Below are positions 1 to 64,000 of a stretch of 64,000 nucleotides of DNA, one piece after another (within the stretch, counting starts at the first letter, position 1; each line of letters starts with the position of its first letter). Location: assembly GCA_030248195.1 (NCBI GenBank), contig JASAND010011108.1, forward strand, positions 1 to 64,000, read 5' to 3'. Position numbers and translations under genes: made by a program. A model generated the notes under the pieces. It saw only the letters and a program-made list of their open reading frames with translations, did no database searches and was not told the origin of the DNA. The stretch comes from Trissonchulus latispiculum (lineage: Eukaryota > Nematoda > Enoplea > Enoplida > Ironidae).

Positions 1-4
1 CTTA

Positions 5-1597
5 TTAGGAGGCCTGGACAGGATCCTCCGCTGCTCTAACGAGTGAATCAATCATCGTTATCCACTGATGTCTATCTGAGGCGACGTCGGCTAGGATATC
101 CTTCCAGTTTGATGGCCAAGAGCGGTATATGTGGTGCAGATTTAGCCTCGAAAAGTCTGTCTGTACCGTACGTTGCCACGTAGTGCGGACTCCACCACGG
201 GGACGCTTCCACTGAGACCAAATCTCCGCCATTAGGGTTCGTCTTGCAGGAAATGAAGGATGTCGCCGCAGAACATGGCCGAGATATCGTAGCCTGCGTT
301 TTAACAGCTCTGATCTGCAGAGCGACGAAGGGTTGATGCGCCTGGTGATCTCGCGATTTGGTATTATATCCATACATGAGACTCCAAACATGCGACGCAA
401 GCAACAAAATTCGAAAGCCTGCAGCCGGGAGAGATCGTTTACTTTCACTGGCCAAGTTTCGCACGCATAAAGCAGAATAGGTCGGATGGCTGCAAAATAG
501 ACCTTAGCTTTTGTGCTCAGGCTAACCCTTTGTTCTTTCCAAAGGCAGTCCTGCAGCTGGTTGAAAGCATTTTCTGCTTTGGCGATTCTAGATCTAACTT
601 CTTGAGAGGGACTGCCGTCGGCCGCCACAAGGCTGCCCAAATAACAGAACTGGTCGACACATTCCAACGGTTGACCCCGTAGAAGAATCGGCGCCATATC
701 AGCAGACCACGACCGCACCACCTTTGTTTTCTCCACGCTGATGAGAAGTCCGACTGCAGAGGCATATTTATCTAGCTTTTCGATCATTAGGTTCAGATCA
801 GCGGCAGTTTCGGCCAACAGGGCAATGTTATCGGCGCAGTCCAGGTCAGTCAAGGGGTCACCAGCATCTATTTTTAGTCCCAGGGATCCATCAAGGGCCT
901 TGCGGAGAACGACATACAGCACAATGTTAAATAACAAAGGCGATAACAAGGCTCCCTGTTTCACACCGGTATTGACAGGGAAAAATTCAGTCAGGCTTGA
1001 GCCGATACGGACAGCGCTCAGACTGTCGTCGTACATACGCCTTATTAGTGAGACAATCTTGTCCGGCAACCCGCGGTATGACAAGATTTCGTACATACGT
1101 GGGCGGTCAATAGAATCGAAGGCTGCTTTGAAATCAACTAAGGCAACGAGCAGCGGTTGTCTGAACTCGTGCCTGGTCTCCATAATCTGTCGTAAGGCAA
1201 AGATTTGGTCCACTGCGCTCTGTCTGAATCCCGGTCTGAATCCTCCCTGATTTTCGCGGAAGCAGATGTCCATAGGACCGCGGATTCGATCCAGAATTAT
1301 AGCCTCTACGACCTTGTAGGCGACGTCCAGTAGAGAAATGCCCCTGTAATTCTTGCATTCTGTTTTGCTACCTTTCTTAAAGAGCGGTACCAAAACAGAT
1401 TTCTTCCAGTCAGAGGGGAATTCTTCCGTCAACCAGATCTTCTCGACGAGCCGTGTCAGCTGGCGCCAAAGTGTTGGTCCCCCGGCATTAAGCATGCTGG
1501 CATTTAGACCGTCCTCCCCCGGAGCACTTGAGGATTTCAAGGAACTTATAGCCTTCCTGGCCTCGCTTTGTGTGGGCACAGCGGTGGAGATGTCCAA
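5..1597 (-). pseudogene. RTE-like non-LTR retrotransposon: reverse transcriptase ORF
   Basis: Reads as the reverse transcriptase and C-terminal part of a LINE pol. The thumb-side tail (RRLRYLGHVLRR, then RPRGGVRTTWQRTV) is typical of the RTE / 'craniofacial development protein 2-like' group. Visible motifs in order: APGEDGLNASML near residue 25, motif A DFKAAFDSIDR near 155 with its catalytic Asp, motif B TGVKQGALLSPLLFN near 215, and motif C near 260. Motif C should be (F/Y)ADD but reads CADN, so the second catalytic Asp is lost. The frame is otherwise open for 530 residues and ends in a stop at 5-7, so the 3' end of the ORF is complete while the 3' UTR lies outside the window. Family call rests on motifs; clade is inferred. 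Confidence 0.85.
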
Positions 1598-3056
1598 AAA
1601 GCCATCGAAAGGTATGTCAAAAAGTGGCTGAGTGGGGCAGGCCGGTTTAGGAGAGCCTGGAAGTGTTCTGACCAGCGCTCGTTTCGCCTTTGGAAACTGC
1701 GGATGATGGATCCATCAGTTTCACGGATTATTTCACTTATAGCCGATCTTTTGCCAGATACTTCCCGCAGAGTCCTAAACAGTTTACCAGAGTCTCCAGC
1801 GTGACCTTATTCATTGCCTCTGCCTGCTTGTGCCAATAGGCATTCTTATCCGTGGCCATGCTTTCTGTTATTTGAGTTGAAAGTTCCCTTCGCCGTGGCG
1901 CCTGCGAGGTGTGCCTGCGCTGCTCCACCAGATTCAAAGGGTCCGGGGAGATCCAGTCATTTCCGCGTCGCATCGTAGTAGCCAAGCAAGCGAGAAGCGG
2001 TTTCTTGTATGATTTCTTTGGTGGCGCCCCATAGGTCTTCTGATGTCGTCCCCGTCGGAGAGTACCTCGAATCTGTTCATAAGTTCCACTTGAAACTGTT
2101 CCTGCACCTGTGGGTCATTTAATTTTTCCGTGGCGTAACGCGTAGAAGGGCGGCATGGCTTCTTTTTGCAGAGGCGGAGTTGCAATGTGCAGACTACAGC
2201 AGCATGGTCTGACTGCAGAGACGTTCCCCAGTAGGAGCGACAACCTACAGCTGATGACTTCCACCGTTGTCGTAGGCACACGAAGTTGATCTGTTTCCTC
2301 GTCGAGCCATCGTTCGAGGCCCATGTTTCTAGGTGGCGTCGTCGGTGACGAAACGCTGTGTTTACAGCAAAGAGCCGATGGTGGCAGAGGAAAGAAATCA
2401 AGCGGTCGCCGTTGTCATTCCTGACTCCAATGGAGTGACCACCAATACAAGTTTCAACGGTAAATTTGGGGCCTATGGTAGCGTTTAGATCACCAAGCAG
2501 TAGCGGGAAGTCGTTTCGGGGGACTTCACTGACAGTATCACTTAACAATTGATAAAATTCGTCCTTAGTTTGGTCGTCAGCAGCATTCGTTGGCGCGTAG
2601 CAGCTCACTATTGTAGTTGGAAAGGGTGTTGTTGCTATGCGAGCTGTCGCAACCCTAGCTGAGACGGGTGTGAATTCCAAAAGGATGTGCTCAAAGCGCG
2701 AGCTGATGGCAATACCGACACCCTGTTGACCACTTCCGTCTGTTGGGCCGCTGTAGTAGAGTTTGTAGCCAGGGTGTTTGGGCCGACATCCGGGCACTAC
2801 AGGTGTTGGTAGTGCGGTGCTACCGGAATCCGGAATGCGTGTCTCCGAAAGACAGGCGATATAGATATCTCTCGTCTAGAGATCTAGCGAGGAGTTCTTT
2901 GGATCCAAGGGAGCGTAATGAGCGGACGTTCCATGAAGCAATGTTGATTCTGGAAGATAGCTTCACTTGTGCCGTGGAGGGACGCGCCGGCTGGGGGGAG
3001 ACCCGAGTGGCGGGGGCCATCCTAGCATGGGTCTGATTTCGATTTGACATGTTCAT
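1598..3056 (-). pseudogene. RTE-like retrotransposon: broken endonuclease and linker
   Basis: Upstream part of the same element, split into several frames. 2820-3056 holds the start of the AP-type endonuclease (INIASWNVRSL). 1934-2797 continues it with SCYAPTNAADD, the GD.N signature LLGDLNATIG, and a terminal SDHAAVV. The usual RQIDFV motif reads RKQINFV, so an Asp is replaced by Asn. A further frame at 1737-1985 carries linker sequence. At least two frame changes are needed to join endonuclease and polymerase, so this copy is dead. It lies upstream of the first visible sorting nexin exon and in the opposite orientation, most simply an insertion into an intron. Confidence 0.8.
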
Positions 3057-3547
3057 TCATAGACATATCCATTCATAGAGCAGTTCTCATGCTCCAGCAC
3101 TTATGCTCCACTCCACATGACATGCGTACTAGTAAGATCTACATTCTTCAGCTTTCAAAGCGAGCGGGACAATTTTGAAATATTAAAGCTGATTTCAAAT
3201 AAACAATGCAGTTTTGGTAGAAAGGTATTCAATTCAAGGTATTTCTTCTGCACTGTCAGCGCAGAATCTTGTATGTATTAAGTTGATGCAGTTGACATCA
3301 TGCACACGTGTATTATATATTAAGTTGCATAATAAGGAGAACCACTACATTACACTTGCAGGCCATGCTGACAAATCGTACAATTTTCCGAAGAACTGCC
3401 GATAGCAACAGCAAGCAACAGCAAGCAACAGCAATAAAGGAGCACGACCACATATGCTTGCAGGCCGTGCTGACATATCGTACAATTTTTCGAAGAACTG
3501 CCAATATCAACAGCAAGCAGCAGCCGATAGAAACTCTGGACAGTTTT

Positions 3548-3737
3548 CGCGAATATGGGTTGTTCAGCGAAGCTGGTCCATATTAGTGCGCTTTTAACCT
3601 AGTCCTCCTGGCATTTACAACCTGCCCCTCCCATATTAACGTTTTAAAACCTAGTCCTCTGTCCATTTACAACCTAATGTCACCCATATTGCATTTTTCA
3701 TGCTTCACCGGAGCATTTTTATTCTTGTATAAGGCAT
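3548..3737. repeat. Solo arm of the foldback element found complete at 7046-7808
   Basis: Starts with a CGCGAATATGGGTTG block and ends with a CCGGAGCATTTTTATT block, matching the right arm of the foldback element at 7626-7808 over its whole length with many substitutions. No mirrored partner arm is visible just upstream, so this is a solo or truncated arm. The rest of 3057-4030 holds no gene that I can support. Confidence 0.6.
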
Positions 3738-4030
3738 TGGTGACTTACTAATGCAAAGAAGTTAGGAAAGACACAATAACGTTTTTCTGGTAGTTTTTAT
3801 TTTTAATGAAAATTAAGTACGTAACGTATATATTACAAAATTTCTTAGAGTCCGAGGTGCTCCGCCTACCAGACACCTTCTGGCTTACTAAAGGCCCGTC
3901 TGCCCTCCAAAGCCGAAAGACCTCTCTACGATACTGCATGAACTGTATTACTACTTGCATAAGGAATTTTAGCTTGGTCTAGTTGTAGTTTCTGTTGTAG
4001 TTCTAGTTGTTGTATGTCCTTATCATTTAG

Positions 4031-7000
4031 ACAACCCTAAAAGAATTCAGCAAACCTGAGATGTCAGTTGTAAGGGAGCACGATGAGTTTATGTGGCTAC
4101 ATGGTTGTTTCCAAGAAAATGAAGCATACGCTGGTTATATAGTAAGCATGTGTTACCTTTCAGGGTATTTTTAGGGATTTTTTCCGGGGGGGAGGCTTCC
4201 CGGGCCCGAGGGAGGGGGACATTTTTTGCAAAAATCAGCCAAAAACTTGCATTTTGGCGTATTTTGCATGGTGAAACGCAAAACGTTCTCAAAATGCCAG
4301 GATATATATAAGCTAAAAATAGTTATTTTTGCGAAAAAATCTCCGGCGACGCGGAAAGTTTTTGAAAATTGGCCTATTTTTGGCAAAAATTCGGGCCTCC
4401 AAAAAATCCTCCATGAAAACAGCATGTTTTCTTTATGAATGCGAGCTTATTTATACAGTTTAAAAAGTGAAATGTATTAACATTGCGGAATTTGATAGGA
4501 GGTTCCTGTTAACCTGAACCGGTTCTATTTAATTTTGTCCTCCAAGATAATCGCTTTTCTTTCTGGAATAGTGAAAACTTCTGGAGCTAAAATTTTTTGA
4601 ACAAAATATGTTTCTGCAATTTCAGTTTTAGTTCTCTTTCTGTTTTCTCACTTTTCTCAATTTTATCGACTACCTTCCCACCTAAGGTTTAAAGAATTTT
4701 TTGAAAATTTTTAATAGACCCTCAATTTCCAGGCCCCGGCCCAGCTCCGGTAGTGGCGGCCCCGGCGCATCTCTAGAAACTACTTATAATAGAAGAACAT
4801 AGCTTCAGTGTTGCTCTTGAAGTGCCAGGCATTCCGTTACTTGAATCTGGACCATTTATTTCTCAAAAAACTTTGGAATTTTCGAACATTTTCCAGCACT
4901 TAATTTTTCCAAATTCCAATTTATAAAAATCTGAAAATTTTCCAGCTTATTATAAAAATCTAAAAAGTCCACCACTGTCTAGTCCCTGCTTACTATAAGT
5001 CTTTCATTTCTTTCATTCATCTGTGTGTATATACATATGCATAAAAGTTTACAGGCGGCAGTACAGATTTCAGGAACCATTTTCAGATGTCAATATAAAA
5101 AATCACTCGGCTTCGTCGAATCTGTCCGATCAGAATAAATTTTTAAAGCAAAAATAATATATATTAATGCGTTGGCGTAGTAGCAAGAAAATAGCCTTTA
5201 AAGTTTGTTATTTTTCCAGTTTTCATCGGGAAAATTCCTTTTAGGAACCATTTTCAGATGTCAATATAAAAAATCGCTCGGCTTCGTCGAATCTGTCCGA
5301 TCAGAATAAATTTTTAAAGCAAAAATAATATATATTAATGCGTTGGCGTAGTAGCAAGAAAATAGCCTTTAAAGTTTGTTATTTTTCCAGTTTTCATCGG
5401 AAAAATTTCTTTCCTTTTTTCTGAGGAAGGCCGCGCAACAGTCCTGAAATAACCTCCGCTTTACTTTACTTTATTATTAATTCTGCTCTTTCGTTCTAAA
5501 ATTTAATAGAGTGGCAATTGCTAAATTGTGGGATCAATGATAGGAGGCATTACTAGGTAATATCTTACTAATAATTTTGTCACAATGTTTGTTTGAATTG
5601 TAATCTGTCAACAATATTTATATGTAGATTCCTCCCCCTCCTCCCCGTCCAGATTTTGAAGCCAGCCAGGAAAAGTTGCAACGACTTGGTGAAGGAGAAA
5701 ATACAATGACTCAAGATGAGTTTCAGAAGATGAAAGATGAATTGGAAGCGTACGGTTTCTTTTTAACTGTATATTCTGTTAAGATGTATAATCTGTTAAA
5801 GAGTAAAAAAGTTCTCAAAGATACCTTGATTAGGCTAATAATAGACATTTTTAGAAAACATCTCTGTCGACGCCAAGAAGACATTAAGACAAAATAAATT
5901 TTGGCCTCAAAAATTCACGTGAGAGCAAAATGACTCTGGGTGGCACTTATTTATTTTAGTAAAGGTGCTTTTTGATTTTGGCGATACCATGTTGTCCGGT
6001 TGCAGAAACTACCACAAATCTCAAAACCGGCGCATACTACATAAATGCACAACAGTTGTACATATAGTTTGCAGAATGCCGGCGTTTAGAATTGTGTCCG
6101 TTGACTTTATTTCAGGCAGTAGTTTTGCTTAAGACCTCTACTACAGTTGTAGGCCAGCACACAAATGTCACAATTTGTTCTTAGTGTATTATGTAGGGGC
6201 GCGATAGCGATATATGGGGGCACATATAGTAAATCGACTACGCTCGTTTCAATAGGCATATTGCCGAAATTGAGGGAAGTGACCAGTGGTCACTACGGTC
6301 TATGCGGCCTATTGACCAGTGGTCAAACCCCTTAAAACGGCGTTTTTCGGCGTTTTGGATGGGGGCACATAAAGTAAATCGACTACGCTCCTTTCAATGG
6401 GCATATTGCCGAAATCGAGGGCAGTGACCAGTGGTCACTACGGTCTATGCGGCCTATTGACCAGTGGTCAAACCCCTTAAAACGGCGTTTTTCGGCGTTT
6501 TGGATGGGGGCACATATAGTAAATCGACTACGCTCGTTTCAATGGGCATATTGCCGAAATCGAGGGAAGTGACCAATGGTCACTACGGTCTATGGGCCTA
6601 TTGACCAGTGGTCAAACCCCTTAAAACAGCGCTTTTCGGCGTGTTGGTTGGGGGCATTTATAGTAAATCGACTACGCTCGTTTCAATAGGCATATTGCCG
6701 ATTCCGATGGAAATGACCAGTGGTCACTACGGTCTGTGGGGCCTACTGACCACTGGTCAAACCCCCTAAAACGCGGTTTTCGGCCCTCTGGCGGTACCCA
6801 TATAGTAAATCCGTGTCGCTGAACACGATGGGCATACTGTCGAAGTCTTTGGCGAGGCGGAAAAGTTTTCTCTTTATACCACCCACAAACAGAGGTTGCA
6901 GCGGCCATAGCTTGGGGCGGAGGTGAGAATTCAGGGGTACTATATATTTATATAATCACTTTTCTTCTCTACCTACGGCACTGTTCAAGCTCCTTGTATC

Positions 7001-10000
7001 CATTGCCGCATTGCTGGAAAGGGATCCTTTAAAATTACAACAGGACAAGTAATAAAAATGCTCCTCCGGAGCATGAAAAAGTAATATGGGTGGTGGTGAG
7101 GTTGTAAAATCAAGAGAGGACTAGTCTTAAAAATGCTTAATATGGGGGCTAGGTTCAAAAAAAGAAGAGGACTAGGTTGTGGGCGAATTAATATGGGTAC
7201 AGCTTCGCCGAGCAACCCATATTCGCGGGCTTTCACGCATCGCATGGCGATTGTCATATACAATGCCATTATTGTCAGTCAATAATAACAATTCCAGCAG
7301 TTAAACAATCGCTGCAAGTTGTTTGCTTATATATACGTAAACTATATAGTAATTTGGTTGTGCTGGACTGCAAGCAGCAACTAGAAAGAACCAAGGCTAT
7401 GATTGTAACGCTAACGGTTCAATAGAAATAGAAGATCGTCGGAGAGAGTCCTGAAATTGTTGAAATATAGAGTTTTCTTATCAATGGTTAAAATGAACAG
7501 TAAATAATAAGAGTTTATCGAAAGAAATGTTTGCTTCCACTTAAACCCGTTTATCGTAGTTGTATATTATTTACGCACCGTAACTAAAACTGAACACTAT
7601 GTAATACGTATATAACTTTTTCAGTCCGCGAATATGGGTTGCTCGGCGAAGCTGTGCCCATATTAATTCGCCCACAACCTAGTCCTCTTCTTTTTTTGAA
7701 CCTAGCCCCCATATTAAGCATTTTTAAGACTAGTCCTCTCTTGATTTTACAACCTCACCACCACCCATATTACTTTTTCATGCTCCGGAGGAGCATTTTT
7801 ATTACTTGTTTATAATTGTAGTGAATACCTGGCTACCTTCAAGAAAACTGTTGCCATGCACGAAGTTTTCCTCTGCCGACTGGCGAAACATTCCGTCTTC
7901 AGAACCGATCATAATTTCAGAGTATTTCTGGAATATGAGGATGATGTACGTGCAAAATTATGTTCAAGTCGAAATTGTTATTCAATTCAGTTGTAAATTA
8001 TAATTCAATTTAAATCTAGCTGATGGTTGAATTCGCAGTTAAACATTGTGCCAGCAATATTTGACTTCATTTTAGTACTGTGCATACATACATACATGCC
8101 TCAGTCCGTCTTGGCAGTATGTAGTGTCTGTCCATTTTGTTCCAGCTGTCTGTTCGTGGAAAAAATAAGCGCGAAAGGATTGGAAGTATATTCAAAAGCT
8201 TCACCAAAACTGCCGATGAAGTGCTGCTTTCCAGCCAGAAGGTATATAAACCAAATTTGCTACATTTTATGCCATTGCAATTGTGTTCGGAAGGTTTTTT
8301 GTGTGTAGTATGGATACGAATTTATTCGCCTGCTTTTTGAGACGCTTGTTTTTTTTACTTTTATTTGACAGTTTTAGTTGTGTCATTACAGTTATTGCTG
8401 CAAATTTTAACCATTTTTCGAACGCCCATTTTCATGATAGAGTGCGAATAAGCGTTTTTGAATGTTTAGGATGTTGATGACTTTTTTGAACACGAAAAGA
8501 ATTACCTCGTGGAATACCACAATTTGCTGAAAGAATGTTCGTTCAAAGCAGACAAAATGACCCGACTACATAAAAGTAAGTAAATATCATGATTTTATGT
8601 TTACTGCTTAATGTTTTTCGTTGATGGTCGTCGGGAGCTAGCCTCGGATTCTTTATCGAACATAAAATATTTCTGATTTCGTAAAAGTTTGGTGTTTGTG
8701 GAATTTTTGGAGAGAATCTATAATACTTAGTTTTCTCTTTTCACTCGGCAAATTCACCCGCAGTTCACCAAAATAAGGGCCACCTTCAAATATATTTTTG
8801 CATTTTAGATGTTGCTGATACTTTTATCAAAGTCGCCAGTGTTATGGAAGCTCTTGCTACCAGTGAAAAGGATGATCAGTTACATAAGTTAGTTTTATTT
8901 ATTTGGGCTCATAAGAGTGCAGTTATTTTTATAATTTTGTTGTGGCAGCGTTGATAGCGCTATTTGTACTGTTTACTTTCTGATATTTTCAAGTGCGTAT
9001 GAATTACGTATGAATCACTACACGTATGAATTATGTATGAATCATTATCTGCCCTACCGTATGAATCACTTGGGTTTAGGGTTGGTTTTTTCCGGAAAAA
9101 ACAGATTGCCGGAAAAAACCTTTTTTTTCCGGTTTTTTTTCCATTTTTTTCCTTTTTTTCCGGTCACCCCAAAATTCACCAATGTGCTAAAAGTTGTGTT
9201 ATTTCATGTTTCTGCATGCATAAAAGCCGTTTTCAACATATTTAATAGCCCCACCGTGTAGTGCGCACTTACACAAGTGGTTACAAAGGTTTCAGTATTG
9301 ATTACAGGAATTAATTTTTCCGCAGACAATACTGTAGGATAAACTACAGGTGACTTCTGTATACCTTGACGGTTCTGCTAGACCAGGTCTGTGGTTTTCG
9401 CAGGTAATATATACACCTCGTAAAGTAAAGAATACCAGACATTTTAAAAGATTTTGGCTGAACATTCCACTGTTAGACATGGAATTGTTAACTCTACCTG
9501 AGTTACGCAACCATATGCACATTCCATGGCAAAAAATCTTAAATCCCAGAATTAGCTGAACTTCATGGATATTGTCTTATTAGTTCATTAAACAGTGTTT
9601 TTGATAGTTTCTTAATGTTCTGATTTCATAAATTAACTTTCAGAACATGTCTCGAATATTTTTCCATTTTTTTCCGATGCTTCGAAAAAACCCAAACACA
9701 ATTTAGCATACCCCCACCTACTATGACCCATGGAAAAAGTTGTAAATAGTGCGAAATCGCAGGAAAAGTTCAGAAAACAACATATTCCGCTGTAAAAATC
9801 GTTAAAATAACGTTAGGAATATTTTTCCATTTTTTCCACCCCATCGGAAAAAATGGAAAAAAACGGAAAAAACTTTTTTTCCAGTCCTTTTTTTCCGCGC
9901 CCATCCCTACTTGGGTTACATACATAGACTACTAATTTTGAATTTTAGATGGTTTATGCGTGCAGAAGACACATTCGAGAAGGCTCGGGTAAGCTTTAAT

Positions 10001-13000
10001 GAAATCCAGATTTCTTTTTGACAAAACAGCTTTAGAACTAATTTTAAATGCATATCTTTCGGAAAAGACGACACATACATAATAAATATATTTTTGTTTT
10101 GGCGACATGTCATTCTGTGCTATTGTACTTTCTTGGAATCAGGAAATGTTGAGTTTTGGAAATACGTCCAAACAAACATTCCCCAAAGTGGCAAAATGCG
10201 TTGGTGAACTTCAATTGCTATTGCTATTACTACGTTTATGTTTTGTGTTGTTTTGTGAATGTTTTGTGAATAATTAACGTTTTATAGCAGAATTGCATGA
10301 AAATCATTGTATTTCTTTCACTTCGGCACTTCAAGTTCAAAAAGTCCACAGGTTGTATAAATATACAGACTTTTTCTTTTACTCTCCCAATTTTTAGTCC
10401 CGCTGCATTGCTATGTTTGCAGTTATGCTTACGACCTAAGTTGGGATGCATTTGCGTGTGCAATGTAATAGGAAGAGAATATTTAGCAAGCGCCTTACTT
10501 TTCTCGATTAAGAACTGCCTGTTTTTGCTTGTTTTAGAAGTTGGAAGGGCGCGTATCTACAGATACTGATCTCAAATTGTCTGATACTTTGAGATACTAT
10601 ATAAGGGATACTCAGGCTGCCAAGGTTTGCAATTACATGTGCATCATACATCATTTTAATTTGTTTTGCATCATTAAGGGGCTGTGCGGTAATTCCCGAT
10701 GATCAAGGCTTGAGGGCATGACTAATCCATTTTTACGGATTATGAATTCCCCATCCAGAAAGCTTTGGACAAGCACCACACCTTTGTTCCGGCGTCGTTT
10801 TACGGTACTTCTACCAGAAATACGCAAATGTTCACCCTTTCCGGGAAGAGGATGTCAGTAGTCTTGGTTTTCTCTAGGTGAAAAAAGTGGGGGGGGAATC
10901 CAAAGTGACCTAAAAATGCCAAAAATGCAGTAAAAATAGCCTGTTTTCTACATATACCGCTATAACTATGCTTAAAAGTGTTCAAAAATCAAGTTTGAGT
11001 ACCAAAATAGACCATTTTTGACCAGAAAATTCCGGCTACGCCGGAAAATTTTTGAAAATTTTGACCAAAAATCCTTAACATTTGGCATTTTCTGGGCACC
11101 CTATAGTGAGTGGGGGGGGGGAAGCCCAAAAAAGGGGGGGAACCCGAAAAGTGGACCCCCCCCTCACTAAAAAACCCAGGTAGTGTTGTAAACTGTAGTA
11201 AACCGAGTGAGATAAGTCCCAGGGTACATTTTACAGGGATGGGGGGGGGTCGAAACCGGCCGCCCCCGAAGTGACCCCCGGGATAATAATAATATCCCGG
11301 GGGTCACTAGCCATAATGACGTTACATTGTTTCCTTGAGCAAGAAACTTAGGTCACTGCTCCGCCGGTCGGATGAGGCGTTAAATTGGTGGGCCCGTGTG
11401 CTGCCTTGCTGGGGGTAGTGCACGCTAAAGATCCCGTAATCCACTTATCGTCAAGAGTAGGGCGCGGAGTTTCCGGTGGAAGGTACCCCCTTGGGATGTA
11501 CCAGCACCTCTGCAATGTGGTCCGTCTATCTCCTGCGAGGGGGTGTTGGGTGCAAACGAGTCATGTGCTCAAAATGGATCACACAACTTTCCGGGTTTGT
11601 CACTGATCCCACCCCATCTGCGCTTGGGACTTGGAGTGTCGAAAGATGCTGTGCTCCTCTACCGTGCGTATGAGCAGTTAATGGCTGTCTTACTACCGAA
11701 GCCGAAAGGCCAAGAAGGTGTCTGCTCCAGCTTCCCACTGTGGGACAGCATTCAGGCGACTAAGCGAAGGTCATACTAGCTATGACTGATGGGAAGAGAC
11801 AAAGGTTAGCACCCTCATATAGCCTTTTGGCTGAGTAGCCCAGCAATAACAACAACAACCCCCGGGTTTTTGGGCTTCCCACTTAGGTCTACGTGTTTGC
11901 CAAAAATGGGCAAATTTTCAAAAATGTTCCGGCTTCGTCGAAGATTTTTTCGTAAAAATTACTATTTTAGCCTAAATCATGCAGTTCTGAAAACTCTGCG
12001 CTTCTACCTGCAAAGGCAAAAATAGCAATTTCTGGCTCATTTTTTGCAAAAACTTCCCCCTCGGTCCCGGTCGCCCTCCTCCAGAAGCCCCCCCGAAAAA
12101 ATCCCTAAAAAATATCCTGAGTCCGGCCGTCCGGTTGGGTGCTTCTGTATTCTGGTTCGTTCCGTCGTTTTCCACCCGCCCCATCAACAACACTGGATGT
12201 CATGACACACCTCCTCCACTTCCTCCTAGTTTCAACAGAAGTCCATTTTGATTTACAGTAGTGAATACCTCATTCTCGTGTAAAGGCCGCCAAAATTCGC
12301 TAAAATGACTACACTGTTTACGGTGTTTTTAGGATAAATTAGCGAAAATTTTTTTAAAAATCAGACGAAGCCGGAACTGTTTTTAAAATTTAGAGTAAGA
12401 ATTGTAAAATTTGAAAATACTTGGGGTTATCAGAAGAAGGTAGGAATTTATGGGGAGGGCGAGGTCGCCGAGTAGGGGGTCCCCCCAGTAAATATCCTGA
12501 TTCCAGGATAGGCGCCCTCCCCTGTACATCTTTTACTGTAGATCTATTCAAAATCCTTCATAAGATTTTATGAAGGCATTAGTCCCTCTTCAATTAATTT
12601 TTATATTCCTAAAATACTGTCTCACTGTAACTTCTGTCAGATTTAACATATTTTAATGCAAGTAAAATCTATAGAAAATGCTCCTTCCAACACACAGAAA
12701 AACTCCTGTTTGTAGGTTGAAGACTGGAAATGGGAGTATGAGTAGTTCTGTTTCTTTCACACTCTTTGAGGAAACATTGGATGCATTTGTTTCCTTGAAT
12801 CGTGATCATGCTTGGGTCGTTGGTGCTGTTCTGTTTTTAGGACTTGCTGTATCGTCGACTACGGTGCTTAGCTAATTATGAAGCTGCCAATAAAAACCTT
12901 GAGCGTGCTCGTGCCAAAAACAAGGATGTTCCTGCTGTAAGTAACTTGTACATTTCTTGTTCGCTGCTTCTACTAACTTGTGTTGGTTTTGTGTTGAGTT

Positions 13001-14401
13001 TTTCGCTGTTGAGTTTTTATTGTGCTCACCACTGTTAATCACAGTCAAAGAAACTAGGCGGAGGACAGAATTTGACTTGTGCACATGCACAACTTTTGCA
13101 GCTTACAGGTAACATAAATATTTAAGCAGAAGCAGTGAATTGTTGAACAGTTCCATTTTGTTTTTATTGTAGGCGGAGGCAACTCAGCAGGAAGCCTGTG
13201 AAAAATTTGAAAAAATTTCTGAATTAGCAAAGCAGGGTTAGTAAGCTATTTTGTTACCGGCAGTTTTTCACGTGTTGTTGTAAACAGTTCAAACTTTTAT
13301 CTCATAAATGGTTTTGTGCTTGTGTTAGCGTGGCTTAATAAAATGCTGGCTGCTTTCCTCGTCGTCCCTGCAGGTAGCCGATTAGGATCCATTCCTATAG
13401 ATCCGGCGTATAGAATCGTTGCTTCACCTCATCAGTCGCGATCATCAGTCATGATTCGGCCACTTGTTAGCTCTTGCCTGTCTGCCTACTTGCTGGTTAT
13501 GCAGGATGCTGCCATACCATGCGGTTCCCAATGATGTGCTGGAACGCGAACTATGAAGCTATGTCAGTCATTGAACATCACACGTCCATTTCGAAACTCG
13601 TGTGACACTGGTGCAAACAGAGTTATGGATCTAATGGTAGCTCCTGTTTTCATACTTAAGTCTTGTGCTTTGTTTTTCCTGGGAGACCAGCTGCTACATA
13701 ACCCCAATTTCGACGACCCATGGTTATTATAGTGGAGTCACCGTCCGTCAGTTCTTGTCAATACTTAGAGGCTCCTCGTTCGTTGCAATTTAGTTTGCAT
13801 TTTGGCCAGTCCAGCTGACCTATTTATTGGATTATATGTGCATCTTTATAATCATCACTCACTCTTGTGCTGTCTCTTTCAACAACATACCGGTTGTAAG
13901 GCTTAGTAATTATAATTATTTTCAGAATTGATTGAATTCAAAAAGCGCAGGGTAGAAGCTTTTAAGAAAAATTTAGTGGAATTGGCAGAACTTCAGCTCA
14001 AACACAGCAAAGTAAGTGCAAGATGTATTTACCTTTTCCAACTGTTAGCGGGCGTCCTTTAATACTTATGCTCTTTTTCAGCATCTTGTAGCTGTAGCTG
14101 TACACGTACTGGAGGAAGTTTGAAAGTATATAAATCATCGACATGGAATTTAGTTCATTGATACATTGATTAATTTAGCGTGATCATGGTTTTGCCTTCC
14201 GTTTGTTTTATCCGTCGCAGATTATAACTACCTGATATTCATGTAGGAGACTAGCATCACTTGCATATTTGCAAAAGCAAGATCCTGGCTATAAAGACAT
14301 AAACTGGATTTCAGAAAAGTATTTATCGGTGTTTTTTACGATTTCAGGCACATGTTCAACTATTGAAATCTTGCAGTGCGGAACTTAAAGAGGCCTGTTG
14401 A
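4031..14401 (+). CDS. SNX6: Sorting nexin of the SNX5/SNX6/SNX32 clade, exons for about 354 C-terminal residues
   Basis: A PX-BAR sorting nexin of the retromer/ESCPE-1 endosomal sorting coat. Exons with GT-AG borders and closing phase: 4031-4141, 5628-5749, 7822-7945, 8146-8241, 8470-8575, 8809-8887, 9949-9988, 10538-10624, 12841-12936, 13173-13236, 13926-14011, 14348-14401. Together 1065 nt including the stop. The first two exons carry PX sequence ([13 protein letters not shown], then [16 protein letters not shown]) with the proline stretch and helical insert special to SNX5/6/32. Exons 3-5 include [18 protein letters not shown] and [12 protein letters not shown]. Exons 6-12 are the BAR domain, including RARAKNKDV and [21 protein letters not shown]. 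About 50 N-terminal residues are missing and should lie in exons upstream of the window. Exon sequence is intact, so the gene is probably functional. SNX5 versus SNX6 cannot be separated for an invertebrate. Confidence 0.93.
4155..4435 (+). repeat. Interspersed repeat R1 with G/C-rich head
   Basis: A stretch that begins TTTAGGGATTTTTTCCGGGGGGG and contains CATTTTTTGCAAAAA and a CTCCGGCGACGCGG motif. It recurs in reverse orientation at 11862-12130, and more loosely at 10880-11185 and 12270-12510. No ORF with meaning; type of element unknown. Confidence 0.5.
5072..5413. repeat. Two-copy tandem duplication, 171-bp period
   Basis: The block AGGAACCATTTTCAGATGTC starts at 5072 and again at 5243, and the two 171-bp copies are almost identical through TCCAGTTTTCATCGG. 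A recent tandem duplication inside a sorting nexin intron. Confidence 0.9.
6216..6795. repeat. Four-copy minisatellite, about 145-bp period, with TGACCAGTGGTCA near-palindromes
   Basis: Units start with GGGGGCA(C/T) at 6216, 6361, 6506 and 6650. Each has two copies of the near-palindrome TGACCAGTGGTCA (one reads ACCAATGGT) about 30 bp apart. The fourth copy is the most diverged. It lies in the intron before the exon at 7822. Confidence 0.88.
7046..7808. mobile_element. Foldback/MITE-type element with 183-bp inverted arms
   Basis: Left arm 7046-7228 and right arm about 7626-7808 are near-perfect reverse complements, enclosing about 400 bp with no ORF. Arm outer ends read CAAGTAATAAAAATGCTCC and its complement; inner ends carry AATATGGG...CCCATATT, itself able to form a hairpin, with GCTCGGCGAAGC in it. 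No transposase is present, so the element is non-autonomous. The right end stops 13 bp before the exon at 7822, so its terminal bases lie in the polypyrimidine/acceptor region of that exon. Confidence 0.85.
9077..9909. mobile_element. Non-autonomous hAT-like element with 8-bp target duplication
   Basis: The 8-bp direct repeat CTTGGGTT occurs at 9069-9076 and 9910-9917. Inside it, the ends read TAGGGTTGG and CCATCCCTA, imperfect inverted repeats of hAT type. The 833-bp interior is rich in TTTTTTCCGG / CCGGAAAAAA runs and has no transposase ORF. hAT assignment follows from 8-bp duplication and TAGGG ends. It sits in the intron just upstream of the 40-bp exon at 9949. Confidence 0.75.
10854..11185. 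repeat. R1-like repeat ending in a G-run/C-run inverted repeat
   Basis: AT-rich text with CCGGCTACGCCGG resembling the 4155-4435 repeat, followed by TAGTGAG plus a G-run near 11105 and a C-run plus CTCACTA near 11169, which can pair as a long stem. Confidence 0.45.
11271..11307. repeat. Perfect 15-bp inverted repeat with ATA-repeat loop
   Basis: GTGACCCCCGGGATA and its exact complement TATCCCGGGGGTCAC flank a 7-nt ATAATAA loop. Perfect over 15 bp on each side. Confidence 0.9.
11320..11860 (+). mobile_element. SINE or LINE 3'-tail-like segment ending in AACAACAAC
   Basis: Contains TTTCCTTGAGCAAGAAACTT and GTGCACGCTAAAGATCCC, words of the kind often seen in animal SINE bodies and LINE tails, and ends with AGCAATAACAACAACAAC, a short 3' repeat tail. 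No credible ORF. Assignment is by resemblance only, and the 5' end is uncertain. Confidence 0.45.
11862..12130 (-). repeat. R1 repeat, reverse orientation
   Basis: The reverse complement begins CAGGATATTTTTTAGGGATT, then a G-run, and follows the 4155-4435 copy through AAAAATCTTCGACGAAGCCGG. A third degraded copy in this same orientation lies at 12270-12510. Confidence 0.55.
14082..14123 (+). CDS. Possible alternative terminal exon of the sorting nexin
   Basis: A pyrimidine-rich CTCTTTTTCAG acceptor is followed by 13 codons and a TGA, in phase with the donor at 14011. Using it would replace the conserved last helix (exon 14348-14401, HVQLLKSC, which aligns with the vertebrate C terminus) by [13 protein letters not shown]. 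Splice site quality and phase are seen; use is inference. Confidence 0.3.
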   Translation, partial: HLVAVAVHVLEEV

Positions 14402-15695
14402 AGTAGGGATCTTGAAATTGTGGTTTATTTTCCGTGTATTGAGGAGATCTTAAAAATCTAACGTTTTTCAGTTCTCTCAGTAGTCAGATTGGCTCTAAAA
14501 TTCAAAATAGGGATAATTTGGATTCTTAATGATTCTGGCCCTGGAGTGTTTTTGTAACGTAATTTAAATTGCAAATTTGATTCATAGTTAACGTTTCATA
14601 CTTCAGTCGTTAAATCAAAATTCCTCCCCTCAAACATTATTGGTTAATGATTATTTTTCAAAAAAATGGCCAAGGTTTTTTAAATACTGTTGATGTCAAT
14701 AGATTTTTTCGCCAAGTATATTGTTCGTGTATGTAGTTTTCGCATTGAATTCACTTTCACTGCTGATCTACCATGGAATTTGTATGTGCGTGTATCGATT
14801 AAATATATATTTCTGTTTTCCGCCGAAGAGTCATCCCGTTTATTTGCTTATTGTGATCTGAATATGCATTATTTCATGGCTCGTTTAATTTAATTTACCT
14901 ACTATAAGTTCTGATAAATTATTGTTTCTGTAATTCTATTTTTATTAATTTTGTTAATAAGTTGCTTTATAATATGTAATGTTTGTACGATTATTTTGTT
15001 ATATATGGTTATGATAATAATGTGTTTCAGGGGTGCACTGGGTCTTAGCATCGTACTCAGTGTCCGGCCCGGTATTATGGATCTAGGTGCATCTCTAATT
15101 TATTTGATTGACCCTAGCTTGTCGAGAGTTTTATTTTCGTTATATTTTGTTTGAATACGTGTATATACGTATACGGTATGCTATATTGTTTGTTCTCTCA
15201 CTCCCGTTATTACAGGTTGACAAATTGAATTATATTAATTCCCTGTTCTACATATCTTGTCGTAAGACGACACTACAACAGGATAATTTCGTGCTGACCT
15301 GAGCACAGATTGTGATACTTATATTTAGTTCAAACAGACAAGAATAATAAAGAGTATGGCAAGGCTCGATGTGCACAGCTGTAGGAATGCATACTAGAGA
15401 AGAGTTTGGCAGCATCACGCCCCGTCATCAGTTCGACATAGTATGCACCCTAACTGCTAGTCCCCCGCAAACCAACAAATCAGACGTTCTCCAGTTTTCG
15501 TTAACATAAAGGACTGAGCTTTTAGAATCGAGTGATTTGTTGGGAATTTATGTCAGCCATTCTCATTTGGAGCTGCATGATCGTATGCAGTCTAATCAAT
15601 TATGTACTCGTGACGAGTCGTTGTGTGTCCGAAAGAAAACTAAAATAAGCCATCGCCTGACCTCCACCGCAGATCCCGTGGAAAAAGAAATTCCG
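14402..15695. other. No gene seen; presumed 3' flank of the sorting nexin
   Basis: AT-rich sequence after the sorting nexin stop codon. An AATAAA near 15345 could be a poly(A) signal, but nothing else supports it. Short open frames here look accidental. Confidence 0.5.
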
Positions 15696-15738
15696 CTATG
15701 ATTTTGCAATGAACGTAGAAGCAACCACGTTCTTTTCA

Positions 15739-15887
15739 GAGGCCGATGTTATCAACGCCGAAACCAGGGTTAGCGACTTAACCGTGGTTTCACCGTTGAT
15801 AACATCGGCCTCGGAAGCCGACGTTATCAACGCCGAAACCAGGGTTAGCGACTTAACCGTGGTTTCATCGTTGATAACATCGGCCTC
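15739..15887. repeat. Two tandem near-perfect 74-bp palindromes, 75-bp period
   Basis: First palindrome 15739-15812: GAGGCCGATGTTATCAACG pairs with CGTTGATAACATCGGCCTC, and GAAACCA with TGGTTTC, around a short centre GGGTTAGCGACTTAACC. The second, 15814-15887, has the same plan with two changes. Both strands are open through the array because of the symmetry, which is not evidence for protein. Confidence 0.92.
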
Positions 15888-16475
15888 GGAAGTTTCTGTT
15901 TCGTGCAGCATGTCAATAGGCTGGTACTGATTCGTTTCAGTACAGCGACATGGACTCTTGCTCACAGTCTGTAGGTATCAAAATTGTAAGGAGGCAGACC
16001 AGACGACTGTGCGTGTCGTGGCATAAAGTGTGCTTACTGCTTAGTGTGCCATGGCCAATGCTATTATCTAAGTTCGTTAAATTTTTATGTTGCGCACGGT
16101 GATTAGCATGGTGATGCTTCTCATTGGCTCTTTGTTGCCTGCTAAGCTTGTTATTTTTGACTCGATTGTTATATATTGTTTTGATATGTGTTATTAACTT
16201 AATATTATTTATATTAATAAACGACCCTGTTCGTGTGAGTGATTAGATTTAAGGCGAATCCACGTTATGGGTATGTCATTCTTACTATTTATTTCCTCCA
16301 ATGTCGCTGATTTTTACAGATTTTACATGTCCAAACTATGTATATTTTAACGAGGTTATAAAGTTGCACGTATTGCCGTATTTTTAGTCTATCCTATCTC
16401 GGTTTTTGCGTCCAGATGTGCGTTTCTTCAATTTTTTCAAATCAAGATCTCATTCAAAAGGTCAGGCAGGACTAA

Positions 16476-17952
16476 GGGCCGTATTCACCAAGTCGTGGTA
16501 GCCCTACCAGTGGTAGCCTTACCAGTGTTAGAGTTACAGACGGTAAGAATACCAATTGGTTAGCCGAGTATATTCACAACCAATTGGTTAAGTTACCGGT
16601 GGTTAACCAGTGGTTACTTACAGAGGCTAAAGGCTGAACAATGTTTTCCGTAGAACTAAAACTGTTTTTGAAATTGTATTTTAATGTTTCTTATAATTTA
16701 ACGAAATCACATCGTTTATTAATTGCATTATTAATTTAATTATTGAAGATTAGTTGAGTTTGATTAAATAATATTTACTGCAAATTTTAAAATTTTCTCG
16801 TTGGTCGTTTTACTGTTTGTAATTTGTATTACTTTCAATCATTCTGACAGTTGGGTTCTTAAGATTGAATTATGAATATATATTAGTGACTCCTACTGGG
16901 GCAGACTGCTCCTATTTTTGGTAGACATACTCATACAAGGACAATTACAGTTAGAGTTGTAGGTATCATTTAGCCTAGAAAACGTTTTAGAAAAGTCGCT
17001 GCGTGGAAACGTGAGTTTTGGAAAAATTAGCTTTTATCCACTAGAACTTGCATTGCGGCCACTCTCCACGGACAAACTTAAGTCATTCGAATTTTCTCAT
17101 CAAGACCTACAACTTTCTCTTGACAGTATTTTTCAATTCCTTACAGTTTTAGAGAACACGGAGAAAATTGATTTCGAGGACCAAAACTTACTATTATTCG
17201 AAAAATCAAATATTGCAACATTTCGACAACATTAATATGCTTTACACACGCATTTGGGGACGATTGCCGACGGCTATTTTTTATGGTTTAGCATTTTCTC
17301 TTTCTGTTCCAGAGGAATAAGTTCTCCATGGCCGATAAATCACTGCTTTTTCTTCGAGCGAAACTAATCAGATATTGTACTAATCAAAAAATAGGTACTT
17401 CTCGAGAATATTTTTGATAGCATCGAATTTCTCAAATGGACTAGTTCGGTCTCTACAAACTCGCAGACTCTTCGCGTATAGTCCACTACTAAGCCTATCA
17501 TATGTGCCATAATGTCTAATTTTTAAACAAATTTCGCTACTTTGTTAACAATAAATGCGCAGTTGTCGAAAAACCTTCAAATATCATTTGACAAATTAAG
17601 GATCTACTCCGAAAAGAAGTTTGTATGATATTATAATTTTTGCTTGAAACATAAGAAATATTAAACATAAAACTTATAAATAAAACACAAGTCCTACTCC
17701 AGCGAAAGCATTTTTGGTCCTTTCTAGCGAAAAATTAACAAGAAAACTGTTATTTACATCCAGAATATACACTGCAAACCACGCACAAGGCTGGTTAGCA
17801 AAATAACTCTCTGTAAGCTACCAGTGGTGTATGCTACCACTGGTTAGAAAAGTTTGGTGAAATGAGTCTCTGTAAGTAACCAATTGGTTTAACCACTGGT
17901 AACCTTTAAAAGCTACCACTGGTAGGTTACCAGAGCTTGGTGAATACGGCAT
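16476..17952. mobile_element. PIF/Harbinger-like non-autonomous element with TAA target duplication
   Basis: Left end GGGCCGTATTCACCAAG (16476) and right end CTTGGTGAATACGGCAT (17952) are inverted repeats flanked by TAA on both sides (16473-16475 and 17953-17955). Subterminal regions on both sides are packed with ACCAGTGGT / ACCACTGGT and ACCAATTGGT motifs. A three-base TWA duplication and GGGCC-type end fit PIF/Harbinger. The interior has only a 74-codon frame (17011-17235) of no recognised family, so no transposase is called. Confidence 0.72.
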
Positions 17953-17955
17953 TAA

Positions 17956-19454
17956 GATTAGTAGTAAAGTAAAACTACAAAATTATCAAATTTGTAACTG
18001 TTGTAGCAGAAGAAGAATATCCAAAATTTTTGGTTCTTCAAAGAACGTTTTTCGCAAAAAATAGACAAATGGGAATTTAGAATAATGCAAGACTACTATT
18101 TTATTAAAATTTTCAAATACAAAAGGCCTATCTATGTACGAGAAATTCACGATTAATTTATCATAACCAGCTTTATTTACAAATGCTTCACTGTTATGCC
18201 GTTGAATCAGAGCTGGACGTGGACACTTTTTCCGACCGCGACCGCAGTCGCCGTGACCGCGACCGCAGCCCGCAGACTAATTTTGTGACCGCAAAAGTTT
18301 GAGTTATTAACCTTTAATTCTATATGCAAAAGTCCAATTTTCTCATATTTTTAATGTGTTTAGTGTTTACAGAATTTTTACAGTCACATCACCGCAGTCG
18401 GTATTTTGTTTAGGGCTGGTGCAGCGACGACAGCGCAATTGAAACTTACACAAATTGGTTTGTTGCTGCATTTGGAGTGTTCGATAGTGGAATTCTGTAT
18501 GCAGAGTGTCTGTTCTTTCACTTTAGCGTTGAGGTTGCCAACCGAACGGCAGCGGCAGAATAGTATTACCACTACTTGAAGCGTTGGTTTTCCTACTTTC
18601 GGGAATTTTTGCCTAACTTTCAGAACATTTGATTGAACGGAATTGAACTGAATTGACTGGAACCTAGTTAGCCAACGCACAAACCTTCCCTTTTGGCATC
18701 TACATTAGTGTACGAGTATTGAAATTCCTGCTTTTTGATTATTACGAAGAGATAGTTAGGTAACGTTCCTGTCAACTGTCACTTGAAGAAAAACAGAAAA
18801 AATGCGATAGTGGTCGCGGAGTGCATAAACTTGAAATTTAAAATCTTTTGTATTTTGCTGGTAGCACATGGAAACGAACAGAAACTGGCATAAAGCAAGA
18901 AATTTACAAAACTGAAATTAGACAAAAAGGTGATGAACAAATTTAAATCCCGAAACTACAGTAAGGACTGATAGTTTATGTTCGGTTCGTTTTTTCCGCA
19001 AAAAATAGCCGGAAAAAACCTTTTTTCCGGTTTGTTTTAATTTTTGCCATTTCTTCCTTTTTTCGGCCCATGTCAAGATAAAAGTTAGAACCCCCAGAGC
19101 CCCCATCAGAAAAAAAGGAGGTTCTCAATTTTTTTTCAAAATGCGTTTGCATCCAGGACTTTGATTTGTCCGTGACTACGTTGCGGATCCTTTCCTTCAG
19201 TTGTTTCTTTGATTCACAACGCAACGTACCGCATGGTGTGGAATAAAATTCATTACTAAAGAAAGTTTAAGCACTTAATTTGCATATTGTGACTAACGTG
19301 TATAAACTTGTCTATTTTTCATCTTAACCGGAGGGGGAACTGGGAGAAATCTCTGATAAAACGGCAATTAATAAAACCAAAGGGGGTTCTGTTTTAAAAA
19401 CACTGCTAAATATGAAATTGTTATAACAAACAATTCGCGGTTGAATAACTTTCG
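17956..19454. other. No gene seen; includes a fragment related to the hAT-like element
   Basis: 18980-19120 shares the TTTTTTCCG...CCGGAAAAAACC text with 9077-9909, probably a fragment of the same family. 18225-18275 is a GACCGCGACCGCAG low-complexity run. A 98-codon minus frame at 18384-18680 matches nothing I know. Confidence 0.45.
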
Positions 19455-20680
19455 TCAATGCCCCCTCTGCACAAAAACGAAAGCACAAAAACGGACCGTG
19501 TCACGGATACCGCCTTTCGCGACCTTAGCCGAAGCATCCGACTCATCGGGGTCGCTAGCCTCTTTCGAGGTCGACGGTTGATCCAACCTGTCCATAGATT
19601 CGGCGGCTACAGATGCCTGTTCGACAAGCATCGCCGCATCTTCCGAGCGATATTTCTTCGTGAAAGCTCTCAGAACCTCCTCAAAGTCCTCCATTTTCTC
19701 GACGACTCTCTTCGCCGACGAAGCCACCTTCTTGTGCTGCCTCGCTATAGCCTGCTCCAACTTTTCCTCCTCCAAGCCGAATTCATCCTGTGCTCGAGCC
19801 ACGCGGTCCCAATAGGCCTCCAACATATCCGCGTCGACCGAAGACAAATCCAACGGATTATAGCGGTTGAATGTCGGAACATCCACCGAAACATTAGATT
19901 TTCGCGGTGAAACCGCGTTTCGGGGCGCTTTCCACGTGTTGTCGGCCGACCGATGAAGCTTCAGCTTGGGTACAGTCGGAGTGTCGCGATTTTCTGTCGG
20001 AAAATCCCGACTATCGGCATTTTCGTCGGACTTTTTAGTCGCCGGAGAACTGGACTCATCATCATGGCCGTCCCCGGGGCTCGTGCTAGAAGCCCGGGTC
20101 GAACCCGAGCCCGAAGCACGAGTCCCAGATGGACCAGGTTCCGGATTGCAGACCTTAGTCGCAGCTTCCCGAATCGACAAGCCATCGGCGACAGTGATGG
20201 CTTGCGTCGCCACCGAATTTTTGGACGGCTGTGCCGATCCTTCCTCGCCGACATCAGGCACCACCTGATCGGCGTGTTGGTTATGTTGGTGTGCGTTGCC
20301 CTTATTCGACCTCTTGTCGGGCCTTCGTTGACGCCATTGCCGAGCAGGTGCCTCATTGCGTTGAGGTCGCCGACCATTTGTCGCTATACAGCACAAATGT
20401 TCACATTTCGACTCGGGAAAACCAATTAGGCATCGCCATCTCGGCGGCTGAAAGTATTTATCCGGTATTTTCATAGCTTCTCTCATCGACATCATATTCA
20501 CACTCCCATATCTCGCAACAGAACCAACTGGCTTTCCATTTTGCCCGAGGCGAGATCCCGAGGATCCCGGTCCATGCCCCGAGTTCGAGAAACGACGAGG
20601 CCTAGCAACATTTGGCGATTGGACCATATTTACACTTCCAGTTTGCGGCTTGTTTTGGGGGTTCCGCGCCCCCGCTATTC
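19455..20680 (-). CDS. ORF2 expressed by -1 frameshift from gag; no polymerase domain
   Basis: Open for 390 residues from the first ATG at 20627, and open upstream back to the slippery site, so the likely product is a Gag-ORF2 fusion. Near residue 60 it has a Cys/His cluster (RWRCLIGFPESKCEHLCC). The middle is basic and then Ser/Pro rich, and residues about 265-345 are highly charged and likely coiled coil (EEEKLEQAIARQHKKV). I see no DTG/DSG aspartic protease motif, no reverse transcriptase, RNase H or integrase here or downstream. It ends in a stop at 19455. Function unknown; the frame is clean over more than 1.1 kb, suggesting recent activity or selection. Confidence 0.7.
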
Positions 20681-20687
20681 GTTTCCC
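20657..20687 (-). promoter_or_regulatory. -1 programmed ribosomal frameshift signal between ORF1 and ORF2
   Basis: On the minus strand the ORF1 frame reads G GGA AAC GAA TAG, a canonical X XXY YYZ slippery heptamer (plus coordinates 20681-20687) with the stop two codons later. A 7-nt spacer follows, then a GGGGG/CCCCC stem (20669-20673 with 20657-20661) with a 7-nt loop. Slipping by -1 enters the frame of ORF2 with no stop before its ATG. GGGAAAC is the heptamer of PEG10 and of some lentiviruses. Confidence 0.82.
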
Positions 20688-23158
20688 GAATTGCCAGATG
20701 ATTGTTGTCGGTTGCCGGCCGAGTTACTTCCGCCACCGGCATCAGACGCCTGATTAGCACCGCCTCTCTGTTGACCACCGCGCCTTCCATAATTGAAACG
20801 ACCACCTCGACCACCTCCTCGGTAGGTCCTTCCATCGGCGGCAGATTGAGTATTTCCAGTGTTAGCTGTCGCATTCTTCATGAGCAAGCTACCGAATAAC
20901 TTGCTCGCCAACATCTGTTGTCGGCGAGGGTCATCACCCCAGAAGCGCACAGCCTTCACGTACACCGGACAACTCAACCACTTATGCCCAGGCTCCGCAC
21001 AATAGGTACAGTGCATGGACTTAGCGGGGTTTCCGCCGGCTTTGGCCGAGCCAGAAGCCGACCCCTGCTGCTCAACCAGGTAGCAGACATCTTCTTCGTC
21101 CATGTCTTCCAAACTGGGGTCGTCCAAAATTTCGCAGGCTGCCGCAATTTCATCATCCAAGGACCTCTGTCGGGAGGCCTGAGCCTGTCCTTGGGTAATC
21201 GAGTTCCTAATATCCTGCAATTGTCGCTGCAAATCACGTACATAGTCGGGACAATCAGGGTCCACGGACGTTGTCCGAGGCCGATCGCCGACAGCCATCG
21301 CAGATTCCATCGGCTTTGACTGGCTGTCGCCCTCTTCAACCGACTGCAGTATACGTACCGCTCGCATAAAAATGTCATTCGGCCGATCATAAGCCCAATA
21401 GGTCGCGTCGGCGAATGAACTTGCCACTTTCGCCCGAATCGAAGGTTTCAGACCGCGCGTCGCGCGATCCACAACCTTCAATTCGCGAACTTTCGGCTCG
21501 GCGTCGGGAAAAGCTTTACAGGCGAGCGTCCTCAATTCGATGAGGTACTCATGGCACGTTTCGGACGCTTTTTGCGCCCGCTCGAAGAACTCTCGAGCAT
21601 ACTGATCGGATGTTTTGGCGACTGGCTCATAAAGCTGCTTCAAAACCGCCTCCAGCTCTTCATAGGTCTCGAGGGTGTGGCCCTCGAGATCTTGTTTGAC
21701 ATTATCTTCCAGCAGATACCAAAGAATAGCCTTCTTTAGCTCGGCTGGGGCCAAGCTTGCCGACCAAGTGTTCTCAAACATGCGAAGCCACGTCGACAGC
21801 TGAATGCCACCTTTTCGCCCCTTGAACTTCGAGATTGACTTGAACCATTTCAAGTAATCATGAAGAACATGGACGGTTTCTGGGGTCAGTTGAAGCACAT
21901 TGACATGCCCCAGAACCGGGACAGTCGGAATCTCGGGCCGAGCCGGCGACGCCGCTCGACCACCTGGCGATGAAAGCCGACCAATCGGTCCGGAAAAGTC
22001 CGAGGAACCGGTGTCACCGAGTTCCCGAACGGCAGGTAAGAGATTTCGGCCACCGGTGCGAACTCGATTTCCGGCTCGCGCACCGCGAACCGAAGGCAGC
22101 CTAAGGTTAGGCCGATGCGTCAACGGCGATGAAAAATTGGCCGGTGAAGATAACAGGTCCGGTCTTATCACAGTGCTATTCAGCACCGTCGCACTCATTC
22201 GCACCATGAATGAGTTTTCATTTCGTTGGTTCGTTAGCAAAAAATCTCGGTGAGTGGTGCGCAAACGCGACTGAATCGCGAATTGGCTCATATCTCCATA
22301 ACTTGTTGTTACCGGCGTACCCAATCCTGTAGAGATGGCCGACGTTCCAAATCGACCATTTGCTAGAGCCCCCGACAACTGAACACCATCGTACGCGGGA
22401 TCCCAAGATAATCTTTCGTCAGTTGTCGGCTCTAACACCAAATTGGCCAATGCTGTGGTCCCCAAAGTGAATTCCTGGTCGAGGTCCAAGTCCAACAACC
22501 CGAAATTCTGCGAAGCAGCACCAGAAAATCCCGACACGGAGGGTTGGTCCGGCGAAGCCGAGGCCACGGGGGGCACCAAATTCGCGGCGGGAGTTGCATG
22601 GGGTCGGGTCGAACCCGGCCCCATGAACTCATCCCGACCAATTATCGTTTGGTCCCCGGGGCTCGACCCAAAACTTTGGGGAGAGCCGCTCTGTTGTTGG
22701 CCAGACATGTTCCAGTCCAGGTTTCTTACCGTTTGGTCAGTGAAGGACCTGGCCCGAGCGGTTGCACCGCTAGGGGGGTCGGCAGAATCATTTTGCAGAG
22801 ATTCCATGCTCGAAGCTGCCGAAACATAGACGGATTCCTGCGAAGTGACAGCCGTCAACGGACCAATATCCTCCAAATCCTGCACCGAACCGGACAAACT
22901 GCCGCCAACAGAACGGGCGACGCCCCTTCTGTAGTCTCCCAAACCAGCACCTCGTGTCCTCAAATCCGCCTGCGACGCCGAACTGGCCCGCGGGCGGAGT
23001 TCCAGAGCCGAATCCTGAACACCCGAAGTGGACGGACCCGCTCGGTGTAGGCCCCGCATGGTTCCACCAGCATTTTCTCTACAGCAACTTGGATTAGGAT
23101 ACGGCTGATTCCTTTCCTTCTTAGCCTTCAATCTTTCGGACATACGTACAGAATCCAT
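20675..23158 (-). CDS. Gag-like protein with CCHC zinc knuckle (ORF1), LTR-retrotransposon type
   Basis: 827 residues. The first 420 are low-complexity, Ser/Gly/Pro rich. Residues about 425-585 form a retrotransposon gag capsid-like region (TPETVHVLHDYLKWFK, GGIQLSTWLRMFENTW, EELEAVLKQLYEPVA). A knuckle near residue 720 reads CTYCAEPGHKWLSC, matching C-x2-C-x4-H-x4-C. The C-terminal tail is RG/Q rich. The ORF ends six bases after a GGGAAAC heptamer and appears intact, with no stops or shifts. I found no LTRs, primer site or polymerase nearby, so this could be a non-autonomous gag-only element or a domesticated gag gene. It lies in what should be intron 3 of nicastrin, same strand. Confidence 0.85.
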   Translation of the reverse strand: MDSVRMSERLKAKKERNQPYPNPSCCRENAGGTMRGLHRAGPSTSGVQDSALELRPRASSASQADLRTRGAGLGDYRRGVARSVGGSLSGSVQDLEDIGPLTAVTSQESVYVSAASSMESLQNDSADPPSGATARARSFTDQTVRNLDWNMSGQQQSGSPQSFGSSPGDQTIIGRDEFMGPGSTRPHATPAANLVPPVASASPDQPSVSGFSGAASQNFGLLDLDLDQEFTLGTTALANLVLEPTTDERLSWDPAYDGVQLSGALANGRFGTSAISTGLGTPVTTSYGDMSQFAIQSRLRTTHRDFLLTNQRNENSFMVRMSATVLNSTVIRPDLLSSPANFSSPLTHRPNLRLPSVRGARAGNRVRTGGRNLLPAVRELGDTGSSDFSGPIGRLSSPGGRAASPARPEIPTVPVLGHVNVLQLTPETVHVLHDYLKWFKSISKFKGRKGGIQLSTWLRMFENTWSASLAPAELKKAILWYLLEDNVKQDLEGHTLETYEELEAVLKQLYEPVAKTSDQYAREFFERAQKASETCHEYLIELRTLACKAFPDAEPKVRELKVVDRATRGLKPSIRAKVASSFADATYWAYDRPNDIFMRAVRILQSVEEGDSQSKPMESAMAVGDRPRTTSVDPDCPDYVRDLQRQLQDIRNSITQGQAQASRQRSLDDEIAAACEILDDPSLEDMDEEDVCYLVEQQGSASGSAKAGGNPAKSMHCTYCAEPGHKWLSCPVYVKAVRFWGDDPRRQQMLASKLFGSLLMKNATANTGNTQSAADGRTYRGGGRGGRFNYGRRGGQQRGGANQASDAGGGSNSAGNRQQSSGNSGNE

Positions 23159-24761
23159 TTTTCAAAATTCTTGGGTGAAACCCGTTTGACTAAAAGTGCT
23201 GAAAAAATTATTCACAAGCAAAAATACAAACGGATTTACCTCTAGGTACCCCACAAAAAACACAAGTTATATACGTATAATGAAATTTAGTGCGATACCG
23301 GCTACAAAAATCACGATACAACTGCTAAATAGAGCAAACTCACTCAGGACCTGAAAATAAGGGGATTATGCAAAAATAACCTAAAATCAAGGGGGTTATA
23401 CAAATATAACCTGAAAACAGACAAAATTTGACAAATTATCACAAATACACAGGGCAAAATACCAGGTATCGCAATAAAATGACAAATTAACGAAAATTAA
23501 GTTATTTTTGACACTACAAAAAATTTGATGTTATTTCCTAACTCAAATCCCGAGAAAAATGCCCTAAACTAGCTCACCCCAAAAGATATAAAATTATTTG
23601 CAGCCTAAAGTTGGTATTGGGTCAAACCCACACGCATACACAATTATACGTATATAAACACACAAACACCTAGAGAAAAAATTTTAAAAATTTTGACCCT
23701 AGGGGGAGGGGGGTAAAAATACGTACGTAGAAAAATGGACAAAAGTGATTGAACGGCAAAAGAAAGGTTTACCACGGGTTTAACCCCCACAGAAAAATTA
23801 ACAAAAATTTACCGAAATAAAAATTTGAAAATTTTAGCGAAGGGATTCAAACCGCAAGGCCAAATTTGACACCCTGAGCTCCTGGCAGCCTAATGTAGCG
23901 GTACCAGAGTGAAACTAGCCTAACACAAAAGTACCGTTACCCCGCGAGAGCAACTCAAGCGAGGAGACCGTGGCACAAGTGAATAACACACCAACCGCGC
24001 AGGAGCCGGCCGGGGAAGCCTCGCCAAATAAATAGCCCTAGTGAGTGGGTGACACCCGCTCACCTCAGAAATAACACTAAACTAACCTAGGAGCTCAGTA
24101 AGACCTACCAAAAATACACACAGCTAGTGGAGATATTTAATACGTACAACAAGTATTATAGAAATATAGCAAATATAGAAAATAACAAGTGATATAATTT
24201 AGGGGGGCGAAGGCCCAACTGACAAACAGTTATACAGTAAATAAACTACACACACACAAACTCACCAAACAATTTAAATGGGCGAAGCCCCGCTAACGTA
24301 CCAATAATACAAAGGCCCACTGAAGATATACAGGGGGAGAAACTGTACAGGAGATAGGGAGAGAATAGAGAGAGAACACGACTAGACTGTACAAGGGAAA
24401 ACCCACAACTGAAAGGGGGAGAAGTTTGACGGATAACCCCCTCCCAAGAGAAGCGCCCTCTAGCTGGGGTGTCCCAATCATGTAGCTCCAAGGGGGGACC
24501 CCACCCAACCAAACCTATCCTATAGGTGGAGCTACATGACACGTGAAGGAATGCTTGCTGACTAGGCAAGCCAACTATTAGCTAAGTAAAGTGATTTCGT
24601 AATATTTGGAATAACGAAAAGGTTGACCGTTACAGTCAGCCTCTTGCGTTACAACCATGTACGGTTGCTGAATTACGAGTTTGAATTACCATTATCAGTC
24701 ATGGCAAATTTCCAAACGTGAACTAATTACAGGGTTATAAAGGTACACCTAGGATTCTTAC
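23159..24761. other. Non-coding flank of the gag unit; contains a 13-bp perfect inverted repeat
   Basis: Presumed 5' leader of the gag transcript and nicastrin intron 3 sequence. TCATGTAGCTCCA (24478-24490) and its exact complement (24527-24539) flank 36 bp. I could not find long terminal repeats by eye. The nicastrin exon that should follow exon 3 was not found here. Confidence 0.5.
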
Positions 24762-26065
24762 CAAGCTAGCATTAGGTATAAGAAATATTGGTATATTCCA
24801 GTTTTCGTGAAATATATTCAAACTAGAATTTGATTGTTGGAGCACGGACTTTGCATTGACGAAAAATCTCATTATCTCCTCCGCAGAAGCATTTGAGTTT
24901 GTACAGGTTGATCCAATGATTGCTCCGCCAATTAAATCTCGACTGAGTAATAGTTTTATAGTTGCGAATACTTTGAATAAATCCTGATTATATGAATGAC
25001 CCAGATCAAAGACGGGAACAAATTTTTCATCAACCAAATGCCAACTGCCTGGAGAATTCTTAAATAAAAAAGACATAAATGCTACTGTGCCTCCGTGTAG
25101 CACAGTGGGCAGAGCATTCACCTAGTCTGCGAAATGTCGTGGGTTCGAGGTCAGTTCGTTTAAGCTCACATGCATGGTTAAAGAAAATTTTTAACTCTAC
25201 ACTTTAACTCGCGCGTGAAAAGGCCCCAAGTGGTAACACTGCTGACACTCCAACCATCTTCATACCAGAGCCATTATACTACCCTTTCCATTCTGAGTAC
25301 AATCATCCCTATGATAACAGACCTCTTCCATTAACTTAATGTCCTCATCACTTTCCATGTAAATGACGATGCCATCGTTGCCTTCTTGCTTCGACTGACA
25401 TCCAAATTCGTGAGTAGCGTTTAGGAATCGATTGCATATAAAGAACCAATCCATGTAGGGATGGTTAATCTATAAATAGAATGGGTTCAAGGAGAGAATA
25501 GAGAAGACACACAGTTAAAATTAGGAGGCTTGACCTGCCCACTTTAGACTAGCGGCGAACTTTCGGCGGTGCAAGCCCAGTATAACCAAAGTCGGGGAAG
25601 GAATGGTGTATACGTGCCGCAAATGTGCTTGGGGGCCATATGTGTGTGCATGACTTTGTTTTGTTTAATTTATTATCAATTGCCCTGTTGCGATCTTCAC
25701 ACTGATACACTCTACGATGAATTTTCGGTCGGTTTGGAAATTATGCACCCATCTTCAACTCTTCGATCTTCCACTCAGGTTCTAGCTTTAGAAGAAATAT
25801 CGGTTATTCGTGTATGCATTAGAAGCTTAACCGCTGCTAGTGGCAGTACTAATACGGCATGTGGCTTCGTGGGCTCACTTAACAGCGTTTCCGAGGTCCG
25901 AATTGCATACGTTGGTTGCAAAAGCAGTTTTGAAACAATGAATACCTGGTCAAAATAAGTAGACTCCCACAGCGGACTGTGTGACGGCTCCAGTTGCCAG
26001 ATCACTTCGGGGCAGACCGACGCAAAAACCGAAGCCAGAATGGTGAAACTGATTTCCCATGACAT
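24762..26065 (-). CDS. NCSTN: Nicastrin, 5' exons 1-3 only (188 residues)
   Basis: Nicastrin is the large glycosylated substrate-gating subunit of gamma-secretase. Exons on the minus strand: 26065-25946, 25469-25323, 25058-24762, all phase 0 with GT-AG borders. Exon 1 encodes a likely signal peptide (MSWEISFTILASVFASV). Exon 2 holds the family hallmark FLNATHEFGCQS, which aligns with LLNATHQIGCQS of the human protein. Exon 3 continues through the ectodomain small lobe and includes NIPIFLIPNASL, matching the FPIFLLEDENET segment. The remaining roughly 500 residues, including the peptidase-like fold and transmembrane helix, were not found downstream. After exon 3 comes the gag unit and then the convergent sorting nexin, so the copy may be split by insertion, a partial duplicate, or have exons that I missed. 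Exon 1 is the least certain. Confidence 0.75.
25085..25205 (+). mobile_element. tRNA-derived SINE in nicastrin intron 2
   Basis: TAGCACAGTGG at 25098-25108 fits the pol III A box (TRGYNNARNNG). GGTTCGAGGTC at 25142-25152 fits the first part of a B box with a mismatch. Spacing is tRNA-like but the arms do not fold as a clean cloverleaf, so this is a SINE head or tRNA relic, not a tRNA gene. It abuts the exon 3 acceptor (25058) within about 30 bp. Confidence 0.5.
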
Positions 26066-26683
26066 CTAAGCAATAGCAAAATTAAGGCAAATTTTCTACA
26101 ATAATATTTGCGCCACAAATGTGAGCTAAGCTAAGTCAAGCAACTCTCAGTAAGGCATGTGATGGAGGCGGAGTTTGGAGGGAGAACCGGCCTGGGTGGT
26201 AAGCTCCAAACCTCTAAACGTCCTCCCACAGTTCCACGGTTTTTATGTTCTCAGTATTTGCGAGCTACATAATATAACGTCACCACTATAGTTTTTGAGT
26301 ATTGTAAATCGTAATCTCTGACTTTCGTTGCCCATTTTTATTTCTCATGTATATGTCGACAATCCATGAAAAATATAAAGTCCCTTGACTCTCTCAAGCA
26401 ATAAGATAACCGCTAACTTACAACAATGACGTTTTGGATAGTTTGTAGTGATGTTTATACTTCAGATCAGTTGTACGAATCGCAGATCCCATCAAAAATT
26501 AATAATCATAAACAGAGATCTTATACGTTGCATATACTAGAAAATCTAGATTCTTCAGTTCTCTTGCATACAAGTAAGCAAGCGTTCGATCGAGTAAAAT
26601 GCAAAAATCTTTCGTATTCTAACTTCAATTTCTCACGTAATTTTCTCACTAAGAGTTAATTGGCTTTTAAATTTTCAGATTCT

Positions 26684-26899
26684 TTATTTTGGCATCTTGT
26701 AATTTGCATGGCTAAACCATATCATCGCTCCCAATTTGGGATCTTTAAGCTCTCCTCTCTCAACTTGGGACGCAGCATTTATCAATAGTTTAATATAAAT
26801 TTTAGGCATATCTTCAGTCGCATCCTCTTCAGGTAGGCTTCTGAGTAGTATAGATGATGGATACCCCCCCGTATCTTCAACACATGATGTGTTAATCAT
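26684..26899 (-). CDS. Unrecognised last-exon-like ORF with overlapping poly(A) signal
   Basis: Up to 71 codons ending ...GAMIWFSHANYKMPK, with the stop TAA embedded in AAAATAAAG so that AATAAA overlaps the stop. Composition is protein-like (PEEDATEDMPKIYIKLL) rather than repeat-like. The true 5' border is unclear; an acceptor could lie at TGTTGAAG. Any upstream exons would be to the right, where the transposon array begins. I do not recognise the family. Confidence 0.3.
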   Translation of the reverse strand: MINTSCVEDTGGYPSSILLRSLPEEDATEDMPKIYIKLLINAASQVERGELKDPKLGAMIWFSHANYKMPK

Positions 26900-27718
26900 A
26901 TAGCGTTGTCTTCTTGCACGGGCATTTTATATAAAACAATTGCCATCAGCTGCCGTATGTCTACTAGTAACTAAATTAACTTTAATAAGGCATCCGCTGT
27001 GTTTAATAAGTCATAAAACAGCTGTGTTTTAGTATAAAAAACAAGCCTCTTTATGCTTACACTAAACTCAGCCAAGACATCTCATTCCTTTCAACGGAGT
27101 GGACGTGTCTGAAACGTTCAAGACACACTAATTAATGCATTATTTCGCAAATACGCTACTATAGTTGCATATTTGCTTTCTTTCTGAATCCACAGTCGCA
27201 TGCTTCGTGACAATATTGCCGCTGATTATGGCACATTAATAAAATATCTCTGCTGCGTAAGCTGTAAGTCAGGCAATAGACAAGTTTCCTTGCCAAACTT
27301 TCACTGGTTGCGTAAGCAGCTGTTTTCTCAATAAAAACATAAAATCGACGAGTCTTCCGTCCCAGACAAAACTAGTCTGCAGCCAGTCTGGTTTCCAGCT
27401 GCAATTACTACGCAAATTCCTCTCCCTGCAAGTAATCAAACTTAGTTTAAAATCAGAATTACCTGATTACCTGATTAGTTGTCACGCTGCCCGCAGGCGC
27501 AATCAGCGCAGCTGATTGCGCAAGCGTGCAGCGAACACTGCAGTTACATTTTTCCGCCTCGCCCTGCCGCCGTACTTTTCATGACTGTCCTTTTATTTTA
27601 TTACTAAGAATCAGGTTTCATAACTGACAGAGTAAGACTAGTTCAGCACTTTGCGTGCTTTAACGACAGCACCGCGGGAAGGTTCTCTGTCACCGCTGTC
27701 ATTGTTTTTTCTTTTTTT

Positions 27719-27810
27719 GGTTTGCCGCTACTTCCGAAGGAAAAGGGCAAACCCTTATTCTCGTCGTGTTATTATTGGGTTGTCGCATTTTTTTTAAAAA
27801 AAGACAACCC
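27719..27810 (+). repeat. Solo hairpins H1 (27719-27753) and H2 (27777-27810)
   Basis: H1 pairs GGTTTGCC with GGCAAACC; H2 pairs GGGTTGTC with GACAACCC around T8A7. Each is followed by about 20 nt and then T/A-rich TTATT. They mark the left edge of the element array. Confidence 0.8.
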
Positions 27811-27839
27811 TTTGATATGGCTAAGTTTCTTTATTTATT

Positions 27840-28568
27840 GGGTTGCCGCTTTTTCAACAAAAAGGCAACCCTTTAACTTGGGTATGTCCGTTATTTCTTT
27901 ATTATTATTTATTTATTATTCTCCGGATTCTTGTCCCCCCCTCTATCTCGAGATTGGGAAGGGGTATAGAGGTGGTTGATACCTCATTTTGAAGGTCTTG
28001 ACTTGAACTGCTCCCGGAAGCGCGGGGAGCCCCGGGGGAGCTGAGGTGCTCCCGGAGCACCCCCGTGAGTAAAAATGAGTAAAATAAAAAAGTTGTCCAA
28101 ATGAGCTAATTTTGGTATCATTCGAAAGCTCTCGGCGAGTAATGAAAAAGTTGTAATAGGATCAAGGCCTGAAAATGCACCCATTTTGAGTTATGAGGCC
28201 GAAAATGGTCAAAAATTGCCAAAAACGGCCAAAATGGCTCAAAATTGAAAGTTCTCAGATCGGACTCATATCGATGGCATTCGAAAGCTCTCGTTGCGTA
28301 GATTAAAAGTTGTAATGGGGCCAAAGCACCAAAATGTACAGAAAATGGGTTACGGGGCCTCAAAGGGGTCAAAAATGGCCAAAGCTGGCCATGGGTCAAA
28401 ATTGAAAATTGTCGGATCCGGTCGATACCGGTGTCATTCGGAAGCTCTCATTGAGTAGGTAAAAAGTTGTAATAGGGCCAAAGCTCTTAAATGTAGGGCA
28501 GCTTCAGATATGACTCCTGATAAGAGGAAATATGCCAGCGGCAACCCATTCATGCCACTTTGCTTGTT
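27840..28568 (+). mobile_element. Hairpin-capped element, family H3, beta body
   Basis: 5' hairpin GGGTTGCC/GGCAACCC (27840-27871), ATT-rich run, poly-C and CTCGAGATTGG head near 27940, beta units, then the tail AGCGGCAACCC (28537-28547) complementary to its own 5' end. Confidence 0.75.
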
Positions 28569-28602
28569 GGGTTCCCGCCCTTTTCCAAAGGGTTTGGAAC
28601 CC
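28569..28602 (+). repeat. Solo hairpin H4
   Basis: GGGTTCC pairs with GGAACCC, with an inner CCCTTT/AAAGGG stem; followed by CTATGTTCTGGACATG and TTATT repeats. Confidence 0.8.
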
Positions 28603-28638
28603 TATGTTCTGGACATGTTTATTATTATTCTTATTATT

Positions 28639-29648
28639 GGGTTGTCGCATTTTTTTAAAAAAAGACAACCCTTTGTTATGGGAAAGTTTCTTTATTTATT
28701 ATATCGGTAAACAATCTTGTCCCCCCCCCCTTTTTCTCGAGATTGGCTGGACCGATCGAGCTGAAATTATCAGTACCAGTTGGGGGTGGGGTGAAGTGGT
28801 ACCGGAAGTGCGGGTAGCCCGATACCTCCCGGATTCCGGGAATGGCAGCTCCCGGAATTTTTAAAAATGGTAAGGGGGGACCAAGGGAAACGTAAAAATT
28901 TTTTGTCTCCGATTTCGCTCAAAAGTTGGTCATAGGGTAATTCGACCATGCTGATTTCGAAACTGAAATCGAAATTTCCGGAAAATTTACGGATTTCGAG
29001 ATATTCGCCCCGGAAAATTTCGGATTTTGAAAAATTTCTTCAAAAGTAGTCGATATGGTACTCAAATGAAAGAACTCGTCGAGCTGAGCAACTTTCCTTC
29101 TTGCGACATTTTCCGGGAATGTGTCTAGCGAAAGTTATAGCCGAAAAACTGAAAATCCGGGAATTCACGAAAACCCGGATTTTGGACTAAAAATTTTTTG
29201 TCTCCGATTTTGCTTAAAAGTTGGTCATAGGGTAACTCGACCACGCTGATTTCGAAACTGGAATCTACTTTTCCGGAAAATGTACGAATTTCGAGATATT
29301 CGGCCCGGAAAATTCCGGATTTAGAAAAATTTCCCCAAAAGTGGTCAATATGGGGCTCAAATGAAAGAGCTCGTCGAGCTGAGCAACTTTGCTTCTTGCG
29401 ACATTTTTGGAAAATGGGCCTTGCGAAAGTTCCGTCCGAAAAACCGAAAATCCGGGAATTCCCGGAAAATCGGAATTTTTAAAAATTGTCTCAAAAGTAG
29501 TCGATATGGTACTCATTTGAAAGCTCTCAACGAGTAGGAAGAAGGTTGCAATAGAACCAAGTTCTGAAAATGTACCAAAACTGAGTTTTGGCCCTTTAGA
29601 TAAGAGGAAAATGGCTGCGACAACCCGTTGATGCCGGTAGGATTTATT
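28639..29648 (+). mobile_element. Hairpin-capped element, family H2, alpha body
   Basis: 5' hairpin GGGTTGTC/GACAACCC (28639-28671); head with poly-C, TTTTTCTCGAG and GATTGGCTGGACCGATCG; alpha units; tail TGCGACAACCC at 29616-29626, ending GATTTATT. Confidence 0.75.
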
Positions 29649-31284
29649 ATTCTTATTATTGTCCACATTTTCGTGTACCCCCCCTCTATCTCGAGATTGG
29701 AAAGGGATAGAGAGGTGGTTGATACCTCATTTTGAAGGTCTTGACTTGAACTGCTCCCGGAAGCGCGGGGAGCCCCGGGGGAGTAGAGGCGCTCCCGAAG
29801 CACCCCCGTGAGTAAAAATGAGTAAAATAAAAAAGTTGTCCAAATGAGCTAATTTTGGTATCATTCGAAAGCTCTCGGCGAGTAATGAAAAAGTTGTAAT
29901 TGGGTCAAGGCCTGAAAATGCACCCATTTTTAGTTATGAGGCGAAAAAGGGTCAAAAATGGCCAAAAACGGCCAAAACGGCCGTTTGAAGGGGTTTTCCG
30001 CCTTTATCTCGAGCTAGAGTCAACTAGTTGGCCTGAAATTTGGCATGTAGGGTGGCACCCGATGCGGGAAGACCCTCCGGGCACCTGGGTTCCATAGTGT
30101 CAGGCAATTAGCAATTACTCGATACGGTGATGCTGCAAATGGTCAAAATTGAAAGTGACGAAAACCCCCTAATATGGATATCATTTGATAGCTCTCGTTG
30201 CGTAAATAAAAAGTTGTAATAGAGGTAAAGCGCCAAAATGTAGAAGAAAAGAGTTACGGGGCTCCAAAGGGGTCAAAAATGGCCAGAAACGGTCAAAATG
30301 GGCCAAATTTGAAAATTGTCCGATACGGCTGATACCGGTGTCATTCGAAAGCTCTCGTTGCGTGGATAAAAAGTTATAATAGGGATAAAGCGTCAAAATG
30401 TAGAAACAATAAGTTACGGGGCTCCAAAGGGGTCAAAAATGGCCAGAAACGGTCAAAATGGGTCAAAATTGAAAGTGCCGGAAACCCCCCAATATGGGTC
30501 TCATTCGAAAGCTCTCGTTGCGTAGGTAAACAGTTGTAATAGGGTTAAAGCGTCAAAATGTAGGAAAAATGAGCTACGGGGCTCCAAAGGGGTCAAAAAT
30601 GGCCAGAAACGGTCAAAATGGGCCAAAACTGAAAATTGTCAGATACGGCTGATACCGGTGTCATTCGAAAGCTCTCGTTGCGTGGATAAAAAGTTGTAAT
30701 AGGGCCAAAGCGTCAAAATGTAGGAAAAATGAGTTACGTGGTTCCAAAGGGGTCAAAAATGGCCAGAAACGGTCAAAATGGGCCAAAATTAAAAGTTGTC
30801 GGAAACTCCCCAATATGGATACCATTCGACAGCTCTCGTTGCGTGGATAAAAAGTTGTAATAGGGCCAAGGCGTCAAAATGTAGGAAAAATTAGTTACGG
30901 GGCCTCAAAGGGGACAAAAATGGCCAAAAACAGGTCAAAATGTGTCAAAATTGAAAATTGCCGGATCCGGTCGATACCGACGTCATTCGAAAGCTCTCGT
31001 TGAGTAGATAAAAAGTTGTAATAGGGCCGAAGCGTCAACGTGTACGAAAAATGAGTTACAGAGCTTCAAATGGAGCAAAAATGAGCAAAAACGGTCAAAA
31101 TCGAACTTTGTCGGATTGGTCTGATAGTGATATAAATCGAAAGCTTTTGGCGAGCTGGGAGTGGGAACCAGTTATAATAGACGAAAACTAGTAACTGCAT
31201 ATTTTTCCAGAAAGTATATACATAAACTCATTCTATAAACGGAAAAATGTCGGGCGGGAACCACTTGATGCCTTTTGACTTATT
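29649..31284 (+). mobile_element. Family H4 element body without its own 5' hairpin, beta array
   Basis: H4-type head (GTCCACATTTTCGTG, poly-C) near 29660, long beta array of 160-161-bp units marked by TCATTCGAAAGCTCTCG, tail GGGCGGGAACC at 31252-31262. The preceding tail is H2, so the 5' hairpin was lost or replaced. Confidence 0.65.
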
Positions 31285-31628
31285 GGGTTCCCGCCCCTTT
31301 TCCAAAGGGTTTGGAACCCTATGTTCTGGACATGTTTATTATTATTGGGTTCCCGCCCTTTTCCAAAGGGTTTGGAACCCTATGTTCTGGACATGTTTAT
31401 TATTATTATTCTTATTCTTATTATTGGGTTCCCGCCCTTTTCCAAAGGGTTTGGAACCCTATGTTCTGGACATGTTTATTATTCTTATTGGGTTCCCGCC
31501 CTTTTCCAAAGGGTTTGGAACCCTATGTTCTGGACATGTTTATTATTATTATTATTCTTATTATTATTGTGTTGCCCACTTTTCCAAAGGAAATGGCAAC
31601 ACCTTGTTATCGTTCTGTGCTTATTATT
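31285..31628 (+). repeat. Run of solo hairpins: H4 x4, then H5
   Basis: H4 hairpins start at 31285, 31347, 31436 and 31490 and are nearly identical, joined by TTATT/CTT repeats; an H5 hairpin starts at 31569. Shows hairpin modules multiplying without a body. Confidence 0.85.
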
Positions 31629-32331
31629 GTGTTGCCCACTTTTCCAAAGGAAATGGCAACACCTTGTTATTGGTCTGTGCTTATTATTATCCGTCTGTCC
31701 CCCCCCTAGATCTCGAGATTGGGAAGGGGTACAGGGATGGTTGATACCTTATTTTGAAGCCCTTGACTAGGACATCTCCCGGAAGCAAGACGGTTCCGAA
31801 ATTCCGGGTTTTGAAATTTAGGATTTTTTCGGGTGGTAAGGGGGGACCAAGGCGAAATTTCAAAAGTCCAAAATTTTGTCAAAACTTTTTGTCTCCGATT
31901 TGGCTCAAAAGTCGGTCATAGGGTAACTCGGCCACGCTGATTTCGAAACTGAAATCGAAATTTCCGGAAAATTACGGATTTCGAGATATTCGATCCGAAA
32001 GATTCCGGATTTTGAAAAATTTCTCCAAAAGTGGTCGATATTGGGCTCAAATGAAAGAGCTCGTCGCGCTGAGTAATTTTTGTCATTACCATATTTTCCG
32101 GAAATGTTTCTAGCAAAAGTTATGGCGGCAGATTGGAAAATCCGGAATTTCCGGAAAAAACCGGGTTTTCAAAAATTCGTTGAAACATGGGCAATATGGT
32201 ACTTAATTGAAAGCTCGTTGAGTCCTGGGACAGATTTCCTGAACAGAAACAGCTCAAAAGGTGTCTAGCAAAATTTATACCCTAAAGGAATGTGTAGTGG
32301 GCAACACATTCTTGCAGTAGCGCTAGTTATT
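31629..32331 (+). mobile_element. Hairpin-capped element, family H5, alpha body
   Basis: 5' GTGTTGCC/GGCAACAC hairpin, ATCCGTCTG poly-C head, alpha body, tail GTGGGCAACAC at 32297-32307, ending CGCTAGTTATT directly against the next H5 hairpin. Confidence 0.78.
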
Positions 32332-33041
32332 GTGTTGCCCACTTTTCCAAAGGAATGGGCAACACTTTGTTATCGTTCTGTGCTTATTATTATCCGTCTG
32401 TCCCCCCCCTAGATCTCGAGATTGGAAAGGGGTACAGGGATGGTTAATACCTTATTTTGAAGCACTTGACGAGGACATCTCCCGGAAGCAAGATGGTTCC
32501 GAAATTCCGGGTTTTGAAAATTCGGATTTTTTCCGGTGGTAAGGGGGGACCAAGGCGAAATTTCAAAAATCCAAAATTTGGTCAAAAATTTTTTGACTCC
32601 GATTTTGCTTAAAAGTTGGTCATAGGGTAATTCGACCACGCTGATTTCGGAACTAGAATCGAAATTTCAGGAAAATTTACGGATTTCGAGATACTCGACC
32701 CGGAAAATTCCGGATTTTGAAAAAATTTTCCAAAAGTGGTCGATATGGTACTCAAATGAAAGAGCTCGTCGAGCTGAGTAATTTTCATCATTTCTGTATT
32801 TTCCGGAAATGCTTCTAGCGAAAGTTATGGCCGCAGATTGGAAAATCCGGAATTTCCGGAAAAAAACGGGATTTTCAAAAGCTCGTTGAAACACGGACAA
32901 TATGGTGCTTAATCGAAAGCCCTTTTAGTCCTGGGACAGATTTCCTGAACAGAAATAGCATAACAGGTATATATCGAGCTAAGTTTATACCCCAAAGGAA
33001 CATGTAGTGGGCAACACATTCTTGCAGTAGCGCTAGTTATT
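32332..33041 (+). mobile_element. Hairpin-capped element, family H5, alpha body
   Basis: Abuts the previous element at a shared TTATT. Tail GTGGGCAACAC at 33007-33017. Confidence 0.78.
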
Positions 33042-33859
33042 ATTATTATTATTATTATCCGTCTGTCCCCCCCCCTAGATCTCGAGATTGGGAAGGCGTA
33101 CAGAGGTGGTTGATACCTTATTTTGAAGCCCTTGACTAGGACATCTCCGGGAAGCAAGATGGCTCCGATACCTTCCGGATTCCGGGAATGGCGAATCCCG
33201 GAATTTTTCGGTTGGTAAGGGGGGACCAAGGTGAAATTTCAAAATCCTAAATTTGGTCAAAAATTTTTTGTCTCCGATTTCGCTCAAAAGTTGGTCATAG
33301 GGTAACTCGACCACGCTGATTTCGAAACTGAAATCGAAATTTCCGGAAAATTTCCGGATTTCGAGATAATCGACCCGGAAAATTCCGGATTTTGAAAAAT
33401 TTCTTCAAAAGTGGTCGATATGGTACTCAAATGAAAGATCTCGTCGAGCTGAGCAACTTTCCTTCTTGCGACATTTTCCAAAAATGCGTCTAGCGAAAGT
33501 TATGTCCGAAAAAGTGAAAATCCGGGAATTCACGAAAATCCGGATTTTGGGTTGAAAAATTTTTTGTCTCCGATTTTGCTTAAAAGCTGGTCATAGGGTA
33601 ATTCGACCACGCTGATTTCGAAACTAAAATCGAAATTTCCCGAAATTTACGGATTTCGATATATTCGTTCCGGAAAATTCCGGATTTTGAAAAATTTCTC
33701 TGAAAGTGGTCGATATCGTGCTCAAACGAAAGAGTTCGTCGAGCTGAGCAACTTTCCTTCTTGCGACATTTTCTGAAAATGCCTCTAGCGAAAGTTATGG
33801 CAGAAAAATAAACAGAAAAACCAGTTGTGGGCAACACATTCTTGCTGTAGCGCTAGTTC
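33042..33859 (+). mobile_element. Family H5 body without 5' hairpin, alpha
   Basis: ATTn, ATCCGTCTG poly-C head, two alpha units, tail GTGGGCAACAC at 33827-33837. Confidence 0.68.
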
Positions 33860-35075
33860 TTCTTATTATTATTGTCCACAATTTCGTGTCCCCCCCTCTA
33901 TCTCGAGATTGGAAAGGGGTAGAGAGGTGGTTGATACCTCATTTTGAAGGTCTTGACTTGAACTGCTCCCGGAAGCGCGGGGAGCCCCGGGGGAGCAGAG
34001 GTGCTCCCGGAGCACCCCCGTGAGTAAAAATGAGTAAAATAAAAAATTGTCCAAATGAGCTAATTTTGGCATCATTCGAAAGCTCTCGGCGAATAATGAA
34101 AAAGTTGTAATAGGGTCAAGGCCTGAAAATGTACCTATTTTGAGTTATGAGGCGAAAAAGGGTCAAAATGGCCAAAAACGGCCAAAACGGCCGTTTGAAG
34201 GGGTTTTCCGCCTTTATCTCGAGCTAGAGTCAACTAGTTGGCCTGAAATTTGGCATGTAGGGTGGCACCCGATGCGGGAAGGCCCTCCGGGCACCTGGGT
34301 ACCATAGTGTCACACAATTCGCAATTACTCGATACGGTGATGCTGCAAATGGTCAAAATTGAAAGTGACGAAAACCCCCCAATATGGATATCATTCGAAA
34401 GCTCTCGTTGCGTGGATAAAAAGTTGTAATAGGGCCAAGGCGTCAAACTGTAGGAAAAATGAGTTACGGGGCCTCAAAGGGGTCAAAAATGGCCAGAAAC
34501 AGGTCAAAATGGGTCAAAATTGAAAATTGTCGGATCCGATCGATACCGATGTCATTCGAAAGCTCTCGTTGAGTAGACAAATAGTTGTAATAGGACCGAA
34601 GCTCCAAAATGTAGGACAAATGAGTTACGGGGCCCCAAAAGGGTCAAAAATGGTTAAAACCGGTCAAAATGGGTCAAAATTGAAAATTGTCGGATCCGAT
34701 TAATACTGGTGTCATTCGGAAGCTCTCGTTGCGTAGATAAAAAGTTGTAATAGGGCCAAAGCGGCAGAATGTCGGAAAAATGAGTTACGGAGCCTCAAAG
34801 GGATCAGAAATGACCAAAATCGGTCAAAATGGGCCAAAATTGAAAATTGTTGGATACGGCTGCTACTGGTGTCATTCGAAAGCTCTCGTTGCGTGGATAA
34901 AAAGTTGTAATAGGGCCAAAGCGTCAAAATGTAGGAAAGATGAGTTACCGGGCCGCAAATGTGCAAAAAAGGACCAAAACCGACCAAAGTGGGCCAAAAA
35001 TGAAAGTTGTCCAATAAGGCTGATATGGATATCATTCGAAAGCTCTAGTTGCGCAGATAAAAAGTTGTAATAGGT
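33860..35075 (+). mobile_element. Family H4 body, beta array, separated from its tail by the Helitron region
   Basis: H4-type head near 33875 and about seven beta units. No tail follows before the Helitron region; the next H4 tail is at 46875-46885, so this element was probably split by the Helitron insertion. Confidence 0.55.
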
Positions 35076-35164
35076 ATTAGTGCAATTTAGAGGAAAGTTT
35101 CTGAGTTTATAATTATGTATGTTAACATTAATTAAAGTAGAACGCTAAGCATTTAGGTGTTGGC

Positions 35165-35314
35165 TATCCCTTTGAGCACCCAAATCAGAATGAAGGTGAA
35201 TATATATAGTTTGCCCGTCCCCCTTGCGTCTCTGCCGGGCGGCGCAGATTTTTCTAAATGTTTTTTAGATGTTTAGTTGTGCTATACAGTAGCAATGGTG
35301 GTAATAGTAATGAC

Positions 35315-35353
<39 letters not shown>

Positions 35354-35450
35354 TGTAGCAGTAGTAGTAGTATTAGTTGCAGCAGCAGCAGCAGCAGCAG
35401 TGGTACCAGTAGCAGTAGCAGTAGTAGTAGCAGCAGTAGCATTTTTTGGC
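35165..35450 (+). repeat. Unique module A, then module B with AGT/AGC microsatellite
   Basis: Module A (35167-35205) contains TTGAGCACCCAAATCAGAAT. Module B (about 35270) starts GTTTAGTTGTGCTATA and runs into a long AGT/AGC trinucleotide repeat. Both modules recur at 56790-56925 in the reverse order. Open Ser/Val/Leu frames across the repeat are artefacts. Confidence 0.7.
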
Positions 35451-35836
35451 TTCTATATTTAGTTGAATAGTTTTATTTTAATATTTTTAGTAGATCGCTT
35501 GTATTACAGTTATTTGCAAATTTAATTTTTTTAGTTTCAGATCTGGTTACTGAATATTTATGACATTTAAGTTGCTTTAATCAGTGTGTCCTCTTACAAT
35601 ATCTTATCTTTTCCTTTAATCGGTTATCCTTTAACTCTAAGCCTGTGCATTAACTGTGCTATTCCTTCTCATCAGATATTTCCTGTCATTATCTGTCCTA
35701 TTACATCTCATTTTCCTACTTTAATACATTTCCATGTGACTATTTGTGACTTGGATTACTTACCTGGTTTCTTACCTGATTAACTTTGTGAATTCATTTG
35801 ACTGAAGTTGTGGTTTCCTTGAATTAACTGTGTGAC

Positions 35837-38308
35837 ATGGCAAGGAAAAGGCGAAATGAACGGGAAGCTGCTGCTAGGCGGAAGTCCCGGGAAGCTGAGA
35901 AGAAAAGGCGGTCCAGAAAGAGGGCAGCCGAATCCAGAAAAGTGGAAGATGAGGCTGCTTGTTCGGCTGTGGCTTTGGAAACTGGAGACGGTGGTGCTAT
36001 CATTGACTCTGCGGCAGAAGGGTCAGGTGCTAGTCTGGCTGATGGTGGTGGGTCGGCTAGAACTGAATATTTTCGTGACTATAAACGGAGGCAACGATCG
36101 AATTCAGCTGTGGTTGAAAGGGAGAGGACGCAGCGGGAACGGCGTTTGAGTGACAGCTTTGAAATTGAACTGCAGCGAAGACGTATGGCGGTTCGCATGG
36201 AAGATCCGATGGAAAGGGAGCGACAGACGGGTAGGATGGCTGCTCGCTACGAGGACCCGGTGGAAAGGGGGCGACAGTTGGGTAGGATGGCTGTTCGCTA
36301 CGAGGACCCGGTGGAAAGGGAACGCGTGCTGGGCAGGATGGCTGCTCGCTACGAGGACCCGGTGGAAAGGGAACGTGTGCTGAGCAGGAGGGCTGCTCGC
36401 TACCAGGACCCGGTTGAAAGGGAGCGGCAGCTGGGCAGGATGGCTGCTCGCTACGAGGACCCGGTGGAAAGGGAGCGGCAGCTGGGCAGGATGACTGCTC
36501 GGTACGAGGACCCGGTGGAAAGGGAGCGGCAGCTGGGCAGGATGACTGCTCGCTACGAGGACCCGGTGGAAAGGGAGCGGCAGCTGGGCAGGATGGCTGC
36601 TCGCTACGAGGACCCGGTGGAAAGGGAGCGACAGATTGAAAGGGTGGCCAAAAGGTTGGAAGATCCAACTGTGCGGCAAGGACATCGTGATGATATGCGG
36701 GAAAGGATGCGCCGCATTCGGGAGTCAGATCCATTGTGGAAGGACTTTGAAGAGATGCGGCAGCAGGGGCCAACCAGCGTTTGCTGTGTCTGCCATCAGT
36801 ATTCCTACCCCGACTATATGCTTGAACTGCAAAGGGTTCAGAATAATAAGGTTGTGCAGTCAGCTCTGAAATTGTTCAGAGAGGCAAATTGTGAAATGTG
36901 TGCTCGCCGTGATCCTGAAGAAAAGGAGGCGAAGAAGATCTGTAAGTACTGTCGTCAGAAGCTGGGTCAAAACGAAGTGCCCCGTCTGCGTCCCGGTAAC
37001 TTTCGTGTGGTGGCGTTGCCCGATCAGTTGAAGGACCTCCGTCCCTTGGAAGCCACCATGGTCAACCCTTGCATTCCCTTCATGAAGATTCAGCAGGTAC
37101 CCTCCTGCAAGACAGACCGTATCCATGGAAACGTTGTCTGTGTCCCTGCTGATTTGTTCAAGTCCGTGGCGGTGCTTCCTCGATCACTGGCTGCCTGTTC
37201 CGTTGTCTGTGTGGAACTGCGGCGTCAGCGAGAAAAGGCACGTGCTTACCGAAAGGAGCGCGTGAGGACACAGGTTGTCGTCGACGCTGTGCGATTCCTT
37301 TATCGCCATGGTGACTTTTACAGATCCATTGTGGAATTGGACCTTGGGGAATGGGCGGCCCAGTTTTCAACCAACGTGGACCTTGACATGCTGATTGAGA
37401 ATACTGGTGTGGTGGAAGGCATTGATACTAGCATTTGCCCTGCCAGTAATCACGGTGACTGTATTTGTGCTGCAAATTGTGCCCCTGATTTAAATCGTGA
37501 CGATGTGGCTGGCAGTGATGAGGAGAATGACGCTGTGCCTTCCGGCGTCGAATCGGGTCCTGCTGGTGGTGATGGGGGTGGTGATGGTGGGCAGGATAGT
37601 GGGTCTGATGAGGAATGGGAAGAGGAGGCCCCTAATGACACTGTCCGTCCCATGAATCCGGATACCATGATCAGTGCTAATGACCCAGACGACGAAAATC
37701 TGATGACCTTGGCTAGCATGTATGATCTGGGCGATGAGAAACTGATTGTGAATCCTGCGGAGGGTAGGATGCCTGTCCCTCCCTTGATGCAACCGGAAGT
37801 GGAAGCCATGTGCTTCGCCCACCTTTACGGCGGACAGTCCCTTCCTAAGACTACCATGACCCTGTCGGAACGTGCTAAATATTTGATGCGTTCCGAAGAT
37901 CCCCGGTGGAAGCGATGCGTTGACTTTGTGTTCTTTCTGACCAAACTGTTGCAGATGAAGCGAGTCCACGAGGGAATTTCCACTGCCCTAAAGAAGACCA
38001 AAGTTGGGAGGCATGGTCAAAGCATTACTGTGTCTGATCTGTTCCAACGTGAAACGTTGGACCGGATGGCGAAAGACGACGAGGCTTTCAACTTCCTTCG
38101 CAATGTGCGCTGCAGCCCGGCTTACTTCAAGGCAGCCAAGAAGGATTTGTTTGCCTTCATTCGTCAACTGGGCGGCCCAACCTGGTTTGTGACCTTAACA
38201 TCGGCAGAATTGCGGTGGGTTGAACTGTTGGTGATCCTGAAGAGCCAAGTGGACGGCGAGGAAATCACGGAAGAGGATGCGGCCCGATTGCCCTGGCCCG
38301 AGGTGTGA
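35837..38308 (+). CDS. Helitron N-terminal protein part (zinc finger, DUF6570-like, Helitron-like N domain)
   Basis: 823 residues, ending in TGA at 38306-38308 and continuing in the same frame as the next ORF. Very basic start (MARKRRNEREAAARRK), then about ten copies of a 16-residue repeat (residues about 115-270). A Cys cluster follows (CCVCHQ, CEMC, CKYC), then a DUF6570-like segment (LRPGNFRVVALPDQL, KTDRIHGNVV). The Helitron-like N domain has AFNFLRNVRCSPAYFK and GGPTWFVTLTSAE. The frame breaks off exactly where Rep begins, so the stop is best read as a nonsense change or a readthrough site inside one protein. Confidence 0.88.
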   Translation: MARKRRNEREAAARRKSREAEKKRRSRKRAAESRKVEDEAACSAVALETGDGGAIIDSAAEGSGASLADGGGSARTEYFRDYKRRQRSNSAVVERERTQRERRLSDSFEIELQRRRMAVRMEDPMERERQTGRMAARYEDPVERGRQLGRMAVRYEDPVERERVLGRMAARYEDPVERERVLSRRAARYQDPVERERQLGRMAARYEDPVERERQLGRMTARYEDPVERERQLGRMTARYEDPVERERQLGRMAARYEDPVERERQIERVAKRLEDPTVRQGHRDDMRERMRRIRESDPLWKDFEEMRQQGPTSVCCVCHQYSYPDYMLELQRVQNNKVVQSALKLFREANCEMCARRDPEEKEAKKICKYCRQKLGQNEVPRLRPGNFRVVALPDQLKDLRPLEATMVNPCIPFMKIQQVPSCKTDRIHGNVVCVPADLFKSVAVLPRSLAACSVVCVELRRQREKARAYRKERVRTQVVVDAVRFLYRHGDFYRSIVELDLGEWAAQFSTNVDLDMLIENTGVVEGIDTSICPASNHGDCICAANCAPDLNRDDVAGSDEENDAVPSGVESGPAGGDGGGDGGQDSGSDEEWEEEAPNDTVRPMNPDTMISANDPDDENLMTLASMYDLGDEKLIVNPAEGRMPVPPLMQPEVEAMCFAHLYGGQSLPKTTMTLSERAKYLMRSEDPRWKRCVDFVFFLTKLLQMKRVHEGISTALKKTKVGRHGQSITVSDLFQRETLDRMAKDDEAFNFLRNVRCSPAYFKAAKKDLFAFIRQLGGPTWFVTLTSAELRWVELLVILKSQVDGEEITEEDAARLPWPEV
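36190..36645 (+). repeat. 48-bp in-frame coding repeat
   Basis: Units ATGGCTGCTCGCTACGAGGA... at 48-bp spacing encode ARYEDPVERERQLGRM-like repeats. Copies are nearly identical in the middle and diverge at both ends, typical of recent unequal exchange. Confidence 0.9.
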
Positions 38309-41300
38309 TTGGTCAATGACGGCAGCGATATCTGCAGTCGCTACTTTGACCGTCTTGTGCAAACCTTGGTCAAAAAGGTCCTCTATAAGCCGCAGAGTCC
38401 AATTGGTCAAGTTGTGGATCACTTCAACCGGGTGGAATTTCAGACCAGAGGCAGTGCCCATAATCACGGCCTCTACTGGGTAAAGGATGCCCCCAATCCC
38501 AAAACTGATTCCCGGGAATCTATCTGTGATTTCATCGATGCTCATATCCAGGTGGAGTATGGATCCAACGAAGACTTTGATCCCACTGTGCAAATCCATT
38601 ACCACCGGCGCTATTGCAAAAAAATGGTGGATGGCGTCGAGGAGTGTCGCTTTGGCTTCCCTGTGTTTCCCATGCCCTGGACAGTAATCCTGGATCCATT
38701 GATTGTGAAGGGACCCTCAGATGCGGCGGTCGAAGCGGAGGATGAAGACGACGAGATCATTGCTGGTCTTGACATTGGTGCCATAGCTGGGGAAGTGAAT
38801 GCGGTGTTTGAAGAGGGCGAAGAAGCTGCCCCTCGATGGCCGCCCACCGTGTATTCCCGTGGCTATGTGAGCAAGAGCGAGAAACAGAAGCTCAGAAAGG
38901 AGAGTCGTGAAATCAAACGTGTCCTTCGCATCATAGCCCAGGAAAAGAAGGAACTGAAGAAGACCAGTGTGGTGGAGCGGAGTGCGGTTGCACGTTTGAT
39001 CACTATCGATGATCTGCTGGAACATTTGGGCATGGACATCGATCACTACATCATGTGCGTTCGTTCTACCCTGACCAGAACGAAGTACTTCCTACGCAGG
39101 GCCCTGCAGTTTATCCGCATCAATCCTTTCAACAAGGACGTGTTGATACACTGGCGGGCGAACATGGACATCCAGCTGCCCTTGGACGAGTATGCTGTTG
39201 CTGAATACATTGTCAGCTACATGCTCAAGTCCGTCTATGGTGTGAGCGAGCTCCTGGCCAATGTTCGTCGGGAAGTCAATGATGGGAATGTGGGTCTGAA
39301 GCGGCAGATGCAGCTGATAGGCAGTGCTTTCCTCAAGGCTGCGGAAATCTGCAAGCAGGAGGCCTGCTATTTCAACTTGCAACTGAAGATCTTGTCCAGC
39401 AGTCGGAACGTTATCTTTGTGAACACTTCCCCGCCCGAACTCCGGACAGTTCTGCTGAAGGATGACCAATCCCTTCAAGAGCTGTTGGCCCGTAATCCTA
39501 TGTCCACCGACATCACTGTGGCTAATCTACTAACCAGATACTCTATGCGTCCTGGTATTGTGGATGAATTGTGCCTGGCTGACTTTGCCACCAAGTATGA
39601 GTACGAGCCGGCCGTGAAACAGCGAAGAATGACCGTGGAAAGCCTGAAGGACCAGCTGCAGATTAACGACGACGAAGACTTGTCATCGGAGAGCGAGGAT
39701 GAGATTGTGGAACCGGAGGATGAAGAGGAGGTGCTGCAGCTGATGTTGGGAGAGGCGGAGTACCCGGAGGAGTTTGAGATCAGGAACATGGGTACAATGC
39801 GCCTCCGGCGACGAGAGAAGATCCTTCGATGTGTCAGATTCAGCTACGAGAAGGAACGGGAACTGTATTTCCGGGAGCGTCTGATGCTGTTCCTGCCATG
39901 GCGGAAGGAAGATGAAGATCTGCTGGGCGGATACGATTCCTTTGAGCAGCATTGGATGGCCGTTGAACAACAGCTGCAACGTTTCCATTCCAAATTCATG
40001 CTGGACAACCGGGACTTTGATCGTGCTGTTGAACAGGTCCTTGGGAATCCGCAGATGGACTTTGGACAGATGGATGTTGGTGGTGAGGCTCAACATCGTG
40101 CTGAAGCTGACCGTGGTGACTATGAACGACAACAGCAGCTGCAGTCATCTCAGGGCGGAGAATCTGGCGGCTTCGAGTACGACATTGGTCTGGATGCCGG
40201 CCACAAGCAGCTGGATCAGCTGACTACGGAAAGCGTCCATGGTGGCATGGCGGACGATGAATTCCTAAGAGCCGTCCCACTGCTGAACTATCAACAGCGT
40301 CGTGTTCTGGCAGCCACCATCAGACGTGTGAAGGAGAACAAGGATAGACTGTGCCTGTGCATTACAGGTGGGGCCGGCGTGGGTAAAACGCTCCTTTCAA
40401 AGTGCATCCGGAAAGGCCTGGATACTGTGTGCAGAAAGCGCCGTAAAGATGTGGAAATGAGCCCTGTCCTTGTGATGGCGTATACTGGCATGGCAACCTT
40501 CTTGGCTGAAGGCGTTACCATCCACTCCGGCCTGGCCATCCCGCCAATAAAGATCCGTGCTGTGCATTATACTGGGTTGGATCCGAAGCACCTGCAAGAG
40601 ATCCGGAATGCCTACCCCTTTCTTGAGGTGGTCATGTTTGACGAGTGCAGCATGATTGGGAAAAACCTGTTCGCCCATGTCCTTCGACGATTGGAGGGCA
40701 TCAAAGGAGTCCAGGGTATTCCTTTTGGTGGCCTCCATGTCATCTTTTTTGGAGACTTTTATCAGCTCCCTCCTGTTATGGATTCCTCCATTTGGATGGA
40801 CCTAAAGGCTCAGTATGGCGCCTTCACCATCAATGTGTGGAAAGACCAGGTGGAAGGTGTGGAGCTGACTGAAGTCATGCGTCAGCGTGGTGACTCTGAA
40901 TTTGCCGCTGTGTTGAATCGGATGCGTCTGGGTGTGGATCACATGCTTCCATCCGATCATGATTTGTTGCTTGAGCGCAACAGAACACCGGAAGAAATCA
41001 AGGACATGCTGGCAGCCATTCCGATTGGTGAGGAGAGGCCTGTTCAGCTGTTTGTCACCAACAAAGAAGTGGATGCCTGCAATCTGGAGGCCTATGTCAG
41101 CTCACAGCTGGCAAAGCGGAAATTTGTGGCCACGGACAGTCTGTCATCTAATACTGTGCGACGGCGATCTGGTGCCGGCGACACGGAAGCTCGACGGGAA
41201 GCAGAACGGGCTGCTCTCATGGACAGAATCCAGCAGTTGGACACTGACCGCACCGGCGGAATGGTGGCGGAGCTGTATATCTGTTTGGGCATGAGAGTTG

Positions 41301-42778
41301 AAATGGTCATCAATCTGAACACGGAGGATGGACTGGTCAATGGCAGTGGAGGCATCATTTGTGCTTTCAGCTTGGATGACAGCGTGATCTGGGTGGACTT
41401 TGGCAACCCTAGAGTTGGTCGGCTGGCTAGAGTTTCCAGGTCCAAGCAGTTCCAGGGTAAGGTGACTGACGTTCTCCCTGGTAAGGGAAATGTCATTGAT
41501 GCTGACATTTTCCCGGAGAAGACCTGGACTCCCATCCAACGAGAAGAAAGGCCCTTTGTGATTGCTGGTATGGAAGTGAAACGCTACCAGTTTCCCCTGC
41601 GGGCTGCTGAGGGAAAGACTATTCATCGGAGCCAGGGAAACACCTATAACCAAGTCATTGTGGACTTTCGTGGAGGGACTCTCTTTCCCAATGGTACCTA
41701 TGTAGCCATCTCTCGTGTCACTTGTCGTAGTGGTCTGTATATGATTGGCTACTCCCCAGGCAAAGTGAAGACCAGCAAACATGTGGCTGCCGAAGTGTCA
41801 CGCCTTCTCAGTCCTGATTCCCTGTTCGACATCACGGAAGACATAGATCTTGTCCCTACTGGCTCCTCTGTGTTCATCTATCAAAACGTGGCTTCCCTCA
41901 AGCGTTATCATTCCCAAATAGCCTCAGATCCCCGATTCAGTGTCGGCGCTGCCTTTGCCTTTGCTGAGTCAAGACTGACCGTTGGCGACGTCAGTGCATA
42001 CCGCCTTGAATTCAGGCATGATCCAAAACCGTTGACTGGTCCTTTTGTCTCTGGGCACTCAGGTAGACTGGGAATGGCTGCTTTCTATGATCCTTGTGTG
42101 GTGGCTTCTGTGTCTTCCTGTGGAAGCCGGGATTCCTCTGTGGAATTGATTAACTTTCGCCTGAAGGATTCTGCAGTGCAGATTGTCAACGTCTATCGTA
42201 GCCCTAGCGTTTCCATCAAACTGCTGTTCCAGGAACTGAATGCATTTGGTGTTGGTGCATCCATGGTTATAATGGGCGATTTTAATGCTGACACTGTTGG
42301 CAATTCCGATGATGGAAAACTGCTCAAGGCATGGATGGCAAATCTTGGATTCCGATGCCTGCTGTGCCGATCCACGACGATACTTGGTAGTGCACTGGAC
42401 CAAGTTTGGACCAACATCACTGAGCCCTGTGATGCTGGCATCATCTCCACTCACTATTCTGACCATGATGCCATATTCGTTTGTATCGGCGGTGAGTTGG
42501 CCAGTCCTCCCAGCCCTAATGCTACCGTGATTCGCCGAAAGGAGCAGATCGAATGGGACCGCCTTTCGGAAAATCTTCAGTCCACGTTTGTCCCCACACA
42601 GCTTCCTCAGAAGGATGTGCCGGCTAAAACGTCAAAGAAGCGAAAGTCGGGGAAGGGCAAAGACGTTCAGGTTCCTCCATCTAGTGAGGTGGCTCAGGAG
42701 CGGCTGCCGATGGGGCTGCGGTTAGTCGTAAACGAAAGCCGTCCGGTGATGTTGAAGGTGACAGACTGTCAAAGGTGA
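38309..42778 (+). CDS. Helitron Rep-helicase-endonuclease
   Basis: 1489 codons in frame with the upstream ORF. Rep: ICSRYFDRLVQTL, then RVEFQTRGSAHNHGLYW with the two catalytic His at 51 and 53 (the middle residue is Asn, not hydrophobic). The CRFGFP motif follows near residue 115, and the Y2 site YIVSY has Tyr 300 and Tyr 304. Helicase of PIF1/RecD type: Walker A GGAGVGKT near 688, Walker B FDECS near 775, GDFYQLPPV, and motif VI YVAISRVTCRSGL. C-terminal endonuclease/exonuclease/phosphatase domain: IMGDFNAD near 1320, LDQVW, and YSDHDA near 1383, as in Helentrons. The extreme C terminus is out of frame: the downstream protease frame is already open from about 42700. Confidence 0.92.
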   Translation: MVNDGSDICSRYFDRLVQTLVKKVLYKPQSPIGQVVDHFNRVEFQTRGSAHNHGLYWVKDAPNPKTDSRESICDFIDAHIQVEYGSNEDFDPTVQIHYHRRYCKKMVDGVEECRFGFPVFPMPWTVILDPLIVKGPSDAAVEAEDEDDEIIAGLDIGAIAGEVNAVFEEGEEAAPRWPPTVYSRGYVSKSEKQKLRKESREIKRVLRIIAQEKKELKKTSVVERSAVARLITIDDLLEHLGMDIDHYIMCVRSTLTRTKYFLRRALQFIRINPFNKDVLIHWRANMDIQLPLDEYAVAEYIVSYMLKSVYGVSELLANVRREVNDGNVGLKRQMQLIGSAFLKAAEICKQEACYFNLQLKILSSSRNVIFVNTSPPELRTVLLKDDQSLQELLARNPMSTDITVANLLTRYSMRPGIVDELCLADFATKYEYEPAVKQRRMTVESLKDQLQINDDEDLSSESEDEIVEPEDEEEVLQLMLGEAEYPEEFEIRNMGTMRLRRREKILRCVRFSYEKERELYFRERLMLFLPWRKEDEDLLGGYDSFEQHWMAVEQQLQRFHSKFMLDNRDFDRAVEQVLGNPQMDFGQMDVGGEAQHRAEADRGDYERQQQLQSSQGGESGGFEYDIGLDAGHKQLDQLTTESVHGGMADDEFLRAVPLLNYQQRRVLAATIRRVKENKDRLCLCITGGAGVGKTLLSKCIRKGLDTVCRKRRKDVEMSPVLVMAYTGMATFLAEGVTIHSGLAIPPIKIRAVHYTGLDPKHLQEIRNAYPFLEVVMFDECSMIGKNLFAHVLRRLEGIKGVQGIPFGGLHVIFFGDFYQLPPVMDSSIWMDLKAQYGAFTINVWKDQVEGVELTEVMRQRGDSEFAAVLNRMRLGVDHMLPSDHDLLLERNRTPEEIKDMLAAIPIGEERPVQLFVTNKEVDACNLEAYVSSQLAKRKFVATDSLSSNTVRRRSGAGDTEARREAERAALMDRIQQLDTDRTGGMVAELYICLGMRVEMVINLNTEDGLVNGSGGIICAFSLDDSVIWVDFGNPRVGRLARVSRSKQFQGKVTDVLPGKGNVIDADIFPEKTWTPIQREERPFVIAGMEVKRYQFPLRAAEGKTIHRSQGNTYNQVIVDFRGGTLFPNGTYVAISRVTCRSGLYMIGYSPGKVKTSKHVAAEVSRLLSPDSLFDITEDIDLVPTGSSVFIYQNVASLKRYHSQIASDPRFSVGAAFAFAESRLTVGDVSAYRLEFRHDPKPLTGPFVSGHSGRLGMAAFYDPCVVASVSSCGSRDSSVELINFRLKDSAVQIVNVYRSPSVSIKLLFQELNAFGVGASMVIMGDFNADTVGNSDDGKLLKAWMANLGFRCLLCRSTTILGSALDQVWTNITEPCDAGIISTHYSDHDAIFVCIGGELASPPSPNATVIRRKEQIEWDRLSENLQSTFVPTQLPQKDVPAKTSKKRKSGKGKDVQVPPSSEVAQERLPMGLRLVVNESRPVMLKVTDCQR

Positions 42779-43644
42779 GAAAACTTGTGACCGGTTCGGC
42801 TGCGCCTGTTGAAGCTGCGCTGTTGTTGTTCCGAAATCCTCAGTCCGTGGTTTGCTATTCGAATTCCCTTGTCCAAGCCCTGCTATCGCTGGAAAACCTG
42901 TCCCGTCGCCTATTCCAGGGCACCCGTACCTCCGTTGAAGGCCAACTACAGAAACTTCTTCGTGAAGCTTTCAATCTTCGACGCAGCTTGGTTACCAGCA
43001 CTTCCTCCTTACGACGTCTTGTGGGCCCACAGTTTATGGAGCTTCAGCAGCAAGACAGCCATGAGTTCTTTGTTGTGCTGATTAATCGTCTGTCTGATCC
43101 AAACAAAGAACTGTTTCAATTTCGGGAGCTGCAAATGAAGACATGCGGTCGTTGTGGCAGTGAAACCTACTCTGAATTTGTCTACAGCTATGTATTTATT
43201 GACGTGGCTGGTAAGGGTTCTATCATAGACTTTGAACGACGGGTGAGTGGAATTGTGGAGGAGCAATTGGAGGACAATTTGGACTGCGATACTTGTGGAA
43301 CCCGTGAGCCTTCCACTGTCTACAAATCGAAAAGACTGGGTGAAGCTGACATTCTGGTAATGCAGATTGGCCTGTTTGTGCAGTCTGATGGCAATGTTAT
43401 CAGACAGGATGTCCAGTTTGAAAACTTTGATCCTTCTTTCTTCTCTATTGGGTTCAGCCGGTACCAGTGCAAGGCTATCGTCAATCATTAAGGCCATTCT
43501 CCTGATCACGGACATTATGATTGTTGGGTCCGGAAAAATTCTGATTGGTATCTGATCAGCGATGACCACGTCAGAGAAGGCCCCCTGCCGTCCCCCCACC
43601 TTGACTTGAAAAATGCCTACCTTCTGTTTTTTGAACGAGTGTAA
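42700..43644 (+). pseudogene. USP-like (peptidase C19) domain behind the Helitron protein, interrupted
   Basis: Frame shifted by one base relative to Rep-helicase; open from about 42700 and overlapping the previous ORF. A KRK-containing linker precedes a ubiquitin-specific-protease-like fold. Cys box: VVCYSNSLVQALLSL, with the Cys at residue 27 counted from 42775. QQD box: QQQDSHEFFVVL near 94. Zinc site: CGRCG and CDTCG. An in-frame TAA at 43489-43491 cuts the domain, and the same frame continues with the His box GHYDCW (His at 43513-43515), WYLISDD and AYLLFFERV to a stop at 43642-43644. So all catalytic boxes are present, but one stop and one frame change break this copy. The role may be removal of ubiquitin from the transposase or host factors (inference). 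Confidence 0.82.
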
Positions 43645-43799
43645 CAATGTCATGTATGATTTTTTTGTGTTACTGTTGCTGTATAATCGCCATTTTTTGA
43701 CTGTACCACTGCTGTAAGTTTGCCCACAGAGATCTCCTGTAAGAGTCACTGTGTTTGCTACTGTTAATGACTAAACTGAAAAATCCACAATCGGTATAA

Positions 43800-45565
43800 A
43801 ATGCAATATCGAAGTTTTGTTTCTAAATCCATCGTGTAAGTATGCTCAGGGAGATCTCATGTATGAGTCTTTGTTACTGTTGCTGTATAATCATCATCCT
43901 TTCACTGTGTTGCTGCTGCAAATTTTGTTTCTATATCCATCGTGTAACTAAGCTCAGGGAGATCTCATGTATGAGTCTCTGTGTCACTGTTGCTGTATAA
44001 TCATCATCTATTCACTGTACTGCTGCTTTAACTTTGCTCACAGAGATCTCATGTATGAGTCACTGTGTTTGCCACTCTTAATGAAAAAACTGAAAAATCA
44101 ACAAAAAGTAGTATAAATGCAAAACCAAAAAGTTTCTGTTTCTGTATCCATCGTGTAACTATGCTCAGGGAGATCTCATGTATGAGTCTCTGTGTAACTG
44201 TTGCTGTATAATCATCATCTATTCACTGTACTGCTGTTGTAAGTTTGCTGACAGGGATCTCATGTATGAGTCACTGTGTTTGCCACTCTTAATGAAAAAA
44301 CTGAAAAATCCACAAAAAGTAGTATAAATGCAAAACCAAAAAGTTTTTGTTTCTGTATCCATCGTGTAACTATGTTCAGGGAGATCTCATGTATGAGTCT
44401 CTGTGCAACTGTTGCTGTATAATCATCATCTATTCACTGTACTGCTGTTGTAAGTTTGCTGACAGGGATCTCATGTATGAGTCACTGTGTTTGCCACTGT
44501 TAATGAAAAAACTGAAAAATCAACAAAAAGTAGTATAAATGCAAAACCAAAAGGTTTCTGTTTCTGTATCCATCGGGTAATTATGCTCAGAGAGATCTCA
44601 TGTATGAGTCTCTGTGTCACAGTTGCTGAATAATCATCATCTATTCACTGTACTGCTGTTGTAAGTTTGCTGACAGGGATCTCATGTATGAGTTACTGTG
44701 TTTGCCACTGTTAATGAAAAAACTGAAAAATGCACAAAAAGTAGTATAAGTGCAAAACCAAAAAGTTTCTGTTTCTGTATCCATCGGGTAACTATGCTCA
44801 GGGAGATCTCATGTATGAGTCTCTATGACACTGTTGCTGTATAATCATCATCCATTCACTGTACTGCTGCTGTAAGTTTGCTGACAGGGATCTCATGTAT
44901 GAGTCGCTGTGTTTTCTAGTGTTAAGACGAAAACTGAAAAATCCACAAAAAGTAGTATAAATGCAAAACCAAAAAGTTTGTTTCTGTATCCATCGGGTAA
45001 TTATGCTCAGAGAGAATTCATGTATGAGTCTCTGTGTCACAGTTGCTGTATAATCATCATCTATTCACTGTAATGCTGCTGTAAGTTTGCTAACAGGGAT
45101 CTCATGTATGAGTCACTGTGTTTGCCACTGTTAATGAAAAAACTGAAAAATCAACAAAAAGTAGTATAAATGCAAAACCAAAAAGTTTCTGTTTCTGTAT
45201 CCATCGTGTAACTATGTTCAGGGCGATCTCATGTATGAGACTTTGTGTAATTGTTGCTGTATAATCATCATCTATTCACTGTACTGCTGCTTTAAGTTTG
45301 CTCACAGAGATCTCATGTATGAGTCACTGTGTTTGCCACTGTTAATGAAAAAACTGAAAAATCCACAAAAAGTAGTATAAGATACAAAATCAAAAAGTTT
45401 CTGTATCCATGGTGTAACTATGCTCAGGGAGATCTCATGTATGAGTCTCTGTGTAACTGTTGCTGTATAATCATCATCTATTCACTGTACTGCTGCTGTA
45501 AATTTGCTGACAGGGATCTCATGTATGAGTCCGTGTCATGCTTGCGGAGATCTCATGTATGAGTC
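43800..45565 (+). repeat. Helitron 3' tandem array, about 211-bp period
   Basis: The marker ATCCATCG(T/G)GTAA recurs at 44150, 44361, 44572, 44783, 44992, 45203 and about 45409 (spacing 206-211), with shorter degenerate units before. Each unit holds two copies of GATCTCATGTATGAGTC, a CTCAT-GT-ATGAG micro-hairpin. A decayed remnant lies at 45940-46025. Confidence 0.9.
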
Positions 45566-46030
45566 TGCGTTGTGGTGGTTAGTGAAATTAAAAACCCTAA
45601 AAAGGAAGAATGAAACTAGACGAACGTTATATTAGACAAAATATCTTGTCTCTGGTAGTTTTCTTTGTTGGTGAAAACTTCAGTTGTGCATATCGAAAAG
45701 ATTTGGCTAGTGATTAGAATTTGTAGTGCGTAGGTCAGGTTTTTACATAATTTTGTGTGTTTAAAAATTAAACTAAAATGTAACGCAAGAAACAAAACCT
45801 CTATAATGCAGTGATTGGCAACTTTTGTCTTAAAAACGAAAAGCGAGACGATTTTGCAAAAAAATATGGCGACCCCAGAATATAGGAAAAAGATAGGAAA
45901 TAGCGATATCTGAAGCCGCGTAGTTATTGTCTGTATTGCTGTATATAACTGCTCACAGAGATTTTATGTATAAGTCACTGTGTCACTGCTCACAGAGATC
46001 TCATGTATGAGTCACTGTGTCAGTGGGGGA

Positions 46031-46850
46031 ATGTTTTGAAGACTAAATTAGTTAGATAAAATGCAAAAATGTTAGATCATCATTAAATTGAAAATAATTT
46101 GAATTGGGGGCATTCACCAGTTGCATCTGTCAAAGCATTTAGAGTGCAACTTTCTACATAGCTTCGGATAACATCTAGCCTTTGTAATGGAAATTGTGTC
46201 CACCGGAAATAAACAAAATTCTTGCTAAAAGTGACTTGAAGACTTAAAACTAGTCATATACACTTAACGTAACTTCACTCATTAACTTTCATTGAAAAAG
46301 TATTTTCCCAAGATATTTTTCCGGACTTTGTACTCTAAATGGCTTGATGGACTTTTTACCTAGATACTTCATACCTAGATACATCAATAGTCCTTCACTA
46401 TAATGAACGTGTGCTTAGAATTTCTGTGAAAAGTTAGGGAGGGAAAGGGGGGGGGGGGGGGCTCGTGGCTTAGCAACGGAGCTATCGGGGGCGATCCCTT
46501 CGGCGATGGGATTACCGTTTTCGACCTATATGCCATTATTACGTGCTTGCTGTTAAAACAAGAATAGATATCAAACGTGCTCAATCAGACATGGTGAAAG
46601 GTTGAAAACGGTAGGGCAATGGCCTCGTGGACCATCGTTGCGGTTTTCTCTTCAAAATTCATTACGTATTGGCTGTTTCTATTTCCAAATTCAGTACGTA
46701 AGGTGGGTACATATACGTATATATATAGGTATTATTTTAGATATGAATATGTATATTGGCTTATGCTTACGTACACAGTGATAAATGTACCTAAGAACAT
46801 ACGTAGTCATATGAATATGTTCCAAAATGGCCATACTCCCTGAAAACGAG
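46031..46850. other. No gene seen
   Basis: AT-rich sequence with a 15-base G run near 46450. 46827-46870 resembles 56985-57020, the sequence just before H4 tails. Confidence 0.5.
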
Positions 46851-46963
46851 CGCTTTTTATAAACGGAAAAATGTCGGGCGGGAACCACTTGATGCCTTTT
46901 GACTTATTATTCTTATTCTTATTATTATTGGGTTCCCGCCCTTTTCCAAAGGGTTTGGAACCC
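46851..46963 (+). mobile_element. H4 tail followed by solo H4 hairpin
   Basis: ATAAACGGAAAAATGTC then GGGCGGGAACC (46875-46885) and GACTTATT; an H4 hairpin starts at 46930. Confidence 0.7.
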
Positions 46964-46996
46964 TATGTTCTGGACATGTTTATTATTATTATTATT

Positions 46997-47052
46997 GGGT
47001 TGTCGCATTTTTTTAAAAAAAAAAGACAACCCTTTGATATGGCTAAGTTTCT

Positions 47053-47087
<35 letters not shown>

Positions 47088-48048
47088 TTATTCCGGTCAA
47101 CATTTGTGTCCCCCCCCCTTTTTCTCGAGATTGGCTGGACCGATCGGGCTGAAATTCTCACCATAGTTGGAGGGTCACCTGAAGTGCTCCCGTTTGTAAG
47201 GGCATCCCGATATCTCCCGGATTCCGGGAATGGCGAATCCCGGAATTTTAAAAATCGTAAGGGGGGACCAAGGGAAACGTAAAAATTTTTTGTCTCCGAT
47301 TTTGCTTAAAAGTTGGTCATAGGGTAAGTCGACCACGCTGATTTCGAAACTGAAATCGAAATTTCCGGAAAATTTCCGGATTTCGAGATATTCGACCCGG
47401 AAAATTCCGGATTTTGAAAAATTTCTCCAAAAGTGGTCGATATGGTACTCAAATGAAAGAGCTCGCCAAGCTGAACAACTTTCCTTCTTGCGACAGTTTC
47501 CGGAAATGCGTCTAGCGAAAGTTATAGCCGAAAAACTGAAAATCCGGGAATTCACGAAAACCCGGATTTTGGACTTAAAAATTTTTTGTCCCGGATTTTC
47601 CTTAAAAGTTGGTCATAGGGTAATTCGACCACGCTGATTTCGAAACTGGAATTGAAATTTCCGGAAAATTTACGGATTTCGAGATATTCGATCCGGAAAA
47701 TTCCGGATATTGAAAAATTTGCTCAAAACTAGTCAATATGGTACTCAAACGAAAGAGCTCGTCGCGCTGGGTAATTTTCACCTTACCGTATTTTCTAAAA
47801 ATGTTTCTGGCGAAAGTTATGGCCGCAGATTGGAAAATCCGTTATTTCAGGAAAAACCGGAATTTTAAAAATTGTCCTGAAAGTTGTCAATATGGTACTT
47901 ATTCGAAAGCTCTCAGCGAGTAGGGAAAAGTTGTGATAGGACCAAAGTCTGAAAATGTTCCACAACTGAGTTTTAGCCCGAGCCAATATAAGCACAGAGG
48001 AATAAGAGGAAAATGCGCGACAACCCGTTGATGCCGGTAGGATTTATT
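46997..48048 (+). mobile_element. Hairpin-capped element, family H2, alpha body
   Basis: 5' GGGTTGTC hairpin, TTTA repeat, poly-C head with GATTGGCTGGACCGATCG, alpha body, tail GCGACAACCC at 48017-48026, end GATTTATT against H5. Confidence 0.78.
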
Positions 48049-48111
48049 GTGTTGCCCACTTTTCCAAAGGAATGGGCAACACTTTGTTATTGGTCTGTGC
48101 TTATTATTATT
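48049..48111 (+). repeat. Solo hairpin H5
   Basis: GTGTTGCC/GGCAACAC, then CTTTGTTATTGGTCTGTGC and TTATTATTATT; a 63-bp bodyless unit. Confidence 0.8.
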
Positions 48112-48985
48112 GTGTTGCCCACTTTTCCAAAGGAAATGGCAACACCTTGTTATTGGTCTGTGCTTATTATTATTATTATTATCCGTCTGTCCCCCCCCTA
48201 GATCTCGAGAATGGGAAGGGGTACAGGGGTGGTTGATACCTCATTTTGAAGCCCTTGACTAGGACATCTCCGGGAAGCAAGATGGCTCCGATACCTTCCG
48301 GATTCCGGGAATGGCGAATCCCGGAATTTTTCGGTTGGTAAGGGGGGACCAAGGCGAAATTTCAAAATCCAAAATTTGGTCAAAAATTTTTTGTCTCCGA
48401 TTTCGCTCAAAAGTTGGTCATAGGGTAACTTGACCACGCTGATTTCGAAACTGAAATCGAAATTTCCGGAAAATTTCCGGATTTCGAGAAATTCCACCCG
48501 GAAAATTCCGGATTTTGAAAAATTTCTCCAAAAGTGGTCGATATGGTACTCAAATGAAAGATCTCGTCGAGCTGAGCAACTTTCCTTCTTTCGACATTTT
48601 CCGAAAATGCGTCTAGCGAAAGTTATGTCAGAAAAAATGAAAATCCGGGAATTGACGTATATCCGGATTTTTTGTCGAAAAATTTTTTGTCTCCGATTTC
48701 GCTCAAAAGTTGGTCGTAGGGTAATTCGACCGCGCTGATTTCGAAACCGAAATCGAAATTTCCGGAAAATTTCCGGATTTCGAGATATTCGACCCGGAAA
48801 ATTCCGGATTTTGAAAAATTTCTCTGAAAGTGGTCGATATGGTGCTCAAACGAAAGATCTCGTCGAGCTGAGCAACTTTCCTTCTTGCGACATTTTCTGC
48901 AAATGCGTCTAGCGAAAGTTATGGCAGAAAAATAAACAGGAAAACCTGTTGTGGGCAACACATTCTTGCAGTAGCGCTAGTTATT
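48112..48985 (+). mobile_element. Hairpin-capped element, family H5, alpha body
   Basis: Two alpha units 296 bp apart (TTGTCTCCGAT at 48391 and 48687). Tail GTGGGCAACAC at 48951-48961, end GCTAGTTATT. Confidence 0.8.
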
Positions 48986-49037
48986 GTGTTGCCCACTTTT
49001 CCAAAGGAATGGGCAACACTTTGTTATTGGTCTGTGC

Positions 49038-49071
<34 letters not shown>

Positions 49072-49878
49072 CCGTCTGTCCCCCCCCCCTAGATCTCGAG
49101 ATTGGGAAGGGGTACAGGGGTGGCTGATACCTTATTTTGAAGCCCTTTACTGGGACATCTCCGGGAAGCAAGATGGCTCCGATACCTTCCGGATTCCGGG
49201 AATGGCGAATCCCGGAATTTTTCGGTTGGTAAGGGGGGACCAAGGCGAAATTTCAAAATCCAAAATTTGGTTAAAAATTTTTTGTCTCCGATTTCGCTCA
49301 AAAGTTGGTCATAGGGTAACTCGACCACGCTGATTTCGAAACTGAAATCGAAATTTCCGGAAATTTTACGGATTTCGAGATATTGGACCCGGAAAATTCC
49401 GGATTTTGAAAAATTTCTCCAAAAGTGGTCGATATGGTGCTCAAACGAAAGAGTTCGTCGAGCTGAGCAACTTTCCTTCTTGCGACATTTTCCGAAAATG
49501 CGTCTAGCGAAAGTTATGTCCGAAAAACTGAAAATCCGGGAATTCATGAAAATCCGGATTTTGAGTCGAAAAATTTTTTGTCTCCGATTTCACTCAAAAG
49601 TTGGTCATAGGGTAATTCGACCACGCTGATTTCGAAACTGGAATCGAAATTTCCCAAAAATTTCCGGATTTCGAGATATTCGTTCCGGAAAATTCCGGAT
49701 TTTGGAGAATTTCTCCAAAAGTGGTCGATATGGTGCTCAAACGAAAGAGTTCGTCGAGCTGAGCAATTTTCGTTCTTGCGACATTGTCTGAAAATGCGTC
49801 TAGCGAAAGTTATGGCAGAAAATAAACAGAAAAACCTGTTGTGGGCAACACATTCTTGCAGTAGCGCTAGTGATTATT
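48986..49878 (+). mobile_element. Hairpin-capped element, family H5, alpha body
   Basis: Starts directly at the TTATT that ends the previous copy. Alpha markers at 49282 and 49578 (296 bp). Tail at 49851-49861. Confidence 0.8.
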
Positions 49879-50694
49879 ATTATTATTATTATTATCCGTC
49901 TGTCCCCCCCTAGATCTCGAGATTGGGAAGGGGTACAGGGGTGGTTGATACCTCATTTTGAAGCCCTTGACTAGGACATCTCCGGGAAGCAGGATGGCTC
50001 CGATACCTTCCGGATTCCGGGAATGGTGAATCCCGGAATTTTTCGGTTGGTAAGGGGGGACCAAGGCGAAATTTCAAAATCCAAAATTTGGTCAAAAATT
50101 TTTTGTCTCCGATTTCGCTCAAAAGTTGGTCATAGGGTAACTCGACCACGCTGATTTCGAAACTGAAATCGAAATTTCCGGAAAATTTACGGATTTCGAG
50201 ATATTAGACCCGGAAAATTTCGGATTTTGAAAAATTTCTTCAAAAGTGGTTGATATGGTACTCAAATGAAAGAGCTCGTCGAGCTGAACAACTTTCCTTC
50301 TTGCGACATTTTCCGGAAATGCGTGTAGCGAAAGTTATGGCCGAGAAACTGAAAATCCGGGAATTCACGGAAACCCGGATTTTGGACCAAAAAATTTTTT
50401 GTCTCCGATTTCGCTCAAAAGTTGGTCATAGGGTAACTCGACCGCGCTGATTTCGAAACTGAAATCGAAATTTCCGGAAAATTTCCGGATTTCGAGATAT
50501 TCGATCCGGAAAATTCCGGATTTTGAAAATTTTTTCCGAAAGTGGTCGATATGGTACTCAAATGAAAGCGCTCGTCGTGCTGAGTAATTTTCATCATTAC
50601 CGTATTTTCCGGAAATGCTTCTGGTGAAAGTTATGGCAGAAAAATAAACAGAAAAACCAGTTGTGGGCAACACATTCTTGCAGTAGCGCTAGTT
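49879..50694 (+). mobile_element. Family H5 body without 5' hairpin, alpha
   Basis: ATTn and ATCCGTCTG poly-C head, two alpha units, tail GTGGGCAACAC at 50663-50673. Confidence 0.68.
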
Positions 50695-51570
50695 GTGTTG
50701 CCCACTTTTCCAAAGAAATGGGCAACACTTTGTTATCGTTCTGTGCTTATTATTTTTATTATTATTATCCGTCTGTCCCCCCCCTAGATCTCGAGATTGG
50801 GAAGGGGTACAGGGGTGGTTGATACCTTATTTTGAAGCCCTTGACTAGGACATCTCCGGGAAGCAAGATGGCTCCGATACCTTCCGGATTCCGGGAATGG
50901 CGAATCCCGGAATTTTTAGAATGGTAAGGGGGGACCAAGGCGAAATTTCAAAATCCAAAATTTGGTCAAAAATTTTTTGTCTCCGATTTCGCTCAAAAGT
51001 TGGTCATAGGGTAACTCGACCACGCTGATTTCGAAACTGAAATCGAAATTTCCGGAAAATTTCCGGATTTCGAGATATTCGACCCGGAAAATTCCGGATT
51101 TTGAAAACTTTCTCCAAAAGTTGTCGACATGGTACTCAAATGAAAGATCTCGTCGAGCTGAGCAACTTTCCTTCTTGCGATATTTTCCGAAAATGCGTCT
51201 AGCGAAAGTTATGTCCGAAAAACTGAAAATCCGGGATTTCACGAAAATCCGGATTTTGGGTCGAAAATTTTTTTGTCTCCGATTTCACTCAAAAGTTGGT
51301 CATAGAGTAATTCGACCACGCTGATTTCGAAACTAAAACCGAAATTTCCCGAAAATTTACGGATTTCGAGATATTCTAACAGGAAAATTCCGGATTTTGA
51401 ACAATTTCTTCAAAAGTAGTCGATATGGTACTCAAATGAAAGAGCTCGTCGAGCTGAGTAACTTCCTTCTTGCGACATTTTCTGAAAATGCGTCTAGCTA
51501 AAGTTATGGCAGAAAAATAAACAGAAAAACCTGTTGTGGGCAACACATTCTTGCAGTAGCGCTAGTTATT
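50695..51570 (+). mobile_element. Hairpin-capped element, family H5, alpha body
   Basis: Hairpin begins right after GCTAGTT; tail at 51536-51546. Confidence 0.78.
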
Positions 51571-52389
51571 ATTATTATTATTATTATCCGTCTGTCCCCC
51601 CCCTAGATCTCGAGATTGGGAAGGGGTACAAGGGTGGTTGATACCTCATTTTGAAGCCCTTGACTAGGACATCTCCGGGAAACAAGATGGCTCCGATACC
51701 TTCCGGAATCCGGGAATGGCGAATCCCGGAATTTTTCGGTTGGTAAGGGGGGACCAAGGCGAAATTTCAAAATCCAAAATTTGGTCAAAAATTTTTTGTC
51801 TCCGATTTCGCTCAAAAGTTGGTCATAGGGCAACTCGACCACGCTGATTTCGAAACTGAAATCGAAATTTTCGAAAAATTTCCGGATTTCGAGATATTCG
51901 ACCCGGAAAATTCCGAATTTTGAAAAATTTCTCCGAAAGTGGTCGATATGGTACTCAAACGAAAGAGCTCGTCGAGCTGAACAACTTTCCTTCTTGCGGC
52001 ATGTTCCGGAAATGCGTGTAGCGAAAGTTATGGCCGAAAAACTGAAAATCCGGTAATTCCCGGAAAACCGGATTTTGGGTCGAAAACTTTTTTGTCTCCG
52101 AATTCACTCAAAAGTTGGTCATAGGGTAATTCGACCACGCAGATTTCGAAACTAAAACCTAAATTTCCCGAAAATTTACGGATTTCGAGATATTCGTTCC
52201 GGAAAATTTCGGATTTTGAAAAATTTCTCCAAAAGTGGTCGATATGGTACTCAAATGAAAGAGCTCGCTGAGCTGAGCAACTTTCCTTCTTGCGACATTT
52301 TCCGAAAATGCGTCTAGCGAAAGTTATGGCAGAAAATAAACAGAAAAACCCGTTGTGGGCAACACATTCTTGCAGTAGCGCTAGTTATT
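51571..52389 (+). mobile_element. Family H5 body without 5' hairpin, alpha
   Basis: Head near 51590, two alpha units, tail at 52355-52365. Confidence 0.68.
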
Positions 52390-53822
52390 GGGTTCCCGCC
52401 CTTTTCCAAAGGGTTTGGAACCCTATGTTCTGGACATGTTTATTATTATTATTGGGTTCCCGCCCTTTTCCAAAGGGTTTGGAACCCTATGTTCTGGACA
52501 TGTTTATTTTTCTTCTTATTGTTCACATTTTCGTGTCCCCCCTGTCTATCTCGAGATTGGGAAGGGGTAGAGAGGTGGTTGATACCTCATTTTGAAGGTC
52601 TTGACTTGAACTGCTCCCGGAAGCGCGGGGAGCCCCGGGGGAGCAGAGGTGCTCCCGGAGCACCCCCGTGAGTAAAAATGAGTAAAATAAAAAAGTTGTC
52701 CAAATGAGCTAATTTTGGTATCATTCGAAAGCTCTCGGCGAGTAATGAAAAAGTTGTAATTGGGTCAAGGCCTGAAAATGCACCCATTTTTAGTTATGAG
52801 GCGAAAAAGGGTCAAAATGGCCAAAAACGGCCAAAACTGCCGTTTGAAGGGATTTTCCGCCTTTATCTCGAGCTAGAGTCAACTAGTTGGCCTGAAATTT
52901 TGCATGTAAGGTGGTACCCGATGCGGGAAGACCCTCCGGGCACCTGGGTACCATAGTGTCACGCAATTTTCAATTACTCGATACGGTGATGCTGCAAATG
53001 GTCAAAATTGAAAGTGACGGAAACCCCCCAATATGGGTATCATTCGAAAGCTCTCGTTGCGTTGGTAAAAAGTTGTAATAGGGGTAAAGCGGCAAAATGT
53101 AGGAGAAATGAGTTACCGGGCCTCAAAGGGGTCAAAAATGGCCAAAACCGGTCAAAATGGGTCAAAAATAAAAGGTGTCGGAAACCTGCCGCTATTGGTA
53201 TCATTCGAAAGCTCTCGTTGCGTAGGTAAAAAGTTGTAATAGGGCCAAGGCGTCAAAATGTAGGAAAAATGAGTTACGGGGCTCAAAAATGGTCAAAAAT
53301 GGCCAAAACGGGTCAAAATGGGTCAAAAACAAAAGTTGTCGAAAACCACCCAATATGGGTATCGTTCGAACGCTCTCGTTGCGTGGATCCAAAGTTGTAA
53401 TAGGGCCAACGCGCAAAAATGTAGGAGAAATGAGTTAAGGGGCCTCAAAGGGGTCAAAAATGGCCAAAAATGGTCAAAATAAGTCAAAAATGAAAACTGC
53501 CTGATCGTTCTAATACCGGTATCAATCGAAAGCTCTCGTTGCGTAGATAAAAAGTTGCAATAGGGCCGAAGCGTCAAAGTGTACGAAAAATGAGTTACAG
53601 AGCATCAAATAGAGCAAAAACAGTGAAAACCGGGGAAAAATCGAACTTTGCCGGATTGGTCTGATAGTGGTATAAATCGAAAGCTCTTGATGAGCAGGGA
53701 GTGGGAACCAGTTATAATAGACGTAAAACTAGTAACTGCATACTTTTCCAAAAAAGTACATAAGCTCATTGTATAAACGGAAAAATGACGGGCGGGAACC
53801 ACTTGATGCCTTTTGACTTATT
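52390..53822 (+). mobile_element. Family H4 element, beta body, with one extra solo H4 hairpin
   Basis: H4 hairpins at 52390 and 52454; head with TTCACATTTTCGTG; beta array; tail GGGCGGGAACC at 53790-53800. Confidence 0.76.
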
Positions 53823-54672
53823 CTTCTTATTATTATTGTCCACAATTTCGTGTCCACCATGTCTATCTCGAGATTGGGAAGGGGTAGAGAGGTGGTTGAT
53901 ACCTCATTTTGAAGGTCTTGACTTGAACTGCTCCCGGAAGCGCGGGGAGCCCCGGGGGAGCAGAGGTGCTCCCGGAGCACCCCCGTGAGTAAAAATGAGT
54001 AAAATAAAAAAGTTGTCCAAATGAGCTAATTTAGGTATCATTCGAAAGCTCTCGGCGAGTAATGAAAAAGTTGTAATTGGGTCAAGGCCTGAAAATGTAC
54101 CTATTTTGAGTTATGAGGCGAAAAAGGGTCAAAAATGGCCAAAAACGGCCAAAACGGCCGTTTGAAGGGGTTTTCCGCCTTTATCTCGAGCTAGAGTCAA
54201 CTAGTTGGCCTGAAATTTTGCATGTAGGGTGGCACCCGATGCGGGAATACCCTCCGGGCACCTGGGTTCCATAGTGTCACACAATTCGCAATTACTCGAT
54301 ACGGTGATGCTGCAAATGGTCAAAATTGAAAGTGACGGAAACCCCCCAATATGGGTATTATTCGAAAGCTCTCGTTGCGTGGATAAAAAGTTGTAATAGG
54401 GGTAAAACACCAAAATGTAGGAGAAATGAGTTACGGAGCCTCAAAGGGGTCAAAAATGGCCAAAACCAGGTCAAATGGGTCAAGACTGAAAGTTGTCCGA
54501 TTGGGTTAATATTGGCATCATTCGAAAGCTCTCGTTGCGTAGATAAAAAGTTGTAATAGGTTCATCGCGTCAAAATATAGGACAAATGAGTTATGGGGCC
54601 CCGAATATTATAAACTCATTCTATAAACGGAAAAATGTCGGGCGGGAACCACTTGATGCCTTTTGACTTATT
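53823..54672 (+). mobile_element. Family H4 body without 5' hairpin, short beta array
   Basis: H4-type head near 53840 (the C-run is broken to TCCACCATG), fewer beta units, tail at 54640-54650. Confidence 0.68.
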
Positions 54673-55488
54673 ATTATTATTATTATCCGTCTGTCCCCCC
54701 CTAGATCTCGAGATTGGGAAGGGGTACAGGGGTGGTTGATACCTTATTTTGAAGCCCTTGACTAGGACATCTCCCGGAAGCGAGATGGCTCCGATACCTT
54801 CCGGATTCCGGGAATGGTGAATCCCGGAATTTTTAAAATGGTAAGGGGGGACCAAGGCGAAATTTCAAAACCCAAAATTTTGTCAAAAATTTTTTGTCTC
54901 CGATTTCGCTCAAAAGTTGGTCATAGGGTAACTCGACCACGCTGATTTGGAAACTGAAATCGAAATTTCCGGAAAATTTCCGGATTTCGAGATATTCGAC
55001 CCGGAAAATTCCGGATTTTGAAAAATTTCTCCAAAAGTGGTCAATATGGCACTCAAATGAAAGATCTCGTCGAGCTGAGCAACTTTCCTTCTAGCGACAT
55101 TTTCCGAAAATGCGTCTAGCGAAAGTTATGTCCGAAAAACTGAAAATCCGGGAATTCACGAAAATCCGGATTTTGGGTCGAAAAATTTTTTGTCGCCGAT
55201 TTCACTCAAAAGTTGGTCATAGGGTAATTCGACCACGCTGATTTCAAAACTAAAACCGAAATTTCCCGAAAATTTACGGATTTCGAGATATTCGATCCGG
55301 AAAATTCTGGATTTTGAAAAATTTCTCTGAAAGTGGTCGATATGGTGCTCAAACGAAAGAGTTCGTCGAGCTGAGCAACTTTCCTTCTTGCGACATTTTC
55401 TGAACACGCGCCTGGCGAAAGTTGTAGCAGAAAAATAAACAGAAAAACCTGTTGTGGGCAACACATTCTTGCAGTAGCGCTAGTTATT
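54673..55488 (+). mobile_element. Family H5 body behind an H4 tail, alpha
   Basis: ATCCGTCTG head, two alpha units, H5 tail at 55454-55464. No H5 hairpin; the left neighbour is an H4 tail, so this is a truncated or recombined junction. Confidence 0.65.
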
Positions 55489-55537
55489 GGGTTCCCGCCC
55501 TTTTCCAAAGGGTTTGGAACCCTATGTTCTGGCCATG

Positions 55538-55574
<37 letters not shown>

Positions 55575-57059
55575 TTATTATTATTGTTCACATTTTCGTG
55601 TACCCCCACTCTATCTCGAGATTGGAAAGGGGTGGAGAGGTGGTTGATACCTCATTTTGAAGGTCTTGACTTGAACTACTCCCGGAAGCGCGGGGAGCCC
55701 CGGGGGAGCAGAGGTGCTCCCGGAGCACCCCCGTGAGTAAAAATGAGTAAAATAAAAAAGTTGTCCAAATGAGCTAATTTTGGTATCATTCGAAAGCTCT
55801 CGGCGAGTAATGAAAAAGTTGTAATAGGGTCAAGGCCTGAAAATGCACCCATTTTGAGTTATGAGGCCGAAAATGGTCAAAAATGGCCAAAAACGGCCAA
55901 AACGGCCGTTTGAAGGGGTTTTCCGCCTTTATCTCGAGCTAGAGTCAACTAGTTGGCCTGAAATTTGCCATGTAGGGTGGCACCCGATGCGGGAAGACCC
56001 TCCGGGCACCTGGGTTCCATAGTGTCACGCAATTAGCAATTACTCGATACGGTGATGCTGCAAATGGTCAAAATTGAAAGTGACGGAAACCCCCCAATAT
56101 GGGTATCATTCGAAAGGTCTCGTTGCGTAGGTAAAAAGTTGTAATAGGGGTAAAGCGTCAAAATGTAGGAAAAATGAGTTACGGGGCTCCAAAGGGGCCA
56201 AAAATAGCCAGAAACGGTCAAAATGGGCCAAAATTGAAAATTGTCGGATACGGCTGATACCGGTGTCATTCGAACGCTCTCGTTACGTGGATAAAAAGTT
56301 GTAATAGGGCCAACGCACCAAAATGTAGGAAAAATGAGTTACGAGGCCTCAAAGGGGTCAAAAATGGCCAAAAACAGGTCACAATGGGTCAAAATTGAAA
56401 ATTGTCGAATCCGGTCGATACCGGTGTCATTCGAAAGCTCTCGTTGAGTAGATAAAAAGTTGTAATAGGGCTGAAGCGCCAAAATGTAGGACAAATGAGT
56501 TACGGGGCCCCAAAAGGGTCAAAAATGGTAAAAACCGGTCAAAATTGAAAATTGTCGAATCCAGTTAATCCCGGTATCATTCGAAAGCTCTCGTTGCACA
56601 GATAAAAAGTTGTTATAGGTCAAAAGCGTCTAAATATCGGAAACCTGATTTGCGGAGCCTCAAAGGTGCTAAAAATAACGAAACTGATAAAAGTATGTCA
56701 TAACTGAAAGTTGCTGGAAACCTGTTAATAGGGGGGTGCTGGGGGGCGGAGCCCCCCAGAAAATGAATAACAGCGTTGTTTGGTAGCTGGATTTAAACGT
56801 TTAGTTGTGCTATATAGTAGCAATTGTGGTAATAGTAATGACAGTGGTACCAGCAGTAGTAGTAGTGGTGGTAGTAGTGATATTATCCCTTTGAGCACCC
56901 AAATCAGAATGAAGGTGAATATAAACATGGGTAGTACAAACATAAACATGGGTAGTCATAAACATACACATTGCACTTCGAACGCATTTCCTGGAAATGA
57001 GCCCTTTCTATAAACGGAAAAATGTCGGGCGGGAACCACTTGATGCCTTTTGACTTATT
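55489..57059 (+). mobile_element. Family H4 element with beta body and unique 3' region
   Basis: H4 hairpin 55489, head, beta array to about 56700, then a unique region with the CTGGGGGGC/GCCCCCCAG hairpin and modules B and A, then tail GGGCGGGAACC at 57027-57037. The most complete H4 copy. Confidence 0.74.
56739..56759. repeat. Perfect 9-bp GC hairpin with GGA loop
   Basis: CTGGGGGGC GGA GCCCCCCAG, immediately followed by AAAATGAA. Confidence 0.9.
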
Positions 57060-57071
57060 ATTATTATTATT

Positions 57072-57192
57072 GGTTTGCCGCTACTTCCGAAGGAAAAGGG
57101 CAAACCCTTATTCTCGTCGTGTTATTATTATTGGGTTGTCGCATTTTTTTTAAAAAAAAGACAACCCTTTGTTATGGGTAAGTTTCTTTATT
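57072..57192 (+). repeat. Solo hairpins H1 and H2
   Basis: H1 at 57072 and H2 at 57133, nearly identical to those at 27719 and 27777 and in the same order. Confidence 0.82.
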
Positions 57193-57901
57193 GTGTTGCC
57201 CACTTTTCCAAAGGAAATGGCAACACCTTGTTATTGGTCTGTGCTTATTATTATTATCCGTCTGTCCCCCCCCTAGATCTCGAGATTGAGAAGAGGTGCA
57301 GGGGTGGTTGATACCTTGTTTTGAAGCCCTTGACTAGGACATCTCCCGGAAGCAAGATGGTTCCGAAATTCCGGGTTTTGAAAATTCGGATTTTTTCGGG
57401 TGGTAAGGGGGGACCAAGGCGAAATTTCAAAAATCCAAAATTTGGTCAAAAATTTTTTGTGTTTGATTTGGCTCAAAAGTCGGTCATAGGGTAATTCGAC
57501 CACGCTGATTTCGAAACTGGAATCGAAATTTCAGGAAAATTTACGGATTTCGAGATATTGGACCCGGAAAATTCCGGATTTTGAAAAATTTCTCCAAAAG
57601 TGGTCGATATGGTACTTAAATGAAAGAGCTCGTCGAGCTGGGCAATTTTTATCATTACAATATTTTCCGGAAATATTTCTAGCGAAAGTTATGGCCGCAG
57701 ATTGGAAAATCCGGAATTTCCGGAAAAAACCGGATTTTCAAAAATTCGTTGAAACATGGGCAATATGGTACTTAATTGAAAGCTCATTGAGTCCTGGGAC
57801 AGACTTCCTGAACAGAAACAGCTTAAAAGGTGTCTATCAAAATTTATACCCCAAAGGAATGTGTCGTGGGCAACACATTCTTGCAGTAGCGCTAGTTTAT
57901 T
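57193..57901 (+). mobile_element. Hairpin-capped element, family H5, alpha body
   Basis: Short H5 copy resembling 31629-32331; tail GTGGGCAACAC at 57866-57876. Confidence 0.77.
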
Positions 57902-58801
57902 GGGTTGCCGCTTTTTCACAAAAAGGCAACCCTTTAACTTGGGTATGTCCGTTATTTATTATTATTATTATTTATTATTCTCCGGATTCTTGTCCCCCCC
58001 TCTATCTCGAGATTGGAAAGGGGTACAGAGGTGGTTGATACCTTATTTTGAAGGTCTTGACTTGAACTGCTCCCGGAAGCGCGGGGAGCCCCGGGGGAGC
58101 AGAGGTGCTCCCGGAGCACCCCCGTGAGTAAAAATGAGTAAAATAAAAAAGTTGTCCAAATGAGCTAATTTTGGTATCATTCGAAAGCTCTCGACGAGTA
58201 ATGAAAAAGTTGTAATAGGCTCAAGGCTTGAAAATGCACTCATTTTGAGCTATGAGGCGAAAAATGGTGAAAAATGGCCAAAAACGACCAAAATGGCTCA
58301 AAATTGAAAGTTCTCAGATCGGGCTCATATCGGTATCATTTGAAAGCTCTCGTTGCGTAGATAAAAAGTTGTAATAGGTTCAAAGCACCAAAATGTACAG
58401 AAAATGAGTTACGGGGCTCCAAACAGGTCAAAAATGGACAAAACCGTCCAAAATGGGTCAAAACTGAAAATTGTCGTATCCGGTCGATGTCGGTATCATT
58501 CGAGAGTTCTCGTTGAGTAGATAAAAAATTGTAATAGCGCCAAAGCACCAAACTGTACAGAAACTGAGTTACGGGGCATGAAAGGGGTCAAAAAAGGCCG
58601 AAACCAGTCAAAATGGGTCAAAATTGTCGAAACGTCAAAAAGCTGTCGAAACTCCACAATATGGGTATCATTCGAAAGGTCTCGTTGAGTGGATAAAAAG
58701 TTGTAATAGAGCCAAAGCTCTTAAATGTACGCAGTTTCAGATATGACTCCTGATAAGAGGAAAAATGCCAGCGGCAACCCATTCATGCCAATTTGCTTGT
58801 T
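57902..58801 (+). mobile_element. Hairpin-capped element, family H3, beta body
   Basis: 5' GGGTTGCC hairpin, TCTCCGGATTCTTG poly-C head, beta array, tail AGCGGCAACCC at 58770-58780. Confidence 0.78.
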
Positions 58802-58868
58802 GGGTTGCCGCTTTTTCAACAAAAAGGCAACCCTTTAACTTGGGTATGTCCGTTATTTATTATTTATT
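58802..58868 (+). repeat. Solo hairpin H3
   Basis: Bodyless H3 unit ending in TATTTATT, followed by H2. Confidence 0.8.
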
Positions 58869-59904
58869 GGGTTGTCGCATTTTTTAAAAAAAAGACAACC
58901 CTTTGTTATGGCTAAGTTTCTTTATTTATTTATTTATTTATTATTTATTTATTTATTATTCCGGTCAACATTTGTGTCCCCCCCCTTTTTCTCGAGATTG
59001 GCTAGACCGATCGGGCTGAAATTCTCACCATAGTTGTAGGGTGACCTGAAGTGCTCCCGTTTGTAAGGGCATCCCGATATCTCCCGGATTCCGGGAATGG
59101 CGAATCCCGGAATTTTAAAAATCGTAAGGGGGGACCAAGGGAAACGTAAAAATTTTTTGTCTCCGATTTTGCTTAAAAGTTGGTCATAGGGTAAGTCGAC
59201 CACGCTGATTTCGAAACTCAAATCGAAATTTCCGGAAAATTTCCGGATTTCGAGATATTCGACCCGGAAAATTCCGGATTTTGAAAAATTTCTCCAAAAG
59301 TGGTCGATATGGTACTCAAATGAAAGAGCTCGCCGAGCTGAACAACTTTCCTTCTTGCGACATTTTCCGGAAATGTGTCTAGCGAAAGTTATAGCCGAAA
59401 AACTGAAAATCCGGGAATTCACGAAAACCCGGATTTTGGACTTAAAAATTTTTTGTCTCCGATTTTGCTTAAAAGGTTGTCATAGGGTAAGTCGACCACG
59501 CTGATTTCGAAACTGAAATCGAAATTTCCGGAAAATTTACGGATTTCGAGATATTCGATCCGGAAAATACCGGATTTTGAAAAATTTCTCCGAAAGTGGT
59601 CGATATGGGGCTCAAATGAAAGAGCTCGTCGAGCTGAACAAGTTTCCTGCTTGCGGGATCTTCCGGAAATCCGCCTAGCGAAAGTTATAACCGAAAAACT
59701 AAAAATCCGGTAATTCCCGGAAAACCCGAATTTTAAAAAAATTGTTTCAAAAGTAGTCGACATGGTACTCATCTGAAAGCCCTCAACGAGTAGGAAAAAA
59801 TTTGTAATAGAACCAAGTTTTGAAAATGAAACAAAACTGAGTTTTGACCCTTTAGATAAGAGGAAAATGGCTGCGACAACCCGTTGATGCCGGTAGGATT
59901 TATT
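58869..59904 (+). mobile_element. Hairpin-capped element, family H2, alpha body
   Basis: Close to 46997-48048 in head and first alpha unit; tail TGCGACAACCC at 59872-59882. Confidence 0.78.
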
Positions 59905-59910
59905 ATTATT

Positions 59911-59962
59911 GTGTTGCCCACTTTTCCAAAGGAATGGGCAACACTTTGTTATTGGTCTGTGC

Positions 59963-59999
<37 letters not shown>

Positions 60000-60802
60000 C
60001 CGTCTGTCCCCCCCCTAGAACTCGAGATTGGGAAGGGGTACAGGGGTGGTTGATACCTTATTTTGAAGCCCTTGACTAGGACATCTCCGGGAAGCAAGAT
60101 GGCTCCGATACCTTCCGGATTCCGGGAATGGTGAATCCCGGAATTTTTCGGTTGGTAAGGGGGGACCAAGGCGAAATTTCGAAATCCAAAATTTGGTCAA
60201 AAATTTTTTGTCTCCGATTTTGCTTAAAAGTTGGTCATAGGGTAATTCGACCACGCTGATTTCGAAACTGAAATCGAAAGTTCCGGAAAATTTACGGATT
60301 TCGAGATATTGGACCCGGAAAATTCCGGATTTTGAAAAATGTTTCCGAAAGTGGTCGATATGGTACTCAAATGAAAGAGCTCGTCGAGCTGAACAACTTT
60401 CCTTCTTGCGACATTTTCCAGAAATGCGCCTAGCGAAAGTTACGGCCGAAAAACTGAAAATCCGGGAATTCACGAAAATCCGGATTTTGGGTCGAAAAAT
60501 TTTTTGTCTCCGATTTCACTCAAAAGTTGGTCATAGAGTAACTCGACCACGCTGATTTCGAAACTGAAAACGAAATTTCCGGAAACTTTCCGGATTTCGA
60601 GATATTCGATCCGGAAAATTCCGGATTTTGAAGAATTTCTCCAAAAGTGGTCGATATGGTGCTCAAACGAAAGAGTTCGTCGAGCTGAGCAACTTTCCTT
60701 CTTGCGACATTTTCTGAAAATGCGTCTAACGAAAGTTATGGCAGAAAAATAAACAGAAAAACCTGTTGTGGGCAACACGTTCTTGCAGTAGCGCTAGTTA
60801 TT
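59911..60802 (+). mobile_element. Hairpin-capped element, family H5, alpha body
   Basis: 5' GTGTTGCC hairpin, ATTn, head, two alpha units, tail at 60768-60778. Confidence 0.78.
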
Positions 60803-61468
60803 ATTATTATTATTATTCTCCGGATTCTTGTCCCCCCCCTCTATCTCGAGATTGGAAAGGGGTACAGAGGTGGTTGATACCTCATTTTGAAGGTCTTGAC
60901 TTGAACTGCTCCCGGAAGCGCGGGGAGCCCCGGGGGAGCAGAGGTGCTCCCGGAGCACCCCCGTGAGTAAAAATGAGTAAAATAAAAAAGTTGTCCAAAT
61001 GAGCTAATTTTGGTATCATTCGAAAGCTCTCGGCGAGTAATGAAAAAGTTGTAATAGGGTCAAGGCCTAAAAATGCACTCATTTTGAGTTACGAGGCCGA
61101 AAATAGTCAAAAATGACCAAAAACGGCCAAAACGGTTCAAAATTGAAAGTTGTCCAATTAGGCTCATATTGGTATCATTCGAAAGCTCTCGTTGCGTAGA
61201 TAAAAAGTTATAATAGGGCCAAGGCACCAAAATGTACAGAAAAGGAGTTTCGGGGCCTGAAAGGGGTCAAAAATGGCCAAAGACGGCCAAAATGGCTCAA
61301 AATTGAAAGTTGTCCAATTGGGCTCATATGGGTATCATTCGAAAGCTCTCGTTGCGTAGATAAAAAGTTGTAATAGGGCCAAAGCTCTTAAATGTACGCA
61401 GCTTCAGATATGACTCCTGATAAGAGGAAAAATGCCAGCGGCAACCCATTCATGCCACTTTGCTTGTT
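60803..61468 (+). mobile_element. Family H3 body without 5' hairpin, beta
   Basis: TCTCCGGATTCTTG head, a few beta units, tail AGCGGCAACCC at 61437-61447. Confidence 0.68.
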
Positions 61469-62515
61469 GGGTTGCCGCTTTTTCAACAAAAAGGCAACCC
61501 TTTAACTTGGGTATGTCCGTTATTTATTATTATTATTATTATTATTCTCCGGATTCTTGTCCCCCCCTCTATCTCGAGATTGGAAAGGGGTAGAGAGGTG
61601 GTTGATACCTCATTTTGAAGGTCTTGACTTGAACTGCTCCCGGAAGCGGGGGGAGCCCCGGGGGGGCAGAGGTGCTCCCGGAGCAGCCCCGTGAGTAAAA
61701 ATGAGTAAAATAAAAAAGTTGTCCAAATGAGCTAATTTTGGTATCATTCGAAAGCTCTCGGCGAGTAATGAAAAAGTTGTAATAGGGTCAAGGCCTGAAA
61801 ATGCACCCATTTTGAGTTATGAGGCCGAAAATAGTCAAAAATGGCCAAAAACGGCCAAATGGGTCAAAATTGAAAGTTCTCAGAGCGGACTCATGTCGGT
61901 ATCATTCGAAAGCTCTCATTATGTAGATGAAAAGTTGTAATGGGGCCAACGCACCAAAGTGGAGGAGAAATGAGTTACGGAGCCTCAAATGTGTCAAAAA
62001 TAACCAAAATCGGTCAAAATGGGTCAAAATTGAAAGTAACCGAAACCGCCCAATATGGATATCATTCGAAAGCTGTCGTTGCGTAGATAAAAAGTTGTAA
62101 TAGGGCCAAGGCACCAAAATGTGCAGAAAATGAGTTACGGGGCCCCAAAGGGGTCAAAAATGGCCAAAACCGGCCAAAATGGGTCAAAATTGAAAATTGT
62201 CGGATCCGGTCGATACCGGTATCATTCGAAAGCTCTCGTTGAGTAGATAAAAAGTTGTAATAGGGCCAAAGCACCAAAATGTACAGAAACTGAGTTACGG
62301 GACATGAAGGGGGTCAAAAAAGGCCGAAACCAGTCAAAATGGGTCAAAAATAAAAGTTGTCGAAACTCCACAATATGGGTGTCATTCGAAAGCTCTCGTT
62401 CAGTGGATAAAAAGTTGTAATAGAGCCAAAGCTCTTAAGTGTACGCAGTTTCAAATATGACTCCTGATAAGAGGAAAAATGCCAGCGGCAACCCATTCAT
62501 GCCACTTTGCTTGTT
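61469..62515 (+). mobile_element. Hairpin-capped element, family H3, beta body
   Basis: 5' H3 hairpin, head, beta array, tail at 62484-62494. Confidence 0.78.
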
Positions 62516-63485
62516 TATTTATTATCTCGGTAAACAATCTTGTCCCCCCCCTTTTTCTCGAGATTGGCTGGACCGATCGGGCTGAAATTTTCACCATAGT
62601 TGTAGGGTGACCTGAAGTGGTACCGGAAGTGGGGGTAGCCCGATATCTCCCGGATTCCAGGAATGGCGGCTCCCGGAATTTTTAAAAATGGTAAGGGGGG
62701 ACCAAGGGAAACGTAAAAATTTTTTGTCCCCGATTTTGCTCAAAAGTTGGTCATAGGGTAATTCGACCACGCTGATTTCGAAACTGAAATCGAAATTTCC
62801 GGAAAATTTACGGATTTCGAGATATTCGCCCCGGAAAATTTCGGATTTTGAAAAATTTCTTCAAAAATAGTCGATATGGTACTCAAATGAAAGAGCGCGT
62901 CGAGCTGAACAACTTTCCTTCTTGCGACATTTTCCGGAAATGCGTCTAGCGAAAGTTATAGCCGAAAAACTGAAAATCCGGGAATTCACGAAAACCCGGA
63001 TTTTGGACTTAAAACTTTTTTGTCTCGGATTTTGCTTAAAAGTTGGTCATAGGGTAACTCGACCACGCTGATTTCGAAACTGGAATCGAAATTTCCGAAA
63101 AATTTACGGATTTCGAGATATTCGATCCGGAAAATTCCGGATTTTGAAAAATTTGCTCAAAACTGGTCAATATGGTACTCAAACGAAAGAGCTCGTCGCG
63201 CCGAGTAATTTTTATTATTGCCGTATTTTCTGAAAATGTTTCTGGCGAAAGTTATGGCCGCAGATTGGAAAATCCGTAATTTCCGGAAAAACAGGAATTT
63301 TAAAAAATTGTCCTAAAACTTGTCAATATGGTACTTATTCGAAAGCTCACAGCGAGTAGGGAAAAAGTTGTGATAGGGCCAAAGTCTGAAAATGTTCCAA
63401 AACTGAGTTTTAGCCCGAGCCAATATAAGCACAGAGGAATAAGAGGAAACTGCGCGACAACCCGTTGATGCCGGTAGGATTTATT
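62516..63485 (+). mobile_element. Family H2 body without 5' hairpin, alpha
   Basis: CGGTAAACAATCTTG poly-C head, two alpha units, tail GCGACAACCC at 63454-63463, end GATTTATT. Confidence 0.68.
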
Positions 63486-64000
63486 GGGTTGCCGCTTTTT
63501 CAACAAAAAGGCAACCCTTTAACTTGGGTATGTCCGTTATTTATTATTATTTATTTATTATTCTCCGGATTCTTGTCCCCCCCCTCTAACTTTTGATTGG
63601 CTGGACCGATCCGGCTGAAATTTTCAGGGGGAGTTGGGGGTGACCTAAAGTGCTCCCGGAAACGCGGGGAGTTCGGTACTTCCCGGATTCCGGAAATGGC
63701 GGTACCCGGAATTTTTTAGAATGGTAAGGGGGGACCAAGGGAAACGTAAAAATTTTTTGTCTCCGATTTTGCTCAAAAGGTGGTCATAGGGTAAGTCGAC
63801 CACGCTGATTTCGAAACTGAAATCGAAATTCCCGGAAAATTTACGGATTTCGAGATATTGGACCCGGAAAATTCCGGATTTTGAAAAATTTTTCCAAAAG
63901 TGGTCAATACGGTACTCAAATGAAAGAACTCGTCGAGCTGAACAACTTTCCTTCTTGCGACATTTTCCGGAAATGTGTCTAGCGAAAGTTATGGCCGAAA
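63486..64000 (+). mobile_element. H3-capped hybrid element with alpha body, cut by window end
   Basis: H3 hairpin and H3-type TCTCCGGATTCTTG head, but the CTCGAG is changed to CTTTTGATTGGCTGG and an alpha body follows, a combination not seen in the other H3 copies. Confidence 0.62.

Follow-up and report, generated by a model that had tools for sequence, protein, structure and literature searches.

Clustered Helentrons and HINEs with paired ends in Trissonchulus latispiculum, probably arranged by nested insertion

Between positions 27719 and 64000, a 64,000-nucleotide stretch of the Trissonchulus latispiculum contig JASAND010011108.1 (the window, meaning this whole stretch) carries short hairpins and, further along, sequences complementary to one arm of these hairpins. 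The locus raises the question of what kind of element has two distant ends that match by family, and why several of these ends lie apart from a partner. Our results suggest that the region is very likely a cluster of related Helentrons, consisting of one coding, apparently broken copy of family H4 together with many HINEs of families H2 to H5, and probably built with nested insertions.

Layout of the array and pairing of its ends

The array is composed of heads, which are 5' hairpin subTIRs, and of bodies that end in a tail. It includes the following uninterrupted copies.

27719..64000, all + strand: the array, with 30 heads, 24 body-plus-tail units and one end-cut body
27840..28566, + strand: H3 HINE (head 27840, tail 28537)
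28639..29643, + strand: H2 HINE, nested within 28569-31280
46997..48043, + strand: H2 HINE
50695..51566, + strand: H5 HINE
55489..57055, + strand: H4 HINE
57193..57896, + strand: H5 HINE
57902..58799, + strand: H3 HINE
61469..62513, + strand: H3 HINE

The counts were taken from the arm search, which gave 30 heads in the window, all exact (H1 2, H2 5, H3 5, H4 9, H5 9; the H1 head was searched as a 10-mer), and 24 tails (H2 4, H3 4, H4 5, H5 11). Removed before counting were two one-mismatch H4 matches beyond the array (21027 and 11135), four GGTTTTCCGC matches within bodies, the H1/H3 cross-matches, and five H5 ATGGGCAACAC matches that are the 3' arms of the hairpins themselves. H1 is represented by two heads only, with no tail within the window, and the body of the H3 head at 63486 continues past the window end.

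The original prediction of a mobile element that has several families and whose ends go in pairs was supported: the 15 uninterrupted copies lie at the positions it gave, and the head and the next tail are of one family in 15 of 15. Shuffling the head labels gave a mean of 3.7 such pairs and a maximum of 10, and none of 20,000 shuffles reached 15. The 11-bp complementarity that it described between head arm and tail was found in general, but two of the four H2 tails agree at only 10 of 11 bases (CGCGACAACCC), and the H4 match, of 11 bases, is offset by one (head bases 2-12). Except for these two H2 tails, the subTIRs of each family share the at least 11 identical bp that define a family among the Helentrons/HINEs of mite, mosquito and Drosophila, including DINE-1, in the accessible part of PMC4067079.

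It was also proposed that the ends are recognised in trans. The same-family rule alone is no proof of this, because copies amplified as units match their ends by descent; copying as units, together with nesting, accounts for the rule. The arms are distinct among H2, H3, H4 and H5, and the tails change in step with them. Only this covariation of both ends between families, which fits paired recognition, argues for it. There is also a remainder: 9 of the 24 bodies have no head immediately upstream, and after 14 heads the next part is a further head instead of a body.

Anatomy of the elements and the coding copy

As we read the boundaries, a T is followed by the 11-bp subTIR within the hairpin, about 15 bp, and a TTATT- or TTTA-type tract; then come a start rich in C, a central part with satellite-like repeats (about 160 or 296 bp) and the 3' subTIR, complementary to the 5' arm of the head, with 17-20 bp and a T after it. 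A microsatellite 3' of the 5' subTIR with central tandem repeats beyond it is the arrangement expected of HINEs, and the elements here have it. TT stands immediately 5' of 30 of 30 heads (TTATT in 25) and T directly 3' of 23 of 24 tails, as expected for insertion between two Ts. The target is a simple repeat, in which a short target site duplication would not stand out. None of the 30 heads lies inside a body, though the bodies contain 2764 of the 3265 TT sites; we rely on these counts alone, since the corresponding probability of 5e-32 presumes equal and independent TT sites. No clear 3' stem-loop was found among the copies folded (one per family, without a shuffled control), with -2.0 to -4.2 kcal/mol for the last 60 nt and 0.0 to -0.8 kcal/mol for the part 3' of the subTIR. 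At the H5 3' end, TAGCGCTA was noticed by eye.

The original prediction held that no enzyme is in the window. This was not borne out, as the stretch 35837-42778, inside an element with H4 ends, encodes a Rep together with a PIF1 helicase and an endonuclease. The autonomous-type relative with shared termini, which it suggested looking for, was found within the window, broken by an in-frame stop.

31490..46904, + strand: coding H4 Helentron (body 33870-46904, tail subTIR 46877; three H5 copies between head and body; its head at 31490 was assigned through the nested parse)
35837..38308, + strand: ORF 1, with DUF6570 and the first part of Helitron_like_N (Rep)
38309..42778, + strand: ORF 2, in the same frame as ORF 1, with the remaining Rep, the PIF1-like helicase and the Exo_endo_phos_2 endonuclease
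42775..43491, + strand: UCH/USP-type domain in a different frame
43926..45531, + strand: 211-bp tandem repeat with 7.6 copies, within the 3' portion of the coding element

ORF 1 terminates at a stop within the Rep domain, and Pfam Helitron_like_N was matched in both ORFs; with this in-frame stop, the copy is probably inactive. ORF 2 has HNH at the HUH position, the two-tyrosine stretch YIVSYMLK, and the endonuclease motifs GDFN and SDH. The Rep with HUH (middle residue N here) and two tyrosines, the PIF1-like helicase downstream of it (PF05970, E 1e-22) and the C-terminal AP-type endonuclease are the features of a Helentron, although the endonuclease match (PF14529, E 4.8e-5, 23.6 bits) is under the curated Pfam cutoff of 27.4. 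At least 53 homologues were found among 8000 candidates scored, the best 34% identical. In an alignment with 10 homologues, the helicase loop, the two-tyrosine stretch and both histidines of the HUH position were present in all 10, with HIH, HVH, HMH or HTH where the coding copy has HNH, and the endonuclease region was alignable in 7 of 10, at GDFN and SDH. No ORF 2 relatives and no exact H5 or H4 tail patterns were found in viral contigs, nor an exact H4 head pattern in prokaryote contigs, and the tRNA and Rfam (gathering) scans gave no match.

The coding copy belongs to H4, as over the first 420 nt of its body the identity with each of the four other H4 bodies is 95.9-97.1%. All four H4 HINE bodies match it both there and over the last 50-66 nt (92.9-98% by BLAST), while the last 91 nt of H4 copies are only 69.3-79.1% identical by global alignment. 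The H4 HINE at 55489..57055 retains two short pieces of the region 5' of the ORFs. Ends in common with an autonomous-type copy were found for H4 only, and no coding copy of H1, H2, H3 or H5 lies within the window.

The plan, for which the original prediction knew no described eukaryotic transposon, is that of Helentrons and HINEs as presented in the accessible parts of PMC4067079 and PMC7492417, and the elements are new members of this class. Other candidates were rejected: the canonical Helitron (Helitron1; 5'-TC, 3'-CTRR, A/T insertion, according to the part of PMC5148889 at hand) by the ends and flanks, Helitron2 (asymmetric inverted repeats without an endonuclease) by the presence of the endonuclease, and a SaTar-type microsatellite-targeted MULE by the Rep-helicase gene and the nested parse.

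Nested insertion and its alternatives

Taking the mechanism from the class, the Rep would nick the 5' end, the helicase would peel one strand away, the 3' subTIR region would act as the stop mark, and the strand or circle would go in between two Ts. The internal tract of older copies may then have received new ones, which parted a head from its body. A strict stack (bracket) parse paired 22 of the 24 tails with a head of the same family and left two H5 tails (52355, 55454) and eight heads, including the end-cut one at 63486. Of the nine tails that do not adjoin a head, seven were paired, each closing an earlier head of its own family. By chance such pairs numbered on average 2.2 under head shuffles and 3.0 under tail shuffles; seven was equalled by 2 of 20,000 head-label shuffles, 63 of 20,000 tail-label shuffles and, out of 15 rotations, no other one. 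In a laxer control, a non-crossing matching with free skipping of unmatched heads, the optimum was still seven, but 165 of 3000 shuffles equalled it. The best reading of seven of the nine headless bodies, and of 7 of the 14 solo heads, is that they belong to older copies which younger ones cut in two at the internal TTATT-type tract. The split copies besides the coding one, and the parts left over, are as follows.

28569..31280, + strand: H4 HINE (head 28569, body from ~29658, tail 31253), read as split by H2 28639-29643; the split falls in its internal tract
31285..31489, + strand: three H4 heads (31285, 31347, 31426) with no partner tail in the window
31569..33857, + strand: H5 HINE (head 31569, body 33067, tail 33827), read as split by H5 copies 31629-32327 and 32332-33037
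48049..50693, + strand: H5 HINE (head 48049, body 49904, tail 50663), read as split by H5 copies 48112-48981 and 48986-49871
51576..52385, + strand: H5 body and tail (52355), headless after the nested parse
52390..54668, + strand: H4 HINE (head 52390, body 53852, tail 54641), read as split by H4 52454-53818
54675..55484, + strand: H5 body and tail (55454), headless after the nested parse
57133..63480, + strand: H2 HINE (head 57133, body 62544, tail 63453), the outermost copy of a nest that encloses six others
58802..61466, + strand: H3 HINE (head 58802, body 60832, tail 61437), read as split by H2 58869-59899 and H5 59911-60798

When the inserts were excised in silico, an ordinary tract was regained in 7 of 7 cases, which fits recombination between tracts as well as nesting; the check cannot tell the two apart because the unpaired halves have similar tracts. 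H2 is the sole family with visible paired subtypes, and its pairing is kept across its nest. Divergence, compared for H5 only, showed no clear trend, with inner copies not clearly younger than outer ones. The H5 subtypes are no test of nesting either, because the head subtypes, as we read them, do not follow the body subtypes.

The orphan parts could instead come from a linear array, in which copies were inserted side by side into TTATT and tract recombination later deleted bodies or heads. This is unlikely, in our estimation: it predicts that the families of orphan parts are independent of their order, whereas seven of the nine headless bodies close an earlier head of their family, a contrast with chance that the laxer control weakens. 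The splits do sit in TTATT- or TTTA-type tracts, where recombination would act, and erosion fits the three consecutive H4 heads, the two unpaired H5 bodies and the seven solo heads without a partner; the SaTar MULE arrays of plants are linear and non-nested in the portion of PMC5907723 available. For the strings of several heads, composite transposition, in which several 5' heads move jointly with one body and tail, has a somewhat better chance, though we still doubt it. Such head-head-body strings are present, H1 being followed by H2 twice (27719, 57072), and the accessible text of PMC5148889 describes Fusarium FoHelis in which one 3' terminus goes with more than one 5' terminus, and proposes this route. 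The H2 heads differ between the two H1-H2 pairs, so these are not recent copies of one composite, and headless bodies that close an earlier head are left unexplained.

A new, non-Helentron class of transposon with the Rep-helicase gene as a mere passenger is highly improbable, since the coding copy shares its ends with the H4 HINEs, and the TT target, palindromic subTIR, microsatellite and satellite-like repeats fit the class as published in the parts seen. What speaks for it is the 3' end, with no clear stem-loop and a subTIR 17-20 nt from the end as against 38-60 nt in the mite elements of PMC4067079, in its available part.

Within the preferred reading of nested Helentrons, it is a tentative further thought, to which we give a modest chance, that the elements carry their own landing pad: the TTATT tract would attract copies that spare the bodies, so that the array grows like nested brackets; the two ends of each family would be recognised as a pair, and the coding copy would carry a USP-type deubiquitinase. 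Nesting through a self-carried microsatellite is one of the less ordinary features of the array. Coates, in 2010, reportedly described a Helitron-like element disrupting (GAAA)n microsatellites. In the open literature searched, chiefly titles and abstract openings, we found no description of Helentrons that nest within an internal microsatellite of their own. As far as the accessible text goes, self-inserted and nested Helitrons (PMC5148889), neighbouring and tandem elements (PMC4067079) and nested Helitrons in a fly (PMC3630058) are already published. Nesting, if true, would allow relative dating of insertions from such arrays and show how a transposon makes its own harmless target; the array is a readable record of which element may have inserted into which. 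Paired recognition of the ends, if true, could leave an outer copy able to move together with its entire cargo. Several end families of one Helentron lineage beside a coding relative also offer a natural comparison of end covariation.

Relation to known elements and the USP-type domain

The comparisons here are with the accessible parts of the papers. The Helentrons of PMC4067079 share with the array the Rep-helicase-endonuclease, subTIRs (palindromes in the mite and mosquito elements), a TT target, microsatellites, tandem repeats, and non-autonomous copies bearing the ends of the autonomous one. In contrast, our array has the 5' subTIR at the extreme end, as the boundary was read, the 3' subTIR nearer the end, no clear 3' palindrome, and many copies nested in a single cluster. 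Cg_HINE of the Pacific oyster (PMC7492417), likened by description, also has an 11-12 bp 5' subTIR with a complementary inverted repeat, a microsatellite, satellite-like repeats and a 3' subTIR; its motifs are mostly of 4 nt, whereas the tract here is of TTATT type and the copies are clustered and nested. The Lepidoptera Hel-2 Helitrons (PMC4344730) have a 5' inverted repeat, subterminal inverted repeats and a microsatellite 3' of the 5' repeat, but this is (CTGT)n, and that part of the paper describes no nested clusters. Fusarium FoHeli/Helitron2 (PMC5148889) resembles the array in that it has asymmetric terminal inverted repeats and a 5' hairpin, lacks the 3' hairpin in one group, inserts into itself and combines several 5' ends with a single 3' end; unlike the array, it is without an endonuclease domain, with one nested copy reported and the word microsatellite absent from the paper. 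The SaTar arrays of guayule and rice (PMC5907723) likewise hold several families in microsatellites, but they are linear MULE arrays in which no element interrupts another, while here the target tract lies within the element and the array contains a Helentron gene.

The other less ordinary feature is the predicted USP-type deubiquitinase domain that the coding copy carries. The assignment rests on a Pfam match and on motifs that we take to be of USP type; an in-frame stop lies upstream of the His-box-like stretch, and a PDB search with this piece gave no match at E 0.01. Helitron-borne deubiquitinases of VTD and OTU type are on record in the accessible part of PMC9741609, likewise as domains within a transposon, but the domain here is of USP/UCH type; it follows the endonuclease in a different frame, and a stop interrupts it. 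The open literature searched, chiefly titles and abstract openings, gave no account of a USP/UCH domain in a Helitron. If true, it would be an extra enzyme class beside the reported OTU and herpes-tegument types.

The window also contains a LINE-type ORF with 245 homologues, from which we take the host to be a eukaryote. Among the 120 matches listed, the best three, on contigs of 2-3 kb, are 57-60% identical, and the named matches are mostly invertebrates, along with a green alga and bacterial bins.

Family-matched ends and the Helentron plan

When the arm sequences and their complements were searched for, 30 heads (5' hairpin subTIRs) and 24 tails (distant 11-mers complementary to the 5' arm of the head) remained after exclusions at 27719-63486, on the + strand throughout. 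In 15 copies a tail directly followed a head, and the two ends belonged to the same family in 15/15, while head-label shuffling in 20,000 trials gave a mean of 3.7 agreements and a maximum of 10. These are the same 15 copies on which the original prediction had based its family-matched ends, and the matching is real. It had also proposed recognition of the ends in trans. The same-family rule is insufficient for that proposal, because copies amplified as units retain matching ends. The arms are distinct among families H2, H3, H4 and H5, and the tails vary in step with them; this gives a stronger hint that the ends may be recognised. The predicted folds of the five head families ranged from -9.1 to -13.1 kcal/mol. 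H1 heads were seen at 27719 and 57072, each with an H2 head next, and no H1 body (the part ending in a tail) or H1 tail was found in the window.

TT precedes 30/30 heads (TTATT 25, TTGTT 3, TTTTT 1, TAGTT 1), and T follows 23/24 tails. The bodies are uninterrupted by heads (0 cases), despite 2764 TT sites in bodies vs 272 in the internal tracts of TTATT or TTTA type and 229 in head units. The single orientation of all elements would follow from the near confinement of TTATTATT to one strand of the array, with 129 occurrences on the + strand and 1 on the - strand. At the tail-then-head junctions (28566-63486), the gap was 5 nt or less in 12/15, which is tighter than random use of the tract would suggest.

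It is reported in the cited parts of PMC4067079 that Helentrons insert in TT, that some copies carry microsatellites or tandem repeats, that a family is delimited by subTIR identity over at least 11 bp, and that the Helentrons of a mite have palindromic subTIRs of 12-15 bp. In the oyster elements, as outlined in the cited part of PMC7492417, an 11-12 bp 5' subTIR comes first, together with its complementary inverted repeat (7-12 bp); next are a microsatellite and repeats of satellite-like type, and then the 3' subTIR and a palindrome. All the items listed in these portions are also present in the array, except for a clear 3' palindrome. The last 60 nt fold weakly (-2.0 to -4.2 kcal/mol, one copy from each of four families, without a control), and the H5 3' end reads TAGCGCTA by eye. 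The elements are new families of a known class, the Helentrons and their non-autonomous forms (HINEs), and the suggestion of an undescribed plan is not borne out.

The coding H4 copy

The features of the window are as follows.

5-2797, - strand: LINE-type reverse transcriptase ORF (PF00078) and a second ORF with a weak endonuclease match
19455-23158, - strand: two long ORFs of 390 and 827 aa, matching no Pfam family (best, a weak Retrotrans_gag, E 0.012)
27719..64000, + strand: array
31490..46904, + strand: coding H4 Helentron (body 33870-46904; head at 31490 assigned by the nested parse)
35837-42778, + strand: DUF6570, Helitron_like_N (Rep), PIF1-like helicase and endonuclease (Pfam)
42775-43491: UCH/USP domain behind the Helentron endonuclease, in another frame (Pfam E 7.2e-11)
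43926-45531: 211-bp tandem repeat, 7.6 copies, inside the coding Helentron and 3' of the genes there

A single stop codon ending at 38308 interrupts the Rep domain, and the endonuclease match scores under Pfam's cutoff. Of 8000 candidates scored in the protein search, 53 were homologues; the best had 34% identity across 95% of the searched part, and the named sources are, among others, oysters, a chiton, a crinoid, rotifers and two fungi. When 10 homologues were aligned with the coding copy, both HUH-position histidines, the stretch YIVSYMLK with its two tyrosines and the loop of the helicase recurred in 10/10. The middle HUH residue is N in the coding copy, where the homologues carry I, V, M or T. 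The endonuclease region aligns in 7/10 and is missing from 3. The cited parts of PMC4067079 and PMC5148889 define a Helentron by a Rep-helicase with a C-terminal endonuclease. Therefore, an enzyme gene of a type fitting the ends is present in the window, where none had been recognised before. By analogy with its class, the Rep would nick at the 5' end, the helicase would drive strand displacement, termination would occur near the 3' subTIR, and insertion would proceed without duplication.

On its 5' side the coding region has a body start of H4 type (33870), on its 3' side an H4 tail (46877), and this coding copy shares its ends with the H4 HINEs. The first 420 nt of its body show 95.9-97.1% identity to 4/4 other H4 bodies, and its last 50-66 nt show 92.9-98% identity to H4 copies by BLAST. 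Aligned globally, the last 91 nt agree at just 69.3-79.1%, since the copies diverge further inward. Two short segments from upstream of the coding copy's ORFs survive in the H4 copy at 55489. Taken together, the data suggest that the H4 HINEs are related to a coding element of this kind or arose from one by deletion. Within the window, no coding copy of the other families was seen.

Probable nested order of the copies

Bodies without a directly preceding head number 9/24. In a bracket parse, where heads open, tails close and the innermost open head alone may be closed, a same-family head is closed by 7 of the 9, and these account for 7/14 solo heads (heads followed by another head). Seven was reached in 2/20,000 shuffles of head labels and 63/20,000 of tail labels, and among 15 head-label rotations the true one alone reached it, the rest giving 3 or fewer. 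A laxer test, in which heads may be skipped, also gave 7, yet 165/3000 shuffles attained this. When the inserts were cut out, 7/7 nested copies showed a tract like those in uninterrupted copies; the tracts of unpaired halves are similar too. H2 is the sole family with visible paired subtypes: ATGGG heads go with bodies starting CGGTAAACAATC and ATGGC heads with CGGTCAACATT in 3/3 uninterrupted copies, and the nested H2 pair 57133/62544 keeps this pairing. These observations support a nested order, and the arrangement of the array is unusual and probably nested. Nesting is a likely, though not proven, explanation of the orphan halves.

At 63486-64000, the interior that follows an H3 head and an H3-type start looks by eye like H2 bodies. 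This copy may be a chimera, with its tail beyond the window.

The deubiquitinase-type domain

The USP/UCH-type domain is an unusual one. In its translation, a stretch like a Cys box is seen along with QQDSHEFF; past a stop, in the same frame, there is also a stretch like a His box. The in-frame stop suggests that the deubiquitinase of the coding copy no longer works. The precomputed domains of the 53 homologues included OTU in 12, herpes-tegument in 5 and UCH in 0. Among four homologues scanned, OTU followed the endonuclease in 1/4, OTU and the tegument domain each lay near the N-terminus in 1/4, and neither was present in 1/4. The cited part of PMC9741609 describes VTD and OTU deubiquitinases carried by Helitrons, whereas that of the coding H4 copy is of the USP/UCH type. 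Among the matches listed in a literature search, seen in part, no USP-type domain in a Helitron was found. The domain may be a captured host gene.
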